46,118 nucleotides of DNA from Oceanospirillales bacterium (GTDB taxonomy: Bacteria; Pseudomonadota; Gammaproteobacteria; Pseudomonadales; Balneatricaceae). The position numbers and the translations under genes were made by a program. This document shows, piece after piece, positions 1 to 46,118 of the stretch; positions within the stretch are counted from its first letter, which is position 1, and each line of letters opens with the position of its first letter. A model generated the notes under the pieces. It searched no databases and was not told the origin of the DNA. It saw only the letters and a program-made list of their open reading frames with translations. The stretch lies in contig JAAEYW010000032.1 in NCBI GenBank assembly GCA_018223185.1, positions 1 through 46,118 of the forward strand, given 5' to 3'.

Positions 1-55
1 TCGTTAAGCGATTTTACTCACATAATGCGGTGTCCAAAACTACCGGTGCAGATCA
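1..55. mobile_element. Possible insertion-sequence end at the left edge
   Basis: The similarity of the neighbouring minus-strand gene to SpoIIAA-like proteins stops abruptly near position 56. Read leftward from 55 on the minus strand, the sequence begins TGATCTGCACCGG and continues with GTTTTGGACACC, which resembles the TG-starting ends of IS3-like elements. The in-frame TGA that ends the broken gene (53-55) would be the first three bases of the element. No transposase can be read because the window ends here. The identification is inferred from the break and the style of the terminus. Confidence 0.4.
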
Positions 56-286
56 TATAAAATCACTGCCGTGACGGATACCCAGTTTGGTATCTTCCCA
101 GATCGCGCCAGCCTCCCAGCCTTTGAAGTTATGATCGAGATAGATCAGACAGCGTACCTTGCCGTGGGCTGCCACTTTTTCTTCCAGCAGGGGTAAAAAG
201 ATATCCTGATAGTCCGCTGATGTCAGTTTTTCAGTCGCCTGTACCACAATGATATCACCAGCAGTTTCCGGCAGAATGTGAAGCAT
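53..286 (-). pseudogene. SpoIIAA-like (STAS-fold) protein, 3' truncated
   Basis: The 77-residue product has the N-terminal beta-alpha pattern of SpoIIAA-like proteins of the DUF3478 type: an opening beta strand, then KLTSADYQDIFLPLLEE, then CLIYLDHNFKGWEAGAIWED. Members are usually about 120 residues; this copy ends after HGSDF, just before the second half of the fold (normally a conserved valine-rich strand). The start at 286 is supported by AAGGAA eight bases upstream. The stop lies in foreign-looking sequence, so the gene appears interrupted rather than naturally short. Full-length relatives are small cytoplasmic proteins with no settled function. Confidence 0.6.
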
Positions 287-428
287 CGCTGTTTCCTTTA
301 ATCACAGAGAGAATATTGAGGGGTAGTGTATCGGTGTTGCTGGCGGAGTCAAAAAAGTTTCGCATATGCCGATACAGTGTATGGTGAAACCTGTCAGCGA
401 GTTCTGAGGGTATTAATGGGCGGCTATT

Positions 429-902
429 ATGACAAGATTTATTGCGTTGCTATTACTGTTGAGTCTGAGTGGCTGTGGTTCACAGCCATACCGTGCAGCA
501 GAGCTGCCTTCCTCAACGGCTGAACCGTCGTCAGAGGTAAGGGCGAGTCTGTTGCAGCAATACCGGGAGTGGCAGGGAGTTCCTTATCTGCTGGGAGGAC
601 AAGACAAGCAGGGGGTGGATTGTTCCGCCTTCACCCAGTTGACCTTTCGTCAGCGGCTGGGTGCTGAAATTCCCCGGACGACCCTGGCACAGGCGCGGCT
701 GGGATATCAGGTAGAGATGCCACAGCTGCAACCGGGAGACCTGCTGTTTTATCGTTCCAGGGTTAAACTGAGGCACGTGGGTATCTATATCGGTAAAGGA
801 GAGTTTCTGCATGCTTCGACCAGTCGGGGAGTGATGATATCGTCACTGAATAATCCCTATTGGATACAGCACTTCTGGCAGGCCCGGCGCCTGACCGATT
901 AA
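429..902 (+). CDS. NlpC/P60 family lipoprotein, probable murein endopeptidase
   Basis: This 157-residue protein begins with a lipoprotein signal peptide ending in the lipobox LSGC, giving a lipidated Cys16. The NlpC/P60 domain fills residues 40-155. The cysteine peptidase residues are visible: Cys65 in GVDCSAF, His116 in RHVGIYI and His128 in FLHAST. Relatives such as MepS (Spr) and NlpC hydrolyse the D-Glu/mDAP-linked bonds of peptidoglycan stem peptides or cross-links and are anchored to the outer membrane. The size is typical. It appears to be a single-gene unit. Which bond is cut cannot be told from the sequence. Confidence 0.88.
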   Translation: MTRFIALLLLLSLSGCGSQPYRAAELPSSTAEPSSEVRASLLQQYREWQGVPYLLGGQDKQGVDCSAFTQLTFRQRLGAEIPRTTLAQARLGYQVEMPQLQPGDLLFYRSRVKLRHVGIYIGKGEFLHASTSRGVMISSLNNPYWIQHFWQARRLTD

Positions 903-1003
903 AGCATGGATTCAGTTAAATGTAACAGATTGTTGCGTGTCTGCATTCTGGTATAGTGTGCGGCACGTTATTGAACCACCCACTATTAAATCACCGAGTT
1001 GTA

Positions 1004-1477
1004 ATGAGCTATCTGCCAATTGAGCAATATAAGAAAGCCTGGATCTTCAGGCATAAAGACCTGCCGGTTAGTGAAGAGGATCTGGAGCAGATTAAGCCGC
1101 TGACGGAATCACGGGCTGAGCAGGTCTGGACTCAGCAAATCAGTAAACATTGTAATCATCCCGGCCTGTTCGGCGAGGATGACTGGGCTAATAAGAATCA
1201 AACCTGGCTGGAAACTGATAACTGGCAGCAGACCTGGGAGTCTGATGATTCCGCTTTGCCAGCGTTGCTGGCAGAACATCTGCAATGGGATGATCAGACG
1301 GTCGTCTGGTTTTGCTACAGCAGCGAGCATGTTATTGAAACCCGCTGGGATGTGTTTCGCCGCAACTGGAAGAACTTTCTGTTTTTTGATGATGGCCCGA
1401 TACTGATCGGCCGAAAACGTAAGCAGGTTGTACAGTTTAACCAGACGGGTAACTACCGGATTGGTAATCGTAAGTAA
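1004..1477 (+). CDS. DUF2947 family protein
   Basis: The product, 157 residues from the start chosen here, is acidic and rich in tryptophan and matches my recollection of DUF2947 proteins of Vibrio and Oceanospirillales, which open with a similar (M)SYLPIEQYKKAWIF segment. An upstream in-frame start at 956 would add 16 residues that do not look like the family, so the ATG at 1004 is preferred. No signal peptide, membrane segment or catalytic motif is visible, so a soluble cytoplasmic protein is expected. Function is unknown. Confidence 0.6.
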   Translation: MSYLPIEQYKKAWIFRHKDLPVSEEDLEQIKPLTESRAEQVWTQQISKHCNHPGLFGEDDWANKNQTWLETDNWQQTWESDDSALPALLAEHLQWDDQTVVWFCYSSEHVIETRWDVFRRNWKNFLFFDDGPILIGRKRKQVVQFNQTGNYRIGNRK

Positions 1478-1483
1478 GTTTGT

Positions 1484-1508
1484 CTGGCTGATCATTCAGG
1501 TCAGCCAG
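1484..1508. terminator. Inverted repeat after the DUF2947 gene
   Basis: A perfect 8-bp stem, CTGGCTGA and TCAGCCAG, encloses a 9-base loop just after the stop codon at 1477. There is no downstream T-run, so it may be a weak or Rho-assisted 3' end rather than a classical intrinsic terminator. Confidence 0.35.
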
Positions 1509-1607
1509 AGATCACCCACGTATCATCGTTAATCCTGTTTAAATCATTCTTGCCAGGGACAGTAAATGTCGGGGATGGATTCCTGTTGTTAGTTGTAGGG
1601 ATCTTCT

Positions 1608-2405
1608 ATGCTGTATCGTTCTCTGATCGTTTTGTTTGTATTCTTTCTACCTGCGTTTGCGACGGCGGAGTCTGCGCCGTCCTTCAATAAATCAAAGCGT
1701 ATTCTTGCTGAACTTTATCAGGTTAATCCCATCAGTTTTTATTGCGGCTGCGAGTATCGGGCAGAGGGAAAAAAACTGGTCCCCCTGTGGCAGAGTTGTG
1801 GCTTTAAACCCCGTAAAAATGCAAACCGGGCTGGGCGTATAGAGTGGGAGCATATCGTGCCGGCCTGGGCATTTGGTCATCAGCAGCAGTGTTGGCAGGA
1901 AGGTGGACGTAAAGCCTGTAAAAAAGATAAGACATTCCGCCGCATGGAAGCTGATCTGCACAACCTTGTTCCTGCCATTGGCGAGGTTAATGGTGATCGT
2001 TCAAATTACAGCTTCACCTTGCTGGAAGGAGAGCCCCGTGTCTATGGTCGTTGCGATATGGAGGTCGATTTTAAAAGGCGTAAGGCTGAACCCCCTCTGA
2101 ATCGCCAGGGGGATATTGCCCGCACCTATTTTTATATGCGTGATCAGTATGGGTTGAAGATCAGCGCCAGGCAGGAGAAGCTGTTTTCCGCCTGGAATGC
2201 TCAGGACCCGGTTGATAGCTGGGAGGTACAGAGAAATATACTGATCACCCGCGTGCAGGGCAACAGTAATCCCTATGTTACCGCTCCTCTTGAAGCGATG
2301 GGGGTTGAAGATAAGCCTGTTGATTCCGCTTCGGGTGAGTGGCGTGGTGATGAAGCTGAGGCTTCGCTGTTACAACGCCTGCTGTCAAAACGAGGACCGC
2401 TTTAG
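1608..2405 (+). CDS. endA: Endonuclease I, secreted (EndA/Dns family)
   Basis: The 265-residue protein has a clear signal peptide (about residues 1-20, ending FATAES) and the endonuclease I fold. Conserved motifs are RIEWEHIVPAWAFG, with the catalytic His near residue 82, and EADLHNLVPAIGEVNGDRSN, which holds metal-binding residues. Several cysteines suggest disulfides in a periplasmic or extracellular enzyme. The family cleaves double-stranded DNA non-specifically with a divalent metal and serves nutrient acquisition or limits DNA uptake. The C-terminal 35 or so residues after the conserved NSNPYV segment are a non-conserved tail. Confidence 0.93.
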   Translation: MLYRSLIVLFVFFLPAFATAESAPSFNKSKRILAELYQVNPISFYCGCEYRAEGKKLVPLWQSCGFKPRKNANRAGRIEWEHIVPAWAFGHQQQCWQEGGRKACKKDKTFRRMEADLHNLVPAIGEVNGDRSNYSFTLLEGEPRVYGRCDMEVDFKRRKAEPPLNRQGDIARTYFYMRDQYGLKISARQEKLFSAWNAQDPVDSWEVQRNILITRVQGNSNPYVTAPLEAMGVEDKPVDSASGEWRGDEAEASLLQRLLSKRGPL

Positions 2406-2489
2406 CGATGTACCGGCTTCTCTTCGCCACAGATCATGATAATCTACGGCAATGCTCTTAAACCATAGCGGCTGTTGTCGAGGAATCTG

Positions 2490-3302
2490 ATGATAAAACC
2501 CTATTACAGGACGGTTCTGATCTATCTGATCTTTGCTTCATTGTGGATCTATTTTTCGGATGCCCTTGTGGCTAGCCTGTTTCGTTCGCCGGAGATGATT
2601 ACTCAGGCTCAGAACCTTAAAGGTTTGGCGTTTGTCAGCTGTACTGCTGGCTTACTGCTGTTTCTGATCCGTTCGGATCTGAACCGTATTGAACAGGCAA
2701 ATCTAAATCTGCGAAAGAGTTATGATCAGACACTCAAGGGGTGGGTACAGGTGATGGATATTCGCCATAAGGAGACCGGAGAACATAGTCTGCGGGTTAC
2801 CCGAATGACGGTCAGACTGGCTTCTTTGTTGGGCATCAGCGGTGATGAACTGACCTGCATAGCCCGGGGCGCATTAATGCATGATGCGGGTAAAGTCGGA
2901 GTTCCGGATACGATTCTGATTAAGCCCGGTCCGCTTGATGATAAAGAGTGGGCTGTCATGACACAGCATCCGGTAATCGCCCGGGATATGATGAGAGATA
3001 TTGAGTTTCTTAAACCCTCAATCGATATTCCTTACAGCCATCATGAACGCTGGAATGGTACCGGCTATCCGCAAGGGCTGGCAGGTGAACAGATTCCGCT
3101 GGCGGCCAGGATTTTTGCCATCATTGATGTCTGGGATGCGCTGTCAGAACATCGGGTATATAAACAGGCCTGGCCTGAGGATGAGGTTTTACTCTATATC
3201 AGTGAGCAGGCGGGGATTCATTTCGATCCTGAGATTGTTGAGGTGTTTCTTGATAATTACGATGAAATTAAAGACGCCGCAATGCAGCCGTCGTATTTTT
3301 AG
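2490..3302 (+). CDS. Membrane-anchored HD-GYP domain phosphodiesterase
   Basis: The preferred start is ATG 2490, with GAGG six bases upstream; a TTG at 2475 would add five residues. Two membrane segments (about residues 8-31 and 42-60) precede an HD-GYP domain. The HD pair lies at H131-D132 in MHDAGK, a second histidine pair is in YSHHERWNGTGYP, and GYP is at about residues 192-194. The later motif DVWDAL is also typical. Such domains hydrolyse c-di-GMP to pGpG or GMP at a metal centre. No sensory domain beyond the short membrane hairpin is evident. It converges with the large GGDEF-EAL gene, so two c-di-GMP genes sit side by side. Confidence 0.88.
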   Translation: MIKPYYRTVLIYLIFASLWIYFSDALVASLFRSPEMITQAQNLKGLAFVSCTAGLLLFLIRSDLNRIEQANLNLRKSYDQTLKGWVQVMDIRHKETGEHSLRVTRMTVRLASLLGISGDELTCIARGALMHDAGKVGVPDTILIKPGPLDDKEWAVMTQHPVIARDMMRDIEFLKPSIDIPYSHHERWNGTGYPQGLAGEQIPLAARIFAIIDVWDALSEHRVYKQAWPEDEVLLYISEQAGIHFDPEIVEVFLDNYDEIKDAAMQPSYF

Positions 3303-3392
3303 GAGAGTACTGGAATGAATACCGGAACGAATACCTGAACGTAAGCACAGCAGTATTTCTGGCCGGATTGTTCTGTTAATGGATCAGTAACG

Positions 3393-6300
3393 TTAATCGG
3401 TCAGAAACAGTGGCTGTTCGCAAAACTTTTTGTGCCAGTGTTCAAACTGCTTTTCTGTCATCGCACTGGCATAGAAAAAACCCTGTCCATAGTCACAGTG
3501 TGCTTGCTGCATCAGCGTGTGCTGCTCAATAGTTTCAATCCCTTCAGCAATGACTTTCAGGCCCAGAGTGTGTGCCATAACAATGATAGCGTTACACAGA
3601 ACCAGATCATCTGAACCGGCCTGCAGGTTGCGGATAAAGGTTTGGTCTATTTTCAGATAATCGATATCCATACGGCTCAGATGGGCCAGCGATGAGAAGC
3701 TGGTTCCAAAGTCGTCCAGTCCAATCTGAATATTGGCGTCCCGTAACTGTACGATCTTTTGCCTGGTTTCTGCTGAAGATTCCATCAGCAGGCTTTCGCT
3801 GATCTCTATGCTTAGCTCAGCATTTTCTATGTCAGATTCGCGGGCTATTGCAATCCAGCGTTCATGGGCTGAGCTATCTGCATGGCTGTCGAAATGGCTC
3901 GGGGATGCGTTGATACAGACCTGTAACTCCGGGATCAGATTTTTTCGCCACCGCTTTGCCTGTTGCAGTGCCTCCCGGAAAACCCAGTCTCCCAGTTCCT
4001 GTATGATGCCGCCCTGTTCGGCTGCCTGAATGAACTGGTGAGGGAACATTAATCCTTCGTCGGGATGGTTCCAGCGAATCAGTGCCTCGGCTTTCACTAC
4101 CGTCATACGCTGCAGATTGATCACCGGCTGATAGTAAAGCTGGAACTGATGTTTGCTGATCGCTTCATGCAATGCCGTTATCAGTTGAGCACGTTTCAGA
4201 GACAGCGTTTGCATCCCTTCAGTAAAAAAGTGCAGTGTGCCGCGGCCCGCCGCTTTTGCCGCATACATCGCCTGATCAGCGTTTTTAATCAGCTGTTCTG
4301 CAGTATCTCCATCCTGAGGGTAGAGGGTTGCGCCAATACTCGCAGAGATATAACGTTGTTGATTTTCCAGATCGAACGGTTGTTTCAGAACGCTGAGTAT
4401 CTTTTCCCCGACCTGTTGCACCTGGGCGCTGTTTTCAATCTGCGGCAGTATGATTGTGAACTCATCTCCACCCAAACGGGAGATCGTGTCGCTGCTGCGA
4501 ACCAGGCTTCTAAAGCGCTCGGCTACTTCGATCAGCAGCTGATCACCGACATTATGACCCAGTGTGTCATTGATCTCCTTAAAGCGGTCAAGATCGAGAA
4601 ACAGCAATGCGAAGGACGATTTTGACCGGGCCGCCAGACGAATCTCCTGAGACAGCCGGTCCATGAACATTCTGCGGTTGGGCAGATTTGTTAATGGATC
4701 AAAATTTGCCTGTGTCCATATCAGCTCTTCGGTGCGTTTTTTCTCAGTGATATCGGAGAAGGTGGCAATCCGTTGATAGATCGTATTGTCATCGCCGAAG
4801 AGGGTATTGATATTGAGCCAGGCGATGTAGATCTCGCCATTTTTATGACGGTTCCAGATCTCTCCCTGCCATTTGCCTGATTCATTCAGACTGCCGAGCA
4901 TGTCTTCATAGAACTGGCTTTTATGAACCCCTGAGCGCAGCAGGGCGGGGGTGTGGCCGATCACCTCCCCGGCCTGATAACCGGTAATCTGAGAGAACGC
5001 GTTATTCACCTTAATAATTTTGTTTTCGGCATCAACTATCATGATGGCATCATTGCTTTCAAAAGCCGCGGCAGCCAGGCGCAGTTGTTCCGTTTGCCTC
5101 TGCTCCTCGAAGTTCATATGGGTTCCGGCGATACAGAGTGGATGGTTGTTTTTACCAAACCGGATTGGCTTGCCCCGGCTCTTTATCCAGAGCCACCGGT
5201 TGTCTTTGGTGAGCAGCCTGAACTGAATCTCTGCAGCGTGATTGTCGAGTACCCGTGGCAGAAAACTGATGTAAAAACGAACCTGGTCTTCAGGGTGCAT
5301 CAGTTTTCTAAACAGCTGTCTGTTGAGATGAAATGCCTGATCTTTATAGCCAAGCATTTTGTAGCACTGGCTATCCCAGTGAATTGAGTCATTTGTCAGA
5401 TCCCAGCTCCACAAACCGGTCTGCGTGGCTTCCATTGTCAGACGGTAGCGTTCTTCTGACTCTCTCAATGCCAGTTCATAGCGGTTATGATTTCTGTGGA
5501 GCTGATTAAATGCCCTGATCAGCTGGCCCACTTCATCATTGCTTCTTACCGCCAGGGCTTGTTCGGGAAGTTGACCGTCAGCCATTTTACGGATATCCCG
5601 CGCGGCATTTCGCAGCGGTGTCAGCAGCTTTCTTATCAGGTAGGTGATTAAGCCCGCCATTAAAAAGCTGATAACCAGAATCACCGTTATGATCTTTTCT
5701 GAAAGACTGTTAACGTCAGCCATCGCTTTGTGCAACGGATAGGTACGGATAATTACCCAACCCAGTTTGTCCAGCTTTGCTGAAGCGTAAATGACCTTAT
5801 TGCCATTTCCGTCGGTGGTTATTCCCGACGATTCCCCTGCCTGAATCAGTTCGATACAGTCGCAGTGTTTCTCTTTTTCATAACTTTCAAGCGGTACGCC
5901 TTTAAGGGTATCGGTCACATAGATGCCCAGATTCGGGTCTGTCACCATCACTCTGCCACCGTCAGTAAATGTTATGCGGGATATCTCCTTGAGCAGGTTG
6001 TCCTGAGCCAGGAGGTTAACACCAAAGATATAGCCCAGCACCTCGCCGGAAGCAGAGAGAATCGGTGTGTTAATCGCAAACAGCGGGCTTTTCAGTCCCT
6101 TGCCAAACAGAGGTTTGGTGATCACTGTGGACTTTAATATACGGGCTTTTTGCAGGTGTTCCCGGTCTGAAAAATCAATACCGGTCCGGTAGGGCACCGT
6201 AGGGTAGTCAACCAGTGATATACCCGCCTGGTTCAGCACCACAACACCGCCATTAAACAGGGCGTGTAATTGCGTATCCCGTGTCAGTGCTTCCTGTATT

Positions 6301-6569
6301 TTTTCATTCGAATAAAGCTGGTATCTGGAGTGAAGCGAATCGGTAAAGGTTTCCAGATAAGACACCCGTTTCTGTAAAGCAGAATCCATCTGCCGAACCA
6401 CCATGTCTACCATCGTCTGCTGCTGTTCGACCAGGAGTCTGGTTGAGCCTTGTTGCAGGTAATTGAAAATCAGCATTGTTATGGCTCCGGCAGATAAAAG
6501 AAATCCTGCCAGTGTCAGTATCAAAACCCGGTTATGCAGGGATGTCGGTACAAAACGGTTAAAAACCAT
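3393..6569 (-). CDS. Cache-HAMP-PAS-PAS-GGDEF-EAL c-di-GMP turnover protein
   Basis: A 1058-residue membrane sensor. The N-terminal membrane segment (about 15-35) is followed by a periplasmic double-Cache region (about 40-280), a second membrane segment (about 288-310), a HAMP linker, two PAS domains (about 375-485 and 495-620), a GGDEF domain and an EAL domain. GGDEF is intact near residue 698 and is preceded, five residues earlier, by RSSD, matching the RxxD inhibitory site. The EAL motif EALIRW lies near residue 827, and later EAL hallmarks (EISESLLME, DDFGTSFSSL, AEGIET) are present. Both synthesis and breakdown of c-di-GMP are therefore possible. The Cache ligand is unknown. Confidence 0.93.
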   Translation of the reverse strand: MVFNRFVPTSLHNRVLILTLAGFLLSAGAITMLIFNYLQQGSTRLLVEQQQTMVDMVVRQMDSALQKRVSYLETFTDSLHSRYQLYSNEKIQEALTRDTQLHALFNGGVVVLNQAGISLVDYPTVPYRTGIDFSDREHLQKARILKSTVITKPLFGKGLKSPLFAINTPILSASGEVLGYIFGVNLLAQDNLLKEISRITFTDGGRVMVTDPNLGIYVTDTLKGVPLESYEKEKHCDCIELIQAGESSGITTDGNGNKVIYASAKLDKLGWVIIRTYPLHKAMADVNSLSEKIITVILVISFLMAGLITYLIRKLLTPLRNAARDIRKMADGQLPEQALAVRSNDEVGQLIRAFNQLHRNHNRYELALRESEERYRLTMEATQTGLWSWDLTNDSIHWDSQCYKMLGYKDQAFHLNRQLFRKLMHPEDQVRFYISFLPRVLDNHAAEIQFRLLTKDNRWLWIKSRGKPIRFGKNNHPLCIAGTHMNFEEQRQTEQLRLAAAAFESNDAIMIVDAENKIIKVNNAFSQITGYQAGEVIGHTPALLRSGVHKSQFYEDMLGSLNESGKWQGEIWNRHKNGEIYIAWLNINTLFGDDNTIYQRIATFSDITEKKRTEELIWTQANFDPLTNLPNRRMFMDRLSQEIRLAARSKSSFALLFLDLDRFKEINDTLGHNVGDQLLIEVAERFRSLVRSSDTISRLGGDEFTIILPQIENSAQVQQVGEKILSVLKQPFDLENQQRYISASIGATLYPQDGDTAEQLIKNADQAMYAAKAAGRGTLHFFTEGMQTLSLKRAQLITALHEAISKHQFQLYYQPVINLQRMTVVKAEALIRWNHPDEGLMFPHQFIQAAEQGGIIQELGDWVFREALQQAKRWRKNLIPELQVCINASPSHFDSHADSSAHERWIAIARESDIENAELSIEISESLLMESSAETRQKIVQLRDANIQIGLDDFGTSFSSLAHLSRMDIDYLKIDQTFIRNLQAGSDDLVLCNAIIVMAHTLGLKVIAEGIETIEQHTLMQQAHCDYGQGFFYASAMTEKQFEHWHKKFCEQPLFLTD

Positions 6570-6898
6570 TCATACACATCCATAATTTTAAGTGATGAGG
6601 CAAAGATATATCCTCAATAAACACGTGCGCTCAAATTAATTTACAGTTTCCTGTCAGTTGACCTGATTGGGAGCAACTGCGCATAAACTATCCAATAATA
6701 AGGTTCAGCTTAGCCTGATCAGGTGAATTTGAAACAGCAACATCGTCAAAATGGTGATTGATTTTGTCGCAATTCCCGCCCGTTGTAGGAAGAGAAATCT
6801 TCGTTCAGAATGGTTTCAGGCATATTTAACAGGTTTTCTTTCAGGTATCATTTTCGACTTTTATAACAGGCTGCTGCTGTGGCCTTCGGATTCTGTTA
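6570..6898. other. Intergenic region, divergent promoters
   Basis: These 329 bases separate two divergent genes and must carry both promoters. The only clear structure is a 10-bp palindrome, CCTGATCAGG, at 6714-6723. No RNA gene, repeat or confident promoter hexamers were recognised. Confidence 0.3.
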
Positions 6899-8731
6899 AT
6901 GCTGCAATTTTTTGAACGTCTGACAAACCCATACCCTGAGCCGGAACCTGGTCAGCCGCCAAAAGGGCTGTACGCGTTTTGTCGCTACTATATGCGCGGG
7001 ATGGAGTGGCCGCTGTTGGTGATGACGCTGTGTTCTGCGTTGCTGGCAATGCTTGAAGTCTCGCTGTTCGGTTTTCTGGGGCAGCTGGTGGACTGGCTGA
7101 GTACCAAGCAGCCCGGGACATTCTGGCAGGAGGAGGGGGATACCCTCACACTGGTCGGAATCCTGTTGTTGGTCGGCCTGCCGCTGCTGGTGGTACTTCA
7201 CTCGTTAATTGTTCATCAGGTGTTGTTGGGTAATTTCCCAATGTCGGTTCGCTGGCTGGCACACCGTTATCTGCTGCGTCAGAGTCTGTCGTTTTATCAG
7301 AATGACTTTGCCGGGCGGATTGCCACAAAAGTGATGCAGACCTCACTGGCGGTGCGGGAGGCGGTGATGAAACTGCTTGATGTACTGGTTTATATTGCGG
7401 TTTATTTTCTCTCGATGCTGGTGTTGGTGGCACAGTCAGATCTTCGCCTGATGTTACCTTTATTGGGCTGGCTGGTCGGTTACTGTCTGTTGATGTGGTA
7501 TTTCGTTCCCCGCCTGAGGGATGTTTCAGCGGTACAGGCGGATGCCCGCTCATCAATGACCGGACGGATTGTTGATAGTTACACCAATATATCAACGGTG
7601 AAGCTGTTTTCTCATAGTCAGCGTGAATCGGATTATGCCCGCGAAAGTATGGATGGCTTTCTGGCAACGGTGTACCGGCAGATGCGACTGGCCACCGGTC
7701 TCAATGTGACGGTGCAGTGTCTCAACTATCTGTTGTTGTTCACCACCACGGCAGTGGCAATCTACCTGTGGAGTTTCAGTCTGGTGACGGTGGGGGCCAT
7801 TGCGATAGCAATCAGCCTGGCTCTGCGTCTTAACGGTATGTCCCAGTGGATTATGTGGGAAGTCAGTATGTTGTTTGAGAATATTGGTACCGTCAATGAT
7901 GGTATGAATACTCTGTCTCAGCCTCTTGATGTAACCGATCAGCACGATGCGAAACCGCTGGTTGTTGAGGCCGGGTCGATCCGTTTCAACGATGTTTCTT
8001 TTCACTACGATAAGAGTGAAGGGGTTATCGAACATCTGAATCTCGACATCAAACCCGGAGAAAAGGTGGGGCTGGTGGGGCGTTCCGGAGCCGGGAAATC
8101 AACTCTGGTCAATCTGTTGCTACGTTTCCATGATCTGGCTGACGGACAGATCCTGATTGATGGACAGGATATCAGCCAGGTGCAGCAGGACAGTCTGCGG
8201 CATCAGATCGGTATGGTGACTCAGGACACCTCACTGCTGCATCGCAGTGTACGGGATAATATCCTCTATGGTCATCCGGATGCGTCTGACGAACAGATGA
8301 CGGATGCAGCAAAACGGGCAGAAGCCCATGACTTTATACTTGGGTTGAGCGATCCTCAGGGCCGCACTGGCTATGATGCTCAGGTGGGGGAACGGGGCGT
8401 TAAACTGTCCGGCGGACAGCGTCAGCGCATCGCCATTGCCCGGGTCATTCTGAAGGATGCTCCGATTCTGATTCTGGATGAGGCCACTTCAGCGCTGGAT
8501 TCTGAGGTTGAAGCGGATATTCAGCGCGGTCTGTCCAATCTGATGCAGGGCAAAACTGTTATCGCGATTGCTCACAGACTGTCGACTATTGCGGCAATGG
8601 ACCGGCTTATTGTGCTCGATCAGGGGCGTATCGTGGAGCAGGGAAACCACCATCAGCTGGTGGAGCAAGGGGGCATCTATGCCCAGCTATGGGCGCATCA
8701 GTCGGGTGGTTTTATCGGTATGGATACCTGA
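6899..8731 (+). CDS. ABC exporter half-transporter (fused membrane and ATPase domains)
   Basis: The 610-residue protein has an N-terminal six-helix exporter domain (about residues 30-330) and a C-terminal nucleotide-binding domain (about 355-600). Walker A is GRSGAGKST, the signature is LSGGQRQR, Walker B is ILILDEATSALD and the switch histidine is in AIAHRLST. This MsbA/MdlB-like organisation works as a homodimer or heterodimer in the inner membrane, exporting lipids, drugs or peptides. No partner half-transporter, accessory protein or peptidase domain is adjacent, so a homodimer is most likely. The substrate cannot be predicted. Confidence 0.88.
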   Translation: MLQFFERLTNPYPEPEPGQPPKGLYAFCRYYMRGMEWPLLVMTLCSALLAMLEVSLFGFLGQLVDWLSTKQPGTFWQEEGDTLTLVGILLLVGLPLLVVLHSLIVHQVLLGNFPMSVRWLAHRYLLRQSLSFYQNDFAGRIATKVMQTSLAVREAVMKLLDVLVYIAVYFLSMLVLVAQSDLRLMLPLLGWLVGYCLLMWYFVPRLRDVSAVQADARSSMTGRIVDSYTNISTVKLFSHSQRESDYARESMDGFLATVYRQMRLATGLNVTVQCLNYLLLFTTTAVAIYLWSFSLVTVGAIAIAISLALRLNGMSQWIMWEVSMLFENIGTVNDGMNTLSQPLDVTDQHDAKPLVVEAGSIRFNDVSFHYDKSEGVIEHLNLDIKPGEKVGLVGRSGAGKSTLVNLLLRFHDLADGQILIDGQDISQVQQDSLRHQIGMVTQDTSLLHRSVRDNILYGHPDASDEQMTDAAKRAEAHDFILGLSDPQGRTGYDAQVGERGVKLSGGQRQRIAIARVILKDAPILILDEATSALDSEVEADIQRGLSNLMQGKTVIAIAHRLSTIAAMDRLIVLDQGRIVEQGNHHQLVEQGGIYAQLWAHQSGGFIGMDT

Positions 8732-8865
8732 AGAGTCGATACAGGGCTTTAAAATACGTCGCTTAAAAAGGCTCTGTAACGTAATGATATGTAGTATAGG
8801 CGTCTGACATACTCGTACCGTCTAATTAAAACCTGACAGTCATAATGGATAGAAGGAAATTCCGG

Positions 8866-9615
8866 ATGAATGTAATCTCATGGTGGTCACTCGCCTGGTG
8901 CGCTATCCCTGTGGTTCTGATTGCTGTCGTGTATGCCCGCTGGGCGGGAAAAGCGTCTGAAGTATTACTCTCAGCAGCGCGCATGACGCTGCAGCTGATC
9001 GGGGTTGGGTATGTGCTGGTGGCATTGTTTGAAAACCCCTCTCCATGGATTACTGGCGCGGTGTTAGTCCTGATGGTTTGTATCGCCAGCTGGATTGCGC
9101 TGCGTCCGGTGAATCATCAGCGAAACTACCTTAAGCCAACACTGATAGCCCTGACCTGCTCTGCCGGACTGCACCTGCTTATCTCACTGATTCTGGTGAT
9201 CGGGGTTGAAACCTGGTATGAGCCAAGAGTGATCATCCCTTTAGCGGGAATGTATTTCGCTAATACAATGAACGCGATCAGTCTGGCGACAGAGCGTTAT
9301 CATTCTGAATTGCTGGAGGGGAAACCTGAGCCAAAAGCGCGTCTGACTGCGTTTCAGGCGGCGATGATTCCGCAGATCAATAGTCTGCTGGCCGTTGGCC
9401 TGGTGTCCCTGCCCGGGATGATGACAGGACAGATCCTCTCAGGGGTGTCACCCCTGATCGCGGTTCGGTACCAGATCATGATTATGACCATGATACTGGG
9501 GAGTGGCGGTTGTGGGGCTGCGTTGATGCTCTGGCAACTGGGCCGCGCTGGGCAGTCGGGAGTTCAGGCCGATAATGGCCTGACGAATCATAAACTGGCG
9601 GATAATGACAAATGA
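8866..9615 (+). CDS. fetB: FetB/UPF0014 family permease
   Basis: The product has about seven membrane segments and the conserved UPF0014 core (AARMTLQLIGVGYVL, then PLAGMYFANTMNAISLA, and later FQAAMIPQINSLLAVGLVSLPGMMTGQILSG). ATG 8866 is chosen over ATG 8845 because AAGGA stands eight bases before it. In E. coli, FetB pairs with the ATPase FetA in iron efflux and oxidative-stress resistance. No fetA-like ATPase gene adjoins it: the upstream ABC gene is a complete exporter, and downstream lies an EamA gene overlapping by 4 bp. The ATPase partner must be elsewhere or absent. Confidence 0.8.
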   Translation: MNVISWWSLAWCAIPVVLIAVVYARWAGKASEVLLSAARMTLQLIGVGYVLVALFENPSPWITGAVLVLMVCIASWIALRPVNHQRNYLKPTLIALTCSAGLHLLISLILVIGVETWYEPRVIIPLAGMYFANTMNAISLATERYHSELLEGKPEPKARLTAFQAAMIPQINSLLAVGLVSLPGMMTGQILSGVSPLIAVRYQIMIMTMILGSGGCGAALMLWQLGRAGQSGVQADNGLTNHKLADNDK

Positions 9616-10511
9616 ATCAGCGGCCTTTATTAGCAACAATCGTTTATACCCTGTTTGCCTTGCTGGCCTTTGCGGGTAATTCAGTGCTGTGCCGGCTGGC
9701 GCTGGGAGAGCAGAGTATTGATGCAGGCAGCTTTACGGTTATCCGTTTATTCTCTGGCATCATCGTGCTGTCAATGCTCTGGTATCTGACTCAGGCGACT
9801 CAAACCAAGCCAGGCAGTATCACCGGACGGGGAAGCTGGTCAGCCGCGCTGATGCTGTTTATCTATGCGTTGGGGTTCTCCTATGCCTATATCAGCCTGG
9901 ATACCGGCACCGGTGCGCTGATACTGTTTGGCGCAGTACAGATCACCATGATTCTGGTGAGCCTGTGGCGTGGCGCCCGGCTGCTATGGGTTGAATGGCT
10001 GGGCCTGGGACTGGCTTTCAGTGGATTTGTTTACCTGCTTAAACCAGCAATCAACACTCCCTCTCTGTGGGGATTTATATTGATGATGGCAGCAGGTATC
10101 GCATGGGGGATCTATACCCTGATAGGCCGGGGATCAGTTAACCCTCTGGCAGATACCCATTTTAACTTTCTCAGAACCCTGCCGCTGATTATTCTGACAC
10201 TCATTATTACGCTGGCGCTGGGAGACAGTGTTCTGTCATTTAATGGTGTGATGCTGGCCGTTCTTTCCGGGGCAGTTGCTTCGGGTATCGGATATGCCGT
10301 CTGGTATCGGGCTCTGAGTGGCTTGTCGGCGGTGCAGGCGGCAGTACTGCAGTTACTGGTTCCGGTTATCGCGGCGGCCGGTGGTGTGGTTTTTACCGAC
10401 GAGATAATTTCAGTACGTCTGCTGCTTGCGGCGCTACTGGTTCTGGGGGGGATTCTTCTGGTCGTTGTCGGGCGCTATTATATGCTCGTCCGGCAGAGTC
10501 AGCCTGACTAA
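9612..10511 (+). CDS. EamA (DMT superfamily) transporter
   Basis: The 299-residue protein shows ten predicted membrane segments arranged as two EamA repeats (about residues 5-140 and 150-290), typical of drug/metabolite transporters of the inner membrane. Its start overlaps the FetB-like stop as ATGA, implying translational coupling. It lies with a LysE-type exporter and an oxidoreductase in the same direction, giving a small efflux-rich operon. Substrates of the family range from amino acids to nucleotide sugars and cannot be assigned here. Confidence 0.85.
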   Translation: MNQRPLLATIVYTLFALLAFAGNSVLCRLALGEQSIDAGSFTVIRLFSGIIVLSMLWYLTQATQTKPGSITGRGSWSAALMLFIYALGFSYAYISLDTGTGALILFGAVQITMILVSLWRGARLLWVEWLGLGLAFSGFVYLLKPAINTPSLWGFILMMAAGIAWGIYTLIGRGSVNPLADTHFNFLRTLPLIILTLIITLALGDSVLSFNGVMLAVLSGAVASGIGYAVWYRALSGLSAVQAAVLQLLVPVIAAAGGVVFTDEIISVRLLLAALLVLGGILLVVVGRYYMLVRQSQPD

Positions 10512-10557
10512 GATCGCTGTAATCTTAACTGAATATTCGTGCATGGAGTTTTAACCG

Positions 10558-11193
10558 ATGATGGATAGCCATCTGTTTGTCACCTTTATTGTTGCCATCA
10601 CCCTGTTAACCCTGACTCCGGGGGTTGATACCATGGTGACGATCCGTAACAGCGCCCGTGGCGGCTGGAAAGATGGTTTTGCTACCAGTACCGGCATCTG
10701 CTGTGGGCTGTTTCTGCACGCTACCGTGTCGGCACTGGGCATTTCGGTCATCCTGTTACAATCTGCCAATGGGTTTCAGTTTCTGAAACTGATCGGTGCG
10801 GGGTATCTGATCTGGCTGGGAGTCAGCAGTTTCCGCGGCATTATTCAGGGAGGTAACGTATTCAGGCTGCCGGACTCAGGGGGCCGGCCCTTTGTTATGT
10901 GGCGCTCGCTCAGAGAGGGTTTTCTGTCTAATGCCCTGAACCCCAAAACAGCGCTCTTCTACATGGCTTTTCTGCCTCAGTTTATCGACCCGGAGGGATC
11001 GGCTCTGATTCAGTCTCTGTGGCTGGCGGCGATACACTTTATTATTGCTATGCTGTGGCAGTGTTCGCTGGCTTTAGCGGTTAATGGTGCCCGAAACTGG
11101 CTGCAGAGTCAGTCTGTCAGCGTTGGATTTAATGCAGTCAGTGGCTCGGTGCTGGTTTATCTGGGAGCCCGGCTGGCGTTAACGGAGAATTAA
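10558..11193 (+). CDS. LysE/RhtB family translocator
   Basis: This 211-residue protein has six predicted membrane segments and the LysE-family N-terminal motif, LLTLTPGVDTMVTIRNSARG, followed by GWKDGFATSTGICCGLFLH and NALNPKTALFYMAFLPQF. The family exports amino acids such as threonine, homoserine or lysine. GGAG nine bases upstream supports the start. The next gene begins two bases after its stop, so they are cotranscribed. The substrate is unassigned. A different LysE-superfamily gene (argO-like) occurs at 40953. Confidence 0.87.
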   Translation: MMDSHLFVTFIVAITLLTLTPGVDTMVTIRNSARGGWKDGFATSTGICCGLFLHATVSALGISVILLQSANGFQFLKLIGAGYLIWLGVSSFRGIIQGGNVFRLPDSGGRPFVMWRSLREGFLSNALNPKTALFYMAFLPQFIDPEGSALIQSLWLAAIHFIIAMLWQCSLALAVNGARNWLQSQSVSVGFNAVSGSVLVYLGARLALTEN

Positions 11194-11195
11194 AT

Positions 11196-12224
11196 ATGGA
11201 TATACAGCAACTCTTTGGTATTGAACTGCCGCTCATTCAGGCACCAATGGCGGGCGCTCAGGATGCGGCGCTGGCAATTGCGGTGAGTGATGCGGGCGGG
11301 CTGGGGTCTCTGCCCTGTGCCATGTTAACCCCTGATCAGTTGCGGGCTGAGCTTGAAACGATCAGGGCAGCAACCGATAAACCGGTTAATCTGAATTTCT
11401 TTGCCCATACACCGCCGGTTGCCGATCCAGAGCGGGAACGACAGTGGCGTCAGCAATTAGAGCCCTATTACCGGGAATATGGTATTGACCCTGATTCTAT
11501 TTCTGCAGGCCCGGGACGAACGCCCTTCGATAGTGAGATGGCGGCGGTCATCGAACAGTATCGTCCGGCCGTTGTCAGTTTTCACTTTGGTTTACCCTGT
11601 CCGGATCTGCTGCAACGGGTCCGTGATTGCGGCAGTAAAGTGATATCCAGTGCGACAACCGTGGCTGAAGCAGTGTGGCTGGAACAGCAGGGTGTTGATG
11701 CGGTTATTGCTCAGGGTATTGAAGCCGGAGGCCATCGGGGTTTTTTTCTCAACCGTGACCTGAATAGTCAGACAGGCACTATGGCACTTGTGCCGCAGAT
11801 TATATCTGCCATCGGACTGCCGGTGATTGCGGCTGGCGGTATTGCCGATCAACGGGGTCTTCAGGGGGCGCTGGCAATGGGGGCCGCCGGGGTGCAGCTG
11901 GGTACGGTGTTCCTGCTCTGTGATGAGTCGCGTATCAGTGATATTCACCGTCAGGCTCTGCTGGAACAGACAACTCCCACGGCCCTGACAAATATTTTTT
12001 CGGGCGGGGCAGCGCGTGGAATTGTAAACCGGGTGATGGCTGAATTAGGGGCTATGGTGCCACAGGCACCTGAGTTTCCGATGGCAGCCACATCGATCGC
12101 TCCTCTGAGGGCTGCGGCAGAGCGGCAGCAGTCGGGTCAGTTTTCACCGCTCTGGAGTGGTCAGAATCGTTCGGGTTGTCGAGCAGTACCCGCGGCAGAG
12201 TTGCTGCGTGAGCTATGCAGTTAA
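11196..12224 (+). CDS. Nitronate monooxygenase family FMN oxidoreductase
   Basis: The 342-residue product is a TIM-barrel flavoprotein of the nitronate monooxygenase/2-nitropropane dioxygenase family. The N-terminal IELPLIQAPMAG segment, the substrate-site motif AQGIEAGGHRG and the FMN phosphate-binding region VIAAGGIADQRG with AMGAAGVQLGT are all present. The class uses FMN and oxygen to oxidise propionate 3-nitronate or other alkyl nitronates. It lies two bases after the LysE-type exporter in an apparent operon. A role in detoxification is plausible, but a different substrate cannot be excluded. Confidence 0.87.
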   Translation: MDIQQLFGIELPLIQAPMAGAQDAALAIAVSDAGGLGSLPCAMLTPDQLRAELETIRAATDKPVNLNFFAHTPPVADPERERQWRQQLEPYYREYGIDPDSISAGPGRTPFDSEMAAVIEQYRPAVVSFHFGLPCPDLLQRVRDCGSKVISSATTVAEAVWLEQQGVDAVIAQGIEAGGHRGFFLNRDLNSQTGTMALVPQIISAIGLPVIAAGGIADQRGLQGALAMGAAGVQLGTVFLLCDESRISDIHRQALLEQTTPTALTNIFSGGAARGIVNRVMAELGAMVPQAPEFPMAATSIAPLRAAAERQQSGQFSPLWSGQNRSGCRAVPAAELLRELCS

Positions 12225-12389
12225 GTGTAAGGCAGCGTCTGAACGGATTATCGGATGTCATCGCTGACAGTATAAAATTTTATTCAGGGGTTGATATCTT
12301 CGTACTCACCCCCAGATTAAAAAATTATCCACTAATCTAGGCCTCTGTCAGCAGTGCTGTTCACGTCTTAAACTTTTGAGGTCTGAACA

Positions 12390-12872
12390 ATGCAGATTGC
12401 TGACAAAAAAATTGTCCTTATTCACTATACCCTGAAAAACCTGGATGATGAGGTTATGGACTCATCTGAAGGTGCAGAGCCTTTGGCATACCTGCATGGT
12501 ACGGGCAGTATTGTTCCCGGTCTGGAAAAAGAGCTGGAGGGCAAGCAAGCCGGTGACAAACTGAATGTAGAGGTTTCTCCTGAAGAGGGTTACGGCGAAC
12601 TTAACCCAGAACTGATTCAGGAAGTGGACCGTGCTGCTTTTGAAGGGGTTGATAATATCGAAGTGGGTATGCGTTTCATGGCTCAGACTGCCTGGGGTCA
12701 GCAACCGGTTGTGGTAACGGCGATAACTGATGAGACCGTCATCGTTGATGGCAATCACCCGCTGGCAGATCAGACCCTGAAGTTTGATGTTGAGGTGGTT
12801 GAAGTGCGTGATGCGACCGAAGAAGAGCTGGCTCACGGCCACGCCCACGGTGAAGGTGGTCATCACCACTGA
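12390..12872 (+). CDS. slyD: FKBP-type peptidyl-prolyl isomerase SlyD
   Basis: The 160-residue protein has the SlyD architecture: an FKBP domain split by an insert-in-flap chaperone domain (about residues 70-125). The N-terminal signature IADKKIVLIHYTLKN and the segment YLHGTGSIVPGLEKELEGK are typical. The C-terminal tail is short and histidine-rich (HGHAHGEGGHHH), able to bind nickel or zinc; E. coli SlyD has a longer tail. It acts in the cytoplasm as a prolyl isomerase, chaperone and metallochaperone for [NiFe] hydrogenase and other metalloenzymes. It is a single-gene unit ending in a strong terminator. Confidence 0.92.
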   Translation: MQIADKKIVLIHYTLKNLDDEVMDSSEGAEPLAYLHGTGSIVPGLEKELEGKQAGDKLNVEVSPEEGYGELNPELIQEVDRAAFEGVDNIEVGMRFMAQTAWGQQPVVVTAITDETVIVDGNHPLADQTLKFDVEVVEVRDATEEELAHGHAHGEGGHHH

Positions 12873-12906
12873 TTGCGTGTAGCAATGCTTCAACCAGACA
12901 GTTTAT

Positions 12907-12932
12907 AAAAAAGGCGCTCAGCGCCTTTTTTT
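12907..12932 (+). terminator. Intrinsic terminator of slyD
   Basis: AAAAGGCGC, a three-base loop (TCA) and GCGCCTTTTTTT form a compact GC stem followed by a T-run, 35 bases after the slyD stop. This is a textbook Rho-independent terminator. Confidence 0.9.
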
Positions 12933-13123
12933 GTCACTGAAATTTGATAGCTTTACCAATTCAGTGCGTATACAGAGAATAACGACTCTGAATAGTCTTA
13001 CTCCTCCGGGAAGCGATTTTTCACACTTTGCTGTATATATAATGGATTGAAAATGTAGCGCCAGGTTTAAGTGCAGCTCCAGCTAAGTCAGACCCTTACA
13101 CATTAGTTAAAAAGTGAGACCCG

Positions 13124-14044
13124 ATGCGAGACCAGATTCAGGCAGTGATAAAAGAGGTATCCAGTGTTCTCTATGGCAAGCAGGAGGAGATAAAGCTGGC
13201 GCTGACCTGTATCTTCAGCAGGGGGCATCTGTTGATAGAAGATCTGCCCGGAATGGGGAAAACAACGCTGGCCCATGCACTGGCTAAAGTGCTTGGGTTA
13301 GAGTATCAGCGTTTGCAGTTCACCAGTGATATGCTGCCGGCAGATATTCTCGGTGTGAGTATTTTTGATCCATCCGCTAATCGCTTTCAGTTTCACCCGG
13401 GCCCGGTGTTTACTCAGGTACTGTTGGCTGATGAAGTGAATCGTACCACTCCTAAAACCCAGTCTGCGCTGCTTGAATCGATGGAGGAAGGGCGCGTCAG
13501 CCTGGATGGTCAGACCCATCGGCTGCCAGAACCGTTTTTTGTGATTGCGACACAGAATCCGGTCACTCAACAGGGTACATTCCCGCTACCGGAATCCCAG
13601 CTGGATCGCTTTCTGATGCGGATTGAACTGGGCTATCCCGATGTCAGGGCTGAACGGGAATTACTTCGGGGAGGGGATCCCCGGGAACGTCTGAATAGCC
13701 TCCCGGCGGTCATCTCGGCTGCCCAGTTAGAACAGATATCTCAGGCCTGCGGCGCAGTTAATGTGTCTGAGAGTATTCTGGATTATCTGCAACGGCTGAT
13801 TGCCTATAGCCGACAGGCGCCTGAGTTCAGTTTTGGCATCTCCCCCCGGGGCGCGCTGGCTCTGCTGAATGCAAGTCGTAGCTGGGCCTATATTGAGGGC
13901 CGGGATTATGTCATACCCGAAGATCTGCAACAGCTTCTCGGGCCCGTTACCGGGCACCGTTTACGGGCCGCAGAAGATATCGGAGGGTTTGGTGCCAATG
14001 CCCTGGTTCAGCAATTGCTGAGTCAGGTGGATGTGGTTGCCTGA
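13124..14044 (+). CDS. MoxR-family AAA+ ATPase
   Basis: The 306-residue ATPase carries Walker A (LPGMGKTTLA), Walker B (VLLADEVNRT) and the AAA_3/MoxR signature region SALLESMEEGRVSLDG, with sensor segment FFVIATQNPV and a C-terminal lid. MoxR proteins act as chaperones that mature metal-containing or cell-envelope enzymes, usually together with a DUF58 protein encoded downstream. That partner follows 32 bases later, then a TgpA-like protein, the common three-gene module. Despite the name, it is 23 kb from the quinoprotein genes, so no direct link to alcohol oxidation is claimed. Confidence 0.92.
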   Translation: MRDQIQAVIKEVSSVLYGKQEEIKLALTCIFSRGHLLIEDLPGMGKTTLAHALAKVLGLEYQRLQFTSDMLPADILGVSIFDPSANRFQFHPGPVFTQVLLADEVNRTTPKTQSALLESMEEGRVSLDGQTHRLPEPFFVIATQNPVTQQGTFPLPESQLDRFLMRIELGYPDVRAERELLRGGDPRERLNSLPAVISAAQLEQISQACGAVNVSESILDYLQRLIAYSRQAPEFSFGISPRGALALLNASRSWAYIEGRDYVIPEDLQQLLGPVTGHRLRAAEDIGGFGANALVQQLLSQVDVVA

Positions 14045-14076
14045 CTATAAGGTATGCCGCCTGAGTTGAGGTTTCA

Positions 14077-15084
14077 ATGGTGACCGGATCAATACGACAA
14101 CGCCTGGGACGGGCTGTATTCGACTGGAGTCTGCGCCGCAGTCCACGGTTAAAGCAGCTGACCCTGAGCCAGCGGCGAATCTATATCATGCCATCGCGCG
14201 CCGGTTTTGTTTTTCTGATGTTATTGCTGGTGATGCTGATACTGGCGATCAACTTTCAGAACAATCTGATGTTTGCTGTTACTTTTCTGTTAGCCAGCCT
14301 GTTTGTGGTTACCATTCTGCACACTTATGCCAACCTTTCCGGGCTGACCATTCGCTTTGTTCGTGGGCATCCCTGTTTTGTGGGTGAGCAGGCGGCCTTC
14401 GATCTGACTCTGACCGCTAAAGGTACACGGCAGTACGAAAGTATTCAGCTGCGTTTACGCACGGGGGAAGAAACTGCCGTAGACCTGGTTGAAGACCGGC
14501 AGCGAAGCCTGACTCTCTATCAGAAGGCCAGTCGTCGTGGTTTTTTGCCTGCTGATGCGTTGCAGATTGAGACCTTTTATCCCCTGGGGCTGTTCAGAGC
14601 CTGGGCCTGGTTGCAGGTCGACCTGAAAAGTCTGGTCTATCCGCGCCCTGTGGAAGGGGGGCGGTTATCCGATCTGAGTGGCTCAGTGAGTGGCGATCAG
14701 AGTCAGGCGCATATAGGTGAGCGCCACGGAGGAGAGGAATTTACTGGACTTGAACAGTATCAGGACGGTATGTCACTGAAACGGGTGGCCTGGAAAAACT
14801 ATGCCCGTGGGCAGGGCATGTATGCAAAGCAGTATGTTGAGCTGAATGATAACCGCAGGTGGTTAAGCTGGGATCTGTGGCCGGAGCTTTCCCCGGAAGC
14901 CCGTATCTCCCGCCTTACCTGGTGGGTGCTGCAGCTTCACCGCAGGGGGGAGGAGTATGGTTTGCTGTTACCAGGTATAGAGATCGGCCCTGATCGTGGT
15001 GAGGCGCACCGGGTAAGAGTGCTGGAGGCGCTCGCCTGCTTTGGTCTGGACGATCAGCATAGCACTCAGGAGAGAACACCGTGA
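14077..15084 (+). CDS. DUF58 domain protein
   Basis: The 335-residue protein has two close membrane segments (about residues 43-80) followed by a cytoplasmic or envelope-facing region with the DUF58 core, including the recognisable stretch GGEEFTGLEQYQDGMSLKRV with conserved Trp-Lys just after. DUF58 proteins resemble von Willebrand factor A domains and work with MoxR ATPases; their molecular role is not settled. The gene overlaps the next by four bases (GTGA), so all three genes form one operon. Confidence 0.87.
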   Translation: MVTGSIRQRLGRAVFDWSLRRSPRLKQLTLSQRRIYIMPSRAGFVFLMLLLVMLILAINFQNNLMFAVTFLLASLFVVTILHTYANLSGLTIRFVRGHPCFVGEQAAFDLTLTAKGTRQYESIQLRLRTGEETAVDLVEDRQRSLTLYQKASRRGFLPADALQIETFYPLGLFRAWAWLQVDLKSLVYPRPVEGGRLSDLSGSVSGDQSQAHIGERHGGEEFTGLEQYQDGMSLKRVAWKNYARGQGMYAKQYVELNDNRRWLSWDLWPELSPEARISRLTWWVLQLHRRGEEYGLLLPGIEIGPDRGEAHRVRVLEALACFGLDDQHSTQERTP

Positions 15085-17090
15085 AACCGTTGTTTCAGCT
15101 CACCCGTAGCAGCATGATCTGGTTGCTGGTGAGCATTCTGATGGTGATGATACCCTATGTTACCGTGGTGCCCGGCTGGTTATTTCTGCTGGCAGTTTTT
15201 ACTGTGGGCTGGCGTCTGATGGTGCATAGCGGTCGCTGGAGTTTCCCTCACTGGAGCGTACGTTCAGCTCTGCTGTCACTGGTGCTTGTGGGGCTGTTGT
15301 TTGAACTGCGCTCGGGATCGGTGATGGTGGTAACTGTTGGCTTGCTGGTGGCCGCTTTCCTGCTGAAACTCACCGAAATGTACCGGCGGCGGGATGCGCT
15401 GGTGGTGCTCTATGTCGCACTACTGCTGATTGTTTGTAGTTTTCTGTTTTTTCAGTCGATACCGATGACGCTCTATAGCCTGTTATCGCTGATCGTTGTA
15501 ACCGCCTGTCTTAATACCGTCTATCGCAGTCAGCAAAATACTGATATCTGGCGTCCATTGAAACGATCCGCGGTACTCTATACGCAGGCGCTGCCGATGA
15601 TGCTGGTGCTGTTCCTTATTTTCCCCCGGATTGGTCCGTTGTGGCAGGTGGACATGAATACCGGACAGAGTTTTACCGGGCTGTCAGATTCTATGTCTCC
15701 CGGAGATGTCAGTCGCCTTACCCGCTCAGCGGATATTGCTTTCAGGGCCCGTTTTGAAACGGCATTACCACCTGAGAATATACGTTATTGGCGAGGGCTG
15801 ACCTATGACCGGTTTGATGGCCGGCGCTGGACGCGCTCTGAACAACAGGGTATTGAGCAGCAAAGCGGGGTACAGTCCGGTCTTGCAGCTCGTTTTAACA
15901 GCCTCCGGGATTATCGATATGAGATAGTGATGGAGGCGACCGGGCAACGCTGGCGTTATGGTCTTGATGTGCCGGTGAGTTATCCTGCCACCGTTCGTCG
16001 TCTCGCTGATATGACCCTGCAGGGCCAGGATCCGTTGATGCAACGGACTCAGTATCAACTGGTTTCCCGCGTTGCTCCGCAGCAGGATCAACTGTCTGCC
16101 GGTCGCTATGACCGTTACCTGCAACTGCCGGAACGGGGCAATGAAAAAGCCCGTCAACTGGCGTTGCAGTGGGCATCTGAACAACCCGATGTTAAAGCAT
16201 TTACCGCTCAGATGATGACCTTTTTTGCCACGCGTTTTCGCTATACGCTTGAGCCACCGCTACTGCCGGGGAGTGATTCTGTCGACCAGTTTCTGTTTCA
16301 GACCCGGCAGGGGTTTTGTGGACATTTTGCCAGTGCCGGAGCATTCCTGTTGCGGGCTGCCGGCGTGCCTGCACGGGTGGTCGGCGGCTATCTGGGGGGC
16401 GAACTGAATCCGCTGGATGGTGCTCTGACGGTGCGTCAGTATGAGGCGCATGCGTGGCTTGAGTACTGGGACAGAGAAAGCCAGAGCTGGCTCAGGCTCG
16501 ATCCCACCTCGGTGGTTGCCCCGTTGCGGCTGGAGCAGCCTGCGGCGCAACTGTTCAGTTCTGAATCCTCATTTCTTGCCGATGCAATGCTGATGCGTAA
16601 AGGCTTTCTCAGTGGTGCACTGTTAATGCAGCTGAGACTGCGTTATGAAGCGATTAATTACGGTTGGCATCGTTGGGTACTTAATTTTCAGGATCGTCAG
16701 AGTGATTTTTTGCAGCAGTTACTCGGTGGTATCTCGGTTGTTAAAATTGTACTGCTGATTCTGATAACGGGAGGGCTGGTGCTGCTGGGGGTTGCCGGAA
16801 GCTTATTTATCCGTCGCGGGCCGCGTCAGGATCCGCTTGTCAGCGCCCTCAAGCGACTGGATAAACGTTTGCTCCAGCTCGGTTTACAGCGACGCAGTGG
16901 TGAGCCGCCCGGACAGTTTTTTGCCCGGATGGAACAGTCTTTTCCTTCACTTTCGGAAGAATTTGCTGCATTGTCATGCTGTTATGAGCAGATCAGTTAT
17001 GCGGAAAATTCTGATCCTGAGCTGCTAGCGCAGTTCAGGCGTTTAATGAGCCGCTGCTGCTCGTTAATTCCCCAAAAAAAATCTCTTTGA
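15081..17090 (+). CDS. tgpA: TgpA-like membrane transglutaminase
   Basis: This 669-residue protein begins at a GTG overlapping the previous stop. It has an N-terminal block of about six membrane segments (DUF3488, residues 1-180), a periplasmic transglutaminase-like domain, a final membrane segment (about 550-575) and a short C-terminal DUF4129-like tail. The cysteine-protease-like triad is visible: Cys413 in QGFCGHFASA, His457 in EAHAWLEYW and Asp474 in RLDPT. The P. aeruginosa homologue TgpA has transglutaminase activity and is essential for growth there. The stop codon falls inside the first unit of a 13-bp repeat array, so the last residues may have been altered by it. Confidence 0.9.
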   Translation: MKPLFQLTRSSMIWLLVSILMVMIPYVTVVPGWLFLLAVFTVGWRLMVHSGRWSFPHWSVRSALLSLVLVGLLFELRSGSVMVVTVGLLVAAFLLKLTEMYRRRDALVVLYVALLLIVCSFLFFQSIPMTLYSLLSLIVVTACLNTVYRSQQNTDIWRPLKRSAVLYTQALPMMLVLFLIFPRIGPLWQVDMNTGQSFTGLSDSMSPGDVSRLTRSADIAFRARFETALPPENIRYWRGLTYDRFDGRRWTRSEQQGIEQQSGVQSGLAARFNSLRDYRYEIVMEATGQRWRYGLDVPVSYPATVRRLADMTLQGQDPLMQRTQYQLVSRVAPQQDQLSAGRYDRYLQLPERGNEKARQLALQWASEQPDVKAFTAQMMTFFATRFRYTLEPPLLPGSDSVDQFLFQTRQGFCGHFASAGAFLLRAAGVPARVVGGYLGGELNPLDGALTVRQYEAHAWLEYWDRESQSWLRLDPTSVVAPLRLEQPAAQLFSSESSFLADAMLMRKGFLSGALLMQLRLRYEAINYGWHRWVLNFQDRQSDFLQQLLGGISVVKIVLLILITGGLVLLGVAGSLFIRRGPRQDPLVSALKRLDKRLLQLGLQRRSGEPPGQFFARMEQSFPSLSEEFAALSCCYEQISYAENSDPELLAQFRRLMSRCCSLIPQKKSL

Positions 17091-17189
17091 TGGGTTTCTT
17101 TGATGAGCCTCTTTGATGAGCCTCTTTGATAAGCCTCTTTGATGAGTCTTTTGGATAAATCTCTTAGATAAGCCTCCTGGATAAGCTTG
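17086..17189. repeat. Tandem array of eight 13-bp repeats
   Basis: Eight consecutive 13-base units follow the consensus TTTGATGAGCCTC. Units at 17099 and 17112 are identical, the one at 17125 differs by one base, and later units (from 17151) drift to forms such as TTAGATAAGCCTC; a further degenerate unit may start at 17190. The tgpA stop TGA (17088-17090) lies in the first unit. On the opposite strand the array is open in one frame and would encode a 13-residue repeating Lys/Arg/Leu-rich peptide, with no supported start. It is probably slippage-prone intergenic DNA. Confidence 0.9.
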
Positions 17190-17261
17190 TTGGAATGATA
17201 CGTCACATTATAAATTCTTCTTTTCAGTCACCTTTACGCGCGACAGTGGCGGGTCAGACCA

Positions 17262-18002
17262 ATGCCTGTTAACGGTCGCTGCATACCGGACTATACCGTG
17301 CGCCGAAGTTCCCGGCGCAGGACTATTGAGATTCAGGTGCGTCCAGACAGTGTCAGGGTGTTAGCGCCGACCCGGGTTGCCCAGTCCCGAATCGACCAGT
17401 TGGTGAGTGAAAAAACCGACTGGATCATCACTCGCCAACGGGAACTGCGTCTGCGAATGCCGGTATGTCCCTCGCCCGTTATACTGGATCAGGGCAGTCA
17501 GCTGCTCTGGCTGGGTGAACCTTTAACGCTTGACGTCATTGTTGATCAGCCGGAAACCCGCGTTAACCTCTCATCAGATTGTATTCAACTGACGCTTTCC
17601 CGGCGGATCAGAAAGTCACGGACGGATGCAATAAAAGAGCAGTTGGAGTTGTGGTATCGTCAACAGGCACAGTGCTACTTTGAACAGCGGGTGAGTGAGT
17701 GGAGTGCGCATATGAAACTGTCGCCCTCTGCGGTGGTCGTGCGAAGCTACCGGCGTAAGTGGGGCTGTTGTAATAGTCGTGGTGTGATCAGTTTTAACTG
17801 GTTGCTGATAATGGCGCCGGCAACGATTATCGACTACGTGATTGTGCATGAACTGAGTCATTTGAAACAGATGAATCACTCTCCTCGGTTCTGGCAGGAA
17901 GTGAGCCGGTTTTATCCTCATTATGCTGAGGCTAAGGCCTGGCTGAACAGCAACGGAACGCGTTTGCAGTGGCCTCCGGTGGATATTAATTCCAGAGTAT
18001 GA
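17262..18002 (+). CDS. YgjP-like zinc metallopeptidase-fold protein (DUF45)
   Basis: The 246-residue soluble protein matches the YgjP/DUF45 (WLM-like) family. It has the zinc motif HELSH (His196, Glu197, His200) in VIVHELSHLKQMNHSPRFW, with the third ligand His206, and the upstream segment RKWGCCNSRGVISFNWLL typical of the group. These proteins resemble minigluzincin metalloproteases and are thought to act on cytoplasmic proteins; the physiological substrate is unknown. The start at 17262 has no strong ribosome site. The gene stands alone, separated from tgpA by the repeat array. Confidence 0.87.
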   Translation: MPVNGRCIPDYTVRRSSRRRTIEIQVRPDSVRVLAPTRVAQSRIDQLVSEKTDWIITRQRELRLRMPVCPSPVILDQGSQLLWLGEPLTLDVIVDQPETRVNLSSDCIQLTLSRRIRKSRTDAIKEQLELWYRQQAQCYFEQRVSEWSAHMKLSPSAVVVRSYRRKWGCCNSRGVISFNWLLIMAPATIIDYVIVHELSHLKQMNHSPRFWQEVSRFYPHYAEAKAWLNSNGTRLQWPPVDINSRV

Positions 18003-18185
18003 ATACTCCGTTAGTATTCCAATGCCGTTATTAAAATTCAGTAATTAATAACTTTAGTATGAAAAAAATAATCCTTTGGTCTCTATCTTCATGTTAAATA
18101 TCGCGATTACATGAAATGGGTAGTGTTTTTCTTTTAACAGAGCGACTTTTCATTTAAAAAGGTTACTTACCGTATCCGAATAATA

Positions 18186-20000
18186 ATGACGAAGAAGTGG
18201 ATGAGTATGGGGCTCTATGACACAGTAGAACGAAATTTTTTCAACTCACTAACCCGTAAAATAGTCGGGAATGTGGTTTTCCTGATTCTGCCCTCAGTGT
18301 TTTTTATGGGGCTAAACTGGTATAGCCTGGGTCAACTGGAACAGGTTGCGACACAGTCCTCCAATAACGCGGAGCTTGTCTCCAGACTAGATCAGTTAGA
18401 AATGTATAGCTGGTTATTGCTGGCCTTTGCGATCGCCGCTTCACTATTCACTATATTTTTTATGCGGCATATTTTTTTACGACCGATTCGTAAAATGATA
18501 GATGTCCTCAGCGCCATCAAAGATAAGGATGGTGATATCTCTGCAACACTGCCTGATTTTACCCATGATGAAATTTCCACTATGGCATCCAGCTATAATG
18601 GATTTTCCACCAGCCTGAAAAAGATTATTGCAGATACCCGTAATCACAGTGTGCGGGTGGCTCTCAGTGCTACCCAGTTGAGTAAAGTGTTGCAGGAGGT
18701 TCATAAGTCAACCAGTGCTCAGGAAGAGCAGGCTCAGCAGGTGCTGATTTCCAGTCAGGAGTCGACTACAGCGATTCAGGAAGTCGCTGGAAATACCCTG
18801 AAAATATCCGAATATACCAGAAACAACCTGAATGAGATCAGAAGCTCCAGTAATGAGCTGGAACAGGTGCTGGGCCAGGTGCGTACTATTTCCGAGCTGG
18901 CGTCAGGCTTTCAGGATACGGTTGAGAAACTCAGTGCCAGCTCTGATACGATTACTGAAATTCTCTCGATGGTTAAACGGTTTTCCGATCAGACCAACCT
19001 GTTGGCACTGAACGCTTCGATTGAAGCGGCCAGAGCAGGGGAGGCTGGGCGGGGCTTTGCCGTGGTTGCTGACGAGGTGCGTAACCTGTCGCAACAGGTA
19101 CAAAATGCCACCTCAGAGATTGATCAGAATATTTCGGTGATGACGGACCTGGTTAACGATACCAAAACCAATTCGGCCAATATTCTCGAATATACCCGCA
19201 ACACTGAAGGCTTTATCAGCGATACCAGTGTGCAGTTCACCCGTCTGGTTCATGATTTTGAAGGTGTGAACAGTCAGCTTACAACGATCAGTTCGACTCT
19301 TGATGAGCTTTCATACACGAATAAGGAATCCCATTCACATGTTGAGCGTATAGCCGGGATCAGTGGCGATATCCGCGATGAGATGGAGCGCTCAAGGGAG
19401 TTTTCTGCTGATCTTGAAAGTTCAACAGAGGAGACTCAGGAGCTGTTGTCACGCTTTATCATCGGCTATGGCAGCTTTGAAAATATCATTCAGGCCGGGC
19501 GTGAATGGGCCCGACAGATACAGAACGCACTGGAACAACTGAGCAATGACGGTTGTGACGTATTTGACCGGAATTACAAGCGGACAAACGAGGGGCAATT
19601 GCCTGAAAAGTTTGATGTAAGCTATGTTGATCCCTTTGAAAAACTATTGCGCCCAATGTACGACGACTATCTAAGGCAGAAGCCTGATCTGATCTACGCT
19701 CTTGCCATCGCTGTTGATGGTTATGCTCCGGCGCATCACCTTAAGGTGTCCGAGGCTATGACGGGTGATTTTGAAAAGGATAATGTAAAAAGCCGTCATC
19801 GCCGCTTTTTTAAAGGCAGTCGGGCGGAGATCCGGCGGGCAACTAATACAGCGCCGTTCCTTCTGCAGACGTTTGTTCGGGACACCGGTGAGGTATTGAA
19901 TGATCTGACCTTCCCTCTGTATGTCAATGGCCGGCACTGGGGGGGATTTGCACTTGGCTTCAAGCCGGAACTATTACTTGATAGTGTCAGCCGTGACTGA
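18186..20000 (+). CDS. Methyl-accepting chemotaxis protein with C-terminal sensor-like domain
   Basis: The 604-residue receptor has two membrane segments (about residues 27-45 and 74-95) with only a short periplasmic loop, then HAMP, then a signalling domain whose tip contains [21 protein letters not shown] and [14 protein letters not shown]. After the signalling domain there is a further region (about 430-604) with [25 protein letters not shown] and [12 protein letters not shown], a C-terminal module I recall from other receptors with small or absent periplasmic domains; it probably senses a cytoplasmic signal. The exact start is uncertain: ATGs at 18201 and 18207 are also possible. No chemotaxis operon adjoins it. 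Confidence 0.9.
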
Positions 20001-20041
20001 GTTTAGTCCAGCGCTGATGGTATAATGCTGTTTTTAACAGG

Positions 20042-20070
20042 CCCGCTTCCTTTGGTAGCGGGTTTTTTTT
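20042..20070 (+). terminator. Intrinsic terminator after the chemotaxis receptor
   Basis: CCCGCT and AGCGGG form a 6-bp stem around a 9-base loop and are followed by a run of eight T, about 40 bases after the receptor stop. Confidence 0.85.
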
Positions 20071-20324
20071 GTGTCCAGGTTTTTGTAAAAAGTGCATTCC
20101 CGATAGTCTGTATGTACTAAATATGTAAGAGAGGTGCCGCCTGAGTATGAGGCACTTTCGCTGTACGCCTGCTTATCCTTTATGGGCGAGGCGATAGAGA
20201 GGTTTGGTAGGTCGCCCAATTGCCGGTCTGAACAGCTCTAAAGTCGCCTGTAGTCTGCTTCCACAAACCCCAATAATCCTCTGACCTACACAACAAACCA
20301 ATCGATGAAGAATCAGAGGGCATA
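20071..20324. promoter_or_regulatory. Leader region of the porin gene
   Basis: These 254 bases lie between the receptor's terminator and the porin start. They contain a short inverted repeat (GTGCC at about 20135 and GGCAC at about 20152) and, at 20111-20128, a weak resemblance to the alcohol-regulon motif (GTACTAAATA). No confident promoter hexamers or RNA gene could be assigned. Confidence 0.3.
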
Positions 20325-21440
20325 ATGAATAATAAAAAACTATGGCGCAGCGTGCCGTTAGCCTTGGCAGTCGCACTCAGCAACAGTGCAATGGCTGGAA
20401 TCAGTCTCTACGACCAGGATGGCACAACCTTTTCTGTAGATGGCTATTTCAATGCTTTCTACACCTATCAGGACAGCGAAGATAAAGTTGCTGATACCAA
20501 TACTAAAACCTCCCGTGTTCGGATGGGATTTCTGCCAAACTATATTGGCTTTAACGTCGGCAAGACCGTGGGCGATCTGACCGTCGGTGGTCGTTCATCT
20601 TTCTGGGTTTCTATCAATGATAGTAATCAGGATGGCGATGGCACTAAAACGGACTCCATGATCGATGTACGTCAGTTTTATGCCACTGTTGATGGCGACT
20701 TTGGTCAGGTGTTGTTCGGTAAAGATTTTGGCCTGTATGGCCGTAGCAACATCTTTGGTGATGAGTTGCTGATGGGGGTGGGCTTTGCGCCGGCAACCAC
20801 CAGTAATACCACATTTGGTAACATCACGACCGGTTATCCTTATGCTAACCCAACCGCACAGATTACTTACCGTACACCGGTTATGAGTGGTTTCCAGGTT
20901 GCCGTAGGCGTACTTGATCCGAATACAACAGGAAGTACTACGGATGACTCTAACGCCGCCCGCTTTGAAACCGAGGCGACTTACACCGCTGATTACGATG
21001 GCGTTGCAATTAAAGCCTGGATCGGTGGAGCAGTCGGTGATTCGGTAACGTCCGGCGTGGATGCTAAAGGTATCTCTTACGGTGCCCGTATTGCAGCCGC
21101 TGGTTTCGCGCTGACTGCATCCGGATTTGATCAGGAAGGTATCAGCAGCGTGTTTGCCAGCAATACTCTGGCAGACAGTGCTGAGTCTGATGGTTATCTG
21201 GTGCAGGGCTCTTACGCCTTTAATGCCAACCGTGTTGTGCTGTCCTATGGTCAGACTGAAAATACTGCAGCAGGCAGTTCCGTGACGACTCAGGACTCCC
21301 TGGCCGGCGCCGCGTTGTTCCACAACATCAACGACAATCTGACGCTGGTAGCTGAGTATACGGTTCATAAAACCGATAACGGCACTATTGATACCTCTGA
21401 AACCGATACCGTTGCTCTGGGCGCTGTTCTGAGCTGGTAA
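20325..21440 (+). CDS. Outer-membrane porin (gram-negative porin family)
   Basis: The 371-residue protein has a signal peptide ending in NSAMA|G (about residue 24), then alternating amphipathic beta strands typical of general trimeric porins. The N-terminus of the mature protein (ISLYDQDGTTFSVDGYFNAFY) and a strand with VRQFYATVDGDFGQVLFGKD, which leads to the constriction loop, are characteristic, and the last strand ends in aromatic Trp as needed for BAM recognition. It would allow diffusion of small hydrophilic solutes across the outer membrane. It is monocistronic and flanked by terminators. Specificity is unknown. Confidence 0.88.
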   Translation: MNNKKLWRSVPLALAVALSNSAMAGISLYDQDGTTFSVDGYFNAFYTYQDSEDKVADTNTKTSRVRMGFLPNYIGFNVGKTVGDLTVGGRSSFWVSINDSNQDGDGTKTDSMIDVRQFYATVDGDFGQVLFGKDFGLYGRSNIFGDELLMGVGFAPATTSNTTFGNITTGYPYANPTAQITYRTPVMSGFQVAVGVLDPNTTGSTTDDSNAARFETEATYTADYDGVAIKAWIGGAVGDSVTSGVDAKGISYGARIAAAGFALTASGFDQEGISSVFASNTLADSAESDGYLVQGSYAFNANRVVLSYGQTENTAAGSSVTTQDSLAGAALFHNINDNLTLVAEYTVHKTDNGTIDTSETDTVALGAVLSW

Positions 21441-21456
21441 TCGCCTGATGGCATCC

Positions 21457-21502
21457 GCATCCTCGCTGGCAACCCCCTTCCTCTGCCGGTGAGGATGCTT
21501 TA
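21457..21502 (+). terminator. Terminator of the porin gene
   Basis: GCATCCTC and GAGGATGC pair perfectly; the stem extends inward by GCTGGC/GCCGGT with wobble pairs, giving about 14 bp around a 14-base loop, and is followed by TTTATT. It lies 17 bases after the stop. Confidence 0.75.
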
Positions 21503-21657
21503 TTACTACTTTAGTCCTGCTTTTTTTAATATTAAGTCTATATAAAACAATATCTTATTCTATATTTTCTCTTCTTCTACTACTTTTCAGGTACTCAAGT
21601 ATACTGTTTTCAAGGGTGATTCCATTTTAGACTCAAGGGTCATCTTAAACTACCGGT

Positions 21658-22830
21658 GTGACCACTGTGACCAATCATTCATCTCAGAATATATGCCAGC
21701 CAGAGCTTTGCACTGCATTTTCGACCGAACGTGATGAGCGGGTGGCAGTCGATCAGCTATACCGGCAGCTGAACAGGCCCGATCTTAACTTTGTGCTGTT
21801 TTTTTGTTCGGCAGAGTATCAGCTGGATAAGCTGTCTGAGGCCTTTCAACAGCAATTCAAAGACGCTCTGGTGGTCGGATGTACCACCGCTGGTGAGATT
21901 ACTGTTGAGGGTTACGGTCAGGGCTGTATCTCTGCGATAGGGTTTTCCCGAGACGCTTTTGCTGTGAGTGGGCGCCTGATCAGCAGTTTGGAAAACTTTG
22001 ATTTTAATGATGCTCAGGGTGTGGTTGAACAGCTGTCTGAGCAGTGTCTGAAGCAGCAGGTTGCACCAATTAAAGATCATAGTTTTGCCCTTACCTTGTT
22101 TGATGGATTGTCTACTCAGGAAGAAAAGGTACTGGTAACACTGGATTCCGCACTGGGAAGTATTCCTCATTTTGGTGGTTCGGCCGGGGATGATATCTGT
22201 CTGGCTAATACCCACGTCTATTTCGATGGTGCTTTTCATACCAATGCGGCGGTTATTATTCTGGTAAATACGCGTTGTGAATTCAGGGTGTTCAGCGGCC
22301 ATCATATGGAAAGCCGCGACACTAAGCTGGTGGTTACTGAGGCTGACAGCGAGCAGCGCAGAGTGCTTGAGTTGAATGCAGAGCCTGCCGCCATTGAGTA
22401 TTCCCGCATTGTCGGGGTGCCGGTGGAAGAGCTTAATCATGAGTCGTTTGCGCTTAATCCTATAGCGGTGCGAATCGGGGATGAATATTTCGTCCGTTCC
22501 ATCCAGAGTGTTAACGATGATCTGAGTCTGACATTCTACTGTGCTGTAGAGAACGGGATCGTGCTGACACTGATGGAGCCTGGCGAACTGATATCCAGGC
22601 TGGATCAGGAACTGACCCGGCAGGAACTTACGCTCGGTGAACATCTGCTCACCCTGGGGTGTGACTGCTTTTTACGCCGGCTTGAGGCTCAGCTCAGAGG
22701 CAAGAGTGAGCCGGTCTCCGAGTTGTTGCAGCGTCATCGGGTGGTTGGATTTAACACCTATGGCGAGCAGATTGATGGTATGCACGTTAATCAGACGTTT
22801 ACCGGTGTCGCGATCGGGAGAAAAATATGA
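21658..22830 (+). CDS. nosP: FIST-domain signal protein, NosP-like
   Basis: This 390-residue soluble protein carries an N-terminal FIST domain (about residues 35-225, including VVGCTTAGEI and FGGSAGDD) and a FIST_C domain (about 230-370). The start is a GTG at 21658, with no ATG nearby and only a weak ribosome site. Its stop overlaps the start of a hybrid histidine kinase (ATGA). In Pseudomonas aeruginosa the same pair is NosP (PA1975), a haem-binding nitric oxide sensor, and NahK (PA1976), whose kinase activity it controls. Assignment as NosP rests on the domain and this arrangement; the haem ligand was not identified. Confidence 0.78.
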   Translation: MTTVTNHSSQNICQPELCTAFSTERDERVAVDQLYRQLNRPDLNFVLFFCSAEYQLDKLSEAFQQQFKDALVVGCTTAGEITVEGYGQGCISAIGFSRDAFAVSGRLISSLENFDFNDAQGVVEQLSEQCLKQQVAPIKDHSFALTLFDGLSTQEEKVLVTLDSALGSIPHFGGSAGDDICLANTHVYFDGAFHTNAAVIILVNTRCEFRVFSGHHMESRDTKLVVTEADSEQRRVLELNAEPAAIEYSRIVGVPVEELNHESFALNPIAVRIGDEYFVRSIQSVNDDLSLTFYCAVENGIVLTLMEPGELISRLDQELTRQELTLGEHLLTLGCDCFLRRLEAQLRGKSEPVSELLQRHRVVGFNTYGEQIDGMHVNQTFTGVAIGRKI

Positions 22831-25424
22831 GTGGTATGGGGCAGGATCAACCGATTGACCTTGTCCAGCGGGTTGAGCAGTTGGAGCGGGAAAATCGTAA
22901 GTTGCAGAAGATCAACCGGGTTCTGATTGAGCGGGTTGAGGTGAGCGCAACCACCCGTACCGACCCCTATGCAGCCTTTGAACATTCCGTCGTGCTGGCC
23001 GAGCAGGTACGCGAGAGGACTGCCGCACTGAACGTTGCTCTGGGAGACCTGAAGACCAGTAATGCTGCTTTGAGTCAGGCCAAACAGCAAGCAGAACTGG
23101 CCCATCAGCGCTTAATCGACGGGATTGAAAGTATATCCGATGCCTTTGTTCTGTTTGACAGTGAGCGGCGAATTGTCGTGTATAACAGTAAGTTTGAATC
23201 GGTCTGGGCGGGCACCGGCGTATCAATCGGAGAGGGTCTTGGGATTCAGGATATCCGCCGGCTTGCTGATGAGCATGGTTTGATCGAGGAGGAGTTTCGC
23301 GGTGATGAGACCGATAACTCAGTGTTCTATCGTCTGAAGAATGGCCGCTGGTTCCAGGTGAGTGAGCGGGCTACGCTGGACGGTGGTCTGGTTATACTCT
23401 ACACCGATATTACAGAGTTGAAGCAGAACGAAACAGCCCGTCGGGAGCGGGCCCTGGCAGATAAATCCAAAGTGTTGCAGAACACCGTTGATAACCTGTC
23501 TCAGGGGGTTGTTCTGATTAATTCGGAGGGGCGGCTGGAAGTCTGGAATCAGCGTTTTCTGGAGCTGTCGGGCTTTGAAGAAGATGAACTGAATGAGCAG
23601 CCACTGTTTGAGGATCTGATCGCCCGGTGCGAGTTGATTCTGCTGACCCCTTTCAGTAACCATCACCACGCCGGTGGCACCATTGAGCTGGAGCAGAGCC
23701 TGCGCAGTGGGCAGGTAATTGAGATCCGTACTCATCCGATTCAGGAGGGCGGGTTTGTTAATACCTACACTGACATTACTGAGCGCCATCAATATGCTGA
23801 AACCTTGCGGGAAAGTGAGCAGTGGATTCGTCTGATTACCGACCATGTGCCGGCGCTGATTGCTTATGTTGGCGATGATCTGCGATTCCAGTTTACCAAT
23901 AAGGTTTACGAGGACTGGTATGGCTGGCCGCGGGAAGCGCTGATCGGTAAGACCATTACGATGGTGCATGGCGGCGATCAGTTTGTTAACCTGAAGCCCT
24001 ATATTGACAGGGCGCTGTCCGGCGAAAGTGTTACCTTCGAGATTGAAGAAAGAGACCCTCAGGGTGGCCCTCGGTATATGCTTAAAGCCTATGTGCCAAA
24101 TCTGGACTCAGAGGGGCGTGCCGTGGGTTTCTTTGTGCTGATCAGAGATATTACCGAGCGCCGGAAAACCGCCTATGCCTTGCAGGAATCTTATCAGACG
24201 ATGGAGCAGCGGGTTATTGAGCGCACCTCCGAACTGACCAAGCTGAATGACCAGCTGAGGCTGGAGATCACTGAGCGAAAACAGATGGAAGGGCGTCTGC
24301 TGGAAGCCAGTAAACATGCCGAACAGGCCAATCTCTCGAAAACCAAGTTTCTCGCGGCGGTTAGCCACGACCTGTTGCAGCCCCTGAACGCCGCACGGCT
24401 GTTTACCAGTGCGCTGCAGGAAAAGCCTGCCGTTCAGAGTGAGCGCCATCTGATCGATTCTGTCGGCAGTTCTCTCGATGATGTGGAATCGCTGCTTAGT
24501 ACGCTGGTGGATATCTCTAAACTGGATGCGGGTGTAATTGAGCCTGACGTTACGGTTTTCCCCGCCAGCAGTCTGCTGAATAATATTGCCAATGAGTATC
24601 AGCAGGTTGCCATCAGTGAGCAGTTGAAACTGCGTTATGTGGCCAGCAGTGCAGTGATCTGTTCCGATTCTCAGTTGTTGGCGCGTATTCTGAGAAACTT
24701 CCTCACTAACGCGATTCGCTATACCGACCATGGTTCCGTGCTGCTGGGATGCCGGCGCAAGCGTAACAGTCTGGTTATTGAAGTATGGGATACCGGTCAT
24801 GGTATACCCGAAGATAAGCTGGGCGATATTTTTCTTGAGTTCAAACGGTTGCATGGCCGTCCGGCTGAAAATGATAAGGGATTGGGGTTGGGGCTGGCAA
24901 TCGTGGATAAAATCTCGCGGATGCTGGGACATCAGATCAGTGTCAGTTCGGTACCCGGTAAAGGCTCAATGTTTTCGGTAGAGGTTCCGCTGGCCAGGGC
25001 GGATCAGATCCCTGTCACGACTAAGCAACAGCTTCAGCCAGCGGCGGGCGGTCAGCTTGAGGATGCAGAGATCTGGCTGATCGATAATGACCCGGCGATC
25101 TGCCGCGGGATGAAAACCCTGCTTGAGGGCTGGGGCTGTTGTGTGCAAACGGCCCATGATGAGGCTCAGCTAATGGCTATGCTTGAAAATGCTGAACCAC
25201 CGGATTTGTTAATTGCTGATTACCATCTGGATAATGATGAGAATGGTTTAGATGCAGCGATCAGTTTCAACCGCTATCTTGCTCATCCTGTCCCGGTGGT
25301 GATGATCACCGCAAATTATACCAATGAGCTGAAACAGATTGTGCGGGAGCAGGGGTATCTGCTGATCAATAAGCCGGTGAAGCCGATGAAGCTCAAGATG
25401 ACGCTGAATCATCTGCTTGAGTGA
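22827..25424 (+). CDS. nahK: Hybrid sensor histidine kinase, NahK/ErcS'-like
   Basis: The 865-residue protein has no membrane segment. It begins with a coiled coil (residues 5-95), followed by three PAS-type domains (about 100-200, 210-325 and 330-450), a second coiled coil, a HisKA domain with phospho-acceptor His514 in AVSHDLLQPLNAA, an HATPase domain (GLGLAIVDKISRMLG) and a receiver domain with Asp798 in IADYHLD. The SHDLLQPL form of the H-box is characteristic of the NahK/ErcS' group. It is translationally coupled to the FIST gene. In Pseudomonas such kinases affect biofilm control and ethanol-oxidation regulation. Likely partners are HptB-type proteins or the nearby response regulator; neither is shown here. 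Confidence 0.85.
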   Translation: MSGMGQDQPIDLVQRVEQLERENRKLQKINRVLIERVEVSATTRTDPYAAFEHSVVLAEQVRERTAALNVALGDLKTSNAALSQAKQQAELAHQRLIDGIESISDAFVLFDSERRIVVYNSKFESVWAGTGVSIGEGLGIQDIRRLADEHGLIEEEFRGDETDNSVFYRLKNGRWFQVSERATLDGGLVILYTDITELKQNETARRERALADKSKVLQNTVDNLSQGVVLINSEGRLEVWNQRFLELSGFEEDELNEQPLFEDLIARCELILLTPFSNHHHAGGTIELEQSLRSGQVIEIRTHPIQEGGFVNTYTDITERHQYAETLRESEQWIRLITDHVPALIAYVGDDLRFQFTNKVYEDWYGWPREALIGKTITMVHGGDQFVNLKPYIDRALSGESVTFEIEERDPQGGPRYMLKAYVPNLDSEGRAVGFFVLIRDITERRKTAYALQESYQTMEQRVIERTSELTKLNDQLRLEITERKQMEGRLLEASKHAEQANLSKTKFLAAVSHDLLQPLNAARLFTSALQEKPAVQSERHLIDSVGSSLDDVESLLSTLVDISKLDAGVIEPDVTVFPASSLLNNIANEYQQVAISEQLKLRYVASSAVICSDSQLLARILRNFLTNAIRYTDHGSVLLGCRRKRNSLVIEVWDTGHGIPEDKLGDIFLEFKRLHGRPAENDKGLGLGLAIVDKISRMLGHQISVSSVPGKGSMFSVEVPLARADQIPVTTKQQLQPAAGGQLEDAEIWLIDNDPAICRGMKTLLEGWGCCVQTAHDEAQLMAMLENAEPPDLLIADYHLDNDENGLDAAISFNRYLAHPVPVVMITANYTNELKQIVREQGYLLINKPVKPMKLKMTLNHLLE

Positions 25425-25473
25425 CCAGAGGTTCTGGTTGTGGGATAGAAGGGGGCTGAGACAGAAGGGAGAT

Positions 25474-25509
25474 GAGTAAGTGTCAGTTTCGTTGACCAGA
25501 CACTTACTC
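25474..25509. terminator. Perfect 11-bp inverted repeat between convergent regulators
   Basis: GAGTAAGTGTC and GACACTTACTC flank a 14-base loop, midway between the convergent stops of the hybrid kinase (25424) and the response regulator (25540). The stem is long but AT-balanced and lacks T-runs on either side, so it may be a bidirectional 3' end or a protein-binding site. Confidence 0.45.
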
Positions 25510-25539
25510 TAATTGGCACAGGCCGGTTAGGTGTACTGT

Positions 25540-26208
25540 TTAACGTTTCAGGTATTGGTTGAAGTCTACATTGCCGGCAGACAGTACCGCCTGAATGCGG
25601 TTATGCACACCAAGCTTTCTTAAGATCGCGCTGACATGGGCTTTGACTGTGGTTTCAGCGATATTAAGGGTGTAAGCAATCTGTTTATTAGATTCACCTT
25701 CAGACATTCGTTCCAGTACGAGCAGCTGCCGGCGAGTCAGTGAGGAAAGCATTTCAGGAGGGATCTGACTTTCATCGTGACGACGATGTATGTTACCTGA
25801 AGGCTTTTCGGAGCGGATGATATCTGATGGCAGATAGACATTGCCATTCAGGATCTGCTGCAGCGCCTCTGTCATCTGTTCCCGCGGTGAGGATTTCGTG
25901 ATGAAACCAACAGCGCCGTAGGTGATGGCCTGAAGTACAATCTGCTTATCCTGTTCGGCTGATACAATGACGACGGGAATAGTGGGAGAGTCATTACGTA
26001 AGCTGATCAGCCCATTCAAACCGTGCATTCCTGGCATATTCAGGTCCAGCAGAATCAGATCAAGATCATCTTCCGCTTTGGCAATTTCCAGTGCGCTGTC
26101 CAGGTCCTCGGTCTCGAGTGTTTCACAACCAGGAAAACCATTCGCTATGACCCCGCAAATTGCTTCGCGGAACAGAGGATGGTCGTCGGCGATAAGAATT
26201 TTATACAC
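25540..26208 (-). CDS. LuxR-family response regulator, ErbR/AgmR-like
   Basis: The 222-residue protein has an N-terminal receiver domain with acidic pocket Asp8-Asp9, phospho-acceptor Asp55 in [11 protein letters not shown] and conserved Lys in FITKSS, and a C-terminal LuxR-type helix-turn-helix (about residues 155-210, [22 protein letters not shown]). The start has GGGAGAAC upstream. In Pseudomonas the closest described regulators are ErbR/AgmR (ExaE group; PedR1 in P. putida), which activate PQQ-dependent alcohol dehydrogenase genes. Its place between the NahK-like kinase and the alcohol-oxidation genes supports that role. It is the best candidate to bind the AGTAC-N4-GTACT motif found upstream of those genes. 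Confidence 0.8.
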
Positions 26209-26722
26209 GTTGTTCTCCCGTGGGCGCCTGCCTTATTGGCAGATATTTACCGCCCATTATAATTATTCTGTAATGGGACTGGGTTTGTTTCCCCCAGTTT
26301 ACTACATTGCTGCTTCATAATAGAAACAGCTTTATCTGTGATTTCTGATTCATCGCTGATCAGTATTGTCAGGCATATTTGCGGATCAGTTACCTCTGAC
26401 AATCGAGCGATCGCAGCAAATGCTTTTAGAGTACTGTGCTCAGATTCAGATGACTTTATATAAATTAACTCTGATTCTATTACACCGTTAGTACGGGTTG
26501 AGGGGTATTCTACTATGCATGTAAAAAAGTAGTACCAAAGTACTGTTATTGTTAAGGTTATGATTCAATATATAATTTTTTGTCTGTGATAAGATCTGCG
26601 TCAATATTGTTCGGGTTTATATGTGGGATCTATACGTATTATATGTCCCGCGCCAGACGTTACAGTGAGTCGACCCGTGTTAAAGAGTTCAGTTGTTTTT
26701 GTAAGTGCGTTGGATCTGATCA
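26209..26722. promoter_or_regulatory. 514-base divergent regulatory region
   Basis: This AT-rich region separates the response regulator from the diguanylate cyclase. It contains an inverted repeat (ACTGGG near 26278 and CCCAGT near 26293) close to the regulator start, a partial motif GTTAGTACGGG near 26490 and the perfect palindrome at 26531-26544. A 67-codon plus-strand reading frame at 26580-26783 overlaps the cyclase start and shows no family features, so no gene is called. Confidence 0.5.
26531..26544. promoter_or_regulatory. Alcohol-regulon motif, site A
   Basis: AGTAC-CAAA-GTACT is a perfect inverted repeat with a 4-base spacer, about 180 bases before the cyclase start and 320 bases before the response-regulator start. 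It matches four other sites in this window. Function as an operator is inferred. Confidence 0.55.
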
Positions 26723-28843
26723 GTGTATAAAGATAATAATTCACCCCGTTTCCCTGTCCGGCTGTTGTGGGGCATCTCTCTGATTATACTTCTGCTGCTG
26801 CTATTGCAGACCGTCTATATCATTTTCAGTACCAGAACTCAGCATCAGCAGCAGCTCGCTTCACTGCAAGAGGAGCTGATGCAGGAGCAGCGAAAACGGC
26901 TGAAGGCTGAGATGAATGATGCTGAGCATATGATCGGACAGATGTTTACCGAAGCAACCGATCTGCTCAAGCGTGAGTCGCGAACCCAGACCCTTCAGGC
27001 GTTGCAGCTGATGAACTCGCTTTACCAGCGTTACCATCAACAACTCAGTGAAGCTGAGATGAAAAAACTGCTGGTGGAAGCGCTCCGGGATATCCGTTTT
27101 TTTGATGGCCGGGGCTACTACTTTATCGATCAGATGGACGGTACGGCAGTCCTGCTACCTACAGTCCCTCAGCTTGAGGGCAGGTCTTTGCTCGATAATC
27201 AGGATGATACCGGGCATTACATTATGCAGGGCCTGATCGATGCCGTATCGAATTCTCAACAGGCAGGGTTTTCCTATTACCGCTGGTATGCTCCCGATGA
27301 TGACCAGCAGATGAAAGACAAGATCGCCTATGCAGCGGTATTTGAACCCTACAACTGGATTGTTGGTACTGGTGATTATCTCTATCGGTTTGAAAATGAT
27401 CTGAAGCCTCACATCTATCATTACATCCGTAATATCCGTTTTGGACATACCGGTTATTTTGCGCTTTCCGACAGCGATGGGACTTTGCTGGCCAGTGGAG
27501 TAACTCCGGAACTGGAGGGTGTTAACTTTATTGATGATGCGGATCCCAGGGTCCGTGACAGTGCTGAGAGTATGCTGGACACTGCCCGCAAAGGCGGAGG
27601 CTACCAGTTTTATGACTGGTATAAGTCCGGGGAGACAGATCTCAGTAAAAAATTATCCCTCATTAATCCTCTGAACAATCGGGAATGGATTCTGATCGCA
27701 GGTATATTTCAGGATGAGTTGAATGAGCTGTTATCGGCGCAGAAGCAGGCCCTTGATAGCGAGCTTCGCAATGTTGCTTTCAATCAGTTGATAGCACTGA
27801 CAATGATTGGCTTGCTTGCCCTGCTAATTACCCTGATATACAGCCGCTGGTTAAAGTCACGTTTTAAACGCTACGAAGATGATATTAACCGACAGCAGGC
27901 GATGCTGCGTGAAACTGCTGACTCTCTTAAACTCAGTAGTCTGATCTTCGAGTCAGCGTATGAGGGGGTTATTGTCAGCGATGCAAATAACCGTATTCTG
28001 CAGGTGAACAAGGCCTTTACACGAATAACAGGATACTCTGAAGATGAAGTCATCGGAAAATCGCCATCGGTGCTCTCTTCCGGTCTTCAGGATGACGTTT
28101 TTTATCAGCGCATGTGGCAGCGTCTGGCCGTTGCGGGGATCTGGCGTGGAGAGATCTGGAATAAGCGTAAGAATGATGAGATTTATCCTGAATGGCTTTC
28201 GATCAGTCTGAATAAAGATGCCAGTGGTAATGTGCTGAACTATATCGCTATCTTTTATGATATTACCCAGCGTAAAGAGCTGGAGCAGCAACTGCGAAGT
28301 ATGGCGGAAACGGATCCGCTTACCGGGCTGGCAAACCGACGCAGTTTAATGGACAGCCTGAATCGTGATATGTCTTTCAAAGAACGCTATCACTCTCCCG
28401 GCATTGCCCTTTTCTTCGTCGATCTTGATCATTTTAAGTGGATCAATGACAGCTATGGTCATGATGTGGGTGACTCTGTATTGATGGAAGTCGCGAATAG
28501 ATTGATTAGCTGTTTGCGGGAATCGGATCTTGCGTGCAGGGTAGGCGGTGATGAGTTTGTTATTCTGTGTAAATATAAACTGGAAGACGGTGATCAGCAG
28601 CTGCGGCAGCTTAGCAGCCGGCTGCTCGATCAACTTATGAAACCATTTAGTTTTGCGGAGATTGAAATTGATATCAGTTGTAGCATCGGTGTTGCCGTGC
28701 ATCACAAGGGTGATGATGCTTTCGGCCTGATGAAATCAGCAGACCAGGCACTCTACGAGGCCAAGCATCAGGGACGTGGCCGGGCTGTTTTCTCAGATAC
28801 CCTTAACGCTTCCCCATCCCCTGCTGAGGCTGAAACCCCCTGA
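26723..28843 (+). CDS. Double-Cache PAS diguanylate cyclase
   Basis: The 706-residue protein starts at GTG 26723, with a weak GGA upstream. A membrane segment (about 14-36) is followed by a periplasmic sensory region made of two Cache_2-like units (about 45-345, each with a GRGYYF/GHTGYFAL-type core), a second membrane segment (about 347-368), a PAS domain (about 410-530) and a GGDEF domain. The active motif GGDEF lies at about residues 607-611, preceded by RESD as an intact RxxD inhibitory site. It should make c-di-GMP in response to a small periplasmic ligand. Its placement and upstream palindrome suggest that the ligand or the control is tied to alcohol oxidation. A paralogue starts at 45320. 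Confidence 0.88.
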   Translation: MYKDNNSPRFPVRLLWGISLIILLLLLLQTVYIIFSTRTQHQQQLASLQEELMQEQRKRLKAEMNDAEHMIGQMFTEATDLLKRESRTQTLQALQLMNSLYQRYHQQLSEAEMKKLLVEALRDIRFFDGRGYYFIDQMDGTAVLLPTVPQLEGRSLLDNQDDTGHYIMQGLIDAVSNSQQAGFSYYRWYAPDDDQQMKDKIAYAAVFEPYNWIVGTGDYLYRFENDLKPHIYHYIRNIRFGHTGYFALSDSDGTLLASGVTPELEGVNFIDDADPRVRDSAESMLDTARKGGGYQFYDWYKSGETDLSKKLSLINPLNNREWILIAGIFQDELNELLSAQKQALDSELRNVAFNQLIALTMIGLLALLITLIYSRWLKSRFKRYEDDINRQQAMLRETADSLKLSSLIFESAYEGVIVSDANNRILQVNKAFTRITGYSEDEVIGKSPSVLSSGLQDDVFYQRMWQRLAVAGIWRGEIWNKRKNDEIYPEWLSISLNKDASGNVLNYIAIFYDITQRKELEQQLRSMAETDPLTGLANRRSLMDSLNRDMSFKERYHSPGIALFFVDLDHFKWINDSYGHDVGDSVLMEVANRLISCLRESDLACRVGGDEFVILCKYKLEDGDQQLRQLSSRLLDQLMKPFSFAEIEIDISCSIGVAVHHKGDDAFGLMKSADQALYEAKHQGRGRAVFSDTLNASPSPAEAETP

Positions 28844-29594
28844 CGGCCAGAATAGAGGCGACCAGTGTTACCGCAATAACAATACTCAGTGCCTGGCCAT
28901 TCACTTGCTGGTAAAGCGCAAAGCGTATCAGTTCAACGCCATGACTGAACGGATTCCAGGCACAGATCCAATAGAGCCACTCACTCGCTTCACGCATTTT
29001 CCATAGTGGGTAGAGCGCTGAAGAGAGAAAAAACATTGGAAAGATGACAAAATTCATCACCCCGGCAAAATTTTCCAGCTGTCTGATCCTCGCTGAGATA
29101 AATAATCCGATCGCACTCAGCATCATTGCCACCAGCAGGAAGGCTGGCAGTGCGGTCAGATAGCCGGTCACAGGGGCTTCCACGCCCCATAACCAGGCAA
29201 TAATCAGAAATCCATAGACCTGTAGCAGTGATATCAGCGAGGTCGCCATCAGTTTTGACAACAGTAAAAAAGGCCTTGGCATAGGGCTGACCAGCAGCAC
29301 CCGCATACTGCCCATCTCCCGGTCATACACCATCGACAGCGAGCTTTGCATACCATTAAAGAGAATAATCATGGCGCACAGGCCCGGCACTATATACACC
29401 TCGTAGGTGATATAGGTTTCGTAGGGCTCGATGATGGCGATACCCAGCGCCGCGCGGAAGCCGGAAGCAAACACCACCAGCCATAACAAGGGGCGCACCA
29501 GCGCACTAAAAAAGCGGGAGCGCTGTTGTACAAAGCGTAACAGTTCCCGCTGTAGCAAACCGTTAAAGCAGATCAGTGCATCGCGAAGAGTCAT
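28803..29594 (-). CDS. pedC: ABC-2 type permease, PedC-like (PQQ alcohol dehydrogenase-associated)
   Basis: The 263-residue protein has six predicted membrane segments and the ABC-2 permease pattern (MYDREMGSMRVLLVSPMPRPFLLLSKL, given here only as a landmark of the family; NPFSHGVELIRFALY near the C-terminus). Its start overlaps the upstream ATPase stop by 4 bp. It belongs to the permease group found with PQQ alcohol dehydrogenases, such as PedC of Pseudomonas putida, proposed to act in efflux or sensing of alcohol intermediates. Its 3' end overlaps the convergent diguanylate cyclase gene by 41 bp. Direction of transport is not proven. Confidence 0.82.
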   Translation of the reverse strand: MTLRDALICFNGLLQRELLRFVQQRSRFFSALVRPLLWLVVFASGFRAALGIAIIEPYETYITYEVYIVPGLCAMIILFNGMQSSLSMVYDREMGSMRVLLVSPMPRPFLLLSKLMATSLISLLQVYGFLIIAWLWGVEAPVTGYLTALPAFLLVAMMLSAIGLFISARIRQLENFAGVMNFVIFPMFFLSSALYPLWKMREASEWLYWICAWNPFSHGVELIRFALYQQVNGQALSIVIAVTLVASILAVRGFQPQQGMGKR

Positions 29595-30316
29595 TCTGTC
29601 GTTCCTGTAAGAGATCTGAACAGGGTGCTGATATCCGCGCTATTATGCTGCTGACATAACCGGCTGGCAGTATCGCTGGCGAGAATCCGTCCCCGGAAAA
29701 GGATGGTGACAGGGTCATCGTTGTGCACTTCTTCAATCAGGTGGGTGGCCCAGAGTACGGTTAACTGCTGTTGATCGCACAACTCGCGAATATGCCGGTT
29801 GAGCGATTCCCGGGTGGCGGGATCAAGCCCGGCACTGGGTTCGTCCAGTAGCAGAATTTCTGGTTTATGCAGCAGTGCCCGGGCAATCTCTACCCGCCGC
29901 CGGTGACCACCGTTGAGGGTGCGGACTTTGTCGTGTAGTCGTCCGCTGAGGTCAAACCGGGCCAGCTCTTCAGTGATACGGGGCAGGGCCTGTCGCTTAG
30001 ATATGCCATGCAGGGCGGCGTGATAGTAAAGATTTTGCGCAATACTCAGATCCAGATCCAGCGTACTTTGCTGAAAGACCACCCCGAGTTTACGCATCAC
30101 TTCTGCCGGATGATGGGCGATGCTGCGTCCGGCAATGCTGATCTCGCCATTCTGCAGGGCGTAAAGGCGTGTTAGCAGTGCAAACAGGGTGCTTTTGCCC
30201 GCGCCGTTGGGCCCCAGCAGGGCGTTAAAGCAGCCTTCCTGAAGTGATAGATTGATATCCTGAAGGGCATTCAGCGAGCCATAACTGAAGCTGAGATTGC
30301 GGATTTGAATGCTCAT
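29591..30316 (-). CDS. ABC transporter ATPase, PQQ catabolism-associated
   Basis: The 241-residue ATPase has Walker A (GPNGAGKST), a Q-loop (VVFQQSTLD), a signature motif altered to LNGGHRRR in place of LSGGQ, Walker B (ILLLDEPSAGLD) and the switch His in WATHLIEE. The divergent signature, typical of ABC-2 exporters of this group, should still be functional. It pairs with the permease encoded immediately downstream (4-bp overlap) and follows the beta-propeller gene by 14 bases. It corresponds to the ATPase family recorded only with PQQ-dependent catabolic loci. Confidence 0.86.
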   Translation of the reverse strand: MSIQIRNLSFSYGSLNALQDINLSLQEGCFNALLGPNGAGKSTLFALLTRLYALQNGEISIAGRSIAHHPAEVMRKLGVVFQQSTLDLDLSIAQNLYYHAALHGISKRQALPRITEELARFDLSGRLHDKVRTLNGGHRRRVEIARALLHKPEILLLDEPSAGLDPATRESLNRHIRELCDQQQLTVLWATHLIEEVHNDDPVTILFRGRILASDTASRLCQQHNSADISTLFRSLTGTTE

Positions 30317-30330
30317 AATAGTTTACCGGA

Positions 30331-31314
30331 TCAGGGTTTGATCCGGATTCCCCACGGATATCGCCCCACTTTAATCGATTTGATTACCTTCATCCGGTTG
30401 ATATCAATCACCGAAACGTCGCCACTGATTCCGTTGGTTGTCAGCAGGCGGGACTGGTCGCTATTAAACTCCATGTGCCAGACTCTTCGGCCGACTAACA
30501 GATAATCCAGTACTTCATAGGTTTTAGCATCGACAACGGCCACATGATTGGCAGGCCCCAGCGCAACAAACGCATATTTACCATCATCGGTCAGCTTGAT
30601 ACCCACTGGCTGGATTTTATCAGGGTGGATACCCCGTATTTGAAAGTTAAGTTTATGGCTTATCTGACGGTTTGAGACATCGATTATCGAGACGGTGCCG
30701 CCTATTTCAGAGGAGGCCCAGACGATGCTGCCATCCTTGTTGAATTCGACATGGCGTGGGCGCTGGTCCACCAGAGTGTTATCCACCACCTCGTGAGTTC
30801 TGGTATCAATCCAGTGAACCATGTTGGTGGTTTCACTGGTGCTCAAAGCCCACCGGCCATCCGGACTAACCGCCATCCCTTCAGGCTCCACTCCTACATC
30901 TATCTGGGAGATAACTTCCTGGGTTTTCACATCCACAACGGTAACCACCGCATCATTCTCGTTAGCGATATAGAGGTGCCGGTCATCCGGGTGCAGCGCA
31001 AATTGCTCGGGGTCTTCACCCGAAGGCAGTTGGGCGATAATGCGGTTATCTTTCAGATCCATCACCTGCACCGTGTCTGAGTCACTGGCACAGATGTATA
31101 ACCGGGTTTTGTCGTGGCTGAAAATGATTCCCCGTGGGCGCTCGCCGACATTGATGGTGCCGGTAACTTCCAGAGTATCAAGGTTGATAATGGAGATCGT
31201 ATCGTCCTTCTCATTCGACACATAGGCCGTTTCAGCCATCGCCTGATTCCACAGCATTCCAGTGCTCAGCAGTGAGAGTGTCAGTGGCGGGAGTATTTTG
31301 GTTAAACATCTCAT
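30331..31314 (-). CDS. Periplasmic YVTN beta-propeller protein, PQQ catabolism-associated
   Basis: From ATG 31314 (AGGA eight bases upstream) the product has a signal peptide ending about WNQAMA|ETA and seven repeats of the YVTN/YNCE kind, with cores such as AYVSNEKDDTISIINLDTL and RHLYIANENDAVVTVVDV. An upstream in-frame start at 31365 would overlap the preceding gene and spoil the signal peptide. Such propellers accompany PQQ alcohol dehydrogenase clusters; they may bind a quinoprotein, cytochrome or ligand, but no activity is established. It is the second gene of the four-gene ABC operon. Confidence 0.85.
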   Translation of the reverse strand: MRCLTKILPPLTLSLLSTGMLWNQAMAETAYVSNEKDDTISIINLDTLEVTGTINVGERPRGIIFSHDKTRLYICASDSDTVQVMDLKDNRIIAQLPSGEDPEQFALHPDDRHLYIANENDAVVTVVDVKTQEVISQIDVGVEPEGMAVSPDGRWALSTSETTNMVHWIDTRTHEVVDNTLVDQRPRHVEFNKDGSIVWASSEIGGTVSIIDVSNRQISHKLNFQIRGIHPDKIQPVGIKLTDDGKYAFVALGPANHVAVVDAKTYEVLDYLLVGRRVWHMEFNSDQSRLLTTNGISGDVSVIDINRMKVIKSIKVGRYPWGIRIKP

Positions 31315-31351
31315 AGAACAGATCCTGTTATTTTTTTTATTCCGGGTGGTG

Positions 31352-32545
31352 CTAATTCGAGGCATATGACACGTTGCAGCTTGATTCCGGTTGATCGAAT
31401 CCCAGCGTATCGAGATCCGTTACCGGATGTAGAAACCCTTCCAGTGGTGGCTGAGAGACCAGCGAACGGGGTTGTACCAGAGGTATCGGCTGTCGCAACT
31501 GACCGCTCCAGCTGCGATAATTCAGTTTGCGGCCTTTAAAGGCTGCCAGTTGAAATTTATCAGAACTGATAAAGTTAAACAGAGTTTCAGCATCATCCGA
31601 TTTTGTTTGTGTAACTGCTTCTCCTATGGTTCTGATAGCGGCCCAGGCAGCATAATCCTTGCTGTTCATCCAGCGCTGGTGCTGATCTTCAAAGCGGCTT
31701 TGCAGTTGTGCCGCTCCCCATTGTTCTACGACCCGGTGCCAGGCAACGGGTGTCAGCCCCTGCGTTCCGGCAACCGGTCTGGGGTACCAGGTGTTGTACA
31801 TCACATATTCGCCAAAATCGCCCCGTTCATCGGCCACCACAACCAGGTCATATTCATCGGTCTGGGTAAACAGCGGCAGCTCCCGCTGCGCGGTGCGGCG
31901 CAGGTCGGTATCAAAGCTCCAGGTTTTTTCTTCAACAATTTTCAGGCCAAAACGCTTAGCACTGCGTTTCAGTGCCTCAGCATAAGCAAGATCTTCAGGC
32001 TGAGACCCTTTTATCAGTAACCAGCGATGCAGGCGCCTGGCATTGCTCCATTGTCCAAGAGCGTCTGTCAGCATTGCCCGGCTTGGCAGGGTGTGAAGGG
32101 TATTAGCAAGGCACTCGCGGGTGCGCAGCTCATCGGCGTAGCTGCCGGCATTAAACACTACCGCCCCATAGGATTTAGCCAGCTGGCTGAGTGCGATCAA
32201 TTGTTTTTTTGGCAGGTCTGTAACCAGTAATCTGAGACCGTCATCAAGCCACTGTTGAGCGATCTGACTGACCTGCTCAGGCGTTTCAGCCAACTCTGAT
32301 ATGAGGGTGTAGTGCTGCTTCAGAAAGCGGCCGGTGGTGTTGTTGTCTTTCAGACCCAGGCGGGCACCGCTGAATCCCCGGTCTTCCGGTTCCGGTATCA
32401 GATTCGAAAGTACCGGTCCCTGATGAGGGTGGTAGGCGATATAGCCAACCCGGATCTCCTGTGCACTGGCCAGAGCATAAAAACTCCATATCGAGCCTGT
32501 CAGAATCCATAGAAGTGATTTAAGTGTGCGCATATGTAAACTCAT
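31352..32545 (-). CDS. Periplasmic ABC binding protein, PQQ alcohol dehydrogenase system
   Basis: The 397-residue protein has a signal peptide (ends about ALASAQ, near residue 29) and a type I periplasmic-binding fold like leucine-binding proteins, with an N-terminal IRVGYIAYHPHQGP strand and the LVTDLPKKQLIALSQLAKSY region. It fits the substrate-binding family seen only beside PQQ alcohol dehydrogenases. It leads the operon that continues with the propeller, ATPase and permease. As the permease is of the ABC-2 export type, the binding protein may have a sensory or scavenging role rather than import. A shared motif site lies about 70-85 bases before its start. Confidence 0.82.
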   Translation of the reverse strand: MSLHMRTLKSLLWILTGSIWSFYALASAQEIRVGYIAYHPHQGPVLSNLIPEPEDRGFSGARLGLKDNNTTGRFLKQHYTLISELAETPEQVSQIAQQWLDDGLRLLVTDLPKKQLIALSQLAKSYGAVVFNAGSYADELRTRECLANTLHTLPSRAMLTDALGQWSNARRLHRWLLIKGSQPEDLAYAEALKRSAKRFGLKIVEEKTWSFDTDLRRTAQRELPLFTQTDEYDLVVVADERGDFGEYVMYNTWYPRPVAGTQGLTPVAWHRVVEQWGAAQLQSRFEDQHQRWMNSKDYAAWAAIRTIGEAVTQTKSDDAETLFNFISSDKFQLAAFKGRKLNYRSWSGQLRQPIPLVQPRSLVSQPPLEGFLHPVTDLDTLGFDQPESSCNVSYASN

Positions 32546-32611
32546 CTGTCAGATCTCTTTCAGGATAGGTGGTACTGAAGGAGGGTTAAATATGCGGAAA
32601 GTACCGATCAA

Positions 32612-32629
32612 TTAGTTCTGAAGTACTAT
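32612..32629. promoter_or_regulatory. Alcohol-regulon motif, site E
   Basis: TTAGTTC-TGAA-GTACTAT on the plus strand (ATAGTACTTCAGAACTAA on the minus strand) matches 14 of 18 positions of the site before the aldehyde dehydrogenase gene. It lies between the divergent binding-protein and cupredoxin-like genes and could control both. Confidence 0.45.
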
Positions 32630-32691
32630 TTTTAAAAAACATCATCCGCTTAGCATTGATGTACATAATCATAACAGGTGAGGACAAAGCG

Positions 32692-33156
32692 ATGATGCGA
32701 GTAATATTAACGGGATATTCACGGGTGATTTTGAGTGCAATAGCCGTCATCTGTGTGACCGTTGCCATGATGTTCAGTGGCAAGCTGCTGGCTCAGGGAG
32801 ATCTCACCCGAAAACCCCAGAAATTGCCCGAACTGCTGATGGGCAGTGAAGAGAGTGACTATAGCCTGTCGGAGAAAAAATATGAACTGGAGACAGGCAA
32901 GGCCTATCGGCTGGAGATCGTTGCCAGCGGTTTGAAACCCTACGCGCTTCGTGCACCTGAGTTTTTTACTTCGATCTATCTGCGCAAAATTGAAGCGGGG
33001 GGGATGGAGATTAAGGCGGTTAGTCTGAACGAGTTGGAATTTGAAGATGAGGGTAGTGCCGAGATCTTTTTTGTGCCGGTTAAGCCGGGCACCTTTGAAT
33101 TTTATATTGCGGGGCTGCGGCATAAAGGGATGGAAGGGGTGTTTGTTGTAAAGTAA
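32692..33156 (+). CDS. Cupredoxin-fold periplasmic protein without the copper cysteine
   Basis: The start at 32692 is supported by GAGGA seven bases upstream. The 154-residue product has an uncleaved or cleavable N-terminal membrane segment (about residues 10-33, ending KLLAQ) and a beta-sandwich region ending in a cupredoxin-like C-terminus (PGTFEFYIAGLRHKGMEGVFVV). In true type 1 copper proteins a Cys follows FYx; here it is replaced by Ile/Ala, while His and Met remain. The mature region appears to have no Cys at all, so redox copper binding is unlikely. It may be a structural or assembly partner in the periplasmic alcohol system. Function is unknown. Confidence 0.72.
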   Translation: MMRVILTGYSRVILSAIAVICVTVAMMFSGKLLAQGDLTRKPQKLPELLMGSEESDYSLSEKKYELETGKAYRLEIVASGLKPYALRAPEFFTSIYLRKIEAGGMEIKAVSLNELEFEDEGSAEIFFVPVKPGTFEFYIAGLRHKGMEGVFVVK

Positions 33157-33239
33157 GCATTGTTAATGCAGGGCTTAAAAAATACGGGCCTTATAAAATA
33201 CAGGCCTGGAATCAGTCCGTTGAATAACCGGGGAAGGCT

Positions 33240-34058
33240 ATGAAAAAAGTATCGGCATCCATTATTTTTGCAGGGTTGCTGGCAATCTCCCCGGTTGGCA
33301 GTGCTGTTGCGTCTGATACCGGGTTGCCGGAAGAGTTTATCGATTCTCAACCGCGTATTCAGCTCTATATGGCCTACGCCGAGTTTAAGATGGGGCATCA
33401 TGATCTGGCGCGACAGATGTGGCTGAATATTGATGGCTCCGGCAGGTCTGAGGCGCTGTTTAACCTTGCCAATCTCTATACCCAGGGCATTGGTGTTGAA
33501 AAAGATCCGCAACGGGGGATAGGGCTATATAGGGAGTCCGCTGAAGCGGGTAGCAGAGCGGCCGCTTACCAGTTAGGGCTGATCTATCTGCATTCACCTG
33601 TGTTTAAAAACCCGGATCAGGCCCGTCAGTGGTTAACTGTGGCAGCTTTAGATGGTGACAGTGATGCGGCAGATCTGCTGGCCAGTATGCAAAGTAATGA
33701 TCCTGCCGAGCCTCTGTCGCAAGTTGAAGCATTGCTGATTGCGGGGGACAGCGATCAGGCTCTGGGACTGCTGCAATCACTGGCAGCAGCATCACCGCCT
33801 GATTATCGGGCGATAACACGGTTGGCATGGTTATATGAGAGTGGTCTGGCAGTGGAACGGGATATTGACCGGGCTGCCGGTCTGTTTAAACAGGCGGCTG
33901 AAGCGGGCAATGCTGAGGCCCAGTACGCCCTGTCTGTCATGTATCAGACGGGCGTGGGACGGGCTCAGGATGACCGGATGGCACAACAGTGGCTGATGCG
34001 TTCAGCGGCACAAAATTACCCGCCTGCCATCAATAAGCTGGCCGCGACAGCTGACTGA
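33240..34058 (+). CDS. Secreted Sel1-repeat protein
   Basis: The 272-residue protein has a signal peptide (about residues 1-25) and Sel1-like TPR helical repeats, recognisable as ALFNLANLYTQGIGVEKDPQ, AAYQLGLIYLHS and AQYALSVMYQTGVGRAQDD. A GGGGAAGG ribosome site precedes the ATG. Sel1 repeats form solenoids that bind partner proteins. It follows the cupredoxin-like gene by 83 bases and may share its transcript. Its place among quinoprotein genes suggests a periplasmic scaffold, though the partner is unknown. Confidence 0.82.
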   Translation: MKKVSASIIFAGLLAISPVGSAVASDTGLPEEFIDSQPRIQLYMAYAEFKMGHHDLARQMWLNIDGSGRSEALFNLANLYTQGIGVEKDPQRGIGLYRESAEAGSRAAAYQLGLIYLHSPVFKNPDQARQWLTVAALDGDSDAADLLASMQSNDPAEPLSQVEALLIAGDSDQALGLLQSLAAASPPDYRAITRLAWLYESGLAVERDIDRAAGLFKQAAEAGNAEAQYALSVMYQTGVGRAQDDRMAQQWLMRSAAQNYPPAINKLAATAD

Positions 34059-34486
34059 TTCTTTTTGTAAGCCTTTTGTCTGAGCTATACCGGTCTTTGA
34101 CCGGCTTGCTTTGGGTCGGCTTTAATGCCGCGATCTGATCTGTTTCTGCCCTTGTGATAGACCTGATAAGCAGGTCTTTAACAGAGTAAGGTTCTCTGGT
34201 TTAAAAAATATCCTCCCTTTATTTATGGGCTTAAAAAGATGTTATGAAAACTCATAAGCAGTCTTTTTATGGTCTAACCTATTGATATTAAATATCTAAC
34301 TTTTTGTGTTTTATTCAGTGCTAGTACCAAGGTACTAGTTTTTCAGCACCAAAGCAGAATTCTTGAGCTTTACCTTTGCGTTTTATTATCTCACCTATAG
34401 CGATCTCCCGGTCTTTTGTGAAGTGTGTCCAAAAGTAAGACGGGACGATCCGGGATTTTAAAACTCTAATAAGACTGGTGATGTAA
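34059..34486. promoter_or_regulatory. 428-base leader region of the cytochrome c-550 gene
   Basis: The region starts with a stem CCGGTC-TTT-GACCGG (34090-34104), probably part of the 3' end of the Sel1 gene, and a short ACCTG/CAGGT stem near 34161-34175 followed by CTTTA. The middle is AT-rich. It contains the 18-bp palindrome at 34321-34338, about 150 bases before the cytochrome start. No gene is seen. Confidence 0.5.
34321..34338. promoter_or_regulatory. Alcohol-regulon motif, site B
   Basis: CTAGTAC-CAAG-GTACTAG is a perfect 7-bp inverted repeat with a 4-base spacer. The adjoining bases (TTTTTCAGCACCAAAG) also match those next to the site before the aldehyde dehydrogenase gene; 28 of 38 positions agree overall. 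This is the best example of the motif in the window. Confidence 0.65.
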
Positions 34487-34930
34487 ATGAGAAAGCCAAC
34501 TAAAACTCTGGGTGCTGTTGCTGCCGGGACTCTTTCTATGCTGCTGTCGGTACAGGTAATGGCTCATGGTGATGTTACACCTCAGGCGATGGATACTCAT
34601 GAGCTGAAACAACTGGGTGATGAGTGGCTGGATGAAAACCCTTATGGCGAAGACTACGAAAAACATAGCACTGCGGTTGAGATAGGTTTTTCAGCGTATA
34701 CCCAGAACTGTGCACGTTGTCATGGACTGGAAGCAATTTCCGGCGGAATCGCGCCTGATCTGCGTTACCTTGAGCCGGGTATTGAGGGTGATGAGTGGTT
34801 TAAATACCGGGTTGTTAACGGTGCTGTACGTGACGGTCGTGTATATATGCCGAAAATGGCTGATTATCTGAGTCAGGAAGCATTGTGGGCGATTCGCACA
34901 TGGCTGGTAACTGTAGCAACCACTGAGTAA
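34487..34930 (+). CDS. pedF: Cytochrome c-550, PedF-like electron acceptor
   Basis: The 147-residue protein has a signal peptide ending VMA|HGD (about residue 26) and one haem c motif, CARCH (Cys75, Cys78, His79), with the distal Met in VYMPKMADYL. This is the c-550 type that accepts electrons from quinoprotein alcohol dehydrogenases; the sequence fits the PedF/ExaB-like subgroup. It lies 12 bases before a MoxJ-like gene and heads an operon that includes it. A conserved palindrome stands upstream. Electrons would pass on to a terminal oxidase encoded elsewhere. Confidence 0.86.
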   Translation: MRKPTKTLGAVAAGTLSMLLSVQVMAHGDVTPQAMDTHELKQLGDEWLDENPYGEDYEKHSTAVEIGFSAYTQNCARCHGLEAISGGIAPDLRYLEPGIEGDEWFKYRVVNGAVRDGRVYMPKMADYLSQEALWAIRTWLVTVATTE

Positions 34931-34942
34931 TCGGAGTTAACG

Positions 34943-35848
34943 ATGCGCCTTTTAGTCCTGTTAGCTGTATTGACCCTGGGTTGGACCGGTACAGCTCAGG
35001 CACGTTATTACGATGATGTAATCGCCAGTGGTGTTATCTACATTGGCGCTTACAAAAACTTCCCTCCCTATTCGTTTGAGGTCGATGGCAAACCGCAAGG
35101 CGTGGATATCGAGATCGGCCACCGTATAGCTGAGGCCTTCGGTCTGAAGATGAAGGTGCACTGGATTACGCCGGATGAGAATCTCGAAGACGATCTTCGC
35201 AACAACGTCTGGAAAGGGCACTACCTGGATAAAGACGAAGCCAACCCGCTGGCGGCGAAGCATCTTGCCGATGTGATGATGCGGGTGCCTTACGACCGGG
35301 AATACGCATTTAAACGGGACGATCAGGGGCTGCTGATCAATGAACAGGTGGTGTTGTTCGGCCCGTATCAGCGGGAACGCTGGCAGGTGGCGTTCGATAG
35401 TGAAAAACTTGAACGGGTCGGTACGGTAGCGGTGTTTCAGTATCACCCTATCGGCGTTGAAATCGATAGTCTTCCTGACTTTTATCTGACCTCGGCCTTC
35501 GGTGGTCAGATGCGCAAAAATACGCATCATTTTTTTAGTAATAGTGAAGCCTTTGCTGCCATGCAGGCTGGCAAGGTGGATGCTGTTATGGGGATGCGGG
35601 CCGAAGTCGACTGGCAGATCGGTCAGGCAGGCGATCCGCGCTATAAGCTGGCGGAAAATGGTTTTCCCTCTATGGGTAAGCAGCAGTGGGATATCGGCAT
35701 GGCAGTGTCACAACGTTATCGTCAGCTTGGAAATGAGGTTGATGTCGTGGTTGAGCGGCTGATCCGCAACGGTGAGATCGAGAAGATATATTCGAGCTAT
35801 AACCTGCGCTACGAACTGCCAGGGTTGTATCAGGATGTTGCTCAGTAA
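34943..35848 (+). CDS. MoxJ/XoxJ-like periplasmic binding protein
   Basis: The 301-residue protein has a signal peptide (about residues 1-21, TAQA|RYY) and the type II solute-binding fold with the opening IYIGAYKNFPPYSFEVDGK and a GVDIEIGHRIAEAFGL segment, as in the quinoprotein dehydrogenase-associated group. In methylotrophs, XoxJ/MoxJ is thought to help activate or assemble the dehydrogenase with PQQ or metal rather than serve a transporter. No permease is encoded beside it, which agrees with that view. It is 12 bases after the cytochrome gene. Confidence 0.86.
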   Translation: MRLLVLLAVLTLGWTGTAQARYYDDVIASGVIYIGAYKNFPPYSFEVDGKPQGVDIEIGHRIAEAFGLKMKVHWITPDENLEDDLRNNVWKGHYLDKDEANPLAAKHLADVMMRVPYDREYAFKRDDQGLLINEQVVLFGPYQRERWQVAFDSEKLERVGTVAVFQYHPIGVEIDSLPDFYLTSAFGGQMRKNTHHFFSNSEAFAAMQAGKVDAVMGMRAEVDWQIGQAGDPRYKLAENGFPSMGKQQWDIGMAVSQRYRQLGNEVDVVVERLIRNGEIEKIYSSYNLRYELPGLYQDVAQ

Positions 35849-36019
35849 CAGCGTGCGTTGCAGTGAGATCTTCCTGAAAGGGATGTCTCCGGATCTGGCC
35901 TCAGAGGGTTATCCGCGGGCAATATTTCTCTGTCAGTCAGTGCGATCTTTTTTAAAGAACTCTCTGTATTCAAAGGGTTCTGTGTCAGCGATCTTCATGT
36001 CAGAGAGGGAGGCTTTCTC

Positions 36020-36304
36020 ATGATCACTGCAATGCCCGGGCTGACGCCGGTACTGAAAGCTGACTGCAAACTCTATTTTGACGGTCAGCATAACCGCTGG
36101 GTGCTAAAAGCACCGCGGCAGCTTATCTTTCCCGACCGACTGACCCTGATCACCCTACAGGCATGTGATGGCAGTTGCAGTGGTGCTCAGATTGCCCGCT
36201 CACTGGCATCATTCTCTGAACTTAAGAATGTTACTGAATACGATGTGCTTGATGTGCTGGAGGAGTTTGAGCGGCGTGGATTTATATCGGTTTTGAGTGC
36301 CTGA
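36020..36304 (+). CDS. pqqD: Stand-alone PqqD-like peptide chaperone
   Basis: The 94-residue protein matches PqqD: RWVLKAPRQLIFPDRLTLITLQACDG is given as its landmark only in part, since the core is the RWVLKAP strand followed by a winged-helix-like region with the ACDG turn and a C-terminal DVLDVLEEFERRGFI helix. GGAGG eight bases upstream supports ATG 36020. PqqD presents the precursor peptide PqqA to the radical SAM enzyme PqqE. No pqqA, B, C or E is found in this window, so PqqD is separated from the rest of the pathway, or this copy has another role. Confidence 0.76.
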   Translation: MITAMPGLTPVLKADCKLYFDGQHNRWVLKAPRQLIFPDRLTLITLQACDGSCSGAQIARSLASFSELKNVTEYDVLDVLEEFERRGFISVLSA

Positions 36305-36333
36305 GCTGAATAATAACGGCAGCAGGGCAGGTA

Positions 36334-36351
36334 GTAGTACTAAGTAAGTAT
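36334..36351. promoter_or_regulatory. Alcohol-regulon motif, site C (degenerate)
   Basis: GTAGTAC-TAAG-TAAGTAT keeps the left half-site and spacer of the motif, with a poor right half, about 130 bases before the dehydrogenase start. It is weaker than sites A and B. Confidence 0.4.
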
Positions 36352-36479
36352 AAAACTCATTCCCCCGGTCAATTGTTGGAATGGGTGCAAATTTACAGAA
36401 TGTCATCAGGTCTGGAATCTTTGCTCAGATCTGTTGAGAGTCAGAAAATAAGAACAATCCTTAATCAAGGAGCAATGCA

Positions 36480-38243
36480 ATGAAGAAGTTCAGCGGCAGT
36501 TTTGCTGTGACAGCGCTGGTTGCAGCAATGTCTGTATCGGGCGTGAGCCAGGCAAATGTAACCGATAAAGATATTCTGCAGGATCAGAAGACAGTAGAAG
36601 ATGTGGTATCCAACGGTCTGGGCCCGCGCGGACAGCGCTATAGTCCGCTGGATAAGATCAATACTGACACTGTAAAAGATATGCGTCCTGTCTGGTCGTT
36701 CTCTTTTGGTGGAGAGAAACAACGGGGTCAGGAATCCCAGCCAATGGTTAAAGATGGCGTGATGTATGTCACCGCTTCTTACTCCCGGGTATTCGCAGTG
36801 GATACGAAAACCGGTGAAGAGTTGTGGGAATACAATGCCCGTCTGCCGGATGGCATCATGCCATGTTGTGACGTTATTAACCGGGGTGTCGCCCTGTATG
36901 ATGACCTGGTGATCTTCGGTACTCTGGATGCCAAACTGGTAGCACTGGATGCCAAGACGGGTAAGGTGAAGTGGAAAAAGACCGTTGCTGATTACAAAGA
37001 GGGCTACTCAATTACAGCCGCTCCTATGATCGTTAATGGTAAAGTCATTACCGGTGTATCTGGTGGCGAATTCGGTATAGTGGGTAAAGCTGAAGCCTAC
37101 GATGCCAAGACTGGTAAGATCCTCTGGACCCGCCCGACTGTTGAAGGTCATATGGGTTACATCTGGAAAGATGGTAAGAAAGTTGAAAACGGTATTTCCG
37201 GTGGGAAAGCGGGTCAGACCTGGCCTGGTGACCTGTGGAAGAGCGGTGGCGCGGCTACATGGCTGGGCGGCACCTACGATCCGGATACCAACTCACTGTT
37301 TATCGGCACCGGTAACCCTGCACCATGGAACTCCCATATGCGGCCGGGCGACAACCTGTTCTCCTCATCCCGTCTGGCAATCGACCCGGATACCGGAAAG
37401 ATTAAATGGCATTTCCAGACCACGCCACATGATGGCTGGGATTACGATGGTGTAAACGAGCTGATCGCATTCGATTACCAGGAAGGCGGCAAAACGGTTA
37501 AAGCGGCTGCAACCGCTGACCGTAACGGCTTTATGTATGTCCTTAACCGTACTAATGGTGACTTTATCCGCGGCTTCCCGTTCGTTGATGAGATCAGCTG
37601 GGCAAAAGGACTGGATAAGAAGGGTCGTCCTATCTACAACGAAGAGATGCGTCCGGGCAATCCAAGTGCGTCTGAAGATGGTAAAAAAGGTTCATCTGTT
37701 CACGCTGTACCAGCCTTCCTGGGTGGTAAGAACTGGATGCCTATGGCTTACAGCCAGGATACAGAGCTGTTCTATGTTCCCTCTAACGAGTGGGGCATGG
37801 ATATCTGGAATGAGCCAACGGCCTATAAAAAAGGCGCAGCTTACCTGGGTGCCGGCTTTACTATCAAGCCTCTGACTGAAGATCACATCGGTGTGCTTCG
37901 GGCGATGGATCCGAAAACCGGTAAAGAGGTATGGCGCTACCAGAACTTCTCTCCACTGTGGGGTGGTGTTCTGACTACCGCAGGCAACCTGGTATTTATC
38001 GGTACACCTGAGGGTTATCTGAAAGGCTTCGATGCCAAGACTGGCGAAGTTAAATACCAGTTCAATACCGGTTCCGGTATCGTCGGTTCACCAATCACCT
38101 GGGAACAGGATGGCGAACAGTTCATCTCGGTTGTATCCGGCTGGGGTGGTGCAGTACCACTGTGGGGTGGTGAAGTTGCCAAGCGTATTAAGCATCTGAA
38201 TCAGGGTGGTTCAGTCTGGACTTTCAAACTGCCTAAGTCTTAA
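36480..38243 (+). CDS. pedH: PQQ-dependent alcohol dehydrogenase, lanthanide type (PedH/ExaF-like)
   Basis: The 587-residue precursor has a signal peptide (about residues 1-23) and an eight-bladed propeller of quinoprotein alcohol dehydrogenases. The adjacent cysteines Cys129-Cys130 in [10 protein letters not shown] form the ring disulfide next to PQQ and match the ethanol dehydrogenase (ExaA/PedE/PedH) clade rather than methanol dehydrogenase. The catalytic Asp321 is in WDYDGVNE; the Asp at 323, two residues later, is the marker of lanthanide-dependent enzymes, while calcium types carry Ala or Ser there. It should oxidise primary alcohols and aldehydes in the periplasm, passing electrons to the cytochrome c-550. 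AAGGAGCAATGCA places the ribosome site. Confidence 0.86.
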
Positions 38244-38275
38244 TGCCAGGTAGATTGACTGTCCGATCGTAAGAT

Positions 38276-38311
38276 AAAAAAGGCCGATGCATCTGCATCG
38301 GCCTTTTTTTG
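38276..38311 (+). terminator. Strong intrinsic terminator of the dehydrogenase gene
   Basis: AGGCCGATGC, a 4-base loop and GCATCGGCCT form a 10-bp stem followed by seven T, about 38 bases after the stop. The preceding A-run could also make it work in the opposite direction for rlmJ. Confidence 0.92.
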
Positions 38312-38454
38312 TGCTTTGATACGAGGCCTTTTACAATCAAGGGCACAGAGACATACTGTTTAAAGCTTTTCTCGGTGTGCTCAGTGGCCTCTGTGGTTAA
38401 TCACCGTGTAAGGGGCAGCACGCTTTTATTCCGTTTTCTTTTATTTCGCCCGCT

Positions 38455-39291
38455 TTATTCCGGCACCAGAATATCGCAGCTATAAAACGCTCCTTTACCC
38501 TCATTAAGCGCTTCAACCAGACGGGGCAACAGGTTTTTCATCTGCTCAAACAGAGTCCAGGGCGGGTTAATTACGATCATTCCGGAGGAGGTCATTCCCC
38601 GTTCTGCTGAGTCGGGTTCCAGCCCCAGCTCAAAGCGTTGAATATTGCGTATTCCGCTACTGATAAACAGCTTTTCAAGTTTACGGATACGGTGCCGGTC
38701 CACTACCGGGTACCACAAGGCATACGTTCCGGTGGCAAATTTACGATGGGCGCTTTTGAGTACTTTAAATACCTGGTCGTAATCGCTTTTAATCTCGTAA
38801 GACGGGTCCATCAGCACCAGTGCCCGCCGTGAGGCCGGAGGGAGTAGTGACAGCAACCCTTCGAGACTATCCTGATTCAATACTCTGATCTGACGGTTGT
38901 TGCGGGTATTCTGGCTGAGCAGTTTATAATCGCTCGGGTGTAGCTCATACAGGGTTGCCCGGTCCTGCGGCCGCATAAAGTGGCGGGCGATCAGCGGTGA
39001 GCCGGGATAAAACCTCAGGTTGTCTGCAGGGTTGCAGCTGCGAATGGCAGAAAAATAGCTGGCAAGTGAGGGCCACTCCTCAGGTTTGAGTTTGCCGATT
39101 CCGTTGCTGTATTCACCCAGCTTTTCCGCCTTATCTGACCGCAGGTCGTATAATCCGGCTCCGGCGTGGGTGTCGATATAGTCAAACGGTTTATCTTTTT
39201 TGATCAGGTGCTCGAGAATCTCCGTCAGTACGATATGTTTCAGAAGGTCGGCAAAATTGCCTGCATGAAAAGAGTGTCGATAACTTAGCAA
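38455..39291 (-). CDS. rlmJ: 23S rRNA (adenine(2030)-N6)-methyltransferase RlmJ
   Basis: The 278-residue protein matches RlmJ along its length, starting LSYRHSFHAGNFADLLKHIV and continuing with the SAM-binding region (DYIDTHAGAG). The catalytic motif is DPSYE in VLMDPSYEIK, the family's form of the DPPY motif. The start is a TTG at 39291, chosen because family members begin (M)LSYRHSFHAGN at this point, with AGGAC upstream. It methylates A2030 of 23S rRNA in the large subunit. It is monocistronic and unrelated to its neighbours. Confidence 0.92.
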   Translation of the reverse strand: MLSYRHSFHAGNFADLLKHIVLTEILEHLIKKDKPFDYIDTHAGAGLYDLRSDKAEKLGEYSNGIGKLKPEEWPSLASYFSAIRSCNPADNLRFYPGSPLIARHFMRPQDRATLYELHPSDYKLLSQNTRNNRQIRVLNQDSLEGLLSLLPPASRRALVLMDPSYEIKSDYDQVFKVLKSAHRKFATGTYALWYPVVDRHRIRKLEKLFISSGIRNIQRFELGLEPDSAERGMTSSGMIVINPPWTLFEQMKNLLPRLVEALNEGKGAFYSCDILVPE

Positions 39292-39336
39292 AACGGCGTC
39301 CTGATCAGATTGTTTGGGTTCAGATTATAGCGATGG

Positions 39337-39744
39337 ATGCAGACTATCGGTTTATTCACCGGTCGGGTCAATAGATCCGGTCAATTTTACGTTTTTTCAT
39401 TAACTGTATCCGCAGGTCCAGCCCGGTGCCTTATTGCGTTTCTGGTTATGCTGGCGGTGATCACCCTGAGTGGCATGAAGCTTTATGCAGTCGAAGAGGG
39501 TAAAGGTCCGCAGGCCGGCGAGGGGCAGATGCATCTTGTCAGTCCGGTACTGGCCGGAGAAGACTACGATGAGGATGGTGAACACGGCAACAGTGATGAG
39601 TACTGGAAGGAGATTCATGAGTTTGCCGATAATCTGATGCTGTTGTTAATTCTGTTGCATATTGCTGGCGTAGTGATTTCCAGTCGGATACATAATGAGT
39701 CGCTGGTTAAATCGATGCTGAACGGTTACAAAGAAAAGCGCTGA
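39337..39744 (+). pseudogene. Cytochrome b561 remnant, 5' truncated
   Basis: Only the C-terminal half of a di-haem cytochrome b561 can be read, from about 39410: a membrane segment ending LSGMKLYAVEEGKGP, then an acidic loop, then WKEIHEFADNLMLLLILLHIAGV, whose histidines serve as haem ligands, and a final basic tail. The first two membrane segments are missing, and the 25 codons before them do not resemble the family. The frame is intact, so the loss is a 5' deletion rather than a frameshift. A functional cytochrome is unlikely. Confidence 0.68.
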
Positions 39745-39749
39745 CACGA

Positions 39750-39768
39750 CTCAGCACCCTGTGCTGAG
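39750..39768. terminator. Hairpin after the b561 remnant
   Basis: CTCAGCAC-CCT-GTGCTGAG is a perfect 8-bp stem-loop just after the stop, without a T-run. It is followed, at about 39785-39825, by a pyrimidine-rich microrepeat of the form TTCTGTC/CTCTGTTC. Confidence 0.4.
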
Positions 39769-39860
39769 GTGCACATAACCCGTTTACTGCTTATGTTCTG
39801 TCTTCTGTCCTCTGTTCTTTGTTCTCGGTCGCATGGGCCTTACGTGCTGTGAATAGCCGT

Positions 39861-40757
39861 TTATCCGCCAGGCTGTTCCAGGTGCCGGTGACAGTAGCTG
39901 ATCAGGTGTCGGGTCAGGTTTTTTCCGGTCTCGGTGGCTAAGTTCCAGCTGTGCCAATACAGTGGAACCTCGAGGCTCTGGCCCGGCGCAATCTCAATGA
40001 CGGCACCGGACTCTATGAGTGACTTCATCTGCAGGTCCGGCGCCATGCCCCAGGCGAGTCCGCGTCGTATCAGCTCTGTAAATGCCTCTGAAGAGGGCAC
40101 TCTGTGACGTGGATAGGTCTGTACAGCGGGATAGAACTGGCTGAGGAAGTTATCCTGAAGTTCATCTTTCTCGTTATATTCTACCGCCGGAGCGCTGGTC
40201 AGAGTGTCAGCAGAAACCCCGTTGGGAAAATAGCGTTGAATAAAGCCCGGGCTGGCCAGCGCCAGGTAGCGGCTGATCCCCAGAAACGCGGCATTGCCGC
40301 CCTGCAGAGGTTTGCTGCTGGAACTGATACAGCCGTGAACATCGCCCTGCCGGAGTAACAGGTGGGTCTGATCCTGATCATCCACTCTCAGATCAAGCAA
40401 TATGTCGCTCTGTTCCAGCACCGGTTGCAGCGCGTCCATAAACCAGGTTGCCAGCGTATCCGCATTCAGCCCGATCGTTAACTTGGTAAAACCTTTCTCC
40501 CGGGCGTTGCCCAGTGTTTTCAGAAGTTCGCTCTGTAGCAGGGTGACCTGGTGGTAATGGCGATGTAACTGTTCTCCGGCTGACGTCAGCCGCAACGGTT
40601 GACTGCGCACCAGCAACAGCTGGCCGGCGGATTCTTCCAGCTGTCTGATCCGTTGTGAAATGGCTGACTGGGTCAGAAATAACCGTTTTGCTGCACGGTC
40701 AAAACTCTGCTCTTCCATGACAGTGGCCAGAGCCTGAAGCTGGCGATAATCAAACAT
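39861..40757 (-). CDS. argP: LysR-family regulator ArgP
   Basis: The 298-residue protein has an N-terminal LysR helix-turn-helix (DYRQLQALATVMEEQSFDRA is the family landmark; SQRIRQLEE is the recognition region) and a C-terminal co-inducer domain. It is divergent from an ArgO-like exporter. ArgP (IciA, LysG) activates the exporter gene in response to arginine or lysine. The 195-base intergenic region is AT-rich, with several ATTA boxes, as expected for ArgP sites. Confidence 0.86.
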   Translation of the reverse strand: MFDYRQLQALATVMEEQSFDRAAKRLFLTQSAISQRIRQLEESAGQLLLVRSQPLRLTSAGEQLHRHYHQVTLLQSELLKTLGNAREKGFTKLTIGLNADTLATWFMDALQPVLEQSDILLDLRVDDQDQTHLLLRQGDVHGCISSSSKPLQGGNAAFLGISRYLALASPGFIQRYFPNGVSADTLTSAPAVEYNEKDELQDNFLSQFYPAVQTYPRHRVPSSEAFTELIRRGLAWGMAPDLQMKSLIESGAVIEIAPGQSLEVPLYWHSWNLATETGKNLTRHLISYCHRHLEQPGG

Positions 40758-40864
40758 AGCGGTTCACCGAATAAGTAGGTTGCAGATAAGTTGGTCACAG
40801 AGAGGTTAGCGTGTCACAGAGCGTTAATCAGGATGAGTGATCAAATATAGCATTATTAATTTTT

Positions 40865-40888
40865 CTAATGAAATATAAATATTATTAG
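40865..40888. promoter_or_regulatory. AT-rich inverted repeat, possible ArgP operator
   Basis: CTAAT and ATTAG are separated by 14 AT-rich bases in the divergent argP-argO interval, about 65-90 bases before argO. ArgP boxes are AT-rich dyads of this kind; the assignment is inferred. Confidence 0.35.
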
Positions 40889-40952
40889 TTTTACTAACCT
40901 GCGCCGGTTTTTTATTCTGCCTGCTCATCGAGTACCAAAGGGAATATAAAGT

Positions 40953-41582
40953 ATGATGACGTCATTCATATCAGCCTCTTTTCTGGCCGGACTGGCCACC
41001 AGTGCCGGACTGATCATGGCTATCGGTGCCCAGAACGCATTTGTTCTGAGCCAGGGGGTGCGCCGCGAATACCACTGGGCGATTGCCGGGGTGTGCAGCC
41101 TGCTTGATGCTGTGCTGATTACCGCGGGCATAGCGGGGATGGGGGTGTTAATAGGTCAGTCGGAGCTGACACTGAAACTAATCAGCTGGGCGGGTGGTGC
41201 ATTCCTGTTGTGGTATGGCGCTAATGCGCTTCGCTCGGCCCTGCGCAGTGAGTCGATGAGCCTGTCCACGAATAACTTTTCCAGTCTTAAGTCAGCGTTG
41301 CTGACCACTCTGGCGCTGAGTTTGCTGAATCCGCATGTCTATCTTGATACCGTGGTATTACTGGGTAGTATTGGGGGGCGCTACCCCGATCAGGAGCGGT
41401 ACTGGTTTGGAGCGGGCGCAGCACTGTTTTCGTTTGTCTGGTTTTTTTCGCTGAGCCTTGGTGCCCGGTGGCTGGCTCCGCTGTTTCGTAAGCCTGTCAG
41501 CTGGCGTATTCTGGATGGACTGGTCTGTCTGATGATGTGGACGCTGGCTGTTTTGTTGCTGAGCGGCAACCTCAGCCCCTGA
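40953..41582 (+). CDS. argO: Basic amino-acid exporter, ArgO/LysE-like
   Basis: The 209-residue membrane protein has six predicted helices and the LysE/ArgO opening GLATSAGLIMAIGAQNAFVLSQ, RREYHWAIAGVC, and ALSLLNPHVYLDTVVLLG. AAGGGA lies about nine bases before the ATG. It exports arginine or lysine out of the cell and is controlled by the divergent argP product. This ArgO-type sequence is distinct from the RhtB-like copy at 10558. Confidence 0.87.
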   Translation: MMTSFISASFLAGLATSAGLIMAIGAQNAFVLSQGVRREYHWAIAGVCSLLDAVLITAGIAGMGVLIGQSELTLKLISWAGGAFLLWYGANALRSALRSESMSLSTNNFSSLKSALLTTLALSLLNPHVYLDTVVLLGSIGGRYPDQERYWFGAGAALFSFVWFFSLSLGARWLAPLFRKPVSWRILDGLVCLMMWTLAVLLLSGNLSP

Positions 41583-41593
41583 TATTCAGGGGC
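41575..41593. terminator. Hairpin between convergent argO and receptor genes
   Basis: GCCCCTGA-TAT-TCAGGGGC is a perfect 8-bp stem over the argO stop codon, without a T-run downstream. It may act as a bidirectional 3' end. Confidence 0.45.
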
Positions 41594-41620
41594 ATCGGGT
41601 CAGAAGTATGATTTGATTCT

Positions 41621-43180
41621 TTATTGTTTCGTCCGGTTGACGATCTGAGACAGGTCTGCAACCAGCCCGTCGAGATTAACTATAGCCTGGTTGGTATTGT
41701 TAATTGATTCCTTATTGCTGTCAGATATATCCCGGATAGAGATAATGCTTTTGCTGAGGCTTTCTGCTGTTTCGTTCTGTTCATCTGCCGCCACAGCAAT
41801 CTGCTGGCTCTGATCTGATATCAGGTCTAATGACTGGCTCAGCTGATCAAACGCTTGTCCGGCAATTTCGGCCCGGCTGATGCTGTCTTTTGCCTGACCA
41901 TGGGTTTTGCTCATGCTATCTGCTGTATTACGAACCTGTTTTTGCACGGATCCGATACTGGATTTGATCTGCTCAGTCGCCTGTTGGGTGCGTTTTGCCA
42001 GCTCCCGGACTTCATCGGCGACCACCGCAAAGCCACGTCCGTTATCGCCGGCTCTGGCCGCTTCAATGGCAGCGTTCAGCGCTAACAGATTGGTTTGATT
42101 GGCGATATCATTGATCATAGTCGTGATATGACCGATCTCTTCAGTTTGTTGATGTAGCTGTTCTGACAGTTCGGAAGCCTGTTCCACCTCGCCAGACAAC
42201 AGTTCAATGGTTTGCAGCATATCATTGATGGTGGTTCTGCCATTCTGGGCATCCATCGCCGCCTGATGGGTTACATCTGAGGTTCGTGAGGTGTTTTCTG
42301 CAACATTATGGGAAGAGGATGCCATCTCGGTACTGGCAGAGGCCAGCATGTCGCTTTCCAGATTCTGCTGTTCAATCCCGACGGTGGTCTGGCTGAGGCT
42401 CTGATGAGTAACAGCCATGACCTCTCTGAGAGTCTTTATCGCATCTTCCACTCGCCCGGTGACGGTATGTATTCTGGCTTCAAGCAGTCGAATGGCAAGA
42501 TTGAATGCACCAACTTCATCCATCCGTCCTGCGATGGCCCGCTGAGAAAGGGGATTGTCATAAATCTTCAGCGCCTGATTCAGGCTGTTCTTCAGGGGGG
42601 TTAACTGCCAATAGGCCAGGGCAGTAAATGCGCTTGTCAGCAGGCCCGATAGCAGCAGTCTTACCGGTGTATCAAGCGGGCTGACCCCGACAAGTGTTAC
42701 GGCCAGTAAACCGGAAACAACCGTTGCGAGAACACGGTGACTCAGGTGAGTGCGGGATAGTGATAACCGTTTTGGACTTTTATTAACCGTGTCATACAGA
42801 GCCTGAGCCTGTCGTTTTATCTCGTCGGGTAGTCTGCCGCGTACGGATTGATAGCCAGTTTTTTTTCCATGGTGATCATATTGTGGAGTGACATAAGCCA
42901 GAACCCAGTAGTAATCGCCGTTTTTACAACGGTTTTTCACCGCGCCCAGCCATGGCTTGTCGGCATTAAGGTTGGTCCACAGGTCGGCAAAAGCTGCGGC
43001 CGGCATATCGGGATGGCGGACAATATTGTGGGGCTGGCCCACAAGTTCTTCTCGGCTATAACCCGAAATATCAATGAAATCCTGATTTGCATAGGTGATG
43101 CATCCCGACAGGGAAGTAGTGGAAATTAAACGGCTGGCTTCATCATAATTTCGCTCTTTACCGTGTGCATTGTCAGTCAT
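41621..43180 (-). CDS. PAS-containing methyl-accepting protein, Aer-like
   Basis: The 519-residue receptor begins with a cytoplasmic PAS domain (about residues 15-125, with [22 protein letters not shown], whose RHPDMP is typical of FAD-binding Aer), then two close membrane segments (about 150-195), a HAMP-like linker and a signalling domain with tip [19 protein letters not shown] and [18 protein letters not shown]. coli Aer senses redox state through FAD and drives aerotaxis. AAGGA eight bases upstream supports the start. In this context it may follow respiratory electron flow. Confidence 0.9.
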
Positions 43181-43349
43181 TTAAATATCCTTGCAAAATC
43201 ATTTTCTAAATGCGCAATACGCCCATTGTGCATTTCAGCTTAGCGTATACGGGCCAGAATAGTGCAGGCCAGATTGAATTGTATGTTGATTATCAGCGTG
43301 TTGCTCAGGCTTTATCCTCAAACTGGCAATTGAATCATACGATTTGAAA

Positions 43350-43367
43350 CTAGTACTAAATAACTAA
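43350..43367. promoter_or_regulatory. Alcohol-regulon motif, site D
   Basis: CTAGTAC-TAAA-TAACTAA followed by ATTTTCAGTGCCAAGG matches the cytochrome c-550 upstream site at 28 of 38 positions. The right half is degenerate. It stands about 110 bases before the aldehyde dehydrogenase start, in the 297-base interval otherwise without recognisable features. Confidence 0.55.
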
Positions 43368-43477
43368 ATTTTCAGTGCCAAGGGAGCATAGGTCAGAACA
43401 GGGGTTACTGACTATTATGGAAGAGTAGTCAAACAGCCCGCAAAGTGCGGTGTATAACAAAAAGAGAGGCTTGGACA

Positions 43478-44998
43478 ATGATTTACGCACAGCCAGGAAC
43501 CGAAGGTTCAGTTGTTTCATTTAAAGAACGTTACGCAAACTTTATCGGTGGTGAGTGGGTTGCGCCCGTTAAAGGCCAGTATTTCCAGAATAGCACGCCG
43601 GTAACGGGTGAGGTATTTTGTGAGATCCCTCGTTCGACTGAAGAAGATATTAATCTGGCGCTGGACGCTGCTCATGCAGCTAAAGATGCCTGGGGCCGCA
43701 CCTCTGTTACAGAGCGCTCCAACATTTTGCTTAAAATAGCAGATCGTATTGAACAGAATCTCGAGATGCTTGCCGTTGCCGAAACCTGGGATAACGGTAA
43801 AGCTGTTCGTGAAACTCTGGCAGCTGACGTGCCACTTTGTGTTGATCACTTCCGTTACTATGCCGGTTGTATCCGTGCTCAGGAAGGGACAATGGGCGAG
43901 ATCGATCAGAACACCGTTTCTTACCAGTTCCATGAGCCGCTGGGTGTGGTTGGTCAGATTATCCCGTGGAACTTCCCGTTGCTGATGGCTGCCTGGAAAC
44001 TAGCACCTGCACTGGTAACCGGTAACTGTGTTGTACTGAAGCCTGCTGAGCAGACTCCGGCTTCAATCCTGAAACTGATGGAAGTGATTGGTGATCTGCT
44101 GCCGCCGGGCGTACTAAACGTCGTAAACGGCTTCGGTAAAGAGGCTGGCGAAGCTCTGGCAACCAGTAAGCGTATCGCGAAAATTGCATTTACCGGTTCT
44201 ACTCCGGTGGGCTCTCACATTCTTAAATGTGCAGCCGAAAACATCATTCCATCTACTGTTGAACTGGGTGGTAAGTCTCCGAACATCTATTTTGAAGATG
44301 TAATGGATCAGGAAGAAGCGTTTGTCAGTAAAGCGGTTGAAGGTGCAGTTCTGGCATTCTTTAACCAGGGCGAAGTATGTACATGTCCATCACGTTTGCT
44401 GATTCAGGAAAGCATCTATGATGAGTTCATCGCTAAAGTGATTGAACGTGCTAAGCAGATTAAGCGTGGCAACCCGCTGGATACTGACACAATGGTTGGT
44501 GCTCAGGCGTCCCAGCAGCAGTTTGAAAAGATCCTTTCGTACATGGAAATCGGTAAGCAGGAAGGTGCTGAGTTCCTTATCGGTGGTGAATCCCATGTAA
44601 ATGATGGTGAATTCAGTAATGGTTACTATGTTCAGCCAACGCTGATGAAGGGCCATAACAAAATGCGCGTATTCCAGGAAGAGATCTTTGGGCCTGTGGT
44701 TGCTGTAACCACGTTCAAAGATGAAGCTGAAGCGCTGGAAATTGCTAACGATACCGAGTTCGGTCTGGGTGCCGGTGTCTGGACCCGCGATATGAACCGT
44801 TCTTATCGTATGGGACGTGGTATTGAGGCCGGACGTGTATGGACTAACTGCTACCATCTGTATCCGGCACATGCTGCTTTCGGTGGTTATAAGAAATCCG
44901 GTGTTGGTCGTGAGACTCACAAGATGATGCTGGATCATTATCAGCAGACTAAGAACATGTTGGTCAGCTACGATATTAATCCACTGGGCTTCTTCTAA
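43478..44998 (+). CDS. exaC: NAD-dependent aldehyde dehydrogenase, ExaC-like
   Basis: The preferred start is ATG 43478, with AGAGAGG upstream; an earlier in-frame GTG at 43445 adds 11 residues lacking family character. The 506-residue enzyme has the NAD-binding signature (GSTPVG), the active-site Glu in VELGGKSPN and catalytic Cys301 in [10 protein letters not shown], a form seen in ExaC and AldB-type acetaldehyde dehydrogenases. It would oxidise aldehydes made by the quinoprotein enzyme to acids in the cytoplasm. It carries the same upstream motif as the quinoprotein genes, about 7 kb from the dehydrogenase start. Confidence 0.9.
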
Positions 44999-45319
44999 TA
45001 AGCCGGTTTTTAAAACCTATAGTGTATTCCCAGGGGCAGCTCGTCTGCCCCGCTTCTCAGTCTCCAGTCGTCGTTTGGAGATTCGCACCGCAGCCCACTT
45101 GTCATAAGTGGAATGCACTCCGCATCCGGCTTTGTTGTTTATTCCGGATTATGTCGGTGTTTTTTGGCGGCCATTGGCCGCCCTTTTTCTCTGCTTTCTG
45201 TCATCCTGAGTAGTTCCTCGTCTGTTAAAACTGTACGCCTGCGTTCAGGTCAACTAAGCTAAGCTGAATGGACATATAATGTTTCACGGTTGCTTAGCGC
45301 TAGAGGATGCCGGGTCGCA
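44999..45319. other. 321-base region with a run of five hairpins
   Basis: Between the aldehyde dehydrogenase stop and the next gene lie, in order: GGGGCAG/CTGCCCC (45033-45051), TCTCCA/TGGAGA (45061-45081), CCACTT/AAGTGG (45095-45111), ATCCGG/CCGGAT (45124-45149) and GGCGGCC/GGCCGCC with a T-run (45166-45190). Only the last looks like a terminator. After 45190 come 130 bases with the promoter of the sensor gene but no recognisable boxes. Confidence 0.6.
45166..45190 (+). terminator. Intrinsic terminator after the hairpin run
   Basis: GGCGGCC-ATT-GGCCGCC forms a 7-bp all-GC stem, followed by CTTTTTCT. It closes the aldehyde dehydrogenase transcript or a small RNA made from this interval. Confidence 0.8.
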
Positions 45320-46099
45320 ATGGATTTCATGAGAAAAATACGCAACACAGGCCTGTACCCTCTCTGGTTTGTATCAGCAGTATTGGTATCTCTTCTGGCC
45401 GTTCTGTTTGGCTATCTGTTTATCGCCAGCCAGCAGTATTTCAACGGTAACCTGGAAAAACTTCATGACTCACTTCAGCTGAATATCAATCGTCGTTTAC
45501 AAAGTGAAGTGGCGGATGCAGCACAGTTTATTAATGCTCGTTACCATAACGCTGAGCAGGTTATTATGACCCGCTCTCAGAGTGAAGTGATGCAGGCAAT
45601 CGAGGTAATGAACAGCCTGTACCGGCAAAATCATGAAAAAGTGCCTGAAGTTGAATTAAAGACGATGCTGTTGGAGGCTTTGAGAGGGGTGCGTTTTTTT
45701 AGTGGCAGAGGGTATATTTTTGTCGCTGATCAGCAGGGTAAAAATCTGCTTTTGCCACTTCAGCCTGATCTTGAAAACCATATACTCACAGACCTTAAAG
45801 ATGATCACGGAGTCTATTTCGTGCGTCGTTTTCTGCAGGTTTCCCACTCAGAAGAGGGGCGTGGATATGTTCGTTATCGCTGGTATCCACCTGGCGATCG
45901 TTCAGAAATGCAGGATAAAATTGCGTTTATCGCACGATTTGAACCATATAACTGGTTAGTCGGGGCTGGTGATTATGTGTTTCAGATACAGGAAGACCTG
46001 CAGCAGGAGATGGTTGATCGTCTGCAGAGCATTCAGTTTGGTAACGATGGCTACATCTCGATTCTAGCAGCCCGTCGGACTAGCGTCCGACTGGCATAA
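45320..46099 (+). pseudogene. Double-Cache sensor gene, 3' interrupted at the right edge
   Basis: From ATG 45320 (GAGGA 12 bases upstream) the readable product has a membrane segment (about residues 11-33) and a periplasmic Cache_2-like unit (about 40-235: LLEALRGVRFFSGRGYIFVAD, IAFIARFEPYNWLVGAGDYVF). It is closely parallel to the first half of the cyclase at 26723. In the paralogue the next Cache unit opens FGHTGYFAL; here FGNDGYISI is followed abruptly by AARRTSVRLA and a stop. The rest of the sensor, and any output domain, is missing. The intact gene was probably a second cyclase or a receptor. Confidence 0.7.
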
Positions 46100-46118
46100 T
46101 TTAAGGTGAGACACTGAT
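46066..46118. mobile_element. Possible mobile-element end at the right edge
   Basis: Where similarity to the paralogous sensor ends, the sequence changes to a segment with a perfect hairpin, GTCGGAC-TAGC-GTCCGAC (46074-46091), followed by AT-rich DNA to the window end. A subterminal hairpin at a break in a gene suggests the edge of an inserted element, but I do not recognise its family and no transposase is visible. Confidence 0.35.

Follow-up and report, generated by a model that had tools for sequence, protein, structure and literature searches.

Genes at the locus

The window analysed here, a 46,118-nucleotide stretch of DNA from a bacterium of the genus Amphritea, carries a ped/exa cluster for PQQ-linked alcohol oxidation (Table 1), in which PedF, ExaC, the PedA-C proteins and the PQQ alcohol dehydrogenase all exceed curated cut-offs. 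The HDGWDYDG motif of the quinoprotein dehydrogenase presumably marks a lanthanide (PedH) type. At lower coordinates lies agmR, coding for a response regulator in which both the REC (PF00072) and the LuxR-type HTH (PF00196) domains score above gathering scores. It stands beside genes for NosP and for a hybrid kinase that falls under the cut-off of the full NahK model (1229 vs 1500); the NosP-NahK-AgmR order is also that of Pseudomonas (PMC12997753). On the other side of agmR is a diguanylate cyclase gene in the source genus, a place taken by a gene for a PilZ protein in one relative (G020).

Table 1. Genes, boxes and promoter-like hexamers of the window, with letters A to E for the five sites
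Feature	Position	Strand	Remarks
NosP, nitric-oxide-sensing protein	21658..22830	+	FIST domains; NosP equivalog above cut-off
NahK/ErcS'-like hybrid histidine kinase	22827..25424	+	near_NosP_CTERM model 552.6 vs cut-off 400
agmR/erbR/pedR1-like response regulator	25540..26208	-	candidate binder; REC + LuxR-type HTH
Site A box 1 TTCTACTATGCATGTA	26508..26523	+	22 bp upstream of the originally noted site A; both kept in 6 other same-genus genomes
Site A box 2 TAGTACCAAAGTACTG	26530..26545	+	between agmR and diguanylate cyclase gene
Site A -10-like TATAAT	26571..26576	+	60 bp from first TAC; faces diguanylate cyclase gene
dCache-PAS-GGDEF diguanylate cyclase	26723..28843	+	GGDEF motif intact
PedC-PedB-PedA2-PedA1-type ABC operon of PQQ alcohol systems	28803..32545	-	TIGR03861, TIGR03864, TIGR03866, TIGR03863 all above cut-off
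Site C -10-like TATCCT	32562..32567	-	58 bp from first TAC
Site C box 2 CGGTACTTTCCGCATA	32591..32606	-	22 bp downstream on minus strand
Site C box 1 TAGTACTTCAGAACTA	32613..32628	-	faces ABC (PedA1-type) operon
Site B box 1 TAGTACCAAGGTACTA	34322..34337	+	upstream of cytochrome c-550 PedF
Site B box 2 CAGCACCAAAGCAGAA	34344..34359	+	22 bp downstream
Site B -10-like TATTAT	34384..34389	+	59 bp from first TAC
Cytochrome c-550 PedF	34487..34930	+	TIGR04494 above cut-off
Site D box 1 TAGTACTAAGTAAGTA	36335..36350	+	upstream of quinoprotein dehydrogenase
Site D box 2 TCATTCCCCCGGTCAA	36357..36372	+	degenerate; weakest second copy
Site D -35-like TTGTTG	36373..36378	+	same place in many relatives, by reading sequences
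Site D -10-like CAGAAT	36396..36401	+	58 bp from first TAC
Quinoprotein alcohol dehydrogenase	36480..38243	+	TIGR03075; carries HDGWDYDG
Site E box 1 TAGTACTAAATAACTA	43351..43366	+	upstream of aldehyde dehydrogenase ExaC
Site E box 2 CAGTGCCAAGGGAGCA	43373..43388	+	second copy at exaC
Site E -10-like TATTAT	43413..43418	+	59 bp from first TAC
Acetaldehyde dehydrogenase ExaC	43478..44998	+	NF050026 above cut-off; start set at ATG 43478

The palindrome AGTAC-N4-GTACT

The sequence-only reading had proposed AGTAC-N4-GTACT as the operator of an alcohol-oxidation regulon. The copies themselves are there: exact at 26531-26544 (site A) and 34323-34336 (site B, inside an 18-mer at 34321-34338), and degenerate at 32614-32627 (site C, one mismatch), 36336-36349 (site D, three) and 43352-43365 (site E, two). 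All five fall between window genes, as it had stated; site B lies in no stop-to-stop frame of at least 100 codons, and a 105-codon frame without a listed gene overlaps site A. The palindrome shows no enrichment: at up to three mismatches the window holds 101 matches, with 109.1 (sd 10.0) expected from shuffles, and at up to one mismatch the whole genome holds 74 sites against 104 for a control pattern, so that the genome scan proposed as a test would fail if done with this pattern. Six exact copies exist genome-wide, and the four outside the window all lie within stop-to-stop frames of 247-698 codons. Among relatives the palindrome is intact in 11 of 249 promoters, or 1 of 73 after redundancy removal; it is kept at the c-550 promoter in 8 of 21 genomes, every one from the source genus, and is absent from all 24 dehydrogenase, all 10 exaC and all 11 ABC promoters of the same genome set. 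Being neither enriched nor conserved beyond the c-550 promoters of the genus, it was rejected as the operator.

A long match between two sites that includes TTTTCAG-N2-CCAA had also been described. The match exists, but it pairs 34321 (c-550) with 43350 (aldehyde dehydrogenase) rather than with 36334; the original "B and D" is a label slip if the letters followed the listed order. The TTTTCAG-N2-CCAA block is part of a second box copy, 22 bp downstream.

A pair of lopsided boxes

Footprinting by promoter comparison gives another form, an imperfect 7-2-7 dyad of 16 bp, TASTACY-AA-RGNASTA, with the left half better conserved. By position, a second copy follows 22 bp downstream at all five window sites, and at all five a -10-like hexamer starts 58-60 bp after the first TAC. 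The sites look like real operators, the true form of which would be a pair of lopsided 16-bp boxes 22 bp apart; the tandem, the fixed -10 spacing and a pqq promoter (below) had escaped the sequence-only reading. When tandem offsets were scored with matrices from other genes, 22 ranked first among 38 offsets for c-550 (z 3.7) and exaC (z 3.9), and second for the dehydrogenase (z 2.0), behind 11 (z 2.3); box 2 of the dehydrogenase is a poor copy, C[CT]A[AT] standing at +22 in 1 of 29. For the -10-like hexamer at c-550 in the relatives, the best offset is 30 (inside box 2; z 3.9) and 59 comes second (z 2.0). The core TACYAARKDA alone was discarded as a signature: with 74 genome matches, fewer than the 225 of its reversed control, it is too short for specificity.

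Conservation and specificity

We scored 249 upstream regions (dehydrogenase 104, c-550 89, exaC 56), 55 from 24 genomes and 194 from 80 named loci, the two sets sharing at least five genomes. The box reaches a score of at least 8.9 in 208 of them, compared with 4.4% of shuffled regions; among the 41 below are loci of Nitrincola and Grimontia and some of Alteromonas. In Pseudomonas, the named loci have the box 126-129 bp from the dehydrogenase start. An independent matrix was built from 69 promoters, all outside the genus, using a seed composed after the genus promoters had been seen to locate the training boxes; it places D, E and B at the top of the window with 26.9-27.3 bits, compared with 7.5-16.6 for 10 shuffled windows. 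Site A (10.8 as tandem, 12.8 as single box) and site C (8.9 as single box, tandem outside the top 12) score within the shuffled range. Site C nevertheless keeps the tandem TACT-N18-TACT in 9 of the 11 genomes whose retrieved stretch contained the gene, and 10 of 24 genomes have a [TCG]ACYAAAGTAC box no more than 560 bp upstream of agmR, no box of this type being seen in the other 14. The earlier claim that the sites are more than chance thus holds for them as conserved operators, clearly for B, D and E and through positional conservation for A and C, and fails for the palindrome; the predicted positional conservation among relatives is found, and the idea of one element common to an alcohol-oxidation regulon is supported.

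Searched at E up to 10 against the 4.6-Mb genome, a 46-position profile model reported five places among the 150 of 546 candidates scored, namely the five window sites, all of which belong to its training sequences. The sequence TASTACYAANDNASTA has three exact copies in the genome, one at each of B, D and E; with one mismatch allowed it is rarer than its reversed control (14 vs 60). A related box, CCAAAGTACCA, is present at the pqq promoter in 19 of 21 loci examined. In the source genome this promoter, which lies outside the window, has a weak first box and a spacing by eye of 23 rather than 22 bp, and was not among the places reported by the 46-position model (150 of 546 candidates scored).

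The candidate regulator

An AgmR orthologue is encoded in all 24 dehydrogenase-bearing genomes searched (73-98% identical in the other 23), which supports the earlier nomination of this LuxR-type regulator as the best candidate binder. The window protein is 77-79% identical over its full length to the regulator in seven Pseudomonas ped-cluster loci (two on one contig), in a comparison where 17 of 80 loci had a match at E 1e-20. On the NCBIfam ErdR model NF041830 the window protein scores 185 bits, under the cut-off of 390. The 46-position model matches 7 of 8 tested dehydrogenase-bearing genomes, 6 of those 7 being represented in its training set, and 2 of 33 genomes without the dehydrogenase, both of which carry AgmR (92 and 71%). 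It has no match in G054, with dehydrogenase and AgmR, nor in four genomes with an AgmR-like protein and no dehydrogenase (G024, 72%; G036, 64%; G026 and G040, 58%).

Discussion

Observed directly are the boxes and how they are conserved, together with the 22-bp period and the -10 spacing at the window sites; what reads the boxes is a matter of interpretation. We consider the five sites to be probably tandem operators of the response regulator AgmR (ErbR/PedR1), with a probability of roughly 0.77. Each operator would consist of two imperfect 16-bp dyads, TASTACY-AA-RGNASTA, the second two helical turns (22 bp) downstream of the first and ending beside the -35 region, with the -10-like hexamer 58-60 bp after the first TAC. 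Dimers of phosphorylated AgmR may sit on both boxes, on the same face of the DNA, and from there, directly upstream of -35, could activate the sigma-70 RNA polymerase. Predicted targets are the quinoprotein alcohol dehydrogenase, cytochrome c-550, acetaldehyde dehydrogenase and the PedA-C ABC operon, and further the agmR/diguanylate-cyclase intergenic region and the pqqA operon outside the window. Such geometry resembles that of NarL/NarP, also of the REC-LuxR family: their 7-2-7 operators have two heptamer half-sites with TACY-like halves around a 2-bp centre, although their sequence differs, and here there are two complete dyads 22 bp apart, each with a dominant left half. An ErbR motif may be contained in a DAP-seq survey (NAR 2021) that dealt with the response regulators of P. 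aeruginosa.

The sequence-only reading knew of no published operator of this form. This does not stand: ErdR, a paralogue of AgmR, has a sister operator at acs, the published ACTU motif, which puts an operator of almost the same form in print already. ACTU, described for CrbR/ErdR at the acs and actP promoters (Sepulveda and Lupas 2017; PMC5715377), is likewise an imperfect inverted repeat, required for activation by a paralogous LuxR-type response regulator; it lies directly upstream of a sigma-70 promoter and shares the left arm TACTACC-AA; its table of predicted sites includes TACTACCAAAGTCTAAT (PMC5715377). It differs in serving acetate genes, in the single repeat described at the acs promoter and in a right arm like AGTCTAAT instead of the RGNASTA of the window boxes (PMC5715377). 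The boxes could be ACTU-type operators of ErdR/CrbR itself, which would place the alcohol genes in the acetate regulon of the MxtR/ErdR system. The source genome does encode ErdR (C2:11455-12066, 48% identical), the recognition helices of the two regulators are nearly identical (SEATIKAHVTAILRKL against a 16-residue counterpart), making cross-binding possible, and ErdR-type sites at acs are also tandem at 22 bp in two relatives (G023 and G031). We nevertheless judge this explanation unlikely. In this lineage, 18 of 21 genomes retain a form of its own at acs, ACCAATGTCTAATT, which has GTC in place of the GTA, TAA or GRA of most alcohol boxes; window boxes lack the GTC of the ACTU right arm GTC(T/G)AAT, while acs of the same genome has GTCTAAT. 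In four same-genus genomes with an ErdR-level match and no AgmR (G001, G002, G003 and G012), the 46-position model finds no alcohol-type module. The fifteen promoters given for P. aeruginosa ErdR by AIDmut-Seq in the accessible part of that paper include acsA, not ercS or agmR (PMC9927353).

In Pseudomonas, the lanthanide-linked LuxR regulator PedR2/ExaE acts on these dehydrogenase promoters (PMC12997753, PMC13390443). That it reads the boxes, or that some further, unlisted regulator does, is still less probable. A search of 12 same-genus genomes at E 1e-30, each of them with the dehydrogenase box, gave no PedR2-like protein, and the PedR2 recognition helix is unlike that of AgmR. That all these sites are chance palindromes, as the missing enrichment of AGTAC-N4-GTACT in window and genome might suggest, is very improbable: the asymmetric tandem box is kept at fixed spacing across several families, and its recovery by a matrix without genus training speaks against chance for B, D and E. 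Only an individual site, A or C for instance, might still be due to chance.

Among the closest known systems is the Pseudomonas AgmR/ErbR/PedR1 regulon (ped/exa, pqq), which has the same regulator, as judged by identity and the NosP-NahK-AgmR neighbourhood, and the same target genes including pqq (PMC12997753). The set described here differs in adding the diguanylate cyclase beside agmR and in lacking PedR2. AgmR has been known genetically since 1991 (PMC12997753), and a 2026 paper reports that PedR1 of P. putida activates catabolic genes directly, not only via PedR2 (PMC13390443). The accessible parts of this literature, PMC12997753 among it, yielded no AgmR/PedR1 operator, and the main texts of two P. 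aeruginosa regulator surveys (PMC8041468, PMC13086498) do not contain the gene names searched for. A different motif is described for Acinetobacter EmaR (PMC9603970).

More tentatively, AgmR and ErdR might be sisters that divided one ancestral tandem operator, with an ACC-AA core and a period of 22 bp, between them as two almost orthogonal codes, TASTACC-AA-GGNASTA for alcohol oxidation and ATAGACC-AA-TGTCTAA for acetate, the alcohol code at agmR also driving a cyclic-di-GMP gene. If so, signalling through cyclic-di-GMP would be under direct tuning by the alcohol sensing that takes place next to NosP-NahK. A widely conserved and concrete operator would make the direct targets of AgmR predictable and open to point mutation in P. 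putida and Amphritea, and a defined element of this kind may be of use for building biosensors. Together, AgmR and ErdR would offer a clean pair for studying how the DNA codes of paralogous response regulators become separated.

Results

The window carries a ped/exa cluster, made up of NosP, a NahK/ErcS'-like kinase, an AgmR-like regulator, a diguanylate cyclase, the PedA-C ABC operon, PedF (cytochrome c-550, c550), a quinoprotein dehydrogenase and ExaC. The sequence-only reading had proposed the palindrome AGTAC-N4-GTACT as an operator for these genes; its five sites are where it had placed them, all between genes, and the alcohol-oxidation regulon it proposed is right, with stronger support than could then be known. 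The palindrome itself is wrong as an operator, being not above chance and rarely kept in relatives. With up to three mismatches allowed, the window holds 101 copies where 109.1 are expected, and the genome (4.6 Mb, 43 contigs) holds 74 at up to one mismatch against 104 for a control; four of the six exact copies lie outside the window, all within open frames of 247-698 codons. It is kept in 11 of 249 upstream regions overall and in 1 of 73 non-redundant promoters, a set drawn from the regions scoring 8.9 or more and reduced to this number because at least five genomes are common to both region sets. Across 24 genomes it occurs at eight of 21 c550 promoters, each of them in this genus, and at none of 24 dehydrogenase, 10 exaC and 11 ABC promoters.

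What is conserved was found by footprinting, reading the upstream regions of the cluster taken from 23 related genomes: a core, TACYAA, with a weaker arm to its right; flanks included, two heptamers make an imperfect dyad centred on AA (TASTACY-AA-RGNASTA). Among the 73 promoters, the mean number of complementary pairs out of seven is 4.0 for the dehydrogenase, 4.1 for c550 and 3.4 for exaC. A second box starts 22 bp after the first at all five window sites (table); the second conserved block noted earlier is part of this second copy, and at site A the palindrome coincides with the second box, not the first. When 38 offsets were compared using matrices trained for each gene on the other two, 22 ranked first for c550 and exaC and second, behind 11, for the dehydrogenase. 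Predicted -10-like hexamers lie 58-60 bp after the first TAC in the window; in relatives the best position is 58 bp for the dehydrogenase and 59 bp for exaC, while for c550 it is 30, inside box 2, with 59 second.

Boxes and other features of the cluster and of one related locus
Feature	Position	Strand	Box 1	Box 2	-10-like	Remarks
Site A (agmR/cyclase)	26531		TTCTACTATGCATGTA	TAGTACCAAAGTACTG	TATAAT
Site B (c550)	34321		TAGTACCAAGGTACTA	CAGCACCAAAGCAGAA	TATTAT
Site C (ABC operon)	32612	minus	TAGTACTTCAGAACTA	CGGTACTTTCCGCATA	TATCCT
Site D (dehydrogenase)	36334		TAGTACTAAGTAAGTA	TCATTCCCCCGGTCAA	CAGAAT
Site E (exaC)	43350		TAGTACTAAATAACTA	CAGTGCCAAGGGAGCA	TATTAT
Diguanylate cyclase, dCache	26723-28843					intact; adjoins agmR
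Cupredoxin-like gene, small	32656-33156					divergent from ABC operon
94-codon frame	36020-36304	+				immediately upstream of site D; NCBIfam PqqD 29.1 bits (cut-off 46), E 6.9e-7
Dehydrogenase	36480-38243					metal site HDGWDYDG, residue about 320
Second dCache frame	45290-46099					close to contig end
PilZ protein, genome G020	L087 932-1279	minus				PF07238, 53.1 bits (cut-off 22.5)

The threshold of 8.9 is reached by 208 of the 249 upstream regions and by 4.4% of shuffled ones; nine of the 41 regions below it are exaC regions at 8.5. In a survey of 80 named loci (78 listed), the same arrangement precedes the dehydrogenase in Pseudomonas, Stutzerimonas, Neptuniibacter, Marinobacterium and Marinobacter, and in many of these loci c550 and exaC as well; boxes are poor or differently flanked in Colwellia, Paraglaciecola and Alteromonas, and none was seen upstream in Nitrincola and Grimontia. 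A matrix from 69 promoters, all outside the genus, places D (27.3 bits), E (27.3) and B (26.9) at the top of the window, the best scores in ten shuffled windows being 7.5 to 16.6 bits; sites A (10.8) and C are unremarkable by this matrix. R1, a 46-position profile built from 49 sequences of 20 genomes, matches the window's own genome at five places, the five sites (150 of 546 first-look candidates scored), C weakly (E 0.36). Under stricter filters, R1 matched seven of eight dehydrogenase-bearing genomes and two of 33 lacking the enzyme among 41 others; the 10 of its 24 matches given as loci were examined, and all stand beside c550, the dehydrogenase or exaC. As a shared element, B, D and E are secure. 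For site C the support from position is good, the tandem being present in 9 of 11 genomes. Site A, kept in 10 of 24 genomes (seven within this genus, three outside it), could act on agmR, on the cyclase gene or on the two together.

A TAGTTCC-AA-AGTACCA box, preceding a TATGAT-like -10, lies upstream of pqqA-pqqB on another contig (C3), with a weaker first box, judged by eye, 22-23 bp upstream, and makes this operon a sixth putative target. CCAAAGTACCA is kept in 19 of the 21 pqq loci examined, a set that does not include two more pqqB places scoring above the cut-off; it is missing in G008 and in the second copy of G009. In the latter genome three places on contig C1 score above the pqqB family cut-off, and one of the two examined has no exact CCAAAGTACCA upstream, suggesting that its pqq copies are under different control. 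The PqqD model aligns along the whole 94-codon frame, under its cut-off, and no Pfam family matched; the product is a predicted second, diverged PqqD-like protein. For the cupredoxin-like gene, neither Pfam nor NCBIfam gave a matching family at the thresholds applied.

The window dehydrogenase has Amphritea enzymes as named relatives (91-97%) and is the genome's sole strong quinoprotein-dehydrogenase match. WD[FY]DG is present in 75 of 80 named relatives, the other five not matching the search expression. We take the WDYDG signature of the window enzyme to mark the lanthanide (PedH) type; an enzyme so assigned sits here in a genome with no PedR2-like regulator. Thirty-one second dehydrogenases carry WDFSG instead of WDYDG, and in 21 of them (counted by eye) the best upstream box reads, in reverse complement, like the c550 box type of Pseudomonas, as would be expected if one operator served both genes.

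Discussion

The boxes, their conservation and, in the window, their period and spacing are computed results; from family knowledge and Pseudomonas papers (PMC12997753, PMC13390443, PMC9927353, PMC8402216) we infer that AgmR is the binder, that it activates and that it is phosphorylated. Its orthologues (73-98%) occur in all 23 other dehydrogenase-bearing genomes, and it shares 77-79% identity with its counterpart in seven Pseudomonas loci (two on one contig). Both R1-positive genomes lacking the dehydrogenase carry AgmR (92 and 71%). In four genomes of the same genus where the regulator had no more than an ErdR-level match, R1 found nothing. The alcohol module follows AgmR across genomes, although G024 (72%), G036 (64%), and G026 and G040 (58%), which have an AgmR-like protein but no R1 match, count against this. 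PedR2/ExaE is unneeded to explain the boxes, since none was found at E 1e-30 in any of the 12 same-genus genomes searched. As for ErdR, its NCBIfam model rejects the window regulator (185 bits, cut-off 390), and the genome has an ErdR paralogue (48%) adjoining acs on contig C2. ACCAATGTCTAATT, found at acs in 18 of 21 genomes, resembles the published ACTU motif (PMC5715377), and the operators of AgmR and ErdR look like sisters that share a core and differ in their arms. The ErdR-type (ACTU-like) operator at acs is itself tandem at 22 bp in 2 of 21 genomes (L240 in G031, L245 in G023), the period of the alcohol promoters.

The alcohol-gene boxes are a well-defined putative response-regulator operator, of a kind already known. 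At the agmR locus of G020 some 100 bp separate the box from the start of agmR, and the PilZ protein is on the other side of the box, where the cyclase stands in the window genome; the layout in G035 is similar by eye. Two dCache proteins flank the cluster, and with the neighbouring NosP-NahK they hint at a link between cyclic-di-GMP and alcohol oxidation.
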